The notes under the pieces: model-generated
The model's database searches: none
What the model was told of the DNA's origin: nothing
What the model saw: only the letters and a program-made list of their open reading frames with translations
Assembly: GCA_037576195.1 (NCBI GenBank)
Contig: CM075103.1
Coordinates: 35,477,250-35,541,249 of the forward strand
Source: Phytoseiulus persimilis
Taxonomy: Eukaryota > Arthropoda > Arachnida > Mesostigmata > Phytoseiidae
Length of the DNA stretch: 64,000 nt
Direction of reading: 5' to 3'
Shown: positions 1 to 64,000 of the stretch, piece by piece
How positions within the stretch are numbered: position 1 is the stretch's first letter
Layout of the letters: the number at the start of each line of letters is the position of its first letter
Translations under genes and position numbers: made by a program

Positions 1-1125
1 GAAAACTCAAGCTCCAACATTCTCTACAACCACATAACATGCTTGCTTCACGAAGAAGCGCAATTCATTTGTTGCGTTTGTGTGCTCCGTCTCACTCCCG
101 CTGCTCAAGTTCCACGAAGTGTTTGGAAGGTTGTTATCAGTCAACCCGAGTGCATGGGCGAACTCACGCCTCACCCACTATTTTGATGTCAAAGCTTCCG
201 GTAAACTGATAACTCAACCTCTCAATGCATGTGCAAAGTGAAGATGATCGAGTTGTTGTTGATGTTTGCGATGCTGGTACTCCTGGTTCCCTGCGTCCCA
301 GCCAGCCTACTTCTGACTGGCTTTGCTTTTGTTGCGACTTGCACATGAGACCATGCGTCTCAGAATTGCTTGCAATCCTAGTTGGCAAGGTCAGTGAGCC
401 ATTTATATGCGCAAGAAGCAGATATGGTTCTAGAATTCGGTATCAAGACAGCTGGTCGAAGAGTAGAAGGGACATTTAGAAGACTTGTTACAGAGTATCG
501 ATGGTTTGGCACTGGGCGAACACCACCATGCAAAACACAAACATGAGAACGCTGACCGTTTTAAAGCTAATCTTCTGTGCAAATGAAATCGTGCGGCTCT
601 AACTCCGCCGCCACCGACACCACCATCACCATCACTAACACAAGCAGTAGCAGCAGCAGCAAGCACCAATAGCCGCAGCAAGCAGCAGCAAACTGCACTA
701 GTGGTAGCATCAAGAGCAGACTCGGCCAACACACAATTTGATCACCGGAACATTCACAGATGGCACGGAAACGCACTGAATCCGATCCGGACGGGCACGT
801 CCAACAAAATGGGGGTAGGCAAGGCCGCTTCCAGCGTCCGAAATCGTTGCAGGAGCCTATTCAACACACCGGCCGTTCGAGTAGCCTCTCAGCGGCAGTC
901 TTAAGCTCAATGGCCGCCATCGCACAAGCACAACAAAAACGAACGTCTTGCACGTAATTTGCGGATGGCTCTCGGACTTCGCACAAATCGACCGGCGGCC
1001 AGGTTCTCGAGCTCGGATGCCGAGTTTCGGTCGGATGATTGCTTGTTATTTGTGGGAAAAACTTGCCCTTCTAACGTTGATTTGAAGCTGCAGTTCGTAG
1101 CACTAACATAGACCAGAGGCATTCG
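1..1125. other. No gene recognised; triplet-rich stretch
   Basis: I see no convincing exon here. Short open frames exist on both strands but have no family resemblance and no splice context. Positions about 607-700 hold an imperfect trinucleotide-rich tract (CAC/ATC units followed by CAG units interrupted by AAG and ACC), the kind of low-complexity sequence found in UTRs or serine/glutamine-rich coding stretches. It may be part of an untranslated region of a gene lying to the left, but that cannot be shown. Confidence 0.5.
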
Positions 1126-1129
1126 CTCG

Positions 1130-1257
1130 AAGATGGCGGCCCTGCTGGTTGACAGCGGCTCTGATTGGTCGACTCGCCGGTCACGTGACCCGAGAGGAGC
1201 GCCACTTTGGAGACTCACCTAGCTCTCAGCGAGCTCACTTATAAATACGGCCTTTCC
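1130..1257. promoter_or_regulatory. Promoter-like cluster (YY1, CCAAT, E-box, TATA, TCT)
   Basis: Several core-promoter words sit within 130 bp. They are AAGATGGCGGC (1130-1140, YY1-type), ATTGG (1164-1168, inverted CCAAT), the palindromic E-box GGTCACGTGACC (1179-1190, USF/bHLH-zip type), TATAAATA (1240-1247) and a pyrimidine run CCTTTCC (1251-1257). The last fits the TCT initiator used by translation-machinery genes in Drosophila. The words are directly visible; their joint use as a promoter is inference. A donor-like GTGAGT at 1321 suggests transcription to the right. Confidence 0.45.
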
Positions 1258-1577
1258 TTCTGCATCTTCGATGGAATAATTATTGCGAACGATCTTCGGC
1301 CCGGAATGCACACGATATTCGTGAGTACATGCATCAATGCGTCCGCTTCGGAGAGACCGCGTCACTATGCTGGCCTGATTTCGAGGGGGACGTGGAGCCG
1401 AGTGCTCAGATCGCGCGCGCTTTTTTTGAAAGTTTGAAAAATCATTTGCGCGTGAGAGGACCAAAGAATTAGCGGCTCCCACATTAATGCGTGCAGCTCC
1501 TACAAGGTAACGAGCACCAGACTGACTTCTCATCTCCCCCTGAGCCTGCAGGATGGTTAACGCAGTGAACTTCACTG
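1252..1577 (+). other. Candidate 5' exons of an unidentified gene
   Basis: Downstream of the promoter-like cluster, a possible non-coding exon would end at 1320 before the donor GTGAGT (1321-1326). A pyrimidine-rich acceptor then ends at 1551. It is followed by a 26-nt piece (1552-1577) with an ATG at 1553, eight codons reading MVNAVNFT, and a donor GTGAGC at 1578. The peptide recalls the start of elongation factor 2 (MVNFTV...), and the next codon would begin with G, as needed for valine. Eight residues cannot identify a protein. No EF-2 GTPase domain is visible in the rest of the window, so this is either a chance match or the 5' end of a gene whose body is missing. Confidence 0.2.
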
Positions 1578-3232
1578 GTGAGCATCGAATTTCTGGGGAC
1601 ACTCCCGATCAGCCGATAATTATCCCCGTGCATATGATCGAAGTTTGGAAGCGTTCATTTGAATTAGTCGAAGAACCTCCGTCTTGTATGCTGTGGTTGA
1701 CATAATGGAGCCATGAAATCATGAATTGAGATTTCATACACACCAGGTCTCCGAATGTGCCGGCCTTCACTGGTATTACATCCATGGACCGCCTACACCG
1801 CTCCCATCTGGAGGCCTTTAGCTCTGAGGCTTGAAGAGTCGAACTCTCGGGGTTCATACATGACTTTCGCGGGCAACTGGTATCGACAAGTTGGTCACTT
1901 GTGTCCGCTTCGCCTGTATTGTCGAATGGGCTCTGACCGGGCTCCCTGACTTCGGGAGTAGATTGACGATGACTGTGGTTGCTCCTCTGATTCCACAAAG
2001 GAACGGCTTTTAACGAACTGCAGGATTGAAGCGGCTCGCGCCAGACTCCGCGTCGAGGCTTCCAGGCGCGGATAAATTTCTAGTCACTTGCCAATGATCG
2101 ACCGGAGATCACAGGATTTTTCCCGGAGTTCTGAGATGATTTCCCCTCAAGTAACTTGAAGGCCTGCGACCTACCCCGAGAGGAGAGTCAAAGATGAAAG
2201 GAAACTCAAATCAAAGACCCGGAGATCTCGGACTCCCGTCTGAGCAACGATGCAGCCAAGTATGTCAGACCTCGCTTCAGTCTGACATAATTCCTTCATC
2301 GAATGAGCCTCGTGTCACTCCTTGAAGCATCATGCTCGCTGGGGAAAACCTTGAGTCACACTATGCACTGGACTCGTCTCAGCCGGAAGCCCGGTGAGTC
2401 GAGACTGTTGTGGTCATTACAGTCTTCGGTCGAGTACGTTCTCCCATGAAGAATCTCCTTCGAAGGCAGCGTCGAGCACAACTACAGCTCAAAAATATTA
2501 ACTTCCACCGTTGAAACGATTCTCAATGTACTTCTTTCCACTCCGTTTGTCAGAGAAAAGCAGTCTGAGGAGGCGATTCTTCCCGGAGGTCGAGCTCACT
2601 GCCGAAAGAACGATCTATGGATCGAGAAAATAATGACACGATGCGCACGCTTCGGAGGTCAAGCGCCGTCTGATTTCTCTCCTTCCCTTGTGGGTCCACC
2701 GAATAGGATGTTCGGAGGTTTGAACAGACAGAGATGTGGAATACCCGCATTGACAGTCGCTCCTCTCCTGGGAATCACTCGAAGTGAATCCGGAGCCCCC
2801 ATCGCGGTCTCTCCACGGATGGGAGAGGGCGAAGAATGGCGCTATGTTGACACCAAGGATCGAAGAGGAAACCTCGTTCAGACCGTGGGTCTTCTTAGTC
2901 GACCCTTTAGTGATACACGAATTTCGTAAACTGAGAGAAGAGTGAACATTAGCCAATCATATCTCGATATGCTGATCAGAGAAGGTACAGAAGAAATCAG
3001 GAAGAAAGGAGCAGAACCGCAGACATCAGTAACAACAACGGCGGTTGGGGTCAGATTCGTGAGCTCCGTCAAACAGAAGGAATCTCATGATGCCTGAAGT
3101 TGGTACTTCGTGAGAGAAATACTGGAGGGAACCGTAGAGCGGAATCTGGAGCGCCAGTAGGAGTGGTTACAGCTGCCTGAAGAACATCGCTATCACACAA
3201 CTGCGCGGGATTAGTTCAAATCCATCTTATGG
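1578..3232. other. No gene recognised
   Basis: I find no recognisable exon, repeat or RNA gene. Short open frames on both strands (up to about 130 codons) overlap one another and show no family signature; they are expected by chance at this GC content. Confidence 0.5.
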
Positions 3233-3240
3233 GTGATAAC

Positions 3241-3972
3241 TAGAGCTCCCATATGACCGGACATGTCCATTTCCGTCCATTTGTCCGGTTTTCTTGAGCA
3301 ACCGAGGAAATGTCCGGTTTTCAGGCTCACAGATCGACTGACCAACCATGACTTTGAATGAATTTCCCCATCGACAAAATCGATGGGTTTCGGGCAACAG
3401 AGCGCGAAATGATTCCGGGATTGTAAGGGGATGAGTGAAGAGCGGCTTTCCAGCAGCCGGAATATCGATCCTCGCTCTTTATTTGCGGAGCGATGGAGGT
3501 AATGCCCTCTGGCGGCCTCTTCGATATTAAACCCCCTGATCACACGCTGGGTACATTTCTGAGCACCGCATTCCACCCTCATGAAAATTTTGAGGAAATT
3601 AAATTGGTCGTCTCGAAGATAAAATTAAAACCTGCAGACAGCTCTCGCTGAAACCCAAAGTCATGACCAGTTTTTTTTTCTATGTACAAGAACTTTTTTC
3701 CGGGCAGGACACATAGCTTGTCACGAACGAACACAAAGAGGCCCATATCGATACAGTTTATGCGGACCTACTTTTCGGCGAATAAAAAGCCTCTGACGGT
3801 ACCTACGCTACTCCGATGAAAAAGGTCCTCATTCAACACTCTCAAATGCTCAATTTATGTGGAGAAAGTCCGAAATTTGCATTTCCGCCTCCTTGTTCGG
3901 TTTCACGCAAAATGTCCGCCGGACAAATGTCCGCTTTTCGCAAAAAAAATGTCCGGTCATATGGGAGCTCTA
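3241..3972. mobile_element. Non-autonomous hAT element, 732 bp
   Basis: Terminal inverted repeats begin TAGAGCTCCCATATGACCGG and are perfect for about 24 bp at both ends. The element is flanked by a perfect 8-bp target-site duplication, GTGATAAC (3233-3240 and 3973-3980). An 8-bp duplication and TAGAG termini are hallmarks of the hAT superfamily. Inside each end are repeated ATGTCCG/TTGTCCGG words, resembling the subterminal motifs bound by hAT transposases. No transposase is recognisable, so it would depend on an autonomous relative. Removing one duplication restores an almost palindromic target, TTATGG-GTGATAAC-CCATAA. Confidence 0.9.
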
Positions 3973-4431
3973 GTGATAACCCATAAAGTTGGAAAATGTG
4001 ACGATGAACGCTCTGTCCTCGAATCTCTTTAGGTTCGTCTCAAGTTCAACGAAGAAGGGGTTATGGCAAAAAAGGGCTCATAAAGTGGATTTCGGAAAGC
4101 TCGTGAATCCAGCTTTCTGATGCGTCGTCCAAATTGAATACCTTCAAAATGATCAACTTCGAAGTGAATGTTTCTAACCCACTTCCTGGAGGTTGACCAT
4201 TTTCTAGTTTGTGTCATATTATGCTCCCCCTTGAAGCGAGCACAATGCGATAAACAGATCGAGAGAATGTTTGGGCGGTCAAGGTTGAAAAACTGTCACT
4301 GGCCACCCTGAATTCATCGTATTTCATGCATAAGTTCCAGAATATTTGATGGTGGAAGGCTCCGAGTCAGAGAAGATCATATTCTGAGCCGTGGAACACA
4401 CAGAATCAACCGCTCAGCCCCCCAAATGCAT

Positions 4432-4838
4432 GGTCAGATTGGCCCCGGAATCACCCCTCCAACTTTTGAAAAGTATGGTCAGATTGGTCCCGGAATCACG
4501 CCTCCAGACTTGGAAAGTGATGGTGAGATTGGGCCCGGAATCAACCCTCCAGCTTTCAAAAAGTATGGTCAGATCGATCCCGGAATCACCCCTCCAGACT
4601 TGGAAGAGTATGGTCAGATTGGCCCCGAGATCAACTCTTCAGCTCTTAAAAAGTATGGTCAGATTGGCCCCGGAATCAGCCCTCCAGACTCCTTAAAAGG
4701 ATCGTCAGATCGATCCCGGAATCACTCTCCAGCTTTTGAAACTATGGTCAGACTAGTTCCGGAATCACCCCTCCAGCTTTCGAAAAGTATGGTCAGATTG
4801 GTCCCGGAATCACCCCTCACGCTTTTGAAGAGATCGTT
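4432..4838. repeat. 45-bp minisatellite, left array (about 9 units)
   Basis: About nine units of 45 bp run rightward, each starting near GGTCAGATTGGTCCCGGAAT and ending with a variable part (AACTTTTGAAAAGTAT, GACTTGGAAAGTGAT and similar). The 45-bp period is exact over the first units (GGT at 4432, 4477, 4522). Because 45 is a multiple of three, the array stays open in several frames and reads as a 15-residue repeat such as YGQIGPGITPPDLEK. Indels in the last third shift the frame. Confidence 0.93.
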
Positions 4839-5048
4839 GAATACATGGAACGGTGCAACGGTCTACAGAACACCCTCGGAGCGGAGGTTGAAGCCGGAGA
4901 GTGGAGGACTAGGAACTCACGACTCCAACAGATCAAGGCCACCGACCTAGCCGACTTCCCAGGCGACGCGTGGGGATTTACTCCTGTTGACTTCAGGACC
5001 GTTCCATCTCAAGCCGGCATGCACGGCATGATTCCGGGACCAATCTGA
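4785..5048 (+). other. Coding-like spacer between the two arrays
   Basis: The last left-array unit reads in frame (YGQIGPGITPHAFEE) into a roughly 65-residue stretch of the spacer. This ends at a stop inside the first inverted unit at 5046-5048. The spacer peptide is mixed and soluble-looking (it includes ATDLADFPGDAWGFTPVDF), unlike the surrounding repeats. I do not recognise it. It could be a remnant of a protein carried by the element, or chance; no start or splice evidence decides. Confidence 0.25.
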
Positions 5049-6290
5049 CCATACTTTTCCAGGTCTGGAGGGGTGATTCCGGGGCCAATCTCACCATACT
5101 TTCTAAAAGGTGGACGGGTGATTCCGGGATCGATCTGACCAAACTTTTCACAAGTCTGGAGGGGTGATTCCGGAACCAGTCTGACCATACTTTTCAAAGG
5201 CTGGAGGGGTGATTCCGGGGCCAATCTGACCATCACTTTCCAAGTCTCAACGGGTGATTCCGGGACCAATCTGATCATTACTTTCCAACTCTGGAGGGGT
5301 GATTCCGGGATCGATCTGATCATACTTTTAACAAGTCTGGAGGGGTGATTCCGGAACCGCTCTGACCATACTTTTCAAAGGCTGGAGGGGTGATTCCGGG
5401 GCCAATCTGACCATACTTTTCACAAGTCTGGAGGGGTGATTCCGGGATCGATCAGATCATACTTTTCACAAGTCTGGAGGGGTGATTCCGGGACCAATCT
5501 GACCATACTTTTCCAGGTCTAGAGGGGTGATTCCGGGGCCAATCTGACCACACTTTTTAAAAGGTGGAGGGGTGATTCCGGGATCGATCTGACCAAACTT
5601 TTTACAAGTCTGGAGGGGTGATTCCGTAACCAGTCTGACCATACTTTTCAAAGGCTGGAGGGTTGATTCCGGGGCCAATCTGATCATCACTTCCCAAGTC
5701 TGGAGGGGTGATTCCAGGACCAATCTGATCATTACTTTCCAACTCTGGAGGGGTGATTCCGGGATCGATCTTGCCATACTTTTTACAAGTCTGGAGGGGT
5801 GATTCCGGGACCAATCTGACCATACTTTTCCAGGTCTGGAGGGGTGATTCCGGGGCCAATCTCACCATACTTTTTAAAAGGTGGAGGGGTGATTCCGGGA
5901 TCGATCTGACCTTACTTTTTACAAGTCTGGAGGGGTGATTCCGGAACCAGTCTGACCATACTTTTCAAAGGCTGGAGGGGTGATCCCGGGAACAAGCTGA
6001 CCATTACTTTCCAAGTCTAGAGGTTAGGTTCCGGGACCAATCTGACCATGGCTTTCCAAGTCTGGAGAGGTGATCGCGGGAACAAGCTGACCATTACTTT
6101 TCAAGTCTAGAGGGGTGGTTCCGGGACCAATCTGACCATGGCTTTCAAGTCTGGAGAGGTGATCCCGGGAACAAGCTGACCATTACTTTCCAAGTCTAAA
6201 GGGGTGGTTCCGGGACCAAGCCGACCATACTCTTTCAAAGCTGGGGGGGTGATTCTTGGATCGATCTGACCGATTTTTTGGGGGTCTGGG
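5025..6290. repeat. 45/46-bp minisatellite, right array (about 28 units)
   Basis: About 28 units lie in the opposite orientation to the left array, each beginning GATTCCGGG(A/G)CC and ending TCTGGAGGGGT. Units come in recognisable classes (GGACCAAT, GGGCCAAT, GGATCGAT, GGAACCAG). The class order recurs: blocks beginning near 5030, 5487 and 5805 share the same succession, so the array has a higher-order repeat of about seven units. The last units before 6290 are the most divergent. Confidence 0.93.
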
Positions 6291-6666
6291 CGGCTGATTC
6301 CGGCTGATTCCGTGTGTTCCACGGCTCACAATATGATCTTCTCTGGCTCGGGGCCTTCCACCATCAAATATTCTGGAGTTTGTGCATGAAATCCGATGAA
6401 TTCAGGGTGACCAACGACAGTTTTTTAGTCTTATAACCTTGACCCCCCAAATATTTTTGGATCTGTTTATCCCATTGTGCTCGCACTAAAGGGGAGCATA
6501 ATATGACACAAACTAGAGAGTGGTCAACCTCCAGGAAGTGGGTTAGAAACATTCACTTTGAAGTTGGTTATTTTGAAGATATTCGAATTGATCGTCAAAA
6601 AAAAATTCTGAAAGACGGATCAATAAGCTGGATTCACGAGCTTTCCGAAACCCACTTTATGAGCTA

Positions 6667-7039
6667 TGAAATCCTCCAGATAACCGAGATATGAGCATTT
6701 TGAGTTTTCAAATCTCGCTCGATTTTCATCGGTCCAGAAGATGTTTCATGCTATAAAAAAAAACAAGGCAGCTAGGAGCCCGCCGACTGGACAGAAAGTG
6801 TTCTCTTGGGATGGGGTATCCGATACAATATATCTCATTCGAATCCGTTCAATCGCAAATCGATGATGATGCTCCGCTGAATCCCTCCATGGACGATTCT
6901 GTGGGCGATGGGAATTTTCGATTGCAAGCGGGATCATCTTCCGGCCAGGAACTCGAAATGCTTGGACCGACTCCAGGCAGAGTACCTGGAGAATGGGTTT
7001 GACTGATCAAATTTTCCAACGCTTACAGCATCGAGCAGC
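6667..7039. other. No gene recognised
   Basis: This is unique sequence between the fold-back element and the hAT fragment. It contains no exon, RNA gene or repeat that I can support. Confidence 0.5.
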
Positions 7040-7230
7040 CAGGGACGTACCCAGCCTTTTTTTGGGGGGGAGTGAGGATACGATGACGATGATGATCATC
7101 ATCATCGTCGCGAGTTATTCATAACGCAATCAACATGGTTTTCAAACCTGCGAAGATTTTCCTGATAATACTGAATCTTTGCGGATCAATGCCGTCCATC
7201 GAAGTGGTATTCAATCCACCCTTCCAGGCT
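7040..7230. mobile_element. Fragment of a hAT-type MITE
   Basis: It begins with CAGGGACGTACCCAGCC. For about 180 bp it matches the reverse complement of 15,945-16,122, sharing the GATGATGATCATCATC tract and the segment around CAATCAACATGGTTTTCAAA. The far terminus is not found, so this copy is truncated or diverged near 7,230. No target duplication can be assigned. Confidence 0.7.
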
Positions 7231-9545
7231 TCCTTGTGAGGTGAAGAGCTCAAAATCAACAGCTCAGCGCGCGGAACCGGTGAAATTCTCGAAGTCATCA
7301 GCCTTCCCAGGTGGAGTGTTGCCCGGTGCGGGACGCGGAAAAAAGTCGAAAGATCGGAATTACCGAAGGCAAAAAATCCCTGTGGATACTTCGGGGACTT
7401 CTCGGGGCTTGGAACACCTGGTTGCGATGAGAAAGTACCACGGTACAAAGTGAGAGTGAAAAGGAGAGCCCACGAAGTAGACTCGGGTTGAGAATGTCGT
7501 GCGATTTCTCTCTCTGTATTTGGACTTCCCGAGGAGATTTGCCCACGGAGCCACCGGAATATGTTGGCACCGCTTGTGCCAAACGCAGGGATCCCTTGTA
7601 GACGTGGAAATTCGTAGATTCCCTCTTATAGACGCCGGGGTCTTCGGCGGATTGACGCTCAATATGCGAGGTACTCACGGTGAGTCGGGTCTCCGGACTC
7701 TGTGCGTTTCGAACTGTGATCTCAGCGTTCGATGATACTGCGGGATCAGATCGGTGATTTTCCTTGATACCATGGTACCACTCGGAGGCGGATACGTCGC
7801 GAATAGGACTGAAGTGCTTGGGGGAGCAACCACCCGAATGCGGAAAATCATGGTCATGGTTATTCACTGATCCTCAAATAGGTTATTCAGCTTTCTCCAT
7901 GTAGCACATCGGACCCAGTTCGTGGGACGAGTAAATTGAGCGTATCTCGTGGGTTTCTTTTCCCTTCCCTTACAGGGTCATACTCGTAGCCCTCCATGGC
8001 TCCTGATCAGACCCTCTTCGCGCGCTCTCCAGCCAAACCCGATCTCCTTCCGTCTACTGGCATAGCGGGAGAGGGGCTGTCCGCCCCGGGCATCAGGGAC
8101 TTGGGCCACGGACCATCATCGCGGCATTTGCCAAATTCTTCCTCGCGTCCCGAAACTTCCGTAGGCCCTAAAGGTGGCGGGATCCCCCTCTAGCGGACTT
8201 GGTATTGGATGTTCCGCCCGGGTATCACCGAGGGTCGCTACGCTACTGCTCCCGTCCCTTAGTGATCAGGGAAGCATTTCGTCGTGATGTTGGCGATTGA
8301 TCCGGGCTCTTCTCCGGACCCTAGCTATCGGGGGTCGTTCTACTGGTACTCCGAACAGTATACCCCGTTCGGGAGCATTACTGCCCGGGGGATTGCCATG
8401 AGCGAACTTCCGATGCCGTTCGTACACAATCCAAATGGTGTGACGGCTCGTTCTTTCCACTCTCGATGAAGGCCTCCGAGTTCATTGCCTCCCTCCATGT
8501 CTGATGCATCTCCTCTCGTATGCGTTCCTCTTCGGCTGTGCTAAGGGGTCTGGATTCGGATTTTCCAAATACGGCTTCCGTGTTCAAGAGGAATGTCCGA
8601 GCGTGAGCATCTTGTTTTCAAGAGTTTGAGTCTTCCAATCGCTTCTGTGCAGAAATTCTCAGTTGCCATCATGGATAGGATGGGGTGGCATCTGCGGTCG
8701 CACCGGGGAAACCATTATTGGCCATTTGGTGGGATCAATCGCGCATACTCGAGCGAAGTAGCGGATCTGGCTCTGAACCTCTGTGGCCTTCGAACCTGTC
8801 CATCAAAGTTCTGTCAGTACGAACTCTGGGGCGACCTTGTGCCCAGAGACCCCCTAGCGCATTCAATTGCTGCGGCCTGAATACCATCGAACATGGCCGT
8901 CAGGTGCTTCGATGCCCTTCTGCTACCTTCGCATGAACAGACGTCAGCTGGGGCAGCCCAGCTGGTACCTATTTGATGCTTGTGATTCCTGACCGGTTGA
9001 AAGTCTCGGGCATGTCGCTGCAACGCATTGTGTTTCCCTATTTTCATCCGAATTCCAAAGTGGAATTCACTCCTCTTTCCTTGCACCGATAGTTTTCCCT
9101 CTCCGTTTCAGTCTTTCCGTATTGAAGATAACTATGTCGCTCCCAGCTGGCAGGTGAGATTTCTAGGTGCCACTCGGTTTGAGCGCGGCATTTGTTTTAG
9201 CGCGGTTGATTTGACCGTGTTCGGTTCGAGCGCGGTTGATTCGAGCCTGGTCGATTTGAGCCCAACGAGCTGACTCGCGCTGCTGTGAGTGTGAAGTATG
9301 AGATAGAGGGAGAGGAAAATGCGTCACGTATCCGACGAACAGAGAAACTACGGCTGCTCGGGGAACTATGGAGGGGAGAAAGCGGACGACAGCATCAGAT
9401 ATCTCGATGATGACATTCCCTCGAATAATAAGACGAAAGAACACAGCTAAGCTCAAGAAGGAGAGATGTTCTTGATGAGTTCCGATGTGCAAGTTTCCTT
9501 CATGATTATGATCGCGAACACAAATTGTTTACGTTCGTGTACAGC
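7231..9545. other. No gene recognised
   Basis: The longest open frame (189 codons on the minus strand, 7298-7867) has no recognisable domain and is within chance expectation for this length of sequence. At 9176-9262 there are several imperfect copies of a word like TTTGAGCGCGGTTGAT, with related words in reverse orientation at about 10,338-10,362. The 8 bases at 9538-9545 are a target duplication of the following hAT element. Confidence 0.45.
9176..9262. repeat. Short imperfect direct repeats (GAGCGCGG)
   Basis: The core GAGCGCGG or AGCGCGG followed by TTGATT recurs at about 16-30 bp spacing, with decayed variants (GAGCCTGG, GACCGTG). The inverted form CCGCGCTCAAAT occurs twice at about 10,338-10,362, with the 9,546-9,942 hAT element between. 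This may mark the two ends of an older element into which the hAT copy inserted; that is inference. Confidence 0.4.
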
Positions 9546-9942
9546 AGGGGTGGGCAACTTGGTGCGGGCCGCAGTGCACAGCACCATCGCGGCCGCCACA
9601 TAAAACGTATCTCAGCGAGCTCGAAGTATTCCTAATCCATGTGACATGTCCCAAAGAGCGTCATCCGGCAAAGATGAGGTTTCAAGCTCAGGAATCGTTT
9701 CCTTTGGGTGCATCAGAAACCTGAGCTCCAGAAAAATCACAACACCTCGATGTGCCTATTGAAGAGTGAACACTCGACTAACTCGTCCACCAAGTTGAGG
9801 AGATTCACTCAGGTTGGGGAAGATCGTAGGAAATGATAAATCTCTTTTCCATGGAAGCGATTCGGCGTTTTCAAGCGCTTGTTGCGCAGGGCCCTGCCCG
9901 AACACAGTGGTCCACTCGCGGGCCGCGCTTTGCCCACCCCTG
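9546..9942. mobile_element. Non-autonomous hAT element, 397 bp
   Basis: The termini are CAGGGGTGGGCAA and TTTGCCCACCCCTG, inverted repeats of about 13-14 bp with GC-rich GGGCCGC/GCGGGCC just inside. A perfect 8-bp target duplication, GTGTACAG, lies at 9538-9545 and 9943-9950. The CAGGGGTGGGCAA end is a classic hAT terminus. There is no coding capacity. Confidence 0.92.
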
Positions 9943-9950
9943 GTGTACAG

Positions 9951-12900
9951 TAAAGCCGCTCCTCTACTGAGTCGTAAGTCTCTACTGTTCCTGGTCAACT
10001 CTGAGAGGTATTCAACAATCCGCGCTCATAAGCCACGGAGTCGTCTGCGGAGGACTACGTGCGGAGTGAACAATTTAGTCACTTGCGGCTCGGCTTCAAT
10101 TCCGTGAGTGTGAGGCTTGCAAAACTCTGCAGAGATCAGCTCTAGGGTCTCGTGGCGGCTGGGACCCGTGTGAAAATCAGTGGGTACTTTCCTCAATTTC
10201 CTAGGATGGATTTCAGATACCTAATATGTGCTTCAGGGATGGAATAATGGTTCGAGCTGGAGGCTTCCAACTCCAAGCGGTTGCGAATACTCGGTCTCCG
10301 GCGTTCAGTTATCAGTTTATGGTCTAGCATATCAGCCGCGCTCAAATCGCCCCGCGCTCAAATGGACTGACATGGATTCTCCTCGACTCCCACATCTGTG
10401 GTGACCGCAAGTAGCATGCTCATATTCTCGTAAAAAAGCCCTTACAAGAAAATATCATTTGGATGTAGCAGCCTTGGTAGCTTCCCAGTTTCGCCGTCCG
10501 CTCGGATTGTCAACTCAAAACCACACCTAACCAAAGGGGCTGGCTTTCTACTATATACAACGTGAACGATGATCCATGGGTGATCATGGACAAACCTGCC
10601 ACAGTCCGATTCGTGTCCATAATTGATGAGGAGCGATATCCTCGCTTGGCTACGACATCGTTGTCAGTGTGCATGACTAGAACAGTGTGCACCCCCTTCC
10701 TCATGTGACGTAGCGTTCAATGATCGTCATTAGACTGTCCTGACGCCTACGTCCGTAGCCGATACCTCTTTGCATTTCATCGAGGATTGCATCCGTCTCC
10801 ACCGAAATGTTATGATTTCCTTGGATATTCGGGAGGGCACTGTCGATACCGGTATCGACCGATAGGTTTCTAGAGGCCCTTCGCTCGAGTTCTTTGTGGT
10901 TTGAACGAAAAAGGGAATGCGGTCAGTCGCTTAGACTGCAGAAGTCGAGAGCTTGAAAATCCTGCTAGTGTTGAGCAACTCCTTAACCCGAGTCGCGAGG
11001 AAGATGTCTGTCTCTTGCAACAGAGTTATCCTACTGTTCATCTAAGCCGCTATCATTCGACGAGCATGGATCCCCGCTGCTCATTCTGCTCCTGGGGAAC
11101 TCGAAGCCCGTTACTCCGGTTCTGATCGACCTTCACGATGATTCCATGCTAGAAACTAGAAAGAGCCGAAGGAGGCGTGAGGCTGTTATTTTCAACGAGA
11201 ACCTATACGGTTTCCGCGATCGAGGCCAACGGAGCTCGCCCTCCCGCACGGCTTGTGTGGAACAGGAGAGTGCTGTCTTGCAGCATCATCCGAGAGACGA
11301 CTAGTCGACGTCTATCGACTGTCCGGAGAACTCTCAGCTCTTGGATATGCTCAGACACCTGTTTTCGCTGGCTCGTCTCAAACTTGGGCCGTAGCTAATA
11401 GAAAGTTTGAGGAACACAGCCCAGATGAACGATGCCCCTGGTACGGAGCCCCCAAAGGAAAGTCAACTCTGGAGAGATCTGTTGGGACATCTCCAGCTTC
11501 TCCAAACATTCTGGGCGGCGCCAGATTGAAAAACTCAGGCGACGTGGATACCTCACATTATGATCGAGGAGAACGATCGATAATCCACTCTCTAAGGTCC
11601 GCGACTTCTCCGCCGGCCGAGAACAGGCGTGTTGCAGAATAACGGCCCGATGCATTCTTCTCACCCGCGAAGTTTCATCCTGACCCAGGCTCCGGAGTTA
11701 TGGCTCCTGAAAAGGTTCTCAACCAGACCCTCCCTTCATGACAGAGACCGGCGATTCGACTTGAATTCGATTGGAACACTCAGAAGATTGAAAAAATCGT
11801 TGAGTCACATCTGGGAGATATTTTTAATCCTTGTCCTTTCTCTCGATAAACCTTCAACCATCGACATGTCCTTTTCTCGATTCTGTTCCATTCAACTAGC
11901 CAGAGTTGGGTAGTATACGGCGGCAACCACGTGAGCACAGCATCCTGAGATGCGGCTAAATAGGAGAATCTATCCGATACGTGCCTCGCCAGACCGATCT
12001 CCGAACCCCGCTCGCTGGCCGGGTGGCATAAACCAACACTAGGTGCCACGCTAAGCTAGCAATTGCGGGACAGAAATCTTTCTTATGTGGTAAAAAGAGG
12101 ATTTAATTTATATCAGAATTGAATCTGAACCATCTTAAGACCCAAGCCCACCGCCCGCAATGGGATTTGCGAGGCGATAGGGAGTGTTACTGAAGCAATA
12201 CTTAATGTGATTCCGGTGCACTCCTGAGGGCTGGCTGAGAGGTTCAGCCGAAAAACAAAAAAAAAAGACCGATCTCCGAGGGAAGTTCAATGCTTCCGCC
12301 GTCTACTGCCCAGCTCTGGCTAGTTGACAGCTCCCTATCCGAGGACTCGCGGTGAAACTCTTGAACGTCTGTCTCTCCTCGGAGGATGAGACAGAATCCG
12401 AACGAAGCGCTCTCGATGGTCGAAGATTCCTCAGGGCAGGAGATGTAGATAAGACTGAAATCCTCCCGTCGGCAGCTCATCAATTTCCCCGGTATTCCGG
12501 TTTTGAGCGAGTTCGAGTCGATTTCTCGGATTCTATCGCAGAAAAGCGGCCTTGACGGGAGCCCACACATAGCCATGATTCCGGAAGCTGAGTTTCGGTA
12601 GGGATAAAACTTCGCGGGAGAAAAGAAGGTGAACAGGGCCTTATCGTGGAACTTTTCGGCTCTTGGCCGGCATAAATCTTGAGAGCGCCCTGGAAGTCAT
12701 GCGATCTGATCATCGACTTGATTGGAAATAGCCACCGGCAAGAGGTTTCCAGGAGCTCCGTGTTCGATATTGAGTGCGCTTTAAGGTTTGCTTTCGATTC
12801 CAGGGTTTCAAATGGAGTGTTCTGGGTGAATAAGGGTGGAATTCGTACTTCCATGTGGGGAACACGCTTTTGCTGATAGCGCAATTCGGGAACCGCGTGC

Positions 12901-15868
12901 ATCAGGCAGGCTCAGCGCTCTCTCGCTGACACCGCTGAACAAGCAGACGCGGCCGCCATGACTCTTGGAAAACATCGATCAAGATTCCTTTGTTACTGAT
13001 GAAATGGAGGTGGACGCCCGGAAAAGAACCAGCCCATCTGTGTGCTTCAAGAAGTGACAGGATGTGAGCTTGAAGTACAGCAAACAGGGGAGAGGCAAGT
13101 CGTTGACGTTGAACCTCACTGGAACGAGGAGCATCACGGACGGTCGCAGCGGTTCCCAGACCTTGCCTAGGATTGGAGCGTCGAGCACCGCTTGGCCGGA
13201 CCGAGTCACTTCTCTCTGGCACTGCTTCACACTGGGAAGAATACAGGGGGAAAATGGGGAAAGACATTTGAGCTTTCCAGGGAGAGCGAGCGTACAGGCA
13301 TACAACGGCTTGCATGGCGGCATTTAGGTGGTCTGGAAAAAAAGCCCCCTGCCTCCGTGCCCCCGAGGGATGCGCGCACTGGGCGATTTTTTTCTGACCA
13401 GTTTCCGCGTTTCCATCATGGAGGCACCATTCTATCCTTGATTGAGCACTTTTTCCCTTCGTCTACTCGCGGCAGTTTTACCGCGGAAGGTATTGTAGCG
13501 AAGTTTCGGGGAAAGGGATAGTGTCCCATTCCTGAAGAGCAACGGATGCAGGGAAGATGGTCGGAGCGGATGGGAAGAACACGCATCTTGGCGGAAATGT
13601 GGACAGCCAATATATCAGGCCACAAATTCATAGAGCCCAAGATAATAGACGGCTAGGGGTTGGGCCGGTAGGTCTGATCCGGCGCTCAAGGAAGTCACAA
13701 TGGGAGCCGCCTCTGTCCTTGTCCGTGACTTGGGGCTCGTGGAAAACGGTTCATCAGGCCGAGCCCTCTGTATGGCATGCCTCAACCGACCCGCTTTCTG
13801 TGGGTGATGCCCGCACACCGCTCTCCCGGAGTGGAAGTGTGAGCTCATGAAGCTCCAGGGGAGTTTTCAGAGTCACAACCAAGAAGAATTTTTCAGCCAT
13901 CATCGTTTCATCGCTCAACAAGGGGCGCTGCCGCCCGAGCCTCTGTGGCGGAGAATTCGATTTGAAAAACAGCCTATTCCTGAAATTATTCGGGAAGTCA
14001 GAGGTGATTCACCGGTAGCACCGTTGGGGAGGAACAGTCGTCGGTTCCTTCAAGAGAAGACACGATAATGTTCCTCTGACATGGTCAGGGCAAGCGGTGT
14101 ATGATAGAGCTGGGGGCTGTATCCCGCGTCAGAATGAAGATGAGGAAATCTGGTCCGTTTAGAAGTGCAGCCGAAAGCTCGAACAGATGAGAAGTATCGT
14201 TGATGACGGAGCTCAATGGATGAGGAAAATCGATGAATTTATTTTTGGGACCAGAAAGCAAGTATTCTCTGCGTTTGGCAAGAGCAGTGGTGACGTGCCA
14301 CTTGCGTGTCTCCCGTTCCTTCGTAGGCCTGATCGTGGCGAGGACAGACGCATTTTGTCTTCCCTCCAGACGATCTCGCCAGCTCTACTACCCGCACTTT
14401 GCACATTGGGGGAGGCCCGGTGCAATATATTCCCGTCAAGTTTGTGATGAGCTGAACGCATGCCTAACTGGTTTCGTCGATCTCATCGGAGACTCGTTCT
14501 TGGCGCGGATTCGACATTTCGGTCATTATACGGTAGCACGTTTTCTGGCGTATTTTCACCTTCGACGAGCGGTCAGAGGAGTGCCGCCTTTGCGGTCAAC
14601 CAAAAACGGTCAAGAACGACGAAGCTCTCTGAGCGTAACACAGGAACGAACCCTCATCGTAACCTCGAGATTGCACTGACGGCTTCACGAAAGATGCACA
14701 ACATCCATCTGTGACTAGTGACCGGCCGGAAATGAATTTTTTTGGACTACCAATCCAAAGATTTTCTTGGAAACTTGTGGCATCCTGTGTGTATTCTCCG
14801 AAATGGCACGACACCTTTTCCACCGTCCACACTATTTCAACCGCCGCGAACGAGGGGGGGCGTCCCTTTTCCGAGAGCAAAGTCGCGCTGGTGATTTCCG
14901 CTTCAGGGAGCGGGCGGAAGCCAGGGCTGTTCTGCTAGTCCTGTGGCAAATAGTAAACGGACAATGATCGATTCGCTCGTCCGGTTTGAACGCAATTTTC
15001 GCGACTTTGATCTCCGTCGCGATGGAGGATGCCGATGTTGAGACCGCTGATGATAAATAAGACAGTACCCAAGTTTCACCCAGGAGCTGCTTCATCTGTT
15101 CCGCAGAAGTTCCGATGAGAGGTTCAGCCGCTTAGCAGCAGGCCATGAAGTGCGGGCTGTAAGGTTCAATCCTTCACCAACACTGCTTCGTGTAGGTGTG
15201 AATCGACGTTCCAATCGCATCGTGATCCAAAAAAACTGTCTGGAAGATCAGGCCTTCCTCTACCCGTGCGTTCTCAAGGGAGAAGTAGCATTCTGCGTCA
15301 AGATGGTGAATGAGGCTTGACTTGGAGGAAAATTCGAAACCAGCTCATCTGCGGGCGAGGAATCGCTCCAGAGAGGAACTCAGTTGCAAATCGAATCGTG
15401 GAGCTGCGCATGCCCCATTGTCTTCGTCGAGGAAGAGTACGGCGAGATTCGGGTCTTCGTGGATATCGGGCTCGATGATGCTCTCAGAGATTGTTGCTTT
15501 CGTGGTGAAACGAGACTGCATGATAACTGATGAGCAGAGAATTCGGATTCACCCCGGTGCAGCTGCGGCGATTCATTACTTCCACAAGCTCTTGAACTTG
15601 TCGGATGAGCCTTTTCTATAGAGATCTATCGATTATTACGCCTAATTCGTCGGTAAACTCCATAATCTGAGAGAGTTTCCGACGCCATCCTCGTCAAGTT
15701 CAGGCCGTGCTAGTAGACGCCGGTAGACCACACCGCTCTGGAATCCGTGAGGGAGACTCTTCCCGGAACATTATCATCTACGTCATTCCAGGCATTCCCT
15801 GATTGCAGACGACGCTCGTGCTCCACGACAGCGTTATCTTGTTGCAGCGTTATCCAGACGGTTCCGGG
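9951..15868. other. No gene recognised
   Basis: Over nearly 6 kb I find no exon with family resemblance. Open frames up to 148 codons overlap on both strands without splice context. Minor features are a perfect 16-bp palindrome TCGATACCGGTATCGA at about 10,852-10,867, and the hairpin GGCTGAGAGGTTCAGCC followed by an A-rich run at about 12,232-12,266, which resembles the 3' end of a retroposon. Confidence 0.45.
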
Positions 15869-16122
15869 CAGTGGTGTACCCAGGGGGGAGGGGCCAAGGA
15901 GGCCATGGCCCGCCCTAAAACTCTCCGGTAATATTGGGTAGGGTGGATTATATTCTACTTTTATGGACGAAAAAGTTCTACAGAGATTCAATCTTATCAG
16001 GAAAATTCTCCCAGGTTTGAAAACCATGTTGATTGCGTCATGAAAATCTCGCGACGATGATCATCATCATCATCGTAACATCCTTGCCCACCCCCCTCAA
16101 AAAAAAGCTGGGTACGCCCCTG
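15869..16122. mobile_element. Non-autonomous hAT-type MITE, 254 bp
   Basis: The left end is CAGTGGTGTACCCAGG and the right end is the complement of CAGGGGCGTACCCAGC, giving 16-bp inverted repeats with few mismatches. The flanking 8-mers GTTCCGGG (15,861-15,868) and GTTCCAGG (16,123-16,130) agree at seven of eight positions, as expected of an ageing hAT target duplication. It contains a GATGATCATCATC tract and shares most of its right part with the fragment at 7,040. Confidence 0.85.
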
Positions 16123-16313
16123 GTTCCAGGTAAGCCGTTTCTCGCAAACAAGAGCTCCCAGTGCGCATATTTGGGGAGCGCACTTTCGGGCGGCACAAAG
16201 CTGAGGGCCGTGGCACCGCGGTTGATTTTTTCCCATATGCGTGACCAGGAAATGAGCTCAATTCGTCTCCCGAACCAGTAAGCGCCCCAGAGAGGTGCAA
16301 ACTCGGAGTTCAA

Positions 16314-19300
16314 GGTTTGTCCATATCCATGGCTGCATTGGAGATTCAATTCTGTCTCGGACACGAAATCTCGACCAAGATGAGATGGGCGCGGAAGAGA
16401 TGAAGTTCTGAGAATCTCTTCGATTGCAAGGAAAATTCCCCCATCTCAGGCACAGGAACCTAGGGGGACGCCGACTCGGACTCGCACCTCCAGCTTCCGA
16501 GGGGGCGTGAATCTGAGGACAGACGAATCCGAAGTTCTGTCAATCTCCTGCAGCCGAAATTTAATCCGCATCGAGAGCAAAAGCGCGACCCAGAGAACTT
16601 AGGAGGCGCAGAATCGTAATTGCAGTTTGATGCATCGAAGAGGCTCTGTGATGAGGTGAATGACAAGAGATGAATGTAGAGTAAGTCATGATCATCACGA
16701 GTCAAGGAAGGCTGAGAACGTTAGCGCGTTTGAGCATTGAGAGAGATGAAACGGAAGATAACAGACTTTGAGGCTGTTCTAGAAATGCTTGCCGTAGTCG
16801 CGGCGAGTCGTGATAACATTGAGTCAGCATGTCCTTGTTCTCAACTCCTAGAAGCTCTTCCGATTCCCCACCATGTTCTCGAGCGGGTTCCAGGCGAGGG
16901 GGTCACATTTGTCGGTTTGCCCCGCCACTGACCAGGAGTCTATGGAAAGAGGATTGGGGATGCCATTCCTTCGTTCCTCCTCATGACTGTCAGCTTCTCA
17001 TCCTCGGCGAATCGGCTGGAACTCATACAAGATGTAGTGCACTCTCGAACTCTCAAGAGTTGCTCTGCGGGAATCGGGGACCCGATGGAGGGGGTAATAT
17101 CTCTCCTTTCCGACGAGAGCGAATGAAATGAATACGCTCAACGAATTCCCCAATTTATGCGCGTCTCGAACCACTCGGGATCGTCCTTGAAACAGAGCGA
17201 GCCATCGCACTGGCATTATTCGCTCACATGCAGTGCTATCCCGCAGCCCGAGCCTATAGCAGATGGGCCTCAGATAGTACCGGCTGTGCTTGAGGCATCT
17301 CTCGACTGTTTACATTGAGCGAAGCCTCGAAATTCTTCTTCCCCGGCGTCGAACTTTTCGATGACGTTGCTTCCTGCGGGCGAGCCGGGGTTCTCACTGA
17401 TACAGCGGAACCCCTTGATAGCTATCAATCTCCACGACATTAAGCATGGATAAATATACCGCAATCGTGTGGTTGGAAGTATGCAGCTGCAGTATCAGTC
17501 GTGAACTTTAAGAAACGTTCGGGCGGATCGAATAGTCGAACAGTTGGTCCTAGCATACCCATTGATGAGTTCTCTCGTTTTGAACAGACTTGGTAATTCT
17601 TGGATTCCTCCGCCAAGAACGCTTGTTTATCCCCGTAGATCGTTTCCAATGAGGAATCACATCAGACATCACGAAGCATGATCTAGCCGGAGCTCCTCCT
17701 TGTGTCCGCTGTGACTCTTGTAGCAGCGGAACTCGACCGGAGACCACGATCCGAAATCCGCAGGATTCCATCTCCTATTTTAAGAAGGCTCGGGAAAAGC
17801 TCCCAAAAACCAGAGGAGAATTTCGACAGGCGAGCGCTCAACCGTCGTCACTAGCGTCGGAATGCCCGAGTCAATTGCCCGAATTTTGATCGATGCGAGA
17901 CCTCGCTCCTCGTTGAGTCCCTAAATTTCGTGCATCGTGCCTCCTCAGGAGCGTTCTGTTGCCCACTATCGAGGGGCTCTAGATCGTTCGTTTCGTGGAT
18001 GATTATCCGCAGGCGAGTTGAATTCCTTCCTTATATTCGCTCGGCGTGCATGACGGCTCGATCAAGGCAGTCTGCATCAGCGCAACAAGGCGGGGTTCAT
18101 TTCGCTCAGCCTTGGCCTGTTCTGCGCCTGCTTTCCTGATGGGTCCGTTGTTTCTCTTGCAAGGCTCGAACGCTACAGTCTGAGCAACTTTCACTGTCGA
18201 GCCGATGACACCACTCATTTCGGCAATCACCCTCTTCTCTTTTTGTTTACGTTGTTTTTGATAGTTTCGATAATCGAGGAAACAAGTAATTCCGAAAACC
18301 TCTTCTTGAGGATCAGCGGTTCTGTCCCACGATGGGTCGATCTTCTTCATTTGGACCGTTTCTGCGGTGTACGTGCGGCAGATGGGTCTCGCGAGATGTT
18401 CCCCTTGGATAATTTTCGGTTCCCAATCGAAGAATGTGGGAATGGAACGAGTTCACACCATCTGACGCGAAACTACTCTCGGGTCGAACACTGGTGTTGA
18501 TAACTCACGTTTGATTACAAAGTGGATCAAGTGGAGGATTGGAAACTTGCTTGACAGCTTCGCCGTCGCTCCCGAAGCTTCAATTGAGCAGAAGCAAGTG
18601 TTATTTAGACGGCCGTTAGTCAAAACGGCGTCAAGGTCACACCTGTTGAGCTCAATGGCTTCTGAGTAGGTGGCTTCCTATCGAGATTCAGGCTTCTCGT
18701 CTCACAGGAACGCATGTCCCCCGATTACTGCGGCAAAAGATCTGGGTCGCTCAGTCAGTCAGCTTCCACAATAGTGAGCTTCAAGCTCAGAGAACCCGTG
18801 GACATGTGGAAATTTGGTCGATGGCGAAGATGCCACTGCTGATGATGATGCCAACAGCATCTGACGGCGGAGAGCAAGAAGACCTTGACTAGGAAAGAGA
18901 ATGAGCGAAATGTTGCTTGTCGCTTCTAGCTAGATGAGCAAACAGTGCTGGAGAGGAAGTGAGGCCGTTCCTGGTGCGGCGGCCTGAGCTAGTGTCCGCG
19001 ACGTTTACAATAATTGTGACAGAAACGAGGACGGAAGCAGGGGGCAGGCTTGGGGAAAACTCGTCGTCTCGGTATTGAAGTGCGCTCTGCTATGGTACGA
19101 CGTCCCGGATGCTTTGAAGTCAGGGAAGCTGGCTGACTGACTACCTGCATGCCGGCTCGCCGGTCAGCTTGAGTGACTGGCGGAGCCACGAGCAAGCAAA
19201 GAGCACATATCGGAAGCGAAGCGACAACTGTCAGCTGGGTCCGGGAATCATCGACTTGCCTCAGTCGCGACTTCATAGCGGCAGAGGTCGTTAGGCCGAT

Positions 19301-19990
19301 AGAGGTGAAATGCTAGCTTACTCTCACTCGGGGCCTTCCTCAGAAGGTGTACCTTCAAATACGAGGCAAAAATGCGTTCGAACCAACAAGCCCACCATCG
19401 GTCATGCGGGAAAACCTGTCTCTCAGAGACTCTCATCAATATTCTCGCCATCATCCGTGTCACATGCGCTCGCGGACACAATGAATTCGCCAAGTTGGTA
19501 AGCTCTGCATTGGCGAAGCGAATTCCAGAGCGCATGCGGACGAATTTTGTCCGTCCTGAGTTTGTGGGCAACGGAGGAGGGGACGGAGAATATCGGTTTT
19601 GTCTCCACAAGCGGAATTTGCAGCAGAGTTCGAGATCCAGCTTCCAGCTTAGAAATCAGACCTCGAACCGAGAGAAAGGAAACCGCCGCGTTCTTGGAAC
19701 AATCAGTTCTTGAATGCGAACCTGTTCTCGACTGCTATTCCTCTCTTTGAAATGAAGCTAGTATGTCGGAGCTCCTCGAACAATATCAGCTCGTTGCCGT
19801 GAGGGTAACATGAGATTCGGGACAATGAAGCATTTCATTGTGGAAAGCCAAACATCACAAAAGAGTCCCACGAGAATTCAACGAACGAGGAGGATACAAG
19901 GTGGAGAACACCCGTAATGCTTATGGTCTTTCTCCCAGAACCCGCGCGATTCAAGATTTGCCCTTGCCTGAAAGGACCGAGACTCAGGCC
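16314..19990. other. Upstream flank of gene A; one unassigned ORF
   Basis: There is no recognisable gene. A 115-codon frame on the minus strand (18,003-18,350) has a charged, protein-like middle, and an acceptor-like CACCGCAG lies just upstream of its ATG. It resembles nothing I know and is listed as the best of several weak candidates. A TCAGTCAGTCAGC tract sits near 18,755. The rest is presumably flank and promoter-distal sequence of gene A. Confidence 0.35.
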
Positions 19991-19993
19991 CGG

Positions 19994-20306
19994 TATATAA
20001 ACCTGTCCTCATGCACAATAGGCAGAGTGACCGTGGTTTCCCTGTGAGTGTTCATATAGGGCGTCTTATTTCGCTGCATTCGTTCGTCGACTCGTCGTTT
20101 AGCTAACTGGGACTGAAACATGATAACGGAACCGCTAAACGAAGAGCCGACTCATCTCGGAGGATTATCAGTGTTTTCCGTTGAGAGTGTTTGTGGAGTG
20201 CTGTTATCTGCTCAGCGAAGCGTGGATAAAAATGTTCCACCCTCAATTCGATGTCTGACATTTTAACATAGTAAACAAGAGTTTCTGTTGTTATCGCTCT
20301 TTGCAG
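19994..20306 (+). promoter_or_regulatory. TATA promoter, leader exon and intron 1 of Mhc-A
   Basis: TATATAAA occupies 19,994-20,001. Transcription should begin about 30 bp downstream, near 20,025. A donor GTGAGT at 20,044 would end a short non-coding leader exon. The acceptor TTTGCAG ends at 20,306, starting the exon that carries the ATG 60 nt later. A TATA box plus a small untranslated first exon is also the arrangement of gene B. Start and splice choices are inferred from motifs, not from transcripts. Confidence 0.75.
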
Positions 20307-20366
20307 AAGGACCACGAGACTCCTTCTTATCGCATTCAGTCGAGCTGAACCTTCGGGTTACTCAGG

Positions 20367-23300
20367 ATGGCGACCCAAGATCCTGATCCGAGCGAATTTC
20401 TCTTCATCTCCGCGGAGATGAAGAGAAAAGACGCTACGAAACCATACGATGGTAAAAAGATGACTTGGGTGCCTGATGATAAGGAGGGCTTCGTCCTTGG
20501 GAACATTGAATCCACGCAGGGCGACAAAGTCGTCGTCGAAACACCGGACGGCAAGAAGACCTTCAAGAAAGACCAGCTCCAGCAAGTCAACCCGCCGAAG
20601 TACGAAAAGTGCGAAGATATGTCCAACATGACCTATCTTAACGATGCTTCCGTACTCCACAATCTTAAGGAGCGTTACTACGCGAACCTTATTTACGTAA
20701 GTCGAGCTCCCAACCATTTTACGGTTTTTGCGTTGAGCGGACCGACTCCGAGAAAGTCACCTCGGGATCGTTGCTTTCAGACCTATTCCGGACTTTTCTG
20801 TGTGGCCATCAATCCTTACAAGAGGTTCCCGATCTACACTCCTCGTGCCGTCATGATCTACAAGGGCAAGAGGAGAACCGAAGTGCCTCCTCACGTTTTC
20901 GCTATTTCTGACGGCGCTTACATGCACATGTTGACTGGTGAGTTTCCAAATAGCTGCCCGGGAACAAGTCCCGACTCGAATGCATTTGTTTCCGAGTGGC
21001 CTGATTTCACGTCTGGAAATGCTTGATAGAAGGTAGAGTCTTGTTCAACAACGACTCGCCCTATAGGGGCCCAACGAATGAAAAGGGCGACCCGGGTCGA
21101 AACGACCTTTAAGATGAATTGCTATCAGGACTCTCGTGCTCATACAACGCTTCCCTCTGGAGGGCCTTCAGAAATGCCTCACCATCTCAGATAAATTCGC
21201 GTCTTTCCAGATAACGAGGATCAATCGATGCTTATCACGTGAGTAGTTTCATTTTTCTATTCCGCCCACCATTAAAATCGAGGTTGGAAGAACGAATAGA
21301 ATGAAGAACGAAGAATGACCTGCTCACCACTCGCAGCGGTGAGTCCGGAGCCGGAAAGACTGAAAACACCAAGAAAGTAATCTCGTACTTCGCCAACGTC
21401 GGTAAGAGCGACCGCAAGCTGACCGCAGCGGACGCCAACAAGCCCTCACTCGAGGATCAAATCGTGCAAACCAATCCCGTACTCGAGTCGTTCGGTAACG
21501 CCAAGACAACCCGTAACGACAACTCTTCCCGATTCGGTAAATTCATCCGTATCCACTTCGGTCCCACTGGAAAGCTGGCTGGTTGCGACATCGAGACTTA
21601 CCTGCTCGAAAAAGCTCGTGTCATCTCGCAACAGCCTCTCGAACGCTCGTACCACATCTTTTACCAACTGATGTCCGGGAAGATTCCCGACATGAAGAAG
21701 AAACTGTTGCTGAGCGACAACATCAAAGATTACCACTACGTGTCCCAAGGCAAAACTGAGATTCCCGGAGTCGACGACGGCGAAGAAATGGGATACACCG
21801 ACGAAGCCTTCGACATCCTTGGATTCGATGCTGAGGAGAAAGACGGTGTCTACCGCATCACCGCCGCCGTCATGCACTTCGGTACCCTGAAATTCAAGCA
21901 GAGACCTCGTGAGGAGCAGGCCGAAGCCGATGGCACCGACGAGGGAGAGAGAGTTGCTAAGCTGCTGGGTGTTGAAACTGCCGATCTTTACAAGAACTTG
22001 ACCAAGCCCAGGATCAAGGTCGGAACCGAGTTTGTGACGAAGGGCCAGAGCCAGGCTCAGTGCTATTCGGCCATCGGCGCCATGTCGAAAGCAATGTTCG
22101 ATCGTCTGTTCAAGTTCCTCGTCAAGAAGTGTAACGACACTCTGGACACGAAGCAAGCCCGCAAGAAGTTCATCGGTGTGCTCGATATCGCCGGATTCGA
22201 GATTTTCGACTACAACGGGTTCGAGCAGCTTTGCATCAATTTCACCAACGAGAAGTTGCAACAATTCTTCAACCACCACATGTTCGTGCTGGAGCAGGAA
22301 GAGTACAAGAGGGAGGGCATCGACTGGGTTTTCATCGACTTCGGTCTCGATCTGCAGGCCTGCATCGAGCTCATCGAGAAACCCATGGGAATCATGTCGA
22401 TCCTCGAAGAGGAATCCATGTTCCCGAAAGCAACTGACAAGACCTTCGAGGATAAGTTGAACAACACTCATCTCGGCAAGTCGGCTCCATTCCAGAAACC
22501 CAAGCCCCCCAAGAGCAAGGAGATTGGCCCAGCCCACTTCGCCATCGCCCATTATGCCGGCACAGTGTCATATTCCATCACCGGTTGGCTCGAGAAGAAC
22601 AAAGATCCGTTGAATGACTGCGTCGTTGATCAGTTCAAGAAGGGCAATCTCAAATTGCTCCAGACCATCTTCGAAGATCACCCCGGACTTGGCGGTGACG
22701 CCAAGGCCGAGGGCGGCGGCAAGGGTGGTGGCCGTAAGAAGGGTTCTGGTTTCCAGACTGTGTCCGGTCTGTACAGGGTAAGTTGTCGTCCTGTCATGGG
22801 AGAACATGACTCTCGACGAAATATGGGGCGATGGACAGGTTCTCTAATTGCGGACTCATTCCGCCGAAACAGGAACAGCTCAACAAGCTGATGCACACCC
22901 TCCACTCGACACATCCCCACTTCGTTCGTTGTATCATCCCCAACGAAATGAAGAAGCCGCGCGTAATCGATGCCCATCTCGTGATGCATCAACTAACCTG
23001 CAACGGTGTGCTCGAAGGTATTCGTATCTGCCGGAAGGGTTTCCCTAACAGGATGGTGTACGCCGATTTCCGTCAACGGTGAGTGCCCGTCGAGCGGCCG
23101 GATGTGAACAGATTTGAATCATTCACTTGAACTGAGCCAAAATCGAATCCCAGCTACACTATTCTCGCGCCGGACGCTGTCCCCAAGGACTTTGCCGGCG
23201 AGCCCCGAGAGGCCGGATCGCTGCTCATCGGCAGCTCAGGTCTAGACAAGGACGAATACCGTATCGGATTGACCAAGGTACGCTTTCTCATAAACAATCG

Positions 23301-26300
23301 CTCCTTACTCCAGTTACACAATCCTCGCGGCCGAAGAAGCCAAGAAACATGCAGAGCCGAAGGATGCCTCCGTTGCAGTGATTTCTAATATCAACCTTGA
23401 CAAGGATGAATATCGATATGGCGTCACAAAGGTAGAACGCCGGGCGAACTGGCTTCTGCGTTATTCGTTTCTGTGTTCTCTCGAGAATCGGGAGTTTGGC
23501 GCTGCTTCTGCATAACCACTCACAGTACGATTGCCAATCAATCGATACACTGTTCGAGTGTCGGAGGGCGCGTCTCGATGCTTTCTGCTCGTTTCGTTGA
23601 TTGTTTCATGAAGAACATATATCCATGTTCGTAACCGGAGGGCAGATCGCCTTTCGTCACGAGTTGAATGTCAAAACTGCGGCAGGCTTGACATCGGGTC
23701 GAGTCGGCAATGTTCCGTGTCGACGGCTGGTGGTCGTCACGAATAAGGAGCTGTGTTTCCCACCCGTAGGTGTTCTTCCGTGCCGGTGTCTTGGGTCGTC
23801 TCGAAGAAATGCGTGACGAGCGCCTTGCCAAGATCATGACCATGATCCAGTCCGCTTGCCGTTGGTATCTCTGCAAGAAACATTTCGAGAAGCTCAAGGA
23901 ACAGCGGTACGGATGTTTCATTTGAAAGATCTCGAATTCAGTGACGCTTCCGAGAGAACTCGATCCCGAATTTAATCCCCCCAACCTTCATCCACAGCGT
24001 TGCCCTGAAAGTTCTTCAGAGAAATCTCCGCCAGTTCGCTCAGATGCGCAACTGGGCGTGGTGGAAGCTGTTCATCAAGGTGAAACCCCTCCTCAACATG
24101 ACCAAAGCAGAAGACGAGTTGAAGGCTCTGGAGGACAAGCTGAAAGAAGAGCAAGAGAAATTCGCCAAGGAGGAGAAGCTCCGCAAGGAGCTTGAAGATC
24201 AGAACACAAAGCTGCTCCAAGAGAAGAACGATCTCTACATGCAGCTCGAGACGACCAAGGGTGGTGCCGGCGAAATCGAGCAGCAGCTCAGTAAAATCAG
24301 CTCCCAGAAGAAGGAGCTGGAGAGGCAAATCAAGGACATGGAGGATCGTCTCTCTCAAGAAGAAGGAACGGCGCAAAAGTTGAATCAGAACAAGAAGAAG
24401 CTCGAGGGTGAAGTCAGCGCACACAAGAAAGAAATCGAAGAGCTCGGCATGAACTTACAGAAAGCCGAACAGGACAAACAAACGAAGGACCACCAAATCC
24501 GCTCGCTGAACGATGAGATCAAGCGTCAGGAAGAGATGGTTGCGAAGCTCAACAAGGAGAAGAAAGCTCTGCAAGAAACGGGAGGAAAGACCTCCGAGGA
24601 TCTCGCCGCAGCGGAGGACAAAGTGAATCATCTCAACAAGGTGAAAACTAAACTCGAGCAGACCGTTGACGAGCTCGAGGATTCCCTCGAACGCGAGAAG
24701 AAGAGTCGCGCTGACCTCGAGAAGGCCAAGAGGAAAGTTGAAGGCGATCTGAAGCTCGCCCAAGAGGCCATCGGGGATCTCGAGAGAGCCAAGAAGGACC
24801 TCGAAGCCGCCGTCCAACGGAAGGACAAGGAGATGGCTGCCATCCAGACCAAGCTCGAGGAGGAGCAGTCACTCGTCGCCAAGCTCCAGAAGCAGATCAA
24901 AGAACTGCAACAACGAGTCACCGACCTCGAGGACGAGCTCGAAGCAGAGCGACAGGCCCGTCAACGGGCGGAACGTGCGCGTCAGGAGCTCTCACGCGAG
25001 ATCGAACAGCTGTCCGAGCGTCTTGAAGAGTCCGGCGGAGCGACATCCGCTCAAGTCGAGATGAACAAGCGCCGAGAAGCTGAGATGGCCAAGATGCGTC
25101 AAGAACTCGATGAGTCCAAGAGCCAAAGCGAGCAGATGATGAACGCCCTCCGAGCGAAGAACAACCAGGTCGTCCAAGAGATGACTGAAGCCATTGACAA
25201 CCTGACCAAGGCCAAATCAAAGTGAGCCACGAGCAGTCCGCGATGAGTCAAAGCTTTTCCTCGAGATAGTCGGTAACAATCCAACTCAAAACCATCCGAA
25301 TTCCAGGGCCGAAAAGGATGCCATGAGCTTCAAGGGTCAGGTCAACGATCTGCAGAGCAGCCTCGATCACGTCTCTCACCAGCAGGTCCGTTGAAATTAG
25401 CACTATGAACGACAGTTTTTGCTCAGACTCTGAAGGAAGCCCCTGCTCGCCGCCGACCGGCTGTTTTTAGGTCCCAATTGAATCACAAACAAAAAGTGCG
25501 ACAAGTAAACGTTTCTCGGAATGCTGCTCACAGAGCTCAGCTCACCAGAGGGCTCCCTGAACTTCCGTCAGGTCACAATATGCGGCAACGCACACTCGCT
25601 GAAATGCGTACAATCTGTCGTCTCCAGCTTTTGGGGACTGTCAAATCAAACCATGCAACGATTCGAGGTTACCTAGATTATTTTGTCTTATTTGGCGAAA
25701 ACTCCAGACGCATGATCCTCGCCGCTCATTCCAAAACATCCACACGCACCATGTTTACACTTCATCGCTGAAACGACTGCTGCGTTTTCTGAGAAAAACT
25801 GTGCTTTTCAGTCGAACTCTGAGCGTCAAGCGAAAATGCTCGAGCAACAAGTTCACGACCTTCAGTTCCGTCTCGACGAAGCCAATCGCAGCCTGAATGA
25901 TTTCGACTCGCAGAAGAAGAAGTTGAACATCGAGAACTCCGAGCTCCAGCGTCAACTCGAGGAGGCAGAGAGCCAAATCAACGCTCTGAACAAGCAGAAG
26001 GTCACTCTCGCCAACCAGGCCGAAGAAGCCAAACGTTCTGCCGATGAAGAGGCGAAGGAACGGAATACGATCATGGGTAAATACCGCAACGTGGAACGAG
26101 ATCTCCAAGTTCTCCGCGATGCCGTCGATGAAGCAGAAGAAGCGAAGGCCGACCTTCAGCGCCAGCTGTCCAAAGCCAGTGCTGACGCGCAGCTATGGCG
26201 CGGGAAATACGAGTCTGAAGGACTTCTGCGTCTCGAGGAGCTCGAGGAGGGCAAGAGGAAACTTCAGGCCAAGTTGACCCACGCCGAGGAGACCATCGAG

Positions 26301-28007
26301 TCGCTGAACTCGAAAGTCGCCAATTTGGAGAAATCCAAGAGTCATCTGCAGGGAGAGGTCGACGACATGCAAGCCGAGGTCGACCGCGCTCAGCAACTCG
26401 CCCAGCAGCTCGACAAGAAACAGAAGTCGTTCGACCGCGTCATCGCCGAGTGGAAGACCAAAACCGATGGCTTGGCGTCTGAACTCGAGGAGTCCAAGCG
26501 GGAAGCTAGGAACTTCTCCACAGAGGTGTTCAAGCTCAGAGCGCAAGCCGACGAGGCGAACGAGCACTGCGAGTCCTTGAAAAAGGAGAACAAGAACCTC
26601 CAGGACGAACTGAAGGAGGTCATTGATCAACTGGGCGAAGGGGGCCGATCTTCCCATGAAGTCGAGAAGAACCGAAAGCGGCTCGAAATCGAGAAAGAAG
26701 AACTCCAACACGCTCTTGAGGAGGCTGAAGCCGCCCTCGAACAGGAAGAGAACAAAGTTCTGCGTGCTCAGCTCGAGCTCAGTCAAGTACGCCAAGAAAT
26801 CGAGCGCCGAATCCACGAGAAGGAAGAGGAGTTCGAGAACACTCGCAAGAACCATCAGCGAGCGATCGACTCCATCCAGGCTTCTCTCGAGGCCGAGTCC
26901 AAAGCCAAGGCCGAAGCTCAGCGTGTGAAGAAGAAGCTCGAGTCCGATATCAACGAGCTCGAAATCGCTCTGGACGGCGCGAACCGCTCCAAGGTAGAAG
27001 CTGAAAAGAACGCTAAGAAATATCAGCAGCAGATTCGTGAGATTCAGAATCAGCTCGAGGACGAGCAGAAAGCACATAGTGACACTCGCGACAAGTACGT
27101 CGATGCGGAGCGCAGAGCCAATCAGCTGCACGGAACCGTGGAGGAGGCTAAAACACTGGTTGAAAACGCTGACCGCGCCCGTCGGGCTGCAGAAAATGAA
27201 CTCTACGAACTCAAGGAGGCCTGCGGTGACCTCAGCGGGAACGCATCTTCTCTGCTGATCGCGAAGAAGAAACTTGAGGGAGAGATGGGAGCTCTTCAGG
27301 TTCGTGCGCGGCGCGTTGTAATGCATTTCGTACTTGAGCGGTTCATAAGTTGTCGCTGGTAGGTTCCGCTTTCAACACACACACACACACACACACGCAC
27401 TGATCTCTGAATGTGATTCTCGTTGCAGAACGACCTCGATGAAATGATCAACGAGTGCAAAGCCTCCGAGGAGCGGGCCAAGAAGGCCATGGTTGACGCC
27501 GCGAGACTCGCCGATGAGCTTCGAGCGCACGCTGAAGTTGCGGCCAACGCCGAAAAATCCAAGAGGACTATGGAAGCTCAGATGAAAGAAATGCAGGCTC
27601 GTCTCGAAGAGGCGGAGAAAGACTCCATCAAGGGCGGTAAGAAGTACATCACCAAGCTCGAAGGCAAATGCAAAGATCTCGAGCATGAGCTCGAAAACGA
27701 AATCCGCAAGGGAGCTGAGCATGCCAGGAGCTCGAAGAAAGCAGAGCGGAAAATCAAGGAACTGCAATTCCAAGCTGAGGAGGAGAAAAAGAACTTCGAC
27801 CGCATGCACGAACTCGTGGACCAGCTGCAGAATAAACTGGCCACGTACAGGAAGCAGTTGGAGGACTCCGAAGAGATAGCTTCGATGAACCTCACCAAAT
27901 TCAAGAAGGCTCAACAGGAGCTCGAAGATGCTGACGAGAAAGTGCGCAGCGCCGAACAACAGGTCCAAAAACTGCGCGCCAAGATTCGTACCGGAACTCC
28001 AGTGTGA
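20367..28007 (+). CDS. Mhc: Muscle myosin heavy chain, paralogue A (complete)
   Basis: This is the motor and rod of sarcomeric thick filaments, hydrolysing ATP to pull on actin. Exons: 20367-20696, 20781-20937, 21211-21238, 21337-22777, 22873-23078, then 23154-23277 or 23314-23431, 23770-23906, 23998-25221, 25307-25385, 25812-27299, 27429-28007. The total is 5,793 nt, or 1,930 residues (1,928 with the other converter exon), the normal length for muscle Mhc. An SH3-like domain lies near residues 30-80. The P-loop GESGAGKT is at about 173-180, with an intron just before it. Switch [11 protein letters not shown] is near 232, switch II DIAGFE near 455, a Gly/Lys-rich loop 2 near 625-645, and the SH-helix [13 protein letters not shown] near 695. 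The converter (about 722-762) is followed by two IQ motifs for the light chains, then a heptad coiled coil to the end. The rod ends RTGTPV. All splice sites are GT-AG and in phase. I see no canonical AATAAA just downstream. Confidence 0.97.
21211..21238 (+). other. 28-nt microexon of Mhc-A
   Basis: Only 28 nt (encoding the [10 protein letters not shown] part just before the P-loop) lie between acceptor TTTCCAG and donor GTGAGT. The preceding intron (20,938-21,210) has no counterpart in gene B, where 33,255-33,439 covers both pieces as one 185-nt exon (157 + 28). The exon is required for frame and for the ATP-binding site. Confidence 0.92.
23154..23431 (+). other. Mutually exclusive converter exons, Mhc-A
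   Basis: Exon 1 is 23154-23277 (124 nt, [13 protein letters not shown]...) and exon 2 is 23314-23431 (118 nt, [12 protein letters not shown]...). Both complete the arginine codon begun by the previous exon, both end in phase 0 before the shared VFFRAGV exon, and both end DKDEYR-G-TK. They correspond to the alternative converter exon (exon 11 series) of Drosophila Mhc, which tunes contraction speed and power. Only 36 nt (23278-23313) separate them, too short for a functional intron. Including both, or neither, would also break the frame (each is 1 mod 3). Confidence 0.93.
27375..27396. repeat. (AC)11 microsatellite in the last intron of Mhc-A
   Basis: An uninterrupted AC dinucleotide run lies in the intron between 27,300 and 27,428. 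It is copied in the right arm at about 52,917-52,938. Confidence 0.95.
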
Positions 28008-31000
28008 ATGACTGGGATTCGTGACAACAGCGCATGAAATGGGACAGCTGGTCCGGAGTGGCGGATGACCATCTTGCCGAAGACATATACAATCCATCCA
28101 TTATATCCATATTAATCTCAATCGATAAGGCGGGATAACAAAAACAATATGAAAACTCGCGCCACAGAAACTTGCTAACTGCGGAAGGAAAACGTGGAAA
28201 TGTACTGCTACGCAACACATTACTAAAACATGTCGTTCATCGTCAACATTTGCTACGCAGTGCCTCTTCATTGAAGTCTCTCCCCAGTGTGATGTGGTAT
28301 ACGTAGAGGATGAGCGGAGCCTCCTCGTTACCCAACGGATTCACTGCCGTTGGGGTAGACGCTCAGATATTCAGATGGCGGCATCGCGAGATATGAGTCG
28401 GGTTCTGCTTATCCTCCTTTGCCTTCGTCGACTGTCAAGTGCGCTCGATCCAACCCATCTGATTCATGAAGCCGAATATAGACTTCCCGAACGAGATGAC
28501 CTTCTCAATGTCCCGGCCCATGTCCATAGATCAGATAACAAAATACGTGGAGAACAGAGTTCTGGTTCTTTGTTTTGGTGATGCATATTGAGCTGACACG
28601 ACAGGACGCGCAAACAGTCTACAGCTAATCACTGAGAACAAGCACGGAATCGGTCCTCGGAAGGAGGAATTCCAGGAATGCTGTCGCTTCAAGATTTGGA
28701 GGAACTTATAGAACGATGCCGTGACGTGGAGAGTATGATGACTGGCTGCCAGTCAAACCAAGCGGCCGATAGACCGACTGGTGCGCCGACAGAGAGTCAG
28801 TCACTCAGCCTGGCCGTCAGTCGGCCAAGCAGTGCCGCGAGTGCGCACAACAAACTAGGAAGAAGGTTGTAAGAGACCTTTAACGAAAGAGCTCACGTTT
28901 AGAGACCTGTAGCAAGCGCAGCAGGTCTCCTCTCTCTATAAGGGAATGCTATCTCTGCGGCGGCGGCGGCGGCGACTGGTGAGGCCGTGTTCAGCGCACC
29001 GACAGAGCGAGCGGCAGCCACCGTTGAGCTTTGGTAGAGAACGGGTACATGCCAGAATCAGTTCCGACATTCATCAGGGGGGAATGGTGTAGTTCGTTGG
29101 AAGGGACAAGATTCGATCCTCTCTCTCTCTCTCTCATCTCGAATCTTGGCTACGGCGAACCGGTGCAGCTACATCCAGCACTAGCGAAATGGAACGTGCG
29201 CGGGAACACAAGCTCTTGTTTCGGTTCAATGCACGACAGAAAAAGCTTCGCAAGAATATCTATGCCCTATTGTTGTTGCCTGGTCGCAGTTCGATCACAT
29301 TTCACAGCGTCTCCTTCAATCCTTTGAGATACCATTCCATCTTCGAAAAAGCCAACGTCGATTGAGACCACGGTTCCAAGCAATGGGTCTGGTTCGAGAG
29401 AACGATTGCTCCGAGGCGCATGCAGCTCAAGAACAGGTTGCGGCGGTGAGACTCTACAACGAGACGAGACCCAACAAAGTATTTCTTCCTCTCGCAGGTC
29501 AGGGGGAAAGGTGCTGTTCCAAGACGTAGCGCTACCTGCGACAGGAACGGTCATGCTTTCTCCTTTCTCTTGCCAAGGTGGGACGCCCAGGAAGCGCTGA
29601 GCTCTCCATCGGGCCTTCTGTCGCGCACTCTGTCTGGATGTAGAAATGGTTCACTTGTTGGAAATATCCTCCCACAGCCGAATGCCATCGGCTGACACGA
29701 GGGTCGCTGGTCTTTCCTCGCTTACGCGTCGACATCCCGCCTCTGCCCGGCTAGTTGGATGGCTTTGGCCGTCTTGCTGCAGGTACCCACCTCTCGACCA
29801 AAAGCCACAATGCTTCAGACCAGTTTGATATTAGAGTGGTGCCAAGAATAGATTAGCGACCCGTCTCTGTCCGCTCTGCACGGCGCTTCGTGAGCTCGTT
29901 CACTCTGCTCGCGATCACCAGACTCGGAAGACCCGACGACCGATTCGTCATTTGTTTTCGCCCCTAGCGCAACGAGAAAAATATTGGGAGGAAAGGAAAA
30001 GTTCTGAACGAATTTACAATCGTTTAGATTTTTATCGAGCTCTTATGTTCACAAGTCGTTTGAAACATGGTCTCGTGGGAGTTGAAGGCGTCGGTCCTTG
30101 GTGGAAGATTCACGATGGGCGGAACTTTTCCAACGAGAAGCGATCGATTAGCGAGACGAAATGAGCGGGGGACTCGTGTCAATCACACATCCATCACTCA
30201 ATCAACTTGGGTCAATTGAACTCTCGCTCGGATCTGTCCCGATTCAATACAATATGCTGGCCCGGACATTATCTCAACTGGAAGATTGCCCCTCATCACA
30301 GAGTTGCATCACGAATTATCCGCCGGCGTATGGATGAAAGCATCAGCTACATCGAAGCTTCTTCGAGAGAGAAAAAACTTATCGTAGTAATTCGATGCTG
30401 CGTTGCTCCCGGTGTTGGGAGGATCATTCATTCCATCTTTCAAAACTTCAATAGCTCTGATACCTGCCCGAACGGAACCTCCCAATGCTACCAACCTCGA
30501 TTAGGAGAACAATTGACTCGGGACACGAATGACGGGGACGGATCCTCGAAGACGGGCTCTTGACAGCGGAATTCAATATTGAATGATGGTTCGCGAAATC
30601 ACGTGTTCGGGCTGCATCTCGTTTGATGCAGACATTCCCTCGAGTAAACAGGTGCGCTCCGAAAAGCCGAATGGTCCCCAACGAAATCGCCCCAATCTTC
30701 GCAACTGGAACCAGCACTCGAAAAATTGGGGACGAGTCCGCATCCTCATCGAAGATCACGCTCCATGGAATAAGAAGCGTCGTGGCCCGTTCAGGAATTC
30801 ATGAACTAACGTCAACACCCCGAGCTAGACTTTGTAGTCGCTATGTTTCCTGGTATCTGACACATGAGTCGACTCTCTTGCGTCCGATGGACACTCTCCT
30901 TGGAAGCCTCCAAGATCGGAGGATCAGCGCTTTTCGCGCAAAGGAAACTCCCGGGCTCAACGTCGTGGAAATCATGGCGTTCGAGACACATGAGCTGGGA

Positions 31001-32407
31001 AGTCCTGATCTTCACAATTGAAGCTCAATAACTCGTGGATGTGCGAGCTTCTGATGGAGAGGAATCCCGGTGCTTTTATGGAGAGGGGAGAAGTTTCGTG
31101 CCCTATTCCCGAAGCTGAGCGGTTGCCCGGTCCGGCTGCCGCTTTCCGGGTTCCGAGGGCGTCTTTCGAGCCTTCGTCCCCTCTGGCACGCTCCATTCCC
31201 AAGGATTACGTGAGCAACCGCCGTTTGAATACACTCCGTGTGCATCGATTGCTCGATTCACCGTACCGCAGCAAGAAATATTGATCGGGGGCGAGAATAC
31301 GATACGTTTGAAAGTTTGTGTTATCGCAGCTCAGTAACGAGAGCGAAGCAGGTGCAAGGTGGATGTCTGAAACAGGAAATCGTTTTCCCTCTCCCCATCT
31401 TTCCTTCGACGACGGCATTTTCCTCTGATTGATGAGACAGGTTTCAGCATTCGGCGAAGTTCGCTTCGGTAAAAGATGATCTCCAGTGAGCTAGATAAGA
31501 AACGCCTCGAGTAAGAAACTCTGCGGATGAGGCCTCCGACGACTCTTGGGTCCGACCAACCTCATTGCGAGCGGTCGGGAACACTTCGGCAGCATGAAGA
31601 CATCCAGCGAATCATTATGAGACGATCGATCGACTCTCAGGCTGTTGAACTTCTGCCGACAGGGAGTCCATCAGGCTCGCAGATCGGCGAGAGGGAGCTG
31701 ATCCGTCTTTCTCCCCGCTGCTCGAGATGGTTCGCGATTTCCATGCATGACAGCCTGAACGATGAGCCGCTGCTCTAGTCACACGGGACACGGTCGATTC
31801 CTTCGAGTGAAGACGGAGATTCACCGAGGTCAAGTGTGGAGGCATGAGGCGTCTGAATAAACCAGTCGAACAATTGAGAACCAACACAGCATCCATACCG
31901 AACCGACCCAGGAAGCTTACTCCGGGGTTATCGGGGTCCCTGCACGGCGATCAAGCCATTGAACGCAACGTCTTTATATCATGAGGTTTCTGCACGGGAA
32001 CATGGATGGCATTTTAATTGTAGCCCACGGCAGAGGGGTTTGAGGATGAGCAGGGGACGCCTCGACAGGGAGCAAACCAGATTTGTGAGCTCTGAGCATC
32101 CCGATGGAAACTCTTGTGAAGTGCCAAACAATGTGAAAGGTGTCAATACGCCTCAGAACTGACTCACGCGGACGACGCTGGCCGCCTACAACAGGCCGCG
32201 GGCCGGGCAGCAGTCCCCCGCCGCCCGCTTCGAAGATTCTTTAAGCAGACGGGGCCTTCCACCCGCACTACGCCCGCACCACAGGAAGCCCGAGCTGGCG
32301 AGATGCATCATATCTTCGGGACCTGCCACGCCGACGCACCAAAACTTAAAGAACCGTCATCAGAACCTTTCCACTTTCACTTTTCCGGACGGAGGGATCG
32401 TAGCAGG
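28008..32407. other. A-B intergenic region, 4.4 kb
   Basis: It holds the 3' flank of gene A and the 5' flank of gene B. No family-matching exon is seen. A 96-codon plus-strand frame (28,294-28,581) contains an internal ATG followed by a hydrophobic, signal-peptide-like run (RVLLILLCLRRLSSA). It could encode a small secreted peptide but is unsupported otherwise. Simple repeats are (CGG)n at about 28,957-28,974 and (CT)n at about 29,119-29,134. The hairpin GACTGG-CTG-CCAGTC lies near 28,739. Confidence 0.45.
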
Positions 32408-32747
32408 TATATAAAGGAGAAAAACCATGATTCCGCCTTAGAGTGCTTGGCTTGGCAGCGTAAGTGCGTGTTTGTTCCTTGCGTCATCTAGGAAATTATC
32501 CTTATTTGGTAAAGAGGAGTTTCCCATGTATGTCCAGGACAGTGTCAATTATTCCCGCACTCCACGAGGTGACCAGTGGTCACTGACCACTTCATCGGCT
32601 CGTGGCCCGGCAGTCAGAGCCGAAGAACGTCTTTCGAGGACACTGTGCCGGATCTCGCATCGAATTAACTAGCGAGCGCCCCGGTGGTTTGGGAAGTGCT
32701 CTCGTCTTATGCGGTTGCGTCAACTGAGGTTCGATTGCTCGTTGCAG
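32408..32747 (+). promoter_or_regulatory. TATA promoter, leader exon and intron 1 of Mhc-B
   Basis: TATATAAA is at 32,408-32,415. A short leader exon would start near 32,438 and end before the donor GTAAGT at 32,460. The acceptor TTGCAG ends at 32,747, and the coding ATG follows at 32,831. Inside intron 1, CCTTATTTGG (32,500-32,509) fits the CArG box bound by SRF/MADS-family factors of muscle genes. I did not find such a box in the equivalent part of gene A. Confidence 0.72.
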
Positions 32748-32830
32748 GCGGGCCACTGGCTCTCAGATAAGTTTCCATAGAAGCAAAAGTTCCAGCATTC
32801 TGAGTGAAGACAGAGAACGGAGAGAGCAAA

Positions 32831-35800
32831 ATGGCTACCACCGACCCGGATCCCACTGAGTTCCTCTACATTTCTGCGGAAATGAAGCGGAAAGATGCAA
32901 CGAAACCCTACGACGGTAAGAAGATGACCTGGGTCCCCGACGAGAAAGAGGGATTCGTCATCGGTAATATCGACTCCATGGAGGGGGACAAGGTGGTCGT
33001 GGACACGCCTGGAGGCAAGAAGACCTTCAAGAAAGATCAACTGCAGCAAGTCAATCCTCCGAAGTACGAAAAATGCGAGGATATGTCAAATCTCACCTAC
33101 TTGAATGATGCTTCCGTGCTCCACAACCTGAGAGAGCGCTATTATGCCAACCTGATTTACGTGAGTTTGAGACGCCCATTGAGTTCCGCATTTCAACGCT
33201 GTTCCCAATGTTCAGCCGATGTCTTTGGATTGAACATCTCGTTCATCATTCTAGACTTACTCTGGTCTGTTCTGCGTCGCCATCAATCCTTACAAGAGGT
33301 TCCCGATCTACACTCCTCGCGTAGTGATGGTCTACAAAGGCAAGCGGAGAACCGAAGTTCCGCCCCACGTTTTCGCCATTTCTGATGGTGCCTACATGCA
33401 CATGCTCACGGACAACGAGGACCAATCCATGCTGATCACGTGAGTACCGCCCTCGTCGTGCAGCCAATACGAACGCGTCACTCTCCATCGAGGGTTCTAA
33501 TGAGACTCTCTGAATTCCCATCGCAGCGGCGAGTCGGGAGCCGGGAAAACTGAGAACACGAAGAAAGTTATCTCGTACTTCGCCAACGTCGGCAAGAGCG
33601 AGAAGAAAGAAGTCGACCCCAACAAGCCCTCGCTCGAAGACCAAATCGTGCAAACCAACCCCGTACTGGAAGCATTCGGCAACGCCAAGACTGTCCGTAA
33701 TGACAACTCATCTCGATTCGGGAAGTTCATACGCATCCATTTCGGGCCGTCTGGAAAACTCGCCGGAGCTGACATCGAAACGTACCTGCTCGAGAAAGCT
33801 CGCGTCATCTCTCAGCAACCTCTGGAGCGTTCTTACCATATTTTCTACCAGCTGATGTCCGGGAAGATTTCTGACATGAAGAAGAAACTTCTGCTTTCCA
33901 ACGACATCCACGATTATTACTACGTATCTCAGGGCAAAACCGAGATTCCGGGAGTTAATGATGCGGAAGAAATGGGACTCACCGATGAAGCGTTCGACAT
34001 CCTGGGCTTCTCTCCCGAGGAAAAAGATGGTGTCTACCGCATCACAGCTGCGGTCATGCACTTCGGAACCATGAAATTCAAACAGAGACCGCGCGAGGAG
34101 CAGGCTGAGAGCGATGGCACCGATGAAGGCGAGAATGTTGCCAAGCTGCTCGGTCTCGACACGAACGAGTTGATAAAGAACCTGACGAAGCCCAGGATCA
34201 AGGTGGGAACCGAGATGGTGACTAAGGGTCAAAACCAGGTCCAGGTTATCTCCGCCATTGGAGCCCTGTCCAAAGCCATGTTCGATCGGACGTTCAAGTT
34301 CCTGGTCAACAAATGTAACGAGACTCTGGACACGAAGCAAGCCCGCAAGAAGTTCATCGGTGTACTCGATATCGCCGGATTCGAGATTTTCGACTACAAC
34401 GGATTCGAGCAGCTCTGTATCAATTTCACCAACGAGAAATTGCAGCAGTTCTTCAATCATCACATGTTTGTGCTGGAGCAGGAAGAGTACAAGAGGGAAG
34501 GCATCGACTGGGTTTTCATCGATTTCGGTCTCGATCTGCAGGCCTGCATCGAGCTCATCGAGAAACCCATGGGAATCATGTCCATCCTCGAGGAAGAATC
34601 CATGTTCCCCAAAGCAACTGATAAAACGTTCGAGGAAAAACTGAACAGCACCCATCTCGGCAAATCGGCTCCCTTCCAGAAGCCGAAGCCCCCGAAGAAC
34701 AAGGATGTCGGACCAGCTCACTTCGCCATTGCCCATTATGCCGGCACTGTGTCATATTCCATCACCGGCTGGCTCGAGAAGAACAAAGACCCGCTGAACG
34801 ACTGCGTCGTCGACCAATTCAAGAAAGGAACTCTTCCGCTCCTGCAAACCATCTTCGAGGACCATCCCGGTCTCGGAGGAGACGCGAAAGCCGAAGGCGG
34901 CGGCAAGGGCGGACGCAAGAAAGGTTCTGGATTCCAGACGGTGTCGGGATTATACAGGGTATGTGACGCTCCCGAGTCTTGCGTTGAGCTCACTTGGAAG
35001 GTGCTACTTGAGTAGATGTTTTCTGTCGGAGTCGAGTTCGGCGATGATCTAAACGCTAAAAACTCACAGGAGCAACTCGGCAAGCTGATGCACACACTCC
35101 ACTCGACTCATCCTCACTTCGTTCGTTGCATCATCCCCAACGAGTTCAAGCAGCCTCGAGTTATCGATGCCCATCTCGTGATGCATCAACTAACCTGCAA
35201 CGGTGTGCTCGAGGGCATTCGTATCTGCCGGAAAGGATTCCCGAACCGGATGGTCTACCCCGATTTCCGACAGCGGTGAGAGACGTCTGGAAAATGTTCA
35301 ACCAAGGATCTCGTCGTCCGCATTGTTATCCTAATGACTCGATTACTCGAATCCTAGTTATCGTATTCTCGCACCAGACGCGTACCCTCCCAACTTTTCC
35401 GGTGACGCTCGGGACGGGGTGATTCGTTTGATCGAGAGTACCAGTCTCGATAAGGATGAATACCGAGTCGGAACCACTAAGGTACGAGACGTATTGAGTC
35501 GACATTCTCTCATTTCTTCCTTTGGATCCCTCCAGTTATACAATTCTTGCGGCCGAGGAAGCCAAGAAGCACTCCGAGGCCAAGGATTCTTCCATAGCCG
35601 TTATCTCTAACATCGGCCTTGACAAAGACGAGTACCGATTCGGTAGCACAAAGGTAGACCTTTTTGAACTGCCAAAAACCTTCTTTTCCCTTCTTTTGAC
35701 TTTTCTTCCGAAATCTTGTGTCACGACTGTGATCTCTTCGTTCATCTTGTGACTTTGATTGCGTCCGAGTGTTCCCCTTTTTTCTCATTGCTTTGTACTT

Positions 35801-38608
35801 CAGATATTCTTCCGAGCCGGAGTTCTAGGCCGTCTGGAGGAGATGCGCGACGAGCGTCTCGCGAAGATCATGACGATGATCCAATCGGCTTGCCGCTGGT
35901 ATCTCTGCAAGAAGCACTTCCAGAAACTGAAGGAGCAACGGTTCGTGTGCATTCGCCGATCTTTTTTCGAACTTTTCAAAACGCTCCACGATTCGTCGGA
36001 CGCCGTACAGCCGACAATCATCGCTGATTAAAGGTCCTTTCGATTGAAGGTTGGCTCTCCGCGTTCTGCAAAGAAACCTCCGACAGTTTGCGCAGATGCG
36101 TAACTGGGCCTGGTGGAAGCTCTTCATCAGAGTCAAACCCCTGCTCAACATGACCAAGGCCGAGGACGAACTCAAGGGTATGCGTTCAAGATCCGCCTCA
36201 TCGAGGCTTCATAACGTTTCCTGAGAAACTCCCCTCGCCTTGGTTCTTCAAATGACTCCCTTCTCTCATGATTTAGCATTGGAAGAGAAGCTGCGGGAGG
36301 AGCAGGAGAAATTCGCGAGGGAGGAGAAACTCCGCAAGGAGCTCGAGAACCAGAACGTCAAACTGCTTCAGGAGAAGAACGAGCTCTTCCTTCAGCTGGA
36401 ATCCGAGCGCACCGGTGCCGGCGACATCGAACAACGCCTGAATAAGGTCCAGGCTCAGAAGACCGAAACCGAACGCCAACTCCGTGACCTGGAAGATCGT
36501 TTCCATCGCGAAGAAGAAAACGCGAACAAACTGAGCCAGACCAAGAGGAAGCTCGAGAGCGAGATTTCTGCCCACAAGAAAGACATCGAAGATCTCCAGC
36601 TGTCCCTCCAGAAGGCCGAGCAGGACAAACAATCGAAAGATCATCAAATACGTAACCTCAACGATGAAATCGCCCACCAAGAAGAGCTGGTCGCTAAGCT
36701 CAACAAAGAAAAGAAAGCCCTCCAAGAGAGTGGGGGAAAGAGCGCCGAGGATCTCCAGGCCGTCGAGGACAAGGTGAACCACTTGAACAAAGTGAAGGCC
36801 AAGCTCGAGCAGACGCTCGATGAGCTGGAGGATTCCCTCGAGCGCGAGAAGAAGACCCGAGCCGACCTCGACAAAACTAAGAGGAAGGTTGAGGCCGATC
36901 TTAAACTTGCTCAAGAAGCTGTCATTGATCTCGAGAAGAATAAGAAGGAGCTTGAACACACCGTGCAACGGAAGGACAAAGAGCTCGCGGCTCTGGCCAC
37001 CAAGCTGGAAGAGGAACAGTCTCAAATCAGCAAACTGCAGAAGCAAATCAAGGAGCTGCAGCAGCGCGTCGAGGAGCTCCAGGAGGAACTGGAAGCTGAG
37101 CGTCAAGCTCGCTCGAAAGCTGAGAAGCAGAGAGCCGACCTCGCCCGTGAACTGGAACAGTTATCCGAGCGTCTCGAGGAAGCTGGCGGTGCGACTTCGG
37201 CTCAGATCGAGCTCAACAAGCGTCGCGAAGCCGAGCTTGGAAAGCTGCGACGTGACTTGGACGAAGCGAACAATCAACATGAACAGATCGTCTCCGCACT
37301 CCGTCAGAAGAACAACGCAACGGTCGCCGAGCTCAGCGACAGCATCGACAATCTCAACAAACACAAGGCTAAGTATGTGGCGCTCGAGTCTCAATCGAAA
37401 ATAACTTCCCCCACCGACAGTGATATGAAGCCGATCTCAACTATTTCTATACATCCCGGCCCACGCTGTGACTGAACGTCGAGCCCCGGACGACTCGTCG
37501 ATTTGAGAATAACAATCCGATTGGTATCTAAAAAACTGCAAAATTCCGAAGGCTGGAGAAAGAAGCGAGCCAATTTAAGGCCGAGGCCGAAGACGCTCGG
37601 CAGTCGGCTGATCATCTCCAACGTGAGAAGGTACCAAGAACTCGACGGCGAGCGTTGAGATCCAATGGCTTGCGCTTTTAAACGCAGCATTTTGAGCTCA
37701 CTCGGGGAATTGTTGGCATCGAATGACGCGAGAAAATTCGCTCTAACTCGAGGGGCCTGCAAACAGCGCGAAAGTTGGCCTTTCACAGGAATGTTCCATG
37801 AGCTAAACTGTCTCATAAAACTAACTGCACTTTCGACCCCCCTCCTTGACTTGAACCTCTATTAAAGGCTTGAGAAGGACTGCGCAGCCTTTAGGGCTCA
37901 GGCCATCGACGCACAGTCTTCAATGGATCACGCTATTAAGCTTCAGGTATTCTCTCGTCGCGATTCCGGTCCCGGAATCGCATTAACACTCTGATTCGGG
38001 ATTTCCTGTCCGCATCTTGATGCATCTTGAGCAGAATCGTTTCAAGTCAACGACTGTCGGCTGATACAATCTCTCTCGAAACAGGCGAACTCCGAGCGGC
38101 AGGCCAAGATGCTCGAAGTTCAGCTCCAAGATACGCAGTTCAAATTGGACGAATCCAACCGTACGGTTAATGACTTCGATGCGGCCAAGAAGAAGCTGGC
38201 TCTAGAGAACTCGGATCTCCAACGCCAGCTGGAGGAGGCCGAAAGCCAGATCAGCCAGCTTTCCAAGCAGAAAGCTTCGCTAGCAAGTCAGGCGGAAGAG
38301 GCGAAGAGATCTGCCGATGAGGAGAACCGGGTGAGCCAAACGTTCTGGAGTCCTCAGGGAATACGCCGCTCGCGATAGACGATGTTTATCTGAACGTTCT
38401 CCTATTCTCTCCTCAGGAGCGTTGTGCCGTCCTTGGAAAATATAGGAACATTGAGCACGATCTCGACAACCTTCGGGAGGCTCTCGAGGAGGAACAGGAA
38501 GCGAAGGCTGACCTTCAACGTCAGCTCTCGAAATCGAACGCCGAAGCTCAACTGTGGAGGAGCAAGTATGAGTCCGAGGGGCTCGCTCGTCTGGAAGAGC
38601 TTGAAGAG
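32831..38608 (+). CDS. Mhc: Muscle myosin heavy chain, paralogue B (3' end lost at N)
   Basis: This is a second conventional muscle myosin II, lying head to tail with gene A 4.8 kb downstream of its stop. Exons: 32831-33160, 33255-33439, 33527-34958, 35070-35275, then 35358-35481 or 35536-35653, 35804-35940, 36050-36177, 36277-37372, then 37552-37630 or 37868-37946, 38085-38330, and 38417 onward. The head carries the P-loop, switch I, switch II, a shorter loop 2 and SH helix exactly as in A; two IQ motifs and the coiled-coil rod follow. Gene B has introns absent from A (at 36,178, 38,331 and, in the right-arm copy, 41,240) and lacks A's intron before the microexon. Sequence breaks at 38,609 inside an exon, after the codons for LEELEE. 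The rest of the rod is visible only in the inverted copy, bringing the estimated full length to about 1,930 residues. Confidence 0.95.
35358..35653 (+). other. Mutually exclusive converter exons, Mhc-B
   Basis: Exon 1 is 35358-35481 (124 nt, [13 protein letters not shown]...) and exon 2 is 35536-35653 (118 nt, [12 protein letters not shown]...). The lengths, phases and order equal those in gene A. The gap is 54 nt (35482-35535), again at or below the lower limit for a working intron. The second exon is much more alike between A and B (about 32 of 39 residues) than the first (about 24 of 41). Confidence 0.93.
37552..37946 (+). other. Alternative S2-hinge exons, Mhc-B
   Basis: Exon a is 37552-37630 and exon b is 37868-37946. 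Both are 79 nt, both complete an AAG lysine codon left by the previous exon (AA|G) and both end in phase 0. They encode two versions of the same 26-residue segment beginning LEKE and LEKD, at about residues 1,216-1,241. This matches the position of the alternative hinge exon (exon 15a/15b) of Drosophila Mhc, which alters rod flexibility. Joint inclusion would shift the frame. Gene A has a single 79-nt exon here (25307-25385), closer to b (12 of 26 identical) than to a (9 of 26). Confidence 0.88.
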
Positions 38609-38609
38609 N
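38609..38609. other. Single-N join inside an exon
   Basis: The only ambiguous base seen. Left of it is an uninterrupted Mhc-B exon; right of it is unrelated sequence that, read on the minus strand, is 3' flank of the inverted Mhc-B copy. The true continuation of the exon is found at 41,746 downward on the minus strand. This marks an assembly join rather than a natural breakpoint. Confidence 0.9.
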
Positions 38610-39531
38610 CATGATACCACGATTGGCTCTTGTCCTCCTCGCGAGAGTTCTACGAGTTTGATCCACATTCCGCGACGCGGGAATTCATTCTTAGAGGCGT
38701 AGGAGTTCTACGAAAAGGCAATGTCCTCCTCGCACGCTCCTTGACAAGGACCCGTTCCTCATTTGTTTCCGAGCTTTGAATCACCCCTATCCTGATCAGA
38801 GATCCCGACTCCTCGACAGCAATCCGGAAAGAAGGATTCCATACCGAACGAATGAGCAGTTTCCCACGGTTGTCGCCGAGCTGCCATTTAGTGAGGTGAC
38901 AAATGTCTCTGTAGAGTTCTTCGGTGTAGTGGGTGGGTGGGTGGGAGGATGTGTTTCTCATCACTTGTGTCTTATGCTTCTCTCTTCTTGTCTCACCCAT
39001 GTTTTACCCACGCTCCCAGATTATCCTCCCAGCTTATCCTCACTTGTCGAGGGCCGTCATCGTCCGATCTCACTAAGCTAGAGCCGTAACAAGACTCGAT
39101 GAATTGATTGCTTCCCCGCAGAACGATGCTTCATTGCTCCCGAGTGTATCGAGTTCTTCCATACCTGACACGTCCGGACGTGTGTTTCTATTTGATAGTA
39201 ACGCGGCCGCTGCGAGTCACGCCAAATCGTGCCCGCTAATTCGATACAATCATCAAGAGATGCGAGAGCCGAAATTCCTAGCTAACGAGCGGTATATCTG
39301 CTCTGTTGATTCACAGGAAGAGTCCCCGACTCCTGGCACTTCCCCCATCCCATTCAGTCCCGAATCCCAATCAATGATGCTAACGCTGTCTGAACCAGGT
39401 ACGTGGAGGCCGGTTTGTGCTCCTGTTCCACATCCCCCTGAGCACCTTCCCCGTGGGTGATCCATCCTCCTCGCACCCGTATGATACAGGCAAACAATAC
39501 GAAATGCGTTCCATCGAGTTATGAGACTCAG
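38610..39531 (-). other. 3' flank of Mhc-B; G-quadruplex motif
   Basis: No gene is recognised. On the minus strand this is the sequence downstream of the Mhc-B polyadenylation signal. The plus strand contains GGGTGGGTGGGTGGG at 38,931-38,945, a canonical intramolecular G-quadruplex motif with single-base loops. Being downstream of the gene end, it might influence termination; that is speculation. Confidence 0.55.
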
Positions 39532-39952
39532 TTTATTTATTTTTTTCGCGTCAAGAGGTATTTGTTATGTGAGCTTTTTCGAAGAGCGACACCGTCTACG
39601 GCTGTTTTACGGGCTAGAATCGGCAGATGATGATTGGCACCATGAAAAATGAAGCTTTGACTCTTCTTTGTCGATGTTCCCGAGATAAAGCAGCGCGGTT
39701 CTGAAATAGTTCCGTGAAGCAAGCCTTTGTTCATCATTATGCCGGAAATTCACCGCGTCCAGCCGGTAAATGTAGCCAAGCACAGCAAACAACTCCCGTT
39801 GCGAAGGCGCCAAGATACAGGGAAAGAAATTCCCAAGATTAGGAAGCTCGAATATAGATGCACAATGCCCAAGAGATTCCGAAGCGATCTTCTCGATTTC
39901 CCTGAGCACTACTGCTACGAAATGCGGGAATTTTTCATCCTGTCCCTCTCTC
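39532..39952 (-). terminator. 3'UTR and poly(A) signal of Mhc-B (minus strand)
   Basis: The stop codon of the inverted Mhc-B copy is at 39,953-39,955. About 415 nt further on, the minus strand has overlapping AATAAA signals (TTTATT at 39,532-39,537 and 39,536-39,541 on the plus strand) followed by other sequence. It is the only 3' end of gene B in the window. Confidence 0.75.
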
Positions 39953-42900
39953 TCAGTCTCGAGCGACACTGACCGAAGAACGGTTCTTCGCGCGAAGCTT
40001 GGCGACAGTTTGTTCTGCGAGGTTTGCACGTTCGTCCGCATCCTCGAGCTCTTGTTGAGCCTTGCGGTACTTGGCAAGGTTCATGGCGGCGATCTCCTCA
40101 GCTTCTTCGATCTGCCTCTTGTACGTGCTGATTTTCTGCTGGAGTTTCGACGAGCTCCTGCATGCGTTCGTGGTTCTTGCGATCCTCCTCGGCTTGGAAC
40201 TGGAGCTCCTTATTTCTCCGTTTCTCCTTTGCGGGCGTTCTTGGCGGCATCGGCCTTTCGCCTCTGCCGGTCTCCAGTTCGGATTCGAGCTGCCTGCACT
40301 TGTGCTCCAGTTTTCTCGATGAGCTTCTTGCCACCTTTGAGAGCGCGGCTTCAGCTTCATCGAGCCGAACCTGGAGATCTTTCATCTGGCCTCGAGAGCC
40401 TTGCGCATTTTCTCCTGGCTCCGGCGTGTTCCTGCTCAGCGCGGACTCGTCTGCCAAACGAGCGGCATCGACCATGGCCTTCTTGGCCTTCCTCCTGGAA
40501 GCCGTGCATTCGTTGATCATTTCGTCGAGGTCGGCCTGAAGAGCAGACATTTCGCCTTCGAGTTTCCTCTTGCCATACCGAGAGACGCTTGTTTGCCGCC
40601 ATTTCAGAATGTTGTTCCCGCTCGATAAGCTCGGCTCGGCAGAACGACTAGCTCGCTCAGACTGTTCCAGGAGCTGTTTCGTTTCCTCGAGAGAGCCGTG
40701 AAGCTGGTTGGCGCGGCGTTTCGCGTTCGCTACTGATCTCGGGCCTCGTCTCGCGCTTTCTGCTCCTCTTCGATCTGCGACTGCATATCCTTGTGGTCTG
40801 CTGGTACCTCTTTGATCGTCTTTTGTGCTTCGGCGTTGGCCTTGTTGGCTCCGTCGAGCGCGATTTCAAGCTCGTTGATGTCGGACTCGAGTTTCTTCTT
40901 CAGCCTGAGCGCCTCAGCGCGTCCCTTGGCCTCGGCTTCGAGAGAAGCTTGCATCGAATCAAGAGCGCGCTGGTGGTTTCTTGCGAGTGTTCTCGAACTC
41001 CTCCTCCTTCTCCTGAATGCGGGCGCTCGATCTCCTGACCACCTGGCTGAGCTCGAGCTGAGCGCGAAGAACCTACAACGAAACGTCAGAGTGTTTTAGC
41101 ATTGCCGCTGTCAAGGTAGCCGTCCCCCCCCCCCCGCCGCCTCTCTCGCCCGAGAGGAGGGGGGGGGAGAGGGGTGAGCGACGACGAAACCCCTTAAAGA
41201 GTCGGAAGACTTCGTATCGTCCGGTGATATGAATGATTACCTTGTTCTCCTCCTGTTCGAGTGCAGCCTCGGCTTCCCTCGAGCGCGTGCTGGAGCTCAT
41301 CCTTCTCGAGCTCGAGCCTCTTGCGGGCCTTCTCGAGCTCGTGAACGGATCGGCCACCCTCGCCGAGCTGATCCAGGAGGTCCTTGAGTTCGTCCTGGAG
41401 ATTCTTGTTCTCTCTCTTGACGGCCTCGTAGTGCTCCTGCGATCGTCGTACGCGGCGCGGAGCTTGAACACCTCGGTGGAGTAATTGCGACATTCCTTCT
41501 GGGACGCATCCAGCTCAGCGGCGAGATCATCGGTCTTCGCCTTCCACTCGGCGATGACCTTGTCGAACGACTTCTGTCTCTTCTCGAGCTGAGCTTCAGC
41601 TGCTGAGCTCGGTCCACCTCTGCCTGCATATCGTCGATTTCGCCTTGCAAGTGACTCTTCGTCTTCTCCAGACCGGACACTTTCGCATTGAGACCCTCGA
41701 TGAGCTCTTCAGCGCCCTGCAGCTTGATCTGGAGTTTTTTCCTGGACTCTTCAAGCTCTTCCAGACGAGCGAGCCCCTCGGACTCATACTTGCTCCTCCA
41801 CAGTTGAGCTTCGGCGTTCGATTTCGAGAGCTGACGTTAAGGTCAGCTTCGCTTCCTGTTCCTCCTCGAGAGCCTCCCGAAGGTTGTCGAGATCGTGCTC
41901 ATGTTCCTATATTTTCCAAGGACGGCACAACGCTCCTGAGGAGAGAATAGGAGAACGTTCAGATAAACATCGTCTATCGCGAGCGGCGTATTCCCTGAGG
42001 ACTCCAGAACGTTTGGCTCACCCGGTTCTCCTCATCGCATATCTCTTCGCCTCTTTCCGCCTGACTTGCTAGCGAAGCTTTCTGCTTGGAAAGCTGGCTG
42101 ATCTGTCTTTCGGCCTCCTCCAGCTGGCGTTGGAGATCCGAGTTCTCTAGCCAGCTTCTTCTTGGCCGCATCGAAGTCATTAACCGTACGGTTGGATTCG
42201 TCCAATTTGAACTGCTATCTTGGAGCTGAACTTCGAGCATCTTGGCCTGCCGCTCGGAGTTCGCCTGTTTCGAGAGAGATTGTATCAGCCGACAGTCTGT
42301 GACTTGAAACGATTCTGCTCAAGATGCATCAGATATCGGACAGGAAATCCCGAATCAGAGTGTTAATGCGATTCCGGGACCGGAATCGCGACGAGAGAAT
42401 CCTGAAGCTTAATAGCGTGGATCCATTGAAGACTGTGCGTCGATGGCCTGAGCCCTAAGGCTGCGCAGTCCTTCTCAAGCCTTTATAGAGGTTCAAGTCA
42501 AGGAGGGGGGTCGAAAGTGCAGTTAGTTTATGAGACAGTTTAGCTCATGGAACATCCTGTGAAAGGCCAACTTTCGCGCTGTTTGCAGGCCCCTCGGTTA
42601 GAGCGAATTTTCTCGCGTCATTCGATGCCAACAATTCCCCGAGTGAGCTCAAAATGCTGCGTTTAAAAGCGCAAGCCATTGGATCTCAACGCTCGCCGTC
42701 GAGTTCTTGGTACCTTCTCACGTTGGAGATGATCAGCCGACTGCCGAGCGTCTTCGGCCTCGCCTTAAATTGGCTCGCTTCTTTCCCAGCCTTCGGAATT
42801 TTGCAGTTTTTTAGATACCAATCGGATTGTTATTCTCAAATCGACGAGTCGTCCGGGGCTCGACGTTCAGTCACAGCGTGGGCCGGGATGTATAGAAATA

Positions 42901-45900
42901 GTTGAGATCGGCTTCATATCACTGTCGGTGGGGGAAGTTATTTTCGATTGAGACTCGAGCGCCACATACTTAGCCTTGTGTTTGTTGAGATTGTCGATGC
43001 TGTCGCTGAGCTCGGCGACCGTTGCGTTGTTCTTCTGACGGAGTGCGGAGACGATCTGTTCATGTTGATTGTTCGCTTCGTCCAAGTCACGTCGCAGCTT
43101 TCCAAGCTCGGCTTCGCGACGCTTGTTGAGCTCGATCTGAGCCGAAGTCGCACCGCCAGCTTCCTCGAGACGCTCGGATAACTGTTCCAGTTCACGGGCG
43201 AGGTCGGCTCTCTGCTTCTCAGCTTTCGAGCGAGCTTGACGCTCAGCTTCCAGTTCCTCCTGGAGCTCCTCGACGCGCTGCTGCAGCTCCTTGATTTGCT
43301 TCTGCAGTTTGCTGATTTGAGACTGTTCCTCTTCCAGCTTGGTGGCCAGAGCCGCGAGCTCTTTGTCCTTCCGTTGCACGGTGTGTTCAAGCTCCTTCTT
43401 ATTCTTCTCGAGATCAATGACAGCTTCTTGAGCAAGTTTAGATCGGCCTCAACCTTCCTCTTAGTTTTGTCGAGGTCGGCTCGGGTCTTCTTCTCGCGCT
43501 CGAGGGAATCCTCCAGCTCATCGAGCGTCTGCTCGAGCTTGGCCTTCACTTTGTTCAAGTGGTTCACCTTGTCCTCGACGGCCTGGAGATCCTCGGCGCT
43601 CTTTCCCCCCCTCTTGGAGGGCTTTCTTTTCTTTGTTGAGCTTAGCGACCACTCTTCTTGGTGGGCGATTTCATCGTTGAGGTTACGTATTTGATGATCT
43701 TTCGATTGTTTTCCTGCTCGGCCTTCTGGAGGGACAGCTGGAGATCTTCGATGTCTTTCTTGTGGGCAGAAATCTCGCTCTCGAGCTTCCTCTTGGTCTG
43801 GCTCAGTTTGTTCGCGTTTTCTTCTTCGCGATGGAAACGATCTTCCAGGTCACGGAGTTGGCGTTCGGTTTCGGTCTTCTGAGCCTGGACCTTATTCAGG
43901 CGTTGTTCGATGTCGCCGGCACCGGTGCGCTCGGATTCCAGCTGAAGGAAGAGCTCGTTCTTCTCCTGAAGCAGTTTGACGTTCTGGTTCTCGAGCTCCT
44001 TGCGGAGTTTCTCCTCCCTCGCGAATTTCTCCTGCTCCTCCCCAGCTTCTCTTCCAATGCTAAATCAGAGAGAAGGGAGTCATTTGAAGAACCAAGGCGA
44101 GGGAGTTTCTCAGAAACGTTGAAGCCTCGATGAGGCGGATCTTGAACGCATACCCTTGAGTTCGTCCTCGGCCTTGGTCATGTTGAGCAGGGGTTTGACT
44201 CTGATGAAGAGCTTCCACCAGGCCCAGTTACGCATCTGCGCAAACTGTCGGAGGTTTCTTTGCAGAACGCGGAGAGCCAACCTTCAATCGAAAGGACCTT
44301 TAATCAGCGATGATTGTCGGCTGTACGGCGTCCGACGAATCGTGGAGCGTTTGAAAAGTTCGAAAAAAGATCGGCGAATGCACACGAACCGTTGCTCCTT
44401 CAGTTTCTGGAAGTGCTTCTTGCAGAGATACCAGCGGCAAGCCGATTGGATCATCGTCATGATCTTCGCGAGACGCTCGTCGCGCATCTCCTCCAGACGG
44501 CCTAGAACTCCGGCTCGGAAGAATATCTGAAGTACAAAGCAATGAAAAAAAGGGGAACACTCGGACGCATCAAAGTCACAAGATGAACGAAGAGATCACA
44601 GTCGTGACACAAGATTTCGGAAGAAAAGTCAAAGAAGGGAAAGAAGGTTTTTGGCAGTTCAAAAAGGTCTACCTTTGTGCTACCGAATCGGTACTCGTCT
44701 TTGTCAAGGCCGATGTTAGAGATAACGGCTATGGAAGAATCCTTGGCCTCGGAGTGCTTCTTGGCTTCCTCGGCCGCAAGAATTGTATAACTGGAGGGAT
44801 CCAAAGGAAGAAATGAGAGAATGTCGACTCAATACGTCTCGTACCTTAGTGGTTCCGACTCGGTATTCATCCTTATCGAGACTGGTACTCTCGATCAAAC
44901 GAATCACCCCGTCCCGAGCGTCACCGGAAAAGTTGGGAGGGTACTCGTCTGGTGCGAGAATACGATACTAGGATTCGAGTAATCGAGTCATTAGGATAAC
45001 AATGCGGACGACGAGATCCTTGGTTGAACATTTTCCAGACGTCTCTCACCGCTGTCGGAAATCGGGGTAGACCATCCGGTTCGGGAATCCTTTCCGGCAG
45101 ATACGAATGCCCTCGAGCACACCGTTGCAGGTTAGTTGATGCATCACGAGATGGGCATCGATAACTCGAGGCTGCTTGAACTCGTTGGGGATGCAACGAA
45201 CGAAGTGAGGATGAGTCGAGTGGAGTGTGTGCATCAGCTTGCCGAGTTGCTCCTGTGAGTTTTTAGCGTTTAGATCATCGCCGAACTCGACTCCGACAGA
45301 AAACATCTACTCAAGTAGCACCTTCCAAGTGAGCTCAACGCAAGACTCGGGAGCGTCACATACCCTGTATAATCCCGACACCGTCTGGAATCCAGAACCT
45401 TTCTTGCGTCCGCCCTTGCCGCCGCCTTCGGCTTTCGCGTCTCCTCCGAGACCGGGATGGTCCTCGAAGATGGTTTGCAGGAGCGGAAGAGTTCCTTTCT
45501 TGAATTGGTCGACGACGCAGTCGTTCAGCGGGTCTTTGTTCTTCTCGAGCCAGCCGGTGATGGAATATGACACAGTGCCGGCATAATGGGCAATGGCGAA
45601 GTGAGCTGGTCCGACATCCTTGTTCTTCGGGGGCTTCGGCTTCTGGAAGGGAGCCGATTTGCCGAGATGGGTGCTGTTCAGTTTTTCCTCGAACGTTTTA
45701 TCAGTTGCTTTGGGGAACATGGATTTCTTCCTCGAGGATGGACATGATTCCCATGGGTTTCTCGATGAGCTCGATGCAGGCCTGCAGATCGAGACCGAAA
45801 TCGATGAAAACCCAGTCGATGCCTTCCCTCTTGTACTCTTCCTGCTCCAGCACAAACATGTGATGATTGAAGAACTGCTGCAATTTCTCGTTGGTGAAAT

Positions 45901-47483
45901 TGATACAGAGCTGCTCGAATCCGTTGTAGTCGAAAATCTCGAATCCGGCGATATCGAGTACACCGATGAACTTCTTGCGGGCTTGCTTCGTGTCCAGAGT
46001 CTCGTTACATTTGTTGACCAGGACTTGAACGTCCGATCGAACATGGCTTTGGACAGGGCTCCAATGGCGGAGATAACCTGGACCTGGTTTTGACCCTTAG
46101 TCACCATCTCGGTTCCCACCTTGATCCTGGCTTCGTCAGGTTCTTTATCAACTCGTTCGTGTCGAGACCGAGCAGCTTGGCAACATTCTCGCCTTCATCG
46201 GTGCCATCGCTCTCAGCCTGCTCCTCGCGCGGTCTCTGTTTGAATTTCATGGTTCCGAAGTGCATGACCGCAGCTGTGATGCGGTAGACACCATCTTTTT
46301 CCTCGGGAGAGAAGCCCAGGATGTCGAACGCTTCATCGGTGAGTCCCATTTCTTCCGCATCATTAACTCCCGGAATCTCGTTTTGCCCTGAGATACGTAG
46401 TATAATCGTGGATGTCGTTGGAAAGCAGAAGTTTCTTCTTCATGTCAGAAATCTTCCCGGACATCAGCTGGTAGAAAATATGGTAAGAACGCTCCAAGGT
46501 TGCTGAGAGATGACGCGAGCTTTCTCGAGCAGGTACGTTTCGATGTCAGCTCCGGCGAGTTTTCCAGACGGCCCGAAATGGATGCGTATGAACTTCCCGA
46601 ATCGAGATGAGTTGTCATTACGGACAGTCTTGGCGTTGCCGAATGCTTCCAGTACGGGGTTGGTTTGCACGATTTGGTCTTCGAGCGAGGGCTTGTTGGG
46701 TCGACTTCTTTCTTCTCGCTCTTGCCGACGTTGGCGAAGTACGAGATAACTTTCTTCGTGTTCTCAGTTTTCCCGGCTCCCGACTCGCCGCTGCGATGGG
46801 AATTCAGAGAGTCTCATTAGAACCCTCGATGGAGAGTGACGCGTTCGTATTGGCTGCACGACGAGGGCGGTACTCACGTGATCAGCATGGATTGGTCCTC
46901 GTTGTCCGTGAGCATGTGCATGTAGGCACCATCAGAAATGGCGAAAACGTGGGGCGGAACTTCGGTTCTCCGCTTGCCTTTGTAGACCATCACTACGCGA
47001 GGAGTGTAGATCGGGAACCTCTTGTAAGGATTGATGGCGACGCGAACAGACCAGAGTAAGTCTAGAATGATGAACGAGATGTTCAATCCAAAGACATCGG
47101 CTGAACATTGGGAACAGCGTTGAAATGCGGAACTCAATGGGCGTCTCAAACTCCGTAAATCAGGTTGGCATAATAGCGCTCTCTCAGGTTGTGGAGCACG
47201 GAAGCATCATTCAAGTAGGTGAGATTTGACATATCCTCGCATTTTTCGTACTTCGGAGGATTGACTTGCTGCAGTTGATCTTTCTTGAAGGTCTTCTTGC
47301 CTCCAGGCGTGTCCACGACCACCTTGTCCCCCTCCATGGAGTCGATATTACCGATGACGAATCCCTCTTTCTCGTCGGGGACCCAGGTCATCTTCTTACC
47401 GTCGTAGGGTTTCGTTGCATCTTTCCGCTTCATTTCCGCAGAATGTAGAGGAACTCAGTGGGATCCGGGTCGGTGGTAGCCAT
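39953..47483 (-). CDS. Mhc: Mhc-B, inverted copy (full length, frame-broken)
   Basis: This is a reverse-complement copy of gene B from its ATG (47,481-47,483) to a stop at 39,953. It supplies the rod that the left copy lacks: continuation at 41,746, an intron at 41,240-41,073 between EQEENK and VLRAQLEL, then an uninterrupted exon to the C-terminus [10 protein letters not shown]. Reading frames are interrupted many times by one-base losses or gains relative to the left arm. Examples are an extra A near 45,725, a lost T near 47,445, GAGTGGGGG reduced to a G-run near 43,610, the intron donor GT reduced to GG at 47,154, and the hinge-b donor damaged at 42,401. These are homopolymer-type errors scattered without regard to codons. 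I read this as uncorrected sequence, not as a pseudogene, though the latter cannot be excluded from sequence alone. Confidence 0.85.
41073..41240 (-). other. Mhc-B rod intron with C11 tract
   Basis: This is a GT-AG intron on the minus strand that is absent from gene A, where [14 protein letters not shown] is contiguous. It contains a run of about 11 C (41,124-41,134 on the plus strand), then CTCTCGCCCGAGAG, which can form a small hairpin, then a long G run. Such tracts are error-prone to sequence, so lengths are unreliable. Confidence 0.75.
42402..42790 (-). other. Hinge exons of Mhc-B, inverted copy
   Basis: Exon a corresponds to 42,714-42,790 (77 nt here against 79 in the left arm) and exon b to 42,402-42,480 (79 nt). 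The donor after exon b reads GATTCTC instead of GTATTCTC, one base having been lost. Confidence 0.8.
44674..44968 (-). other. Converter exons of Mhc-B, inverted copy
   Basis: Exon 1 corresponds to about 44,845-44,968 and exon 2 to about 44,674-44,790 (117 nt against 118). Order and close spacing are as in the left arm; single-base losses shift the frames. Confidence 0.8.
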
Positions 47484-47804
47484 TTTGCTCTCTCCGTTCT
47501 CTGTCTTCACTCAGAATGCTGGAACTTTTGCTTCTATGGAAACTTATCTGAGAGCCAGTGGCCCGCCTGCAACGAGCAATCGAACCTCAGTTGACGCAAC
47601 CGCATAAGACGAGAGCACTTCCCAAACCACCGGGGCGCTCGCTAGTTAATTCGATGCGAGATCCGGCACAGTGTCCTCGAAAGACGTTCTTCGGCTCTGA
47701 CTGCCGGGCCACGAGCCGATGAAGTGGTCAGTGACCACTGGTCACCTCGTGGAGTGCGGGAATAATTGACACTGTCCTGGACATACATGGGAAACTCCTC
47801 TTTA

Positions 47805-47906
47805 CCAAATAAGGATAATTTCCTAGATGACGCAAGGAACAAACACGCACTTACGCTGCCAAGCCAAGCACTCTAAGGCGGAATCATGGTTTTTCTCCTT
47901 TATATA
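47805..47906 (-). promoter_or_regulatory. Promoter and CArG box of Mhc-B, inverted copy
   Basis: TATATAAA on the minus strand lies at 47,899-47,906 and the CArG box at 47,805-47,814 (CCAAATAAGG on the plus strand). Both are conserved relative to the left arm. Confidence 0.7.
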
Positions 47907-50900
47907 CCTGCTACGATCCCTCCGTCCGGAAAAGTGAAAGTGGAAAGGTTCTGATGACGGTTCTTTAAGTTTTGGTGCGTCGGCGTGGCAGGTCCCGAAG
48001 ATATGATGCATCTCGCCAGCTCGGGCTTCCTGTGGTGCGGGCGTAGTGCGGTGGAAGGCCCCGTCTGCTTAAAGAATCTTCGAAGCGGGCGGCGGGGGAC
48101 TGCTGCCCGGCCCGCGGCCTGTTGTAGGCGGCCAGCGTCGTCCGCGTGAGTCAGTTCTGAGGCGTATTGACACCTTTCACATTGTTTGGCACTTCACAAG
48201 AGTTTCCATCGGGATGCTCAGAGCTCACAAATCTGGTTTGCTCCCTGTCGAGGCGTCCCCTGCTCATCCTCAAACCCCTCTGCCGTGGGCTACAATTAAA
48301 ATGCCATCCATGTTCCCGTGCAGAAACCTCATGATATAAAGACGTTGCGTTCAATGGCTTGATCGCCGTGCAGGGACCCCGATAACCCCGGAGTAAGCTT
48401 CCTGGTCGGTTCGGTATGGATGCTGTGTTGGTTCTCAATTGTTCGACTGGTTTATTCAGACGCCTCATGCCTCCACACTTGACCTCGGTGATCTCCGTCT
48501 TCACTCGAAGGAATCGACCGTGTCCCGTGTGACTAGAGCAGCGGCTCATCGTTCAGGCTGTCATGCATGGAAATCGCGAACCATCTCGAGCAGCGGGGAG
48601 AAAGACGGATCAGCTCCCTCTCGCCGATCTGCGAGCCTGATGGACTCCCTGTCGGCAGAAGTTCAACAGCCTGAGAGTCGATCGATCGTCTCATAATGAT
48701 TCGCTGGATGTCTTCATGCTGCCGAAGTGTTCCCGACCGCTCGCAATGAGGTTGGTCGGACCCAAGAGTCGTCGGAGGCCTCATCCGCAGAGTTTCTTAC
48801 TCGAGGCGTTTCTTATCTAGCTCACTGGAGATCATCTTTTACCGAAGCGAACTTCGCCGAATGCTGAAACCTGTCTCATCAATCAGAGGAAAATGCCGTC
48901 GTCGAAGGAAAGATGGGGAGAGGGAAAACGATTTCCTGTTTCAGACATCCACCTTGCACCTGCTTCGCTCTCGTTACTGAGCTGCGATAACACAAACTTT
49001 CAAACGTATCGTATTCTCGCCCCCGATCAATATTTCTTGCTGCGGTACGGTGAATCGAGCAATCGATGCACACGGAGTGTATTCAACGGCGGTTGCTCAC
49101 GTAATCCTTGGGAATGGAGCGTGCCAGAGGGGACGAAGGCTCGAAAGACGCCCTCGGAACCCGAAAGCGGCAGCCGGACCGGGCAACCGCTCAGCTTCGG
49201 GAATAGGGCACGAAACTTCTCCCCTCTCCAAAAAGCACCGGGATTCCTCTCCATCAGAAGCTCGCACATCCACGAGTTATTGAGCTTCAATTGTGAAGAT
49301 CAGGACTTCCCAGCTCATGTGTCTCGAACGCCATGATTTCCACGACGTTGAGCCCGGGAGTTTCCTTTGCGCGAAAAGCGCTGATCCTCCGATCTTGGAG
49401 GCTTCCAAGGAGAGTGTCCATCGGACGCAGAGAGTCGACTCATGTGTCAGATACCAGGAAACATAGCGACTACAAAGTCTAGCTCGGGGTGTTGACGTTA
49501 GTTCATGAATTTCCTGAACGGTCCACGACGCTTCTATTCCATGGAGCGTGATCTTCGATGAGGATGCGGACTCGTCCCCAATTTTCGAGTGGCTGGTTCC
49601 AGTTGCGAAGATTGGGGGCGATTTCTTTGGGGACATTCGGCTTTTCGGAGCGCACCTGTTTACTCGAGGGAATGTCTGCATCAAACGAGATGCAGCCCGA
49701 ACACGTGATTTCGCGAACCATCATTCAATATTGAATTCCGCTGTCAAGAGCCCCGTCTTCGATGATCCGTCCCGTCATTCGTGTCCCGAGTCAATTGTTC
49801 TCCTAATCGAGGTTGGTAGCATTGGGAGTTCCGTTCGGGCAGGTATCAGAGCGATTGAAGTTTTGAAAGATGGAATGATTATCCTCCCAACACCGGGGAG
49901 CAAAACGCAGCAATCGATTACTACGATAAGTTTTTTCTCTCTCGAAGAAGCTTCGATGTAGCTGATGCTTTCATCCATACGCCGGCGGATAATTCGTGAT
50001 GCAACTCTGTGATGAGGGGCAATCTTCCAGTTGAGATAATGTCCGGGCCAGCATATTGTATTGAATCGGGACCGATCCGAGCGAGAGTTCAATTGACCCA
50101 AGTTTGATTGAGTGATGGATGTGTGATTGCACGAGTCCCCCGCTCATTTCGTCTCGCTAATCGATCGCTTCTCGTTGGAAAAGTTCCGCCCATCGTGAAT
50201 CTTCCACCAAGGACCGACGCCTTCAACTCCCACGAGACCATGTTTTCAAACGACTTGTGAACATAAGACGCGATAAAAATCTAAACGATTGTAAATTCGT
50301 TCAGAACTTTTCCTTTCCTCCCAATATTTTTTCTCGTTGCGCTAGGGGCGAAACAAATGACGATCGGTCGTCGGGTCTTCCGAGTCTGGTGATCGCGAGC
50401 AGAGTGAACGAGCTCACGAAGCGCCGTGCAGAGCGGACAGAGACGGGTCGCTAATCTATTCTTGGCACCACTCTAATATCAAACTGGTCTGAAGCATTGT
50501 GGCTTTTGGTCGGAGAGGGTGGGTACCTGCAGCAAGACGGCCAAAAGCCATCCAACTAGCCGGGCAGAGCGGGATGTCGACGCGTAAGCGAGGAAAGACC
50601 AGCGACCCTCGTGTCAGCCGATGGCATTCGGCTTGTGGGAGGACTATTTCCAACAAGTGAACCATTTCTACATCCAGACAGAGTGCGCGACAGAAGGCCC
50701 GATGGAGAGCTCAGCGCTTCCTGGGCGTCCCACCTTGGCAATAGAAAGGAGAAAGCATGACCGTTCCTGTCGCAGGTATCGCTACGTCTTGGAACAGCAC
50801 CTTTCCCCCTGACCTGCGAGAGGAAGAAATACTTTGTTGGGTCTCGTCTCGTTGTAGAGTCTCACCGCCGCAACCTGTTCTTGAGCTGCATGCGCCTCGG

Positions 50901-52304
50901 AGCAATCGTTCTCTCGAACCAGACCCATTGCTTGGAACCGTGGTCTCAATCGACGTTGGCTTTTTCGAAGATGGAATGGTATCTCAAAGGATTGAAGGAG
51001 ACGCTGTGAAATGTGATCGAACTGCGACCAGGCAACAACAATAGGGCATAGATATTCTTGCGAAGCTTTTTCTGGTCGTGCATTGAACCGAAACAAGAGC
51101 TTGTGTTCCCGCGCACGTTCCATTTCGCTAGTGCTGGATGTAGCTGCACCGGTTCGCCGTAGCCAAGATTCGAGATGAGAGAGAGAGAGAGAGGATCGAA
51201 TCTTGTCCCTTCCAACGAACTACACCATTCCCCCCCTGATGAATGTCGGAACTGATTCTGGCATGTACCCGTTCTCTACCAAAGCTCAACGGTGGCTGCC
51301 GCTCGCTCTGTCGGTGCGCTGAACACGGCCTCACCAGTCGCCGCCGCCGCCGCCGCAGAGATAGCATTCCCTTATAGAGAGAGGAGACCTGCTGCGCTTG
51401 CTACAGGTCTCTAAACGTGAGCTCTTTCGTTAAAGGTCTCTTACAACCTTCTTCCTAGTTTGTTGTGCGCACTCGCGGCACTGCTTGGGCCGACTGACGG
51501 CCAGGCTGAGTGACTGACTCTCTGTCGGCGCACCAGTCGGTCTATCGGCCGCTTGGTTTGACTGGCAGCCAGTCATCATACTCTCCACGTCACGGCATCG
51601 TTCTATAAGTTCCTCCAAATCTTGAAGCGACAGCATTCCTGGAATTCCTCCTTCCGAGGACCGATTCCGTGCTTGTTCTCAGTGATTAGCTGTAGACTGT
51701 TTGCGCGTCCTGTCGTGTCAGCTCAATATGCATCACCAAAACAAAGAACCAGAACTCTGTTCTCCACGTATTTTGTTATCTGATCTATGGACATGGGCCG
51801 GGACATTGAGAAGGTCATCTCGTTCGGGAAGTCTATATTCGGCTTCATGAATCAGATGGGTTGGATCGAGCGCACTTGACAGTCGACGAAGGCAAAGGAG
51901 GATAAGCAGAACCCGACTCATATCTCGCGATGCCGCCATCTGAATATCTGAGCGTCTACCCAACGGCAGTGAATCCGTTGGGTAACGAGGAGGCTCCGCT
52001 CATCCTCTACGTATACCACATCACACTGGGGAGAGACTTCAATGAAGAGGCACTGCGTAGCAAATGTTGACGATGAACGACATGTTTTAGTAATGTGTTG
52101 CGTAGCAGTACATTTCCACGTTTTCCTTCCGCAGTTAGCAAGTTTCTGTGGCGCGAGTTTTCATATTGTTTTTGTTATCCGCCTTATCGATTGAGATTAA
52201 TATGGATATAATGGATGGATTGTATATGTCTTCGGCAAGATGGTCATCCGCCACTCCGGACCAGCTGTCCCATTTCATGCGCTGTTGTCACGAATCCCAG
52301 TCAT
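47907..52304. other. A'-B' intergenic region (inverted copy)
   Basis: This mirrors 28,008-32,407, with scattered indels. One example is one G lost near 52,183. Another is near 50,515, where two bases are gained in the CCCACCTCTCGACC segment. It includes the mirrored (CGG)n and (CT)n runs near 51,345 and 51,180. No gene is recognised. Confidence 0.6.
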
Positions 52305-55300
52305 TCACACTGGAGTTCCGGTACGAATCTTGGCGCGCAGTTTTTGGACCTGTTGTTCGGCGCTGCGCACTTTCTCGTCAGCATCTTCGAGCTCCTGTTG
52401 AGCCTTCTTGAATTTGGTGAGGTTCATCGAAGCTATCTCTTCGGAGTCCTCCAACTGCTTCCTGTACGTGGCCAGTTTATTCTGCAGCTGGTCCACGAGT
52501 TCGTGCATGCGGTCGAAGTTCTTTTTCTCCTCCTCAGCTTGGAATTGCAGTTCCTTGATTTTCCGCTCTGCTTTCTTCGAGCTCCTGGCATGCTCAGCTC
52601 CCTTGCGGATTTCGTTTTCGCAGCTCATGCTCGAGATCTTTGCATTTGCCTTCGAGCTTGGTGATGTACTTCTTACCGCCCTTGATGGAGTCTTTCTCCG
52701 CCTCTTCGAGACGAGCCTGCATTTCTTTCATCTGAGCTTCCATAGTCCTCTTGGATTTTTCGGCGTTGGCCGCAACTTCAGCGTGCGCTCGAAGCTCATC
52801 GGCGAGTCTCGCGGCGTCAACCATGGCCTTCTTGGCCCGCTCCTCGGAGGCTTTGCACTCGTTGATCATTTCATCGAGGTCGTTCTGCAACGAGAATCAC
52901 ATTCAGAGATCAGTGCGTGTGTGTGTGTGTGTGTGTGTTGAAAGCGGAACCTACCAGCGACAACTTATGAACCGCTCAAGTACGAAATGCATTACAACGC
53001 GCCGCGCACGAACCTGAAGAGCTCCCATCTCTCCCTCAAGTTTCTTCTTCGCGATCAGCAGAGAAGATGCGTTCCCGCTGAGGTCACCGCAGGCCTCCTT
53101 GAGTTCGTAGAGTTCATTTTCTGCAGCCCGACGGGCGCGGTCAGCGTTTTCAACCAGTGTTTTAGCCTCCTCCACGGTTCCGTGCAGCTGATTGGCTCTG
53201 CGCTCCGCATCGACGTACTTGTCGCGAGTGTCACTATGTGCTTTCTGCTCGTCCTCGAGCTGATTCTGAATCTCACGAATCTGCTGCTGATATTTCTTAG
53301 CGTTCTTTTCAGCTTCTACCTTGGAGCGGTTCGCGCCGTCCAGAGCGATTTCGAGCTCGTTGATATCGGACTCGAGCTTCTTCTTCACACGCTGAGCTTC
53401 GGCCTTGGCTTTGGACTCGGCCTCGAGAGAAGCCTGGATGGAGTCGATCGCTCGCTGATGGTTCTTGCGAGTGTTCTCGAACTCCTCTTCCTTCTCGTGG
53501 ATTCGGCGCTCGATTTCTTGGCGTACTTGACTGAGCTCGAGCTGAGCACGCAGAACTTTGTTCTCTTCCTGTTCGAGGGCGGCTTCAGCCTCCTCAAGAG
53601 CGTGTTGGAGTTCTTCTTTCTCGATTTCGAGCCGCTTTCGGTTCTTCTCGACTTCATGGGAAGATCGGCCCCCTTCGCCCAGTTGATCAATGACCTCCTT
53701 CAGTTCGTCCTGGAGGTTCTTGTTCTCCTTTTTCAAGGACTCGCAGTGCTCGTTCGCCTCGTCGGCTTGCGCTCTGAGCTTGAACACCTCTGTGGAGAAG
53801 TTCCTAGCTTCCCGCTTGGACTCCTCGAGTTCAGACGCCAAGCCATCGGTTTTGGTCTTCCACTCGGCGATGACGCGGTCGAACGACTTCTGTTTCTTGT
53901 CGAGCTGCTGGGCGAGTTGCTGAGCGCGGTCGACCTCGGCTTGCATGTCGTCGACCTCTCCCTGCAGATGACTCTTGGATTTCTCCAAATTGGCGACTTT
54001 CGAGTTCAGCGACTCGATGGTCTCCTCGGCGTGGGTCAACTTGGCCTGAAGTTTCCTCTTGCCCTCCTCGAGCTCCTCGAGACGCAGAAGTCCTTCAGAC
54101 TCGTATTTCCCGCGCCATAGCTGCGCGTCAGCACTGGCTTTGGACAGCTGGCGCTGAAGGTCGGCCTTCGCTTCTTCTGCTTCATCGACGGCATCGCGGA
54201 GAACTTGGAGATCTCGTTCCACGTTGCGGTATTTACCCATGATCGTATTCCGTTCCTTCGCCTCTTCATCGGCAGAACGTTTGGCTTCTTCGGCCTGGTT
54301 GGCGAGAGTGACCTTCTGCTTGTTCAGAGCGTTGATTTGGCTCTCTGCCTCCTCGAGTTGACGCTGGAGCTCGGAGTTCTCGATGTTCAACTTCTTCTTC
54401 TGCGAGTCGAAATCATTCAGGCTGCGATTGGCTTCGTCGAGACGGAACTGAAGGTCGTGAACTTGTTGCTCGAGCATTTTCGCTTGACGCTCAGAGTTCG
54501 ACTGAAAAGCACAGTTTTTCTCAGAAAACGCAGCAGTCGTTTCAGCGATGAAGTGTAAACATGGTGCGTGTGGATGTTTTGGAATGAGCGGCGAGGATCA
54601 TGCGTCTGGAGTTTTCGCCAAATAAGACAAAATAATCTAGGTAACCTCGAATCGTTGCATGGTTTGATTTGACAGTCCCCAAAAGCTGGAGACGACAGAT
54701 TGTACGCATTTCAGCGAGTGTGCGTTGCCGCATATTGTGACCTGACGGAAGTTCAGGGAGCCCTCTGGTGAGCTGAGCTCTGTGAGCAGCATTCCGAGAA
54801 ACGTTTACTTGTCGCACTTTTTGTTTGTGATTCAATTGGGACCTAAAAACAGCCGGTCGGCGGCGAGCAGGGGCTTCCTTCAGAGTCTGAGCAAAAACTG
54901 TCGTTCATAGTGCTAATTTCAACGGACCTGCTGGTGAGAGACGTGATCGAGGCTGCTCTGCAGATCGTTGACCTGACCCTTGAAGCTCATGGCATCCTTT
55001 TCGGCCCTGGAATTCGGATGGTTTTGAGTTGGATTGTTACCGACTATCTCGAGGAAAAGCTTTGACTCATCGCGGACTGCTCGTGGCTCACTTTGATTTG
55101 GCCTTGGTCAGGTTGTCAATGGCTTCAGTCATCTCTTGGACGACCTGGTTGTTCTTCGCTCGGAGGGCGTTCATCATCTGCTCGCTTTGGCTCTTGGACT
55201 CATCGAGTTCTTGACGCATCTTGGCCATCTCAGCTTCTCGGCGCTTGTTCATCTCGACTTGAGCGGATGTCGCTCCGCCGGACTCTTCAAGACGCTCGGA

Positions 55301-58300
55301 CAGCTGTTCGATCTCGCGTGAGAGCTCCTGACGCGCACGTTCCGCCCGTTGACGGGCCTGTCGCTCTGCTTCGAGCTCGTCCTCGAGGTCGGTGACTCGT
55401 TGTTGCAGTTCTTTGATCTGCTTCTGGAGCTTGGCGACGAGTGACTGCTCCTCCTCGAGCTTGGTCTGGATGGCAGCCATCTCCTTGTCCTTCCGTTGGA
55501 CGGCGGCTTCGAGGTCCTTCTTGGCTCTCTCGAGATCCCCGATGGCCTCTTGGGCGAGCTTCAGATCGCCTTCAACTTTCCTCTTGGCCTTCTCGAGGTC
55601 AGCGCGACTCTTCTTCTCGCGTTCGAGGGAATCCTCGAGCTCGTCAACGGTCTGCTCGAGTTTAGTTTTCACCTTGTTGAGATGATTCACTTTGTCCTCC
55701 GCTGCGGCGAGATCCTCGGAGGTCTTTCCTCCCGTTTCTTGCAGAGCTTTCTTCTCCTTGTTGAGCTTCGCAACCATCTCTTCCTGACGCTTGATCTCAT
55801 CGTTCAGCGAGCGGATTTGGTGGTCCTTCGTTTGTTTGTCCTGTTCGGCTTTCTGTAAGTTCATGCCGAGCTCTTCGATTTCTTTCTTGTGTGCGCTGAC
55901 TTCACCCTCGAGCTTCTTCTTGTTCTGATTCAACTTTTGCGCCGTTCCTTCTTCTTGAGAGAGACGATCCTCCATGTCCTTGATTTGCCTCTCCAGCTCC
56001 TTCTTCTGGGAGCTGATTTTACTGAGCTGCTGCTCGATTTCGCCGGCACCACCCTTGGTCGTCTCGAGCTGCATGTAGAGATCGTTCTTCTCTTGGAGCA
56101 GCTTTGTGTTCTGATCTTCAAGCTCCTTGCGGAGCTTCTCCTCCTTGGCGAATTTCTCTTGCTCTTCTTTCAGCTTGTCCTCCAGAGCCTTCAACTCGTC
56201 TTCTGCTTTGGTCATGTTGAGGAGGGGTTTCACCTTGATGAACAGCTTCCACCACGCCCAGTTGCGCATCTGAGCGAACTGGCGGAGATTTCTCTGAAGA
56301 ACTTTCAGGGCAACGCTGTGGATGAAGGTTGGGGGGATTAAATTCGGGATCGAGTTCTCTCGGAAGCGTCACTGAATTCGAGATCTTTCAAATGAAACAT
56401 CCGTACCGCTGTTCCTTGAGCTTCTCGAAATGTTTCTTGCAGAGATACCAACGGCAAGCGGACTGGATCATGGTCATGATCTTGGCAAGGCGCTCGTCAC
56501 GCATTTCTTCGAGACGACCCAAGACACCGGCACGGAAGAACACCTACGGGTGGGAAACACAGCTCCTTATTCGTGACGACCACCAGCCGTCGACACGGAA
56601 CATTGCCGACTCGACCCGATGTCAAGCCTGCCGCAGTTTTGACATTCAACTCGTGACGAAAGGCGATCTGCCCTCCGGTTACGAACATGGATATATGTTC
56701 TTCATGAAACAATCAACGAAACGAGCAGAAAGCATCGAGACGCGCCCTCCGACACTCGAACAGTGTATCGATTGATTGGCAATCGTACTGTGAGTGGTTA
56801 TGCAGAAGCAGCGCCAAACTCCCGATTCTCGAGAGAACACAGAAACGAATAACGCAGAAGCCAGTTCGCCCGGCGTTCTACCTTTGTGACGCCATATCGA
56901 TATTCATCCTTGTCAAGGTTGATATTAGAAATCACTGCAACGGAGGCATCCTTCGGCTCTGCATGTTTCTTGGCTTCTTCGGCCGCGAGGATTGTGTAAC
57001 TGGAGTAAGGAGCGATTGTTTATGAGAAAGCGTACCTTGGTCAATCCGATACGGTATTCGTCCTTGTCTAGACCTGAGCTGCCGATGAGCAGCGATCCGG
57101 CCTCTCGGGGCTCGCCGGCAAAGTCCTTGGGGACAGCGTCCGGCGCGAGAATAGTGTAGCTGGGATTCGATTTTGGCTCAGTTCAAGTGAATGATTCAAA
57201 TCTGTTCACATCCGGCCGCTCGACGGGCACTCACCGTTGACGGAAATCGGCGTACACCATCCTGTTAGGGAAACCCTTCCGGCAGATACGAATACCTTCG
57301 AGCACACCGTTGCAGGTTAGTTGATGCATCACGAGATGGGCATCGATTACGCGCGGCTTCTTCATTTCGTTGGGGATGATACAACGAACGAAGTGGGGAT
57401 GTGTCGAGTGGAGGGTGTGCATCAGCTTGTTGAGCTGTTCCTGTTTCGGCGGAATGAGTCCGCAATTAGAGAACCTGTCCATCGCCCCATATTTCGTCGA
57501 GAGTCATGTTCTCCCATGACAGGACGACAACTTACCCTGTACAGACCGGACACAGTCTGGAAACCAGAACCCTTCTTACGGCCACCACCCTTGCCGCCGC
57601 CCTCGGCCTTGGCGTCACCGCCAAGTCCGGGGTGATCTTCGAAGATGGTCTGGAGCAATTTGAGATTGCCCTTCTTGAACTGATCAACGACGCAGTCATT
57701 CAACGGATCTTTGTTCTTCTCGAGCCAACCGGTGATGGAATATGACACTGTGCCGGCATAATGGGCGATGGCGAAGTGGGCTGGGCCAATCTCCTTGCTC
57801 TTGGGGGGCTTGGGTTTCTGGAATGGAGCCGACTTGCCGAGATGAGTGTTGTTCAACTTATCCTCGAAGGTCTTGTCAGTTGCTTTCGGGAACATGGATT
57901 CCTCTTCGAGGATCGACATGATTCCCATGGGTTTCTCGATGAGCTCGATGCAGGCCTGCAGATCGAGACCGAAGTCGATGAAAACCCAGTCGATGCCCTC
58001 CCTCTTGTACTCTTCCTGCTCCAGCACGAACATGTGGTGGTTGAAGAATTGTTGCAACTTCTCGTTGGTGAAATTGATGCAAAGCTGCTCGAACCCGTTG
58101 TAGTCGAAAATCTCGAATCCGGCGATATCGAGCACACCGATGAACTTCTTGCGGGCTTGCTTCGTGTCCAGAGTGTCGTTACACTTCTTGACGAGGAACT
58201 TGAACAGACGATCGAACATTGCTTTCGACATGGCGCCGATGGCCGAATAGCACTGAGCCTGGCTCTGGCCCTTCGTCACAAACTCGGTTCCGACCTTGAT

Positions 58301-59946
58301 CCTGGGCTTGGTCAAGTTCTTGTAAAGATCGGCAGTTTCAACACCCAGCAGCTTAGCAACTCTCTCTCCCTCGTCGGTGCCATCGGCTTCGGCCTGCTCC
58401 TCACGAGGTCTCTGCTTGAATTTCAGGGTACCGAAGTGCATGACGGCGGCGGTGATGCGGTAGACACCGTCTTTCTCCTCAGCATCGAATCCAAGGATGT
58501 CGAAGGCTTCGTCGGTGTATCCCATTTCTTCGCCGTCGTCGACTCCGGGAATCTCAGTTTTGCCTTGGGACACGTAGTGGTAATCTTTGATGTTGTCGCT
58601 CAGCAACAGTTTCTTCTTCATGTCGGGAATCTTCCCGGACATCAGTTGGTAAAAGATGTGGTACGAGCGTTCGAGAGGCTGTTGCGAGATGACACGAGCT
58701 TTTTCGAGCAGGTAAGTCTCGATGTCGCAACCAGCCAGCTTTCCAGTGGGACCGAAGTGGATACGGATGAATTTACCGAATCGGGAAGAGTTGTCGTTAC
58801 GGGTTGTCTTGGCGTTACCGAACGACTCGAGTACGGGATTGGTTTGCACGATTTGATCCTCGAGTGAGGGCTTGTTGGCGTCCGCTGCGGTCAGCTTGCG
58901 GTCGCTCTTACCGACGTTGGCGAAGTACGAGATTACTTTCTTGGTGTTTTCAGTCTTTCCGGCTCCGGACTCACCGCTGCGAGTGGTGAGCAGGTCATTC
59001 TTCGTTCTTCATTCTATTCGTTCTTCCAACCTCGATTTTAATGGTGGGCGGAATAGAAAAATGAAACTACTCACGTGATAAGCATCGATTGATCCTCGTT
59101 ATCTGGAAAGACGCGAATTTATCTGAGATGGTGAGGCATTTCTGAAGGCCCTCCAGAGGGAAGCGTTGTATGAGCACGAGAGTCCTGATAGCAATTCATC
59201 TTAAAGGTCGTTTCGACCCGGGTCGCCCTTTTCATTCGTTGGGCCCCTATAGGGCGAGTCGTTGTTGAACAAGACTCTACCTTCTATCAAGCATTTCCAG
59301 ACGTGAAATCAGGCCACTCGGAAACAAATGCATTCGAGTCGGGACTTGTTCCCGGGCAGCTATTTGGAAACTCACCAGTCAACATGTGCATGTAAGCGCC
59401 GTCAGAAATAGCGAAAACGTGAGGAGGCACTTCGGTTCTCCTCTTGCCCTTGTAGATCATGACGGCACGAGGAGTGTAGATCGGGAACCTCTTGTAAGGA
59501 TTGATGGCCACACAGAAAAGTCCGGAATAGGTCTGAAAGCAACGATCCCGAGGTGACTTTCTCGGAGTCGGTCCGCTCAACGCAAAAACCGTAAAATGGT
59601 TGGGAGCTCGACTTACGTAAATAAGGTTCGCGTAGTAACGCTCCTTAAGATTGTGGAGTACGGAAGCATCGTTAAGATAGGTCATGTTGGACATATCTTC
59701 GCACTTTTCGTACTTCGGCGGGTTGACTTGCTGGAGCTGGTCTTTCTTGAAGGTCTTCTTGCCGTCCGGTGTTTCGACGACGACTTTGTCGCCCTGCGTG
59801 GATTCAATGTTCCCAAGGACGAAGCCCTCCTTATCATCAGGCACCCAAGTCATCTTTTTACCATCGTATGGTTTCGTAGCGTCTTTTCTCTTCATCTCCG
59901 CGGAGATGAAGAGAAATTCGCTCGGATCAGGATCTTGGGTCGCCAT
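52305..59946 (-). CDS. Mhc: Mhc-A, inverted copy
   Basis: This is a reverse-complement copy of gene A. Exons (5' to 3'): 59946-59617, 59532-59376, 59102-59075, 58976-57536, 57440-57235, then 57159-57036 or 56999-56882, 56543-56407, 56315-55092, 55006-54928, 54501-53014, 52884-52305. All exons but the last have the same lengths and reading as the left copy. The last exon has one extra base at 52,621 (CTGCG for CTCG in coding sense), which shifts the final roughly 100 codons. The ATG is at 59,946-59,944. The copy adds no new information on gene A. Confidence 0.88.
56882..57159 (-). other. Converter exons of Mhc-A, inverted copy
   Basis: Exon 1 is 57159-57036 and exon 2 is 56999-56882, with the same 36-nt gap as in the left copy and no visible difference. 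Confidence 0.9.
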
Positions 59947-60311
59947 CCTGAGTAACCCGAAGGTTCAGCTCGACTGAATGCGATAAGAAGGAGTCTCGTG
60001 GTCCTTCTGCAAAGAGCGATAACAACAGAAACTCTTGTTTACTATGTTAAAATGTCAGACATCGAATTGAGGGTGGAACATTTTTATCCACGCTTCGCTG
60101 AGCAGATAACAGCACTCCACAAACACTCTCAACGGAAAACACTGATAATCCTCCGAGATGAGTCGGCTCTTCGTTTAGCGGTTCCGTTATCATGTTTCAG
60201 TCCCAGTTAGCTAAACGACGAGTCGACGAACGAATGCAGCGAAATAAGACGCCCTATATGAACACTCACAGGGAAACCACGGTCACTCTGCCTATTGTGC
60301 ATGAGGACAGG

Positions 60312-60319
60312 TTTATATA
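60312..60319 (-). promoter_or_regulatory. TATA box of Mhc-A, inverted copy
   Basis: TATATAAA on the minus strand (TTTATATA on the plus strand) is the mirror of 19,994-20,001, with the same downstream leader and intron. Confidence 0.75.
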
Positions 60320-63300
60320 CCGGGCCTGAGTCTCGGTCCTTTCAGGCAAGGGCAAATCTTGAATCGCGCGGGTTCTGGGAGAAAGACCATAAGCATTACG
60401 GGTGTTCTCCACCTTGTATCCTCCTCGTTCGTTGAATTCTCGTGGGACTCTTTTGTGATGTTTGGCTTTCCACAATGAAATGCTTCATTGTCCCGAATCT
60501 CATGTTACCCTCACGGCAACGAGCTGATATTGTTCGAGGAGCTCCGACATACTAGCTTCATTTCAAAGAGAGGAATAGCAGTCGAGAACAGGTTCGCATT
60601 CAAGAACTGATTGTTCCAAGAACGCGGCGGTTTCCTTTCTCTCGGTTCGAGGTCTGATTTCTAAGCTGGAAGCTGGATCTCGAACTCTGCTGCAAATTCC
60701 GCTTGTGGAGACAAAACCGATATTCTCCGTCCCCTCCTCCGTTGCCCACAAACTCAGGACGGACAAAATTCGTCCGCATGCGCTCTGGAATTCGCTTCGC
60801 CAATGCAGAGCTTACCAACTTGGCGAATTCATTGTGTCCGCGAGCGCATGTGACACGGATGATGGCGAGAATATTGATGAGAGTCTCTGAGAGACAGGTT
60901 TTCCCGCATGACCGATGGTGGGCTTGTTGGTTCGAACGCATTTTTGCCTCGTATTTGAAGGTACACCTTCTGAGGAAGGCCCCGAGTGAGAGTAAGCTAG
61001 CATTTCACCTCTATCGGCCTAACGACCTCTGCCGCTATGAAGTCGCGACTGAGGCAAGTCGATGATTCCCGGACCCAGCTGACAGTTGTCGCTTCGCTTC
61101 CGATATGTGCTCTTTGCTTGCTCGTGGCTCCGCCAGTCACTCAAGCTGACCGGCGAGCCGGCATGCAGGTAGTCAGTCAGCCAGCTTCCCTGACTTCAAA
61201 GCATCCGGGACGTCGTACCATAGCAGAGCGCACTTCAATACCGAGACGACGAGTTTTCCCCAAGCCTGCCCCCTGCTTCCGTCCTCGTTTCTGTCACAAT
61301 TATTGTAAACGTCGCGGACACTAGCTCAGGCCGCCGCACCAGGAACGGCCTCACTTCCTCTCCAGCACTGTTTGCTCATCTAGCTAGAAGCGACAAGCAA
61401 CATTTCGCTCATTCTCTTTCCTAGTCAAGGTCTTCTTGCTCTCCGCCGTCAGATGCTGTTGGCATCATCATCAGCAGTGGCATCTTCGCCATCGACCAAA
61501 TTTCCACATGTCCACGGGTTCTCTGAGCTTGAAGCTCACTATTGTGGAAGCTGACTGACTGAGCGACCCAGATCTTTTGCCGCAGTAATCGGGGGACATG
61601 CGTTCCTGTGAGACGAGAAGCCTGAATCTCGATAGGAAGCCACCTACTCAGAAGCCATTGAGCTCAACAGGTGTGACCTTGACGCCGTTTTGACTAACGG
61701 CCGTCTAAATAACACTTGCTTCTGCTCAATTGAAGCTTCGGGAGCGACGGCGAAGCTGTCAAGCAAGTTTCCAATCCTCCACTTGATCCACTTTGTAATC
61801 AAACGTGAGTTATCAACACCAGTGTTCGACCCGAGAGTAGTTTCGCGTCAGATGGTGTGAACTCGTTCCATTCCCACATTCTTCGATTGGGAACCGAAAA
61901 TTATCCAAGGGGAACATCTCGCGAGACCCATCTGCCGCACGTACACCGCAGAAACGGTCCAAATGAAGAAGATCGACCCATCGTGGGACAGAACCGCTGA
62001 TCCTCAAGAAGAGGTTTTCGGAATTACTTGTTTCCTCGATTATCGAAACTATCAAAAACAACGTAAACAAAAAGAGAAGAGGGTGATTGCCGAAATGAGT
62101 GGTGTCATCGGCTCGACAGTGAAAGTTGCTCAGACTGTAGCGTTCGAGCCTTGCAAGAGAAACAACGGACCCATCAGGAAAGCAGGCGCAGAACAGGCCA
62201 AGGCTGAGCGAAATGAACCCCGCCTTGTTGCGCTGATGCAGACTGCCTTGATCGAGCCGTCATGCACGCCGAGCGAATATAAGGAAGGAATTCAACTCGC
62301 CTGCGGATAATCATCCACGAAACGAACGATCTAGAGCCCCTCGATAGTGGGCAACAGAACGCTCCTGAGGAGGCACGATGCACGAAATTTAGGGACTCAA
62401 CGAGGAGCGAGGTCTCGCATCGATCAAAATTCGGGCAATTGACTCGGGCATTCCGACGCTAGTGACGACGGTTGAGCGCTCGCCTGTCGAAATTCTCCTC
62501 TGGTTTTTGGGAGCTTTTCCCGAGCCTTCTTAAAATAGGAGATGGAATCCTGCGGATTTCGGATCGTGGTCTCCGGTCGAGTTCCGCTGCTACAAGAGTC
62601 ACAGCGGACACAAGGAGGAGCTCCGGCTAGATCATGCTTCGTGATGTCTGATGTGATTCCTCATTGGAAACGATCTACGGGGATAAACAAGCGTTCTTGG
62701 CGGAGGAATCCAAGAATTACCAAGTCTGTTCAAAACGAGAGAACTCATCAATGGGTATGCTAGGACCAACTGTTCGACTATTCGATCCGCCCGAACGTTT
62801 CTTAAAGTTCACGACTGATACTGCAGCTGCATACTTCCAACCACACGATTGCGGTATATTTATCCATGCTTAATGTCGTGGAGATTGATAGCTATCAAGG
62901 GGTTCCGCTGTATCAGTGAGAACCCCGGCTCGCCCGCAGGAAGCAACGTCATCGAAAAGTTCGACGCCGGGGAAGAAGAATTTCGAGGCTTCGCTCAATG
63001 TAAACAGTCGAGAGATGCCTCAAGCACAGCCGGTACTATCTGAGGCCCATCTGCTATAGGCTCGGGCTGCGGGATAGCACTGCATGTGAGCGAATAATGC
63101 CAGTGCGATGGCTCGCTCTGTTTCAAGGACGATCCCGAGTGGTTCGAGACGCGCATAAATTGGGGAATTCGTTGAGCGTATTCATTTCATTCGCTCTCGT
63201 CGGAAAGGAGAGATATTACCCCCTCCATCGGGTCCCCGATTCCCGCAGAGCAACTCTTGAGAGTTCGAGAGTGCACTACATCTTGTATGAGTTCCAGCCG

Positions 63301-64000
63301 ATTCGCCGAGGATGAGAAGCTGACAGTCATGAGGAGGAACGAAGGAATGGCATCCCCAATCCTCTTTCCATAGACTCCTGGTCAGTGGCGGGGCAAACCG
63401 ACAAATGTGACCCCCTCGCCTGGAACCCGCTCGAGAACATGGTGGGGAATCGGAAGAGCTTCTAGGAGTTGAGAACAAGGACATGCTGACTCAATGTTAT
63501 CACGACTCGCCGCGACTACGGCAAGCATTTCTAGAACAGCCTCAAAGTCTGTTATCTTCCGTTTCATCTCTCTCAATGCTCAAACGCGCTAACGTTCTCA
63601 GCCTTCCTTGACTCGTGATGATCATGACTTACTCTACATTCATCTCTTGTCATTCACCTCATCACAGAGCCTCTTCGATGCATCAAACTGCAATTACGAT
63701 TCTGCGCCTCCTAAGTTCTCTGGGTCGCGCTTTTGCTCTCGATGCGGATTAAATTTCGGCTGCAGGAGATTGACAGAACTTCGGATTCGTCTGTCCTCAG
63801 ATTCACGCCCCCTCGGAAGCTGGAGGTGCGAGTCCGAGTCGGCGTCCCCCTAGGTTCCTGTGCCTGAGATGGGGGAATTTTCCTTGCAATCGAAGAGATT
63901 CTCAGAACTTCATCTCTTCCGCGCCCATCTCATCTTGGTCGAGATTTCGTGTCCGAGACAGAATTGAATCTCCAATGCAGCCATGGATATGGACAAACCT
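60320..64000. other. Upstream flank of Mhc-A, inverted copy
   Basis: This is the mirror of 16,313-19,993 with no visible difference. It includes the 115-codon unassigned frame, now at 61,963-62,310 on the plus strand. No gene is recognised. Confidence 0.6.

Follow-up and report, generated by a model that had tools for sequence, protein, structure and literature searches.

A mirrored muscle-myosin locus in the Phytoseiulus persimilis assembly: a very probable false duplication at a contig join

The window, a stretch of 64,000 nucleotides of the Phytoseiulus persimilis assembly GCA_037576195.1 (contig CM075103.1, positions 35,477,250 to 35,541,249), contains two muscle-myosin genes, Mhc-A and Mhc-B, each of them twice and in mirror order around a single N. 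Does the animal carry this tandem pair as a palindrome, or was one locus entered twice? An earlier note, made from the letters of the window, had favoured an assembly artefact. Here, we examined 184 kb: the 64-kb window, 80 kb to its right and 40 kb to its left. The window sits in a 38.9-Mb scaffold, within a genome of 181 Mb in 127 pieces.

Extent of the arms and the join between them

An inverted duplication is present around the N, as the earlier note had described. Positions 41,747-64,000 are the reverse complement of 38,608-16,313 with 99.53% identity over 22,320 columns (15 mismatches and 90 gap bases), and the only N in the window lies at 38,609. Judged on the alignment, a match of this length excludes chance as its source. 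The arms had been given as 16,313-38,608 and 41,747-64,000; the match is present there, but the window end cuts the arm. With flanking genome added, BLAST extends the match to 5,424-38,608 against 74,886-41,747. Below ~6,158, inside a tandem array, it falls to the level of array or repeat similarity (147 substitutions in 734 bases), so the true arm appears to run from ~6,158 to 38,608, or 32.45 kb (Table 1). The arms were compared along a single BLAST path, on which the placement of indels within runs is arbitrary. Probing the genome with 20,000-20,400, 29,000-31,500 and 13,000-17,000 returned two full-length places for each, all in this region. The last of these probes additionally matches a short dispersed repeat (~255 bases, at 15,848-16,132) that has at least 38 more matches genome-wide.

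Table 1. Features of the locus, in window coordinates
Feature	Position	Strand	Basis or remark
Left arm of the inverted duplication	6158..38608	+	alignment with flanking genome
Right arm, part within the window	41747..64000	-	extends past the window to ~74,155
Left contig	1..38608	.	bounded by 5,000 N at left and the single N at right; accurate where it can be judged
Join of two contigs (single N)	38609..38609	.	N scan
Right contig	38610..64000, continuing past the window	.	first 14 kb (38,610 to ~52,621) error-rich
Spacer without a left twin	38610..41746	-	3.1 kb; Mhc-B 3' end with 17 frameshifts, then contig end
Outer zone	6158..12995	+	28 substitutions and 1 indel in 6,838 bases; heterotype-like
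Middle zone	14188 to 27690/27691	+	zero differences; 13,503 bases confirmed exactly equal
Inner zone	27692..38608	+	10.9 kb; 86 indels and 15 substitutions, error-like
Mhc-A, left copy	20367..28004	+	open frames, Pfam myosin matches; in frame over the stretches read
Mhc-A, right copy	52308..59946	-	alignment to the left copy; one rod frameshift
Mhc-B, left copy	32831..38608	+	open frames, Pfam, PDB; truncated where the contig ends, within a rod exon
Mhc-B, right copy	39965..47483	-	frameshift-broken; sole copy of the Mhc-B 3' end
Foldback-like dispersed element with inner tandem array	4076..6846	.	copies diverge inside it at ~6,158

The N runs locate the contig boundaries. Only two occur in the 184 kb, the single N at 38,609 and 5,000 N at -4999 to 0, left of the window, which presumably represent an assembly gap; the left copy is therefore a single piece. 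Sequence to the left of the 5,000 N has a unique placement in the genome (one place). The gap at 38,609 separates the two copies on one scaffold, and both copies lie at contig boundaries, the left one ending at the N and the right one starting 3.1 kb after it. Read in reverse, the right contig passes through Mhc-A and Mhc-B in the same direction as the left one, and the two ends lie ~3 kb apart. A one-base gap may be the mark that some scaffolders leave for overlapping contigs. We found no confirmation of this use in the sections of PMC6733440 that we cite here.

The centre of the arrangement has no mirror in the sequence. A search for a second full copy of the spacer found none in the genome, the other matches being paralogous pieces at 68-80%. 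Against the left contig, the spacer gave only paralogue-level matches to Mhc-A, and against itself only a 16-base match. There is thus no sequenced turning point of the kind expected in a natural palindrome: an N lies at the join, and the arms are not in one contig. The ends at the N also do not mirror each other as those of a fold-back should, the left contig stopping 3.1 kb before the start of the right copy.

Head and tail pieces of Mhc-A and Mhc-B match Pfam myosin families, and the Mhc-B head matches solved muscle myosins in the PDB, the best being 3jbh, which we take to be from tarantula. The left Mhc-B stays in frame as far as the N and ends there within a rod exon, in agreement with the earlier note; a whole in-frame Mhc-B is absent from this assembly. 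In a genome search, the Mhc-B head exon recovered an unbroken left Mhc-B, a right Mhc-B split into three pieces (two with stops) and Mhc-A twice. At C2:48.33 Mb it also found another muscle-like gene, likewise as three pieces (68-82%), and myosins elsewhere in the genome matched at 37-46%.

Mhc-A and Mhc-B appear to be an old tandem pair, their head exons being 83.9% alike in DNA. According to the sections cited here of PMC3912159, the predatory mite Metaseiulus occidentalis has three muscle Mhc genes in tandem and one elsewhere, four in total. A tandem Mhc pair would thus not be unusual in such an animal. Both species have more than one muscle Mhc gene, in tandem. The present arrangement differs from that given for M. 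occidentalis: the tandem consists of two genes, both entered twice, and a different large scaffold carries one muscle-like gene.

Differences between the copies and the error-rich right contig

Differences between the copies fall into three zones. Those of the outer zone, 28 substitutions in 6,838 bases (19 transitions and 9 transversions), look like natural variation; on sequence comparison, haplotype-specific variants might give such a pattern. The middle zone has none, with one indel adjoining it at 14,187. The arms had been said to look identical on the outer side of the error-bearing part, which holds for 14,188-27,691 and fails for 6,158-12,995, where the substitutions and one indel lie. 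Differences in the inner zone look like errors, as judged from their type. All 15 of its substitutions belong to the A/C or G/T class, which makes up 3 of the 28 in the outer zone (p 5e-9), and from 12,996 to 38,608 no natural-type substitution separates the copies.

Inner-zone indel sites are unequally divided, 63 having extra bases on the left and 23 on the right. The homopolymer character that had been ascribed to these errors is borne out in the left-extra single bases, which lie in runs of at least two at 13 of 15 sites at 27-31 kb (0.42 for random positions) and at 29 of 46 sites at 31-38.6 kb (0.45 for random positions), counts that exclude multi-base indels. Single right-extra bases equal a neighbour in 19 of 22 cases, as a raw count. 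The interval 27,692-30,999 is a local peak of difference in which both copies have extra bases, whereas the losses further in are mostly on one side. Its non-coding sequence (27.7-31 kb) has 15 extra bases on the left and 19 on the right, where reading frames cannot judge between the copies. These both-sided extra bases suggest that the left copy is perhaps not faultless.

In coding sequence, reading frames assign the errors to one side. Frameshifts were counted by a frameshift-aware comparison against the Mhc-A protein as encoded in the left arm, which by construction gives the left Mhc-A zero. The left Mhc-B has no frameshift in its rod (525 codons) or its head (477 codons), whereas the right Mhc-B has nine and seven over the same two stretches; the same sequence is thus present at unequal consensus quality. 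The right Mhc-A rod has a single frameshift, near 52,617, at the edge of the error zone. Another 17 lie in the spacer (41,746 to 39,965), the 18th of that alignment belonging to the arm and being counted among the nine of the rod. Errors in the coding stretches therefore reside in the right contig. Their density is ~10 frameshifts per coding kb in the spacer and ~5 in the arm.

Since the unduplicated spacer is also filled with errors, these track the contig end and not the duplication, and the simplest cause is a poorly supported contig end. Another candidate for the main cause, correcting reads that mapped ambiguously to the two copies, was rejected: it predicted a clean unique spacer, whereas frameshifts per coding kb are more numerous there than in the arm. 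The spacer also bears on two claims of the earlier note. Frame-breaking indels had been placed in the inner right arm, which holds for Mhc-B (16 against 0) but leaves out the 17 of the spacer. Their one-sidedness had been the main argument for an artefact; it is upheld in coding sequence, where the errors are those of the right contig, but loses weight since the spacer shares them and a poor contig end is possible at a real palindrome too.

Outer flanks and a foldback-like element

The outer boundary of the duplication falls within a dispersed element of which the genome has at least 40 occurrences, frequently arranged in inverted pairs. We call it foldback-like on the basis of six inverted pairs of the element end, 1.3-2.1 kb edge to edge, picked by eye among the matches listed. 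Its right copy lies past the window, at ~73,412-82,059. The first units of the inner array are common to both copies down to ~6,158. Further in, 120-base windows from the left reach at most 92% over at least 100 bases in the right arrays. The right-side array is interrupted by a dispersed repeat (at least 72 matching pieces) and is then followed by another (at least 55 matching pieces) that, by eye, looks like a retroelement. The left outer end of the element stops at 4,076, and a second end was not found in the 80 kb of right flank examined, which makes target-site copies around an intact foldback insertion unusable.

Beyond the element, the two copies have different neighbours. A search of 38,610-144,000 with the left flank (1-4,075) gave no match at E 1e-3, and 300-3,000 has no second full copy genome-wide, just three short further matches. 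Within this flank, 3,248-3,972 recurs inverted ~38 kb leftward at 90.6%. The outer flanks of the copies are thus not alleles of each other. A plain haplotig should carry the allele of the left flank; with that flank unmatched, it was rejected as a full account of the locus and retained as a partial explanation only. The same unlike flanks count against the artefact reading. Three readings of the different outer neighbours follow: two haplotypes may differ in structure, the left contig may be chimeric, or the inverted duplication may be real.

How the locus may have come to be entered twice

We consider it very probable that a single Mhc-A/Mhc-B locus was entered twice, as two contigs joined head to head, and that the mirror is an artefact and not a natural palindrome. 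This reading follows from the whole pattern and from known cases rather than from a decisive test. In published work, homotype false duplications occur at contig boundaries, and a combined heterotype/homotype case has been described (Rhie et al. 2021, PMC8081667). A gap between the copies is a mark of false duplication, and it tends to arise where homozygous and heterozygous sites border on each other (Ko et al. 2022, PMC9516828). In the sections of these papers that we cite, the main criteria are a read depth of half or less and discordant linked reads, alongside an anomalous copy number of k-mers (PMC8081667, PMC9516828), and homotype cases are about as long as a read (PMC8081667).

The present locus resembles these cases, as described in those sections, in that one scaffold holds both copies, which lie at contig ends and are separated by a gap. 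It also resembles them in its haplotype-like differences in one part and its near-identity with unequal consensus quality elsewhere. It differs from them in that the second contig is inverted, the outer flanks are non-allelic, and the case is known from sequence, not depth. Unlike the read-length homotype cases of PMC8081667, its inner part measures 25.6 kb; the error-rich portion of it accounts for 10.9 kb, or 14 kb when the spacer is included.

We infer a single copy in the animal and, with it, a haplotype origin of the outer differences, thin coverage of the right contig end and a reason for the join, along the following lines. The animal very likely has one locus with the tandem muscle-myosin genes Mhc-A and Mhc-B, of which the assembler would have made two contigs. 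The left contig (1-38,608) would end inside Mhc-B; the right contig, reversed, would cover the same stretch and 3.1 kb more, its last 14 kb being a thinly covered, uncorrected contig end. With the contig ends ~3 kb apart at the same genomic place, linking data would tie them together, and a scaffolder that does not merge overlaps would place the contigs head to head with a one-base gap. Farther out, the contigs would most simply follow two haplotypes differing by 0.4% substitutions and by repeats inserted in the foldback-like element; alternatively, the left contig may be chimeric. The result would be a false duplication of the combined kind, heterotype over the outer 6.8 kb and homotype over the inner 25.6 kb. 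Head-to-head joining would explain why the order is inverted, why the gap is so small, why the left Mhc-B is truncated and why the centre is missing.

A real palindrome is an unlikely alternative. Rearrangement at the foldback-like element would have doubled Mhc-A and Mhc-B in mirror order on arms of at least 32 kb, gene conversion would have kept these alike, and the assembly would have broken at the centre. Foldback-like elements are a usual place for rearrangement, and the border of the duplication does sit in such a dispersed element. Unlike outer flanks, with no mirror of the left one, are what true duplication borders would show, and the confinement of natural-type divergence to the outer zone is compatible with gene conversion. 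Natural palindromes, such as those of mammalian Y chromosomes, have arms kept alike by gene conversion. The present locus shares with them its long near-identical inverted arms and short spacer but differs in its unsequenced centre, in the N that parts the copies at the join and in the error-type differences at the contig end. If a real palindrome had broken the assembly, it too should have left a gap and error-rich contig ends; yet a doubled stretch should have ample reads, and the right contig end is error-rich all the same. Moreover, the left Mhc-B is without its 3' end, so that a palindrome would require a third copy of the spacer to be missing. For the three tandem Mhc genes of the predatory mite, the sections of PMC3912159 cited above do not mention mirror order.

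The earlier note had offered two routes to an artefact. Our analysis favours one of them, the head-to-head joining of a duplicate contig. The other, a palindromic (fold-back) long read that made the second arm, would give the inverted arrangement but is extremely improbable, with an N at the join instead of read-through, no sequenced axis, unmirrored ends, unlike outer flanks and 28 natural-looking substitutions that are unexpected from one molecule read twice.

The very probable head-to-head join of two contigs from one locus makes a clear small example for assembly curation and brings no new biology. At face value, the count here is four muscle Mhc genes, one of them cut off and one frameshifted, and the likely truth is two. 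The apparent extra myosin genes should not be counted, as such false gains skew gene counts, orthology and studies of the myosin family.
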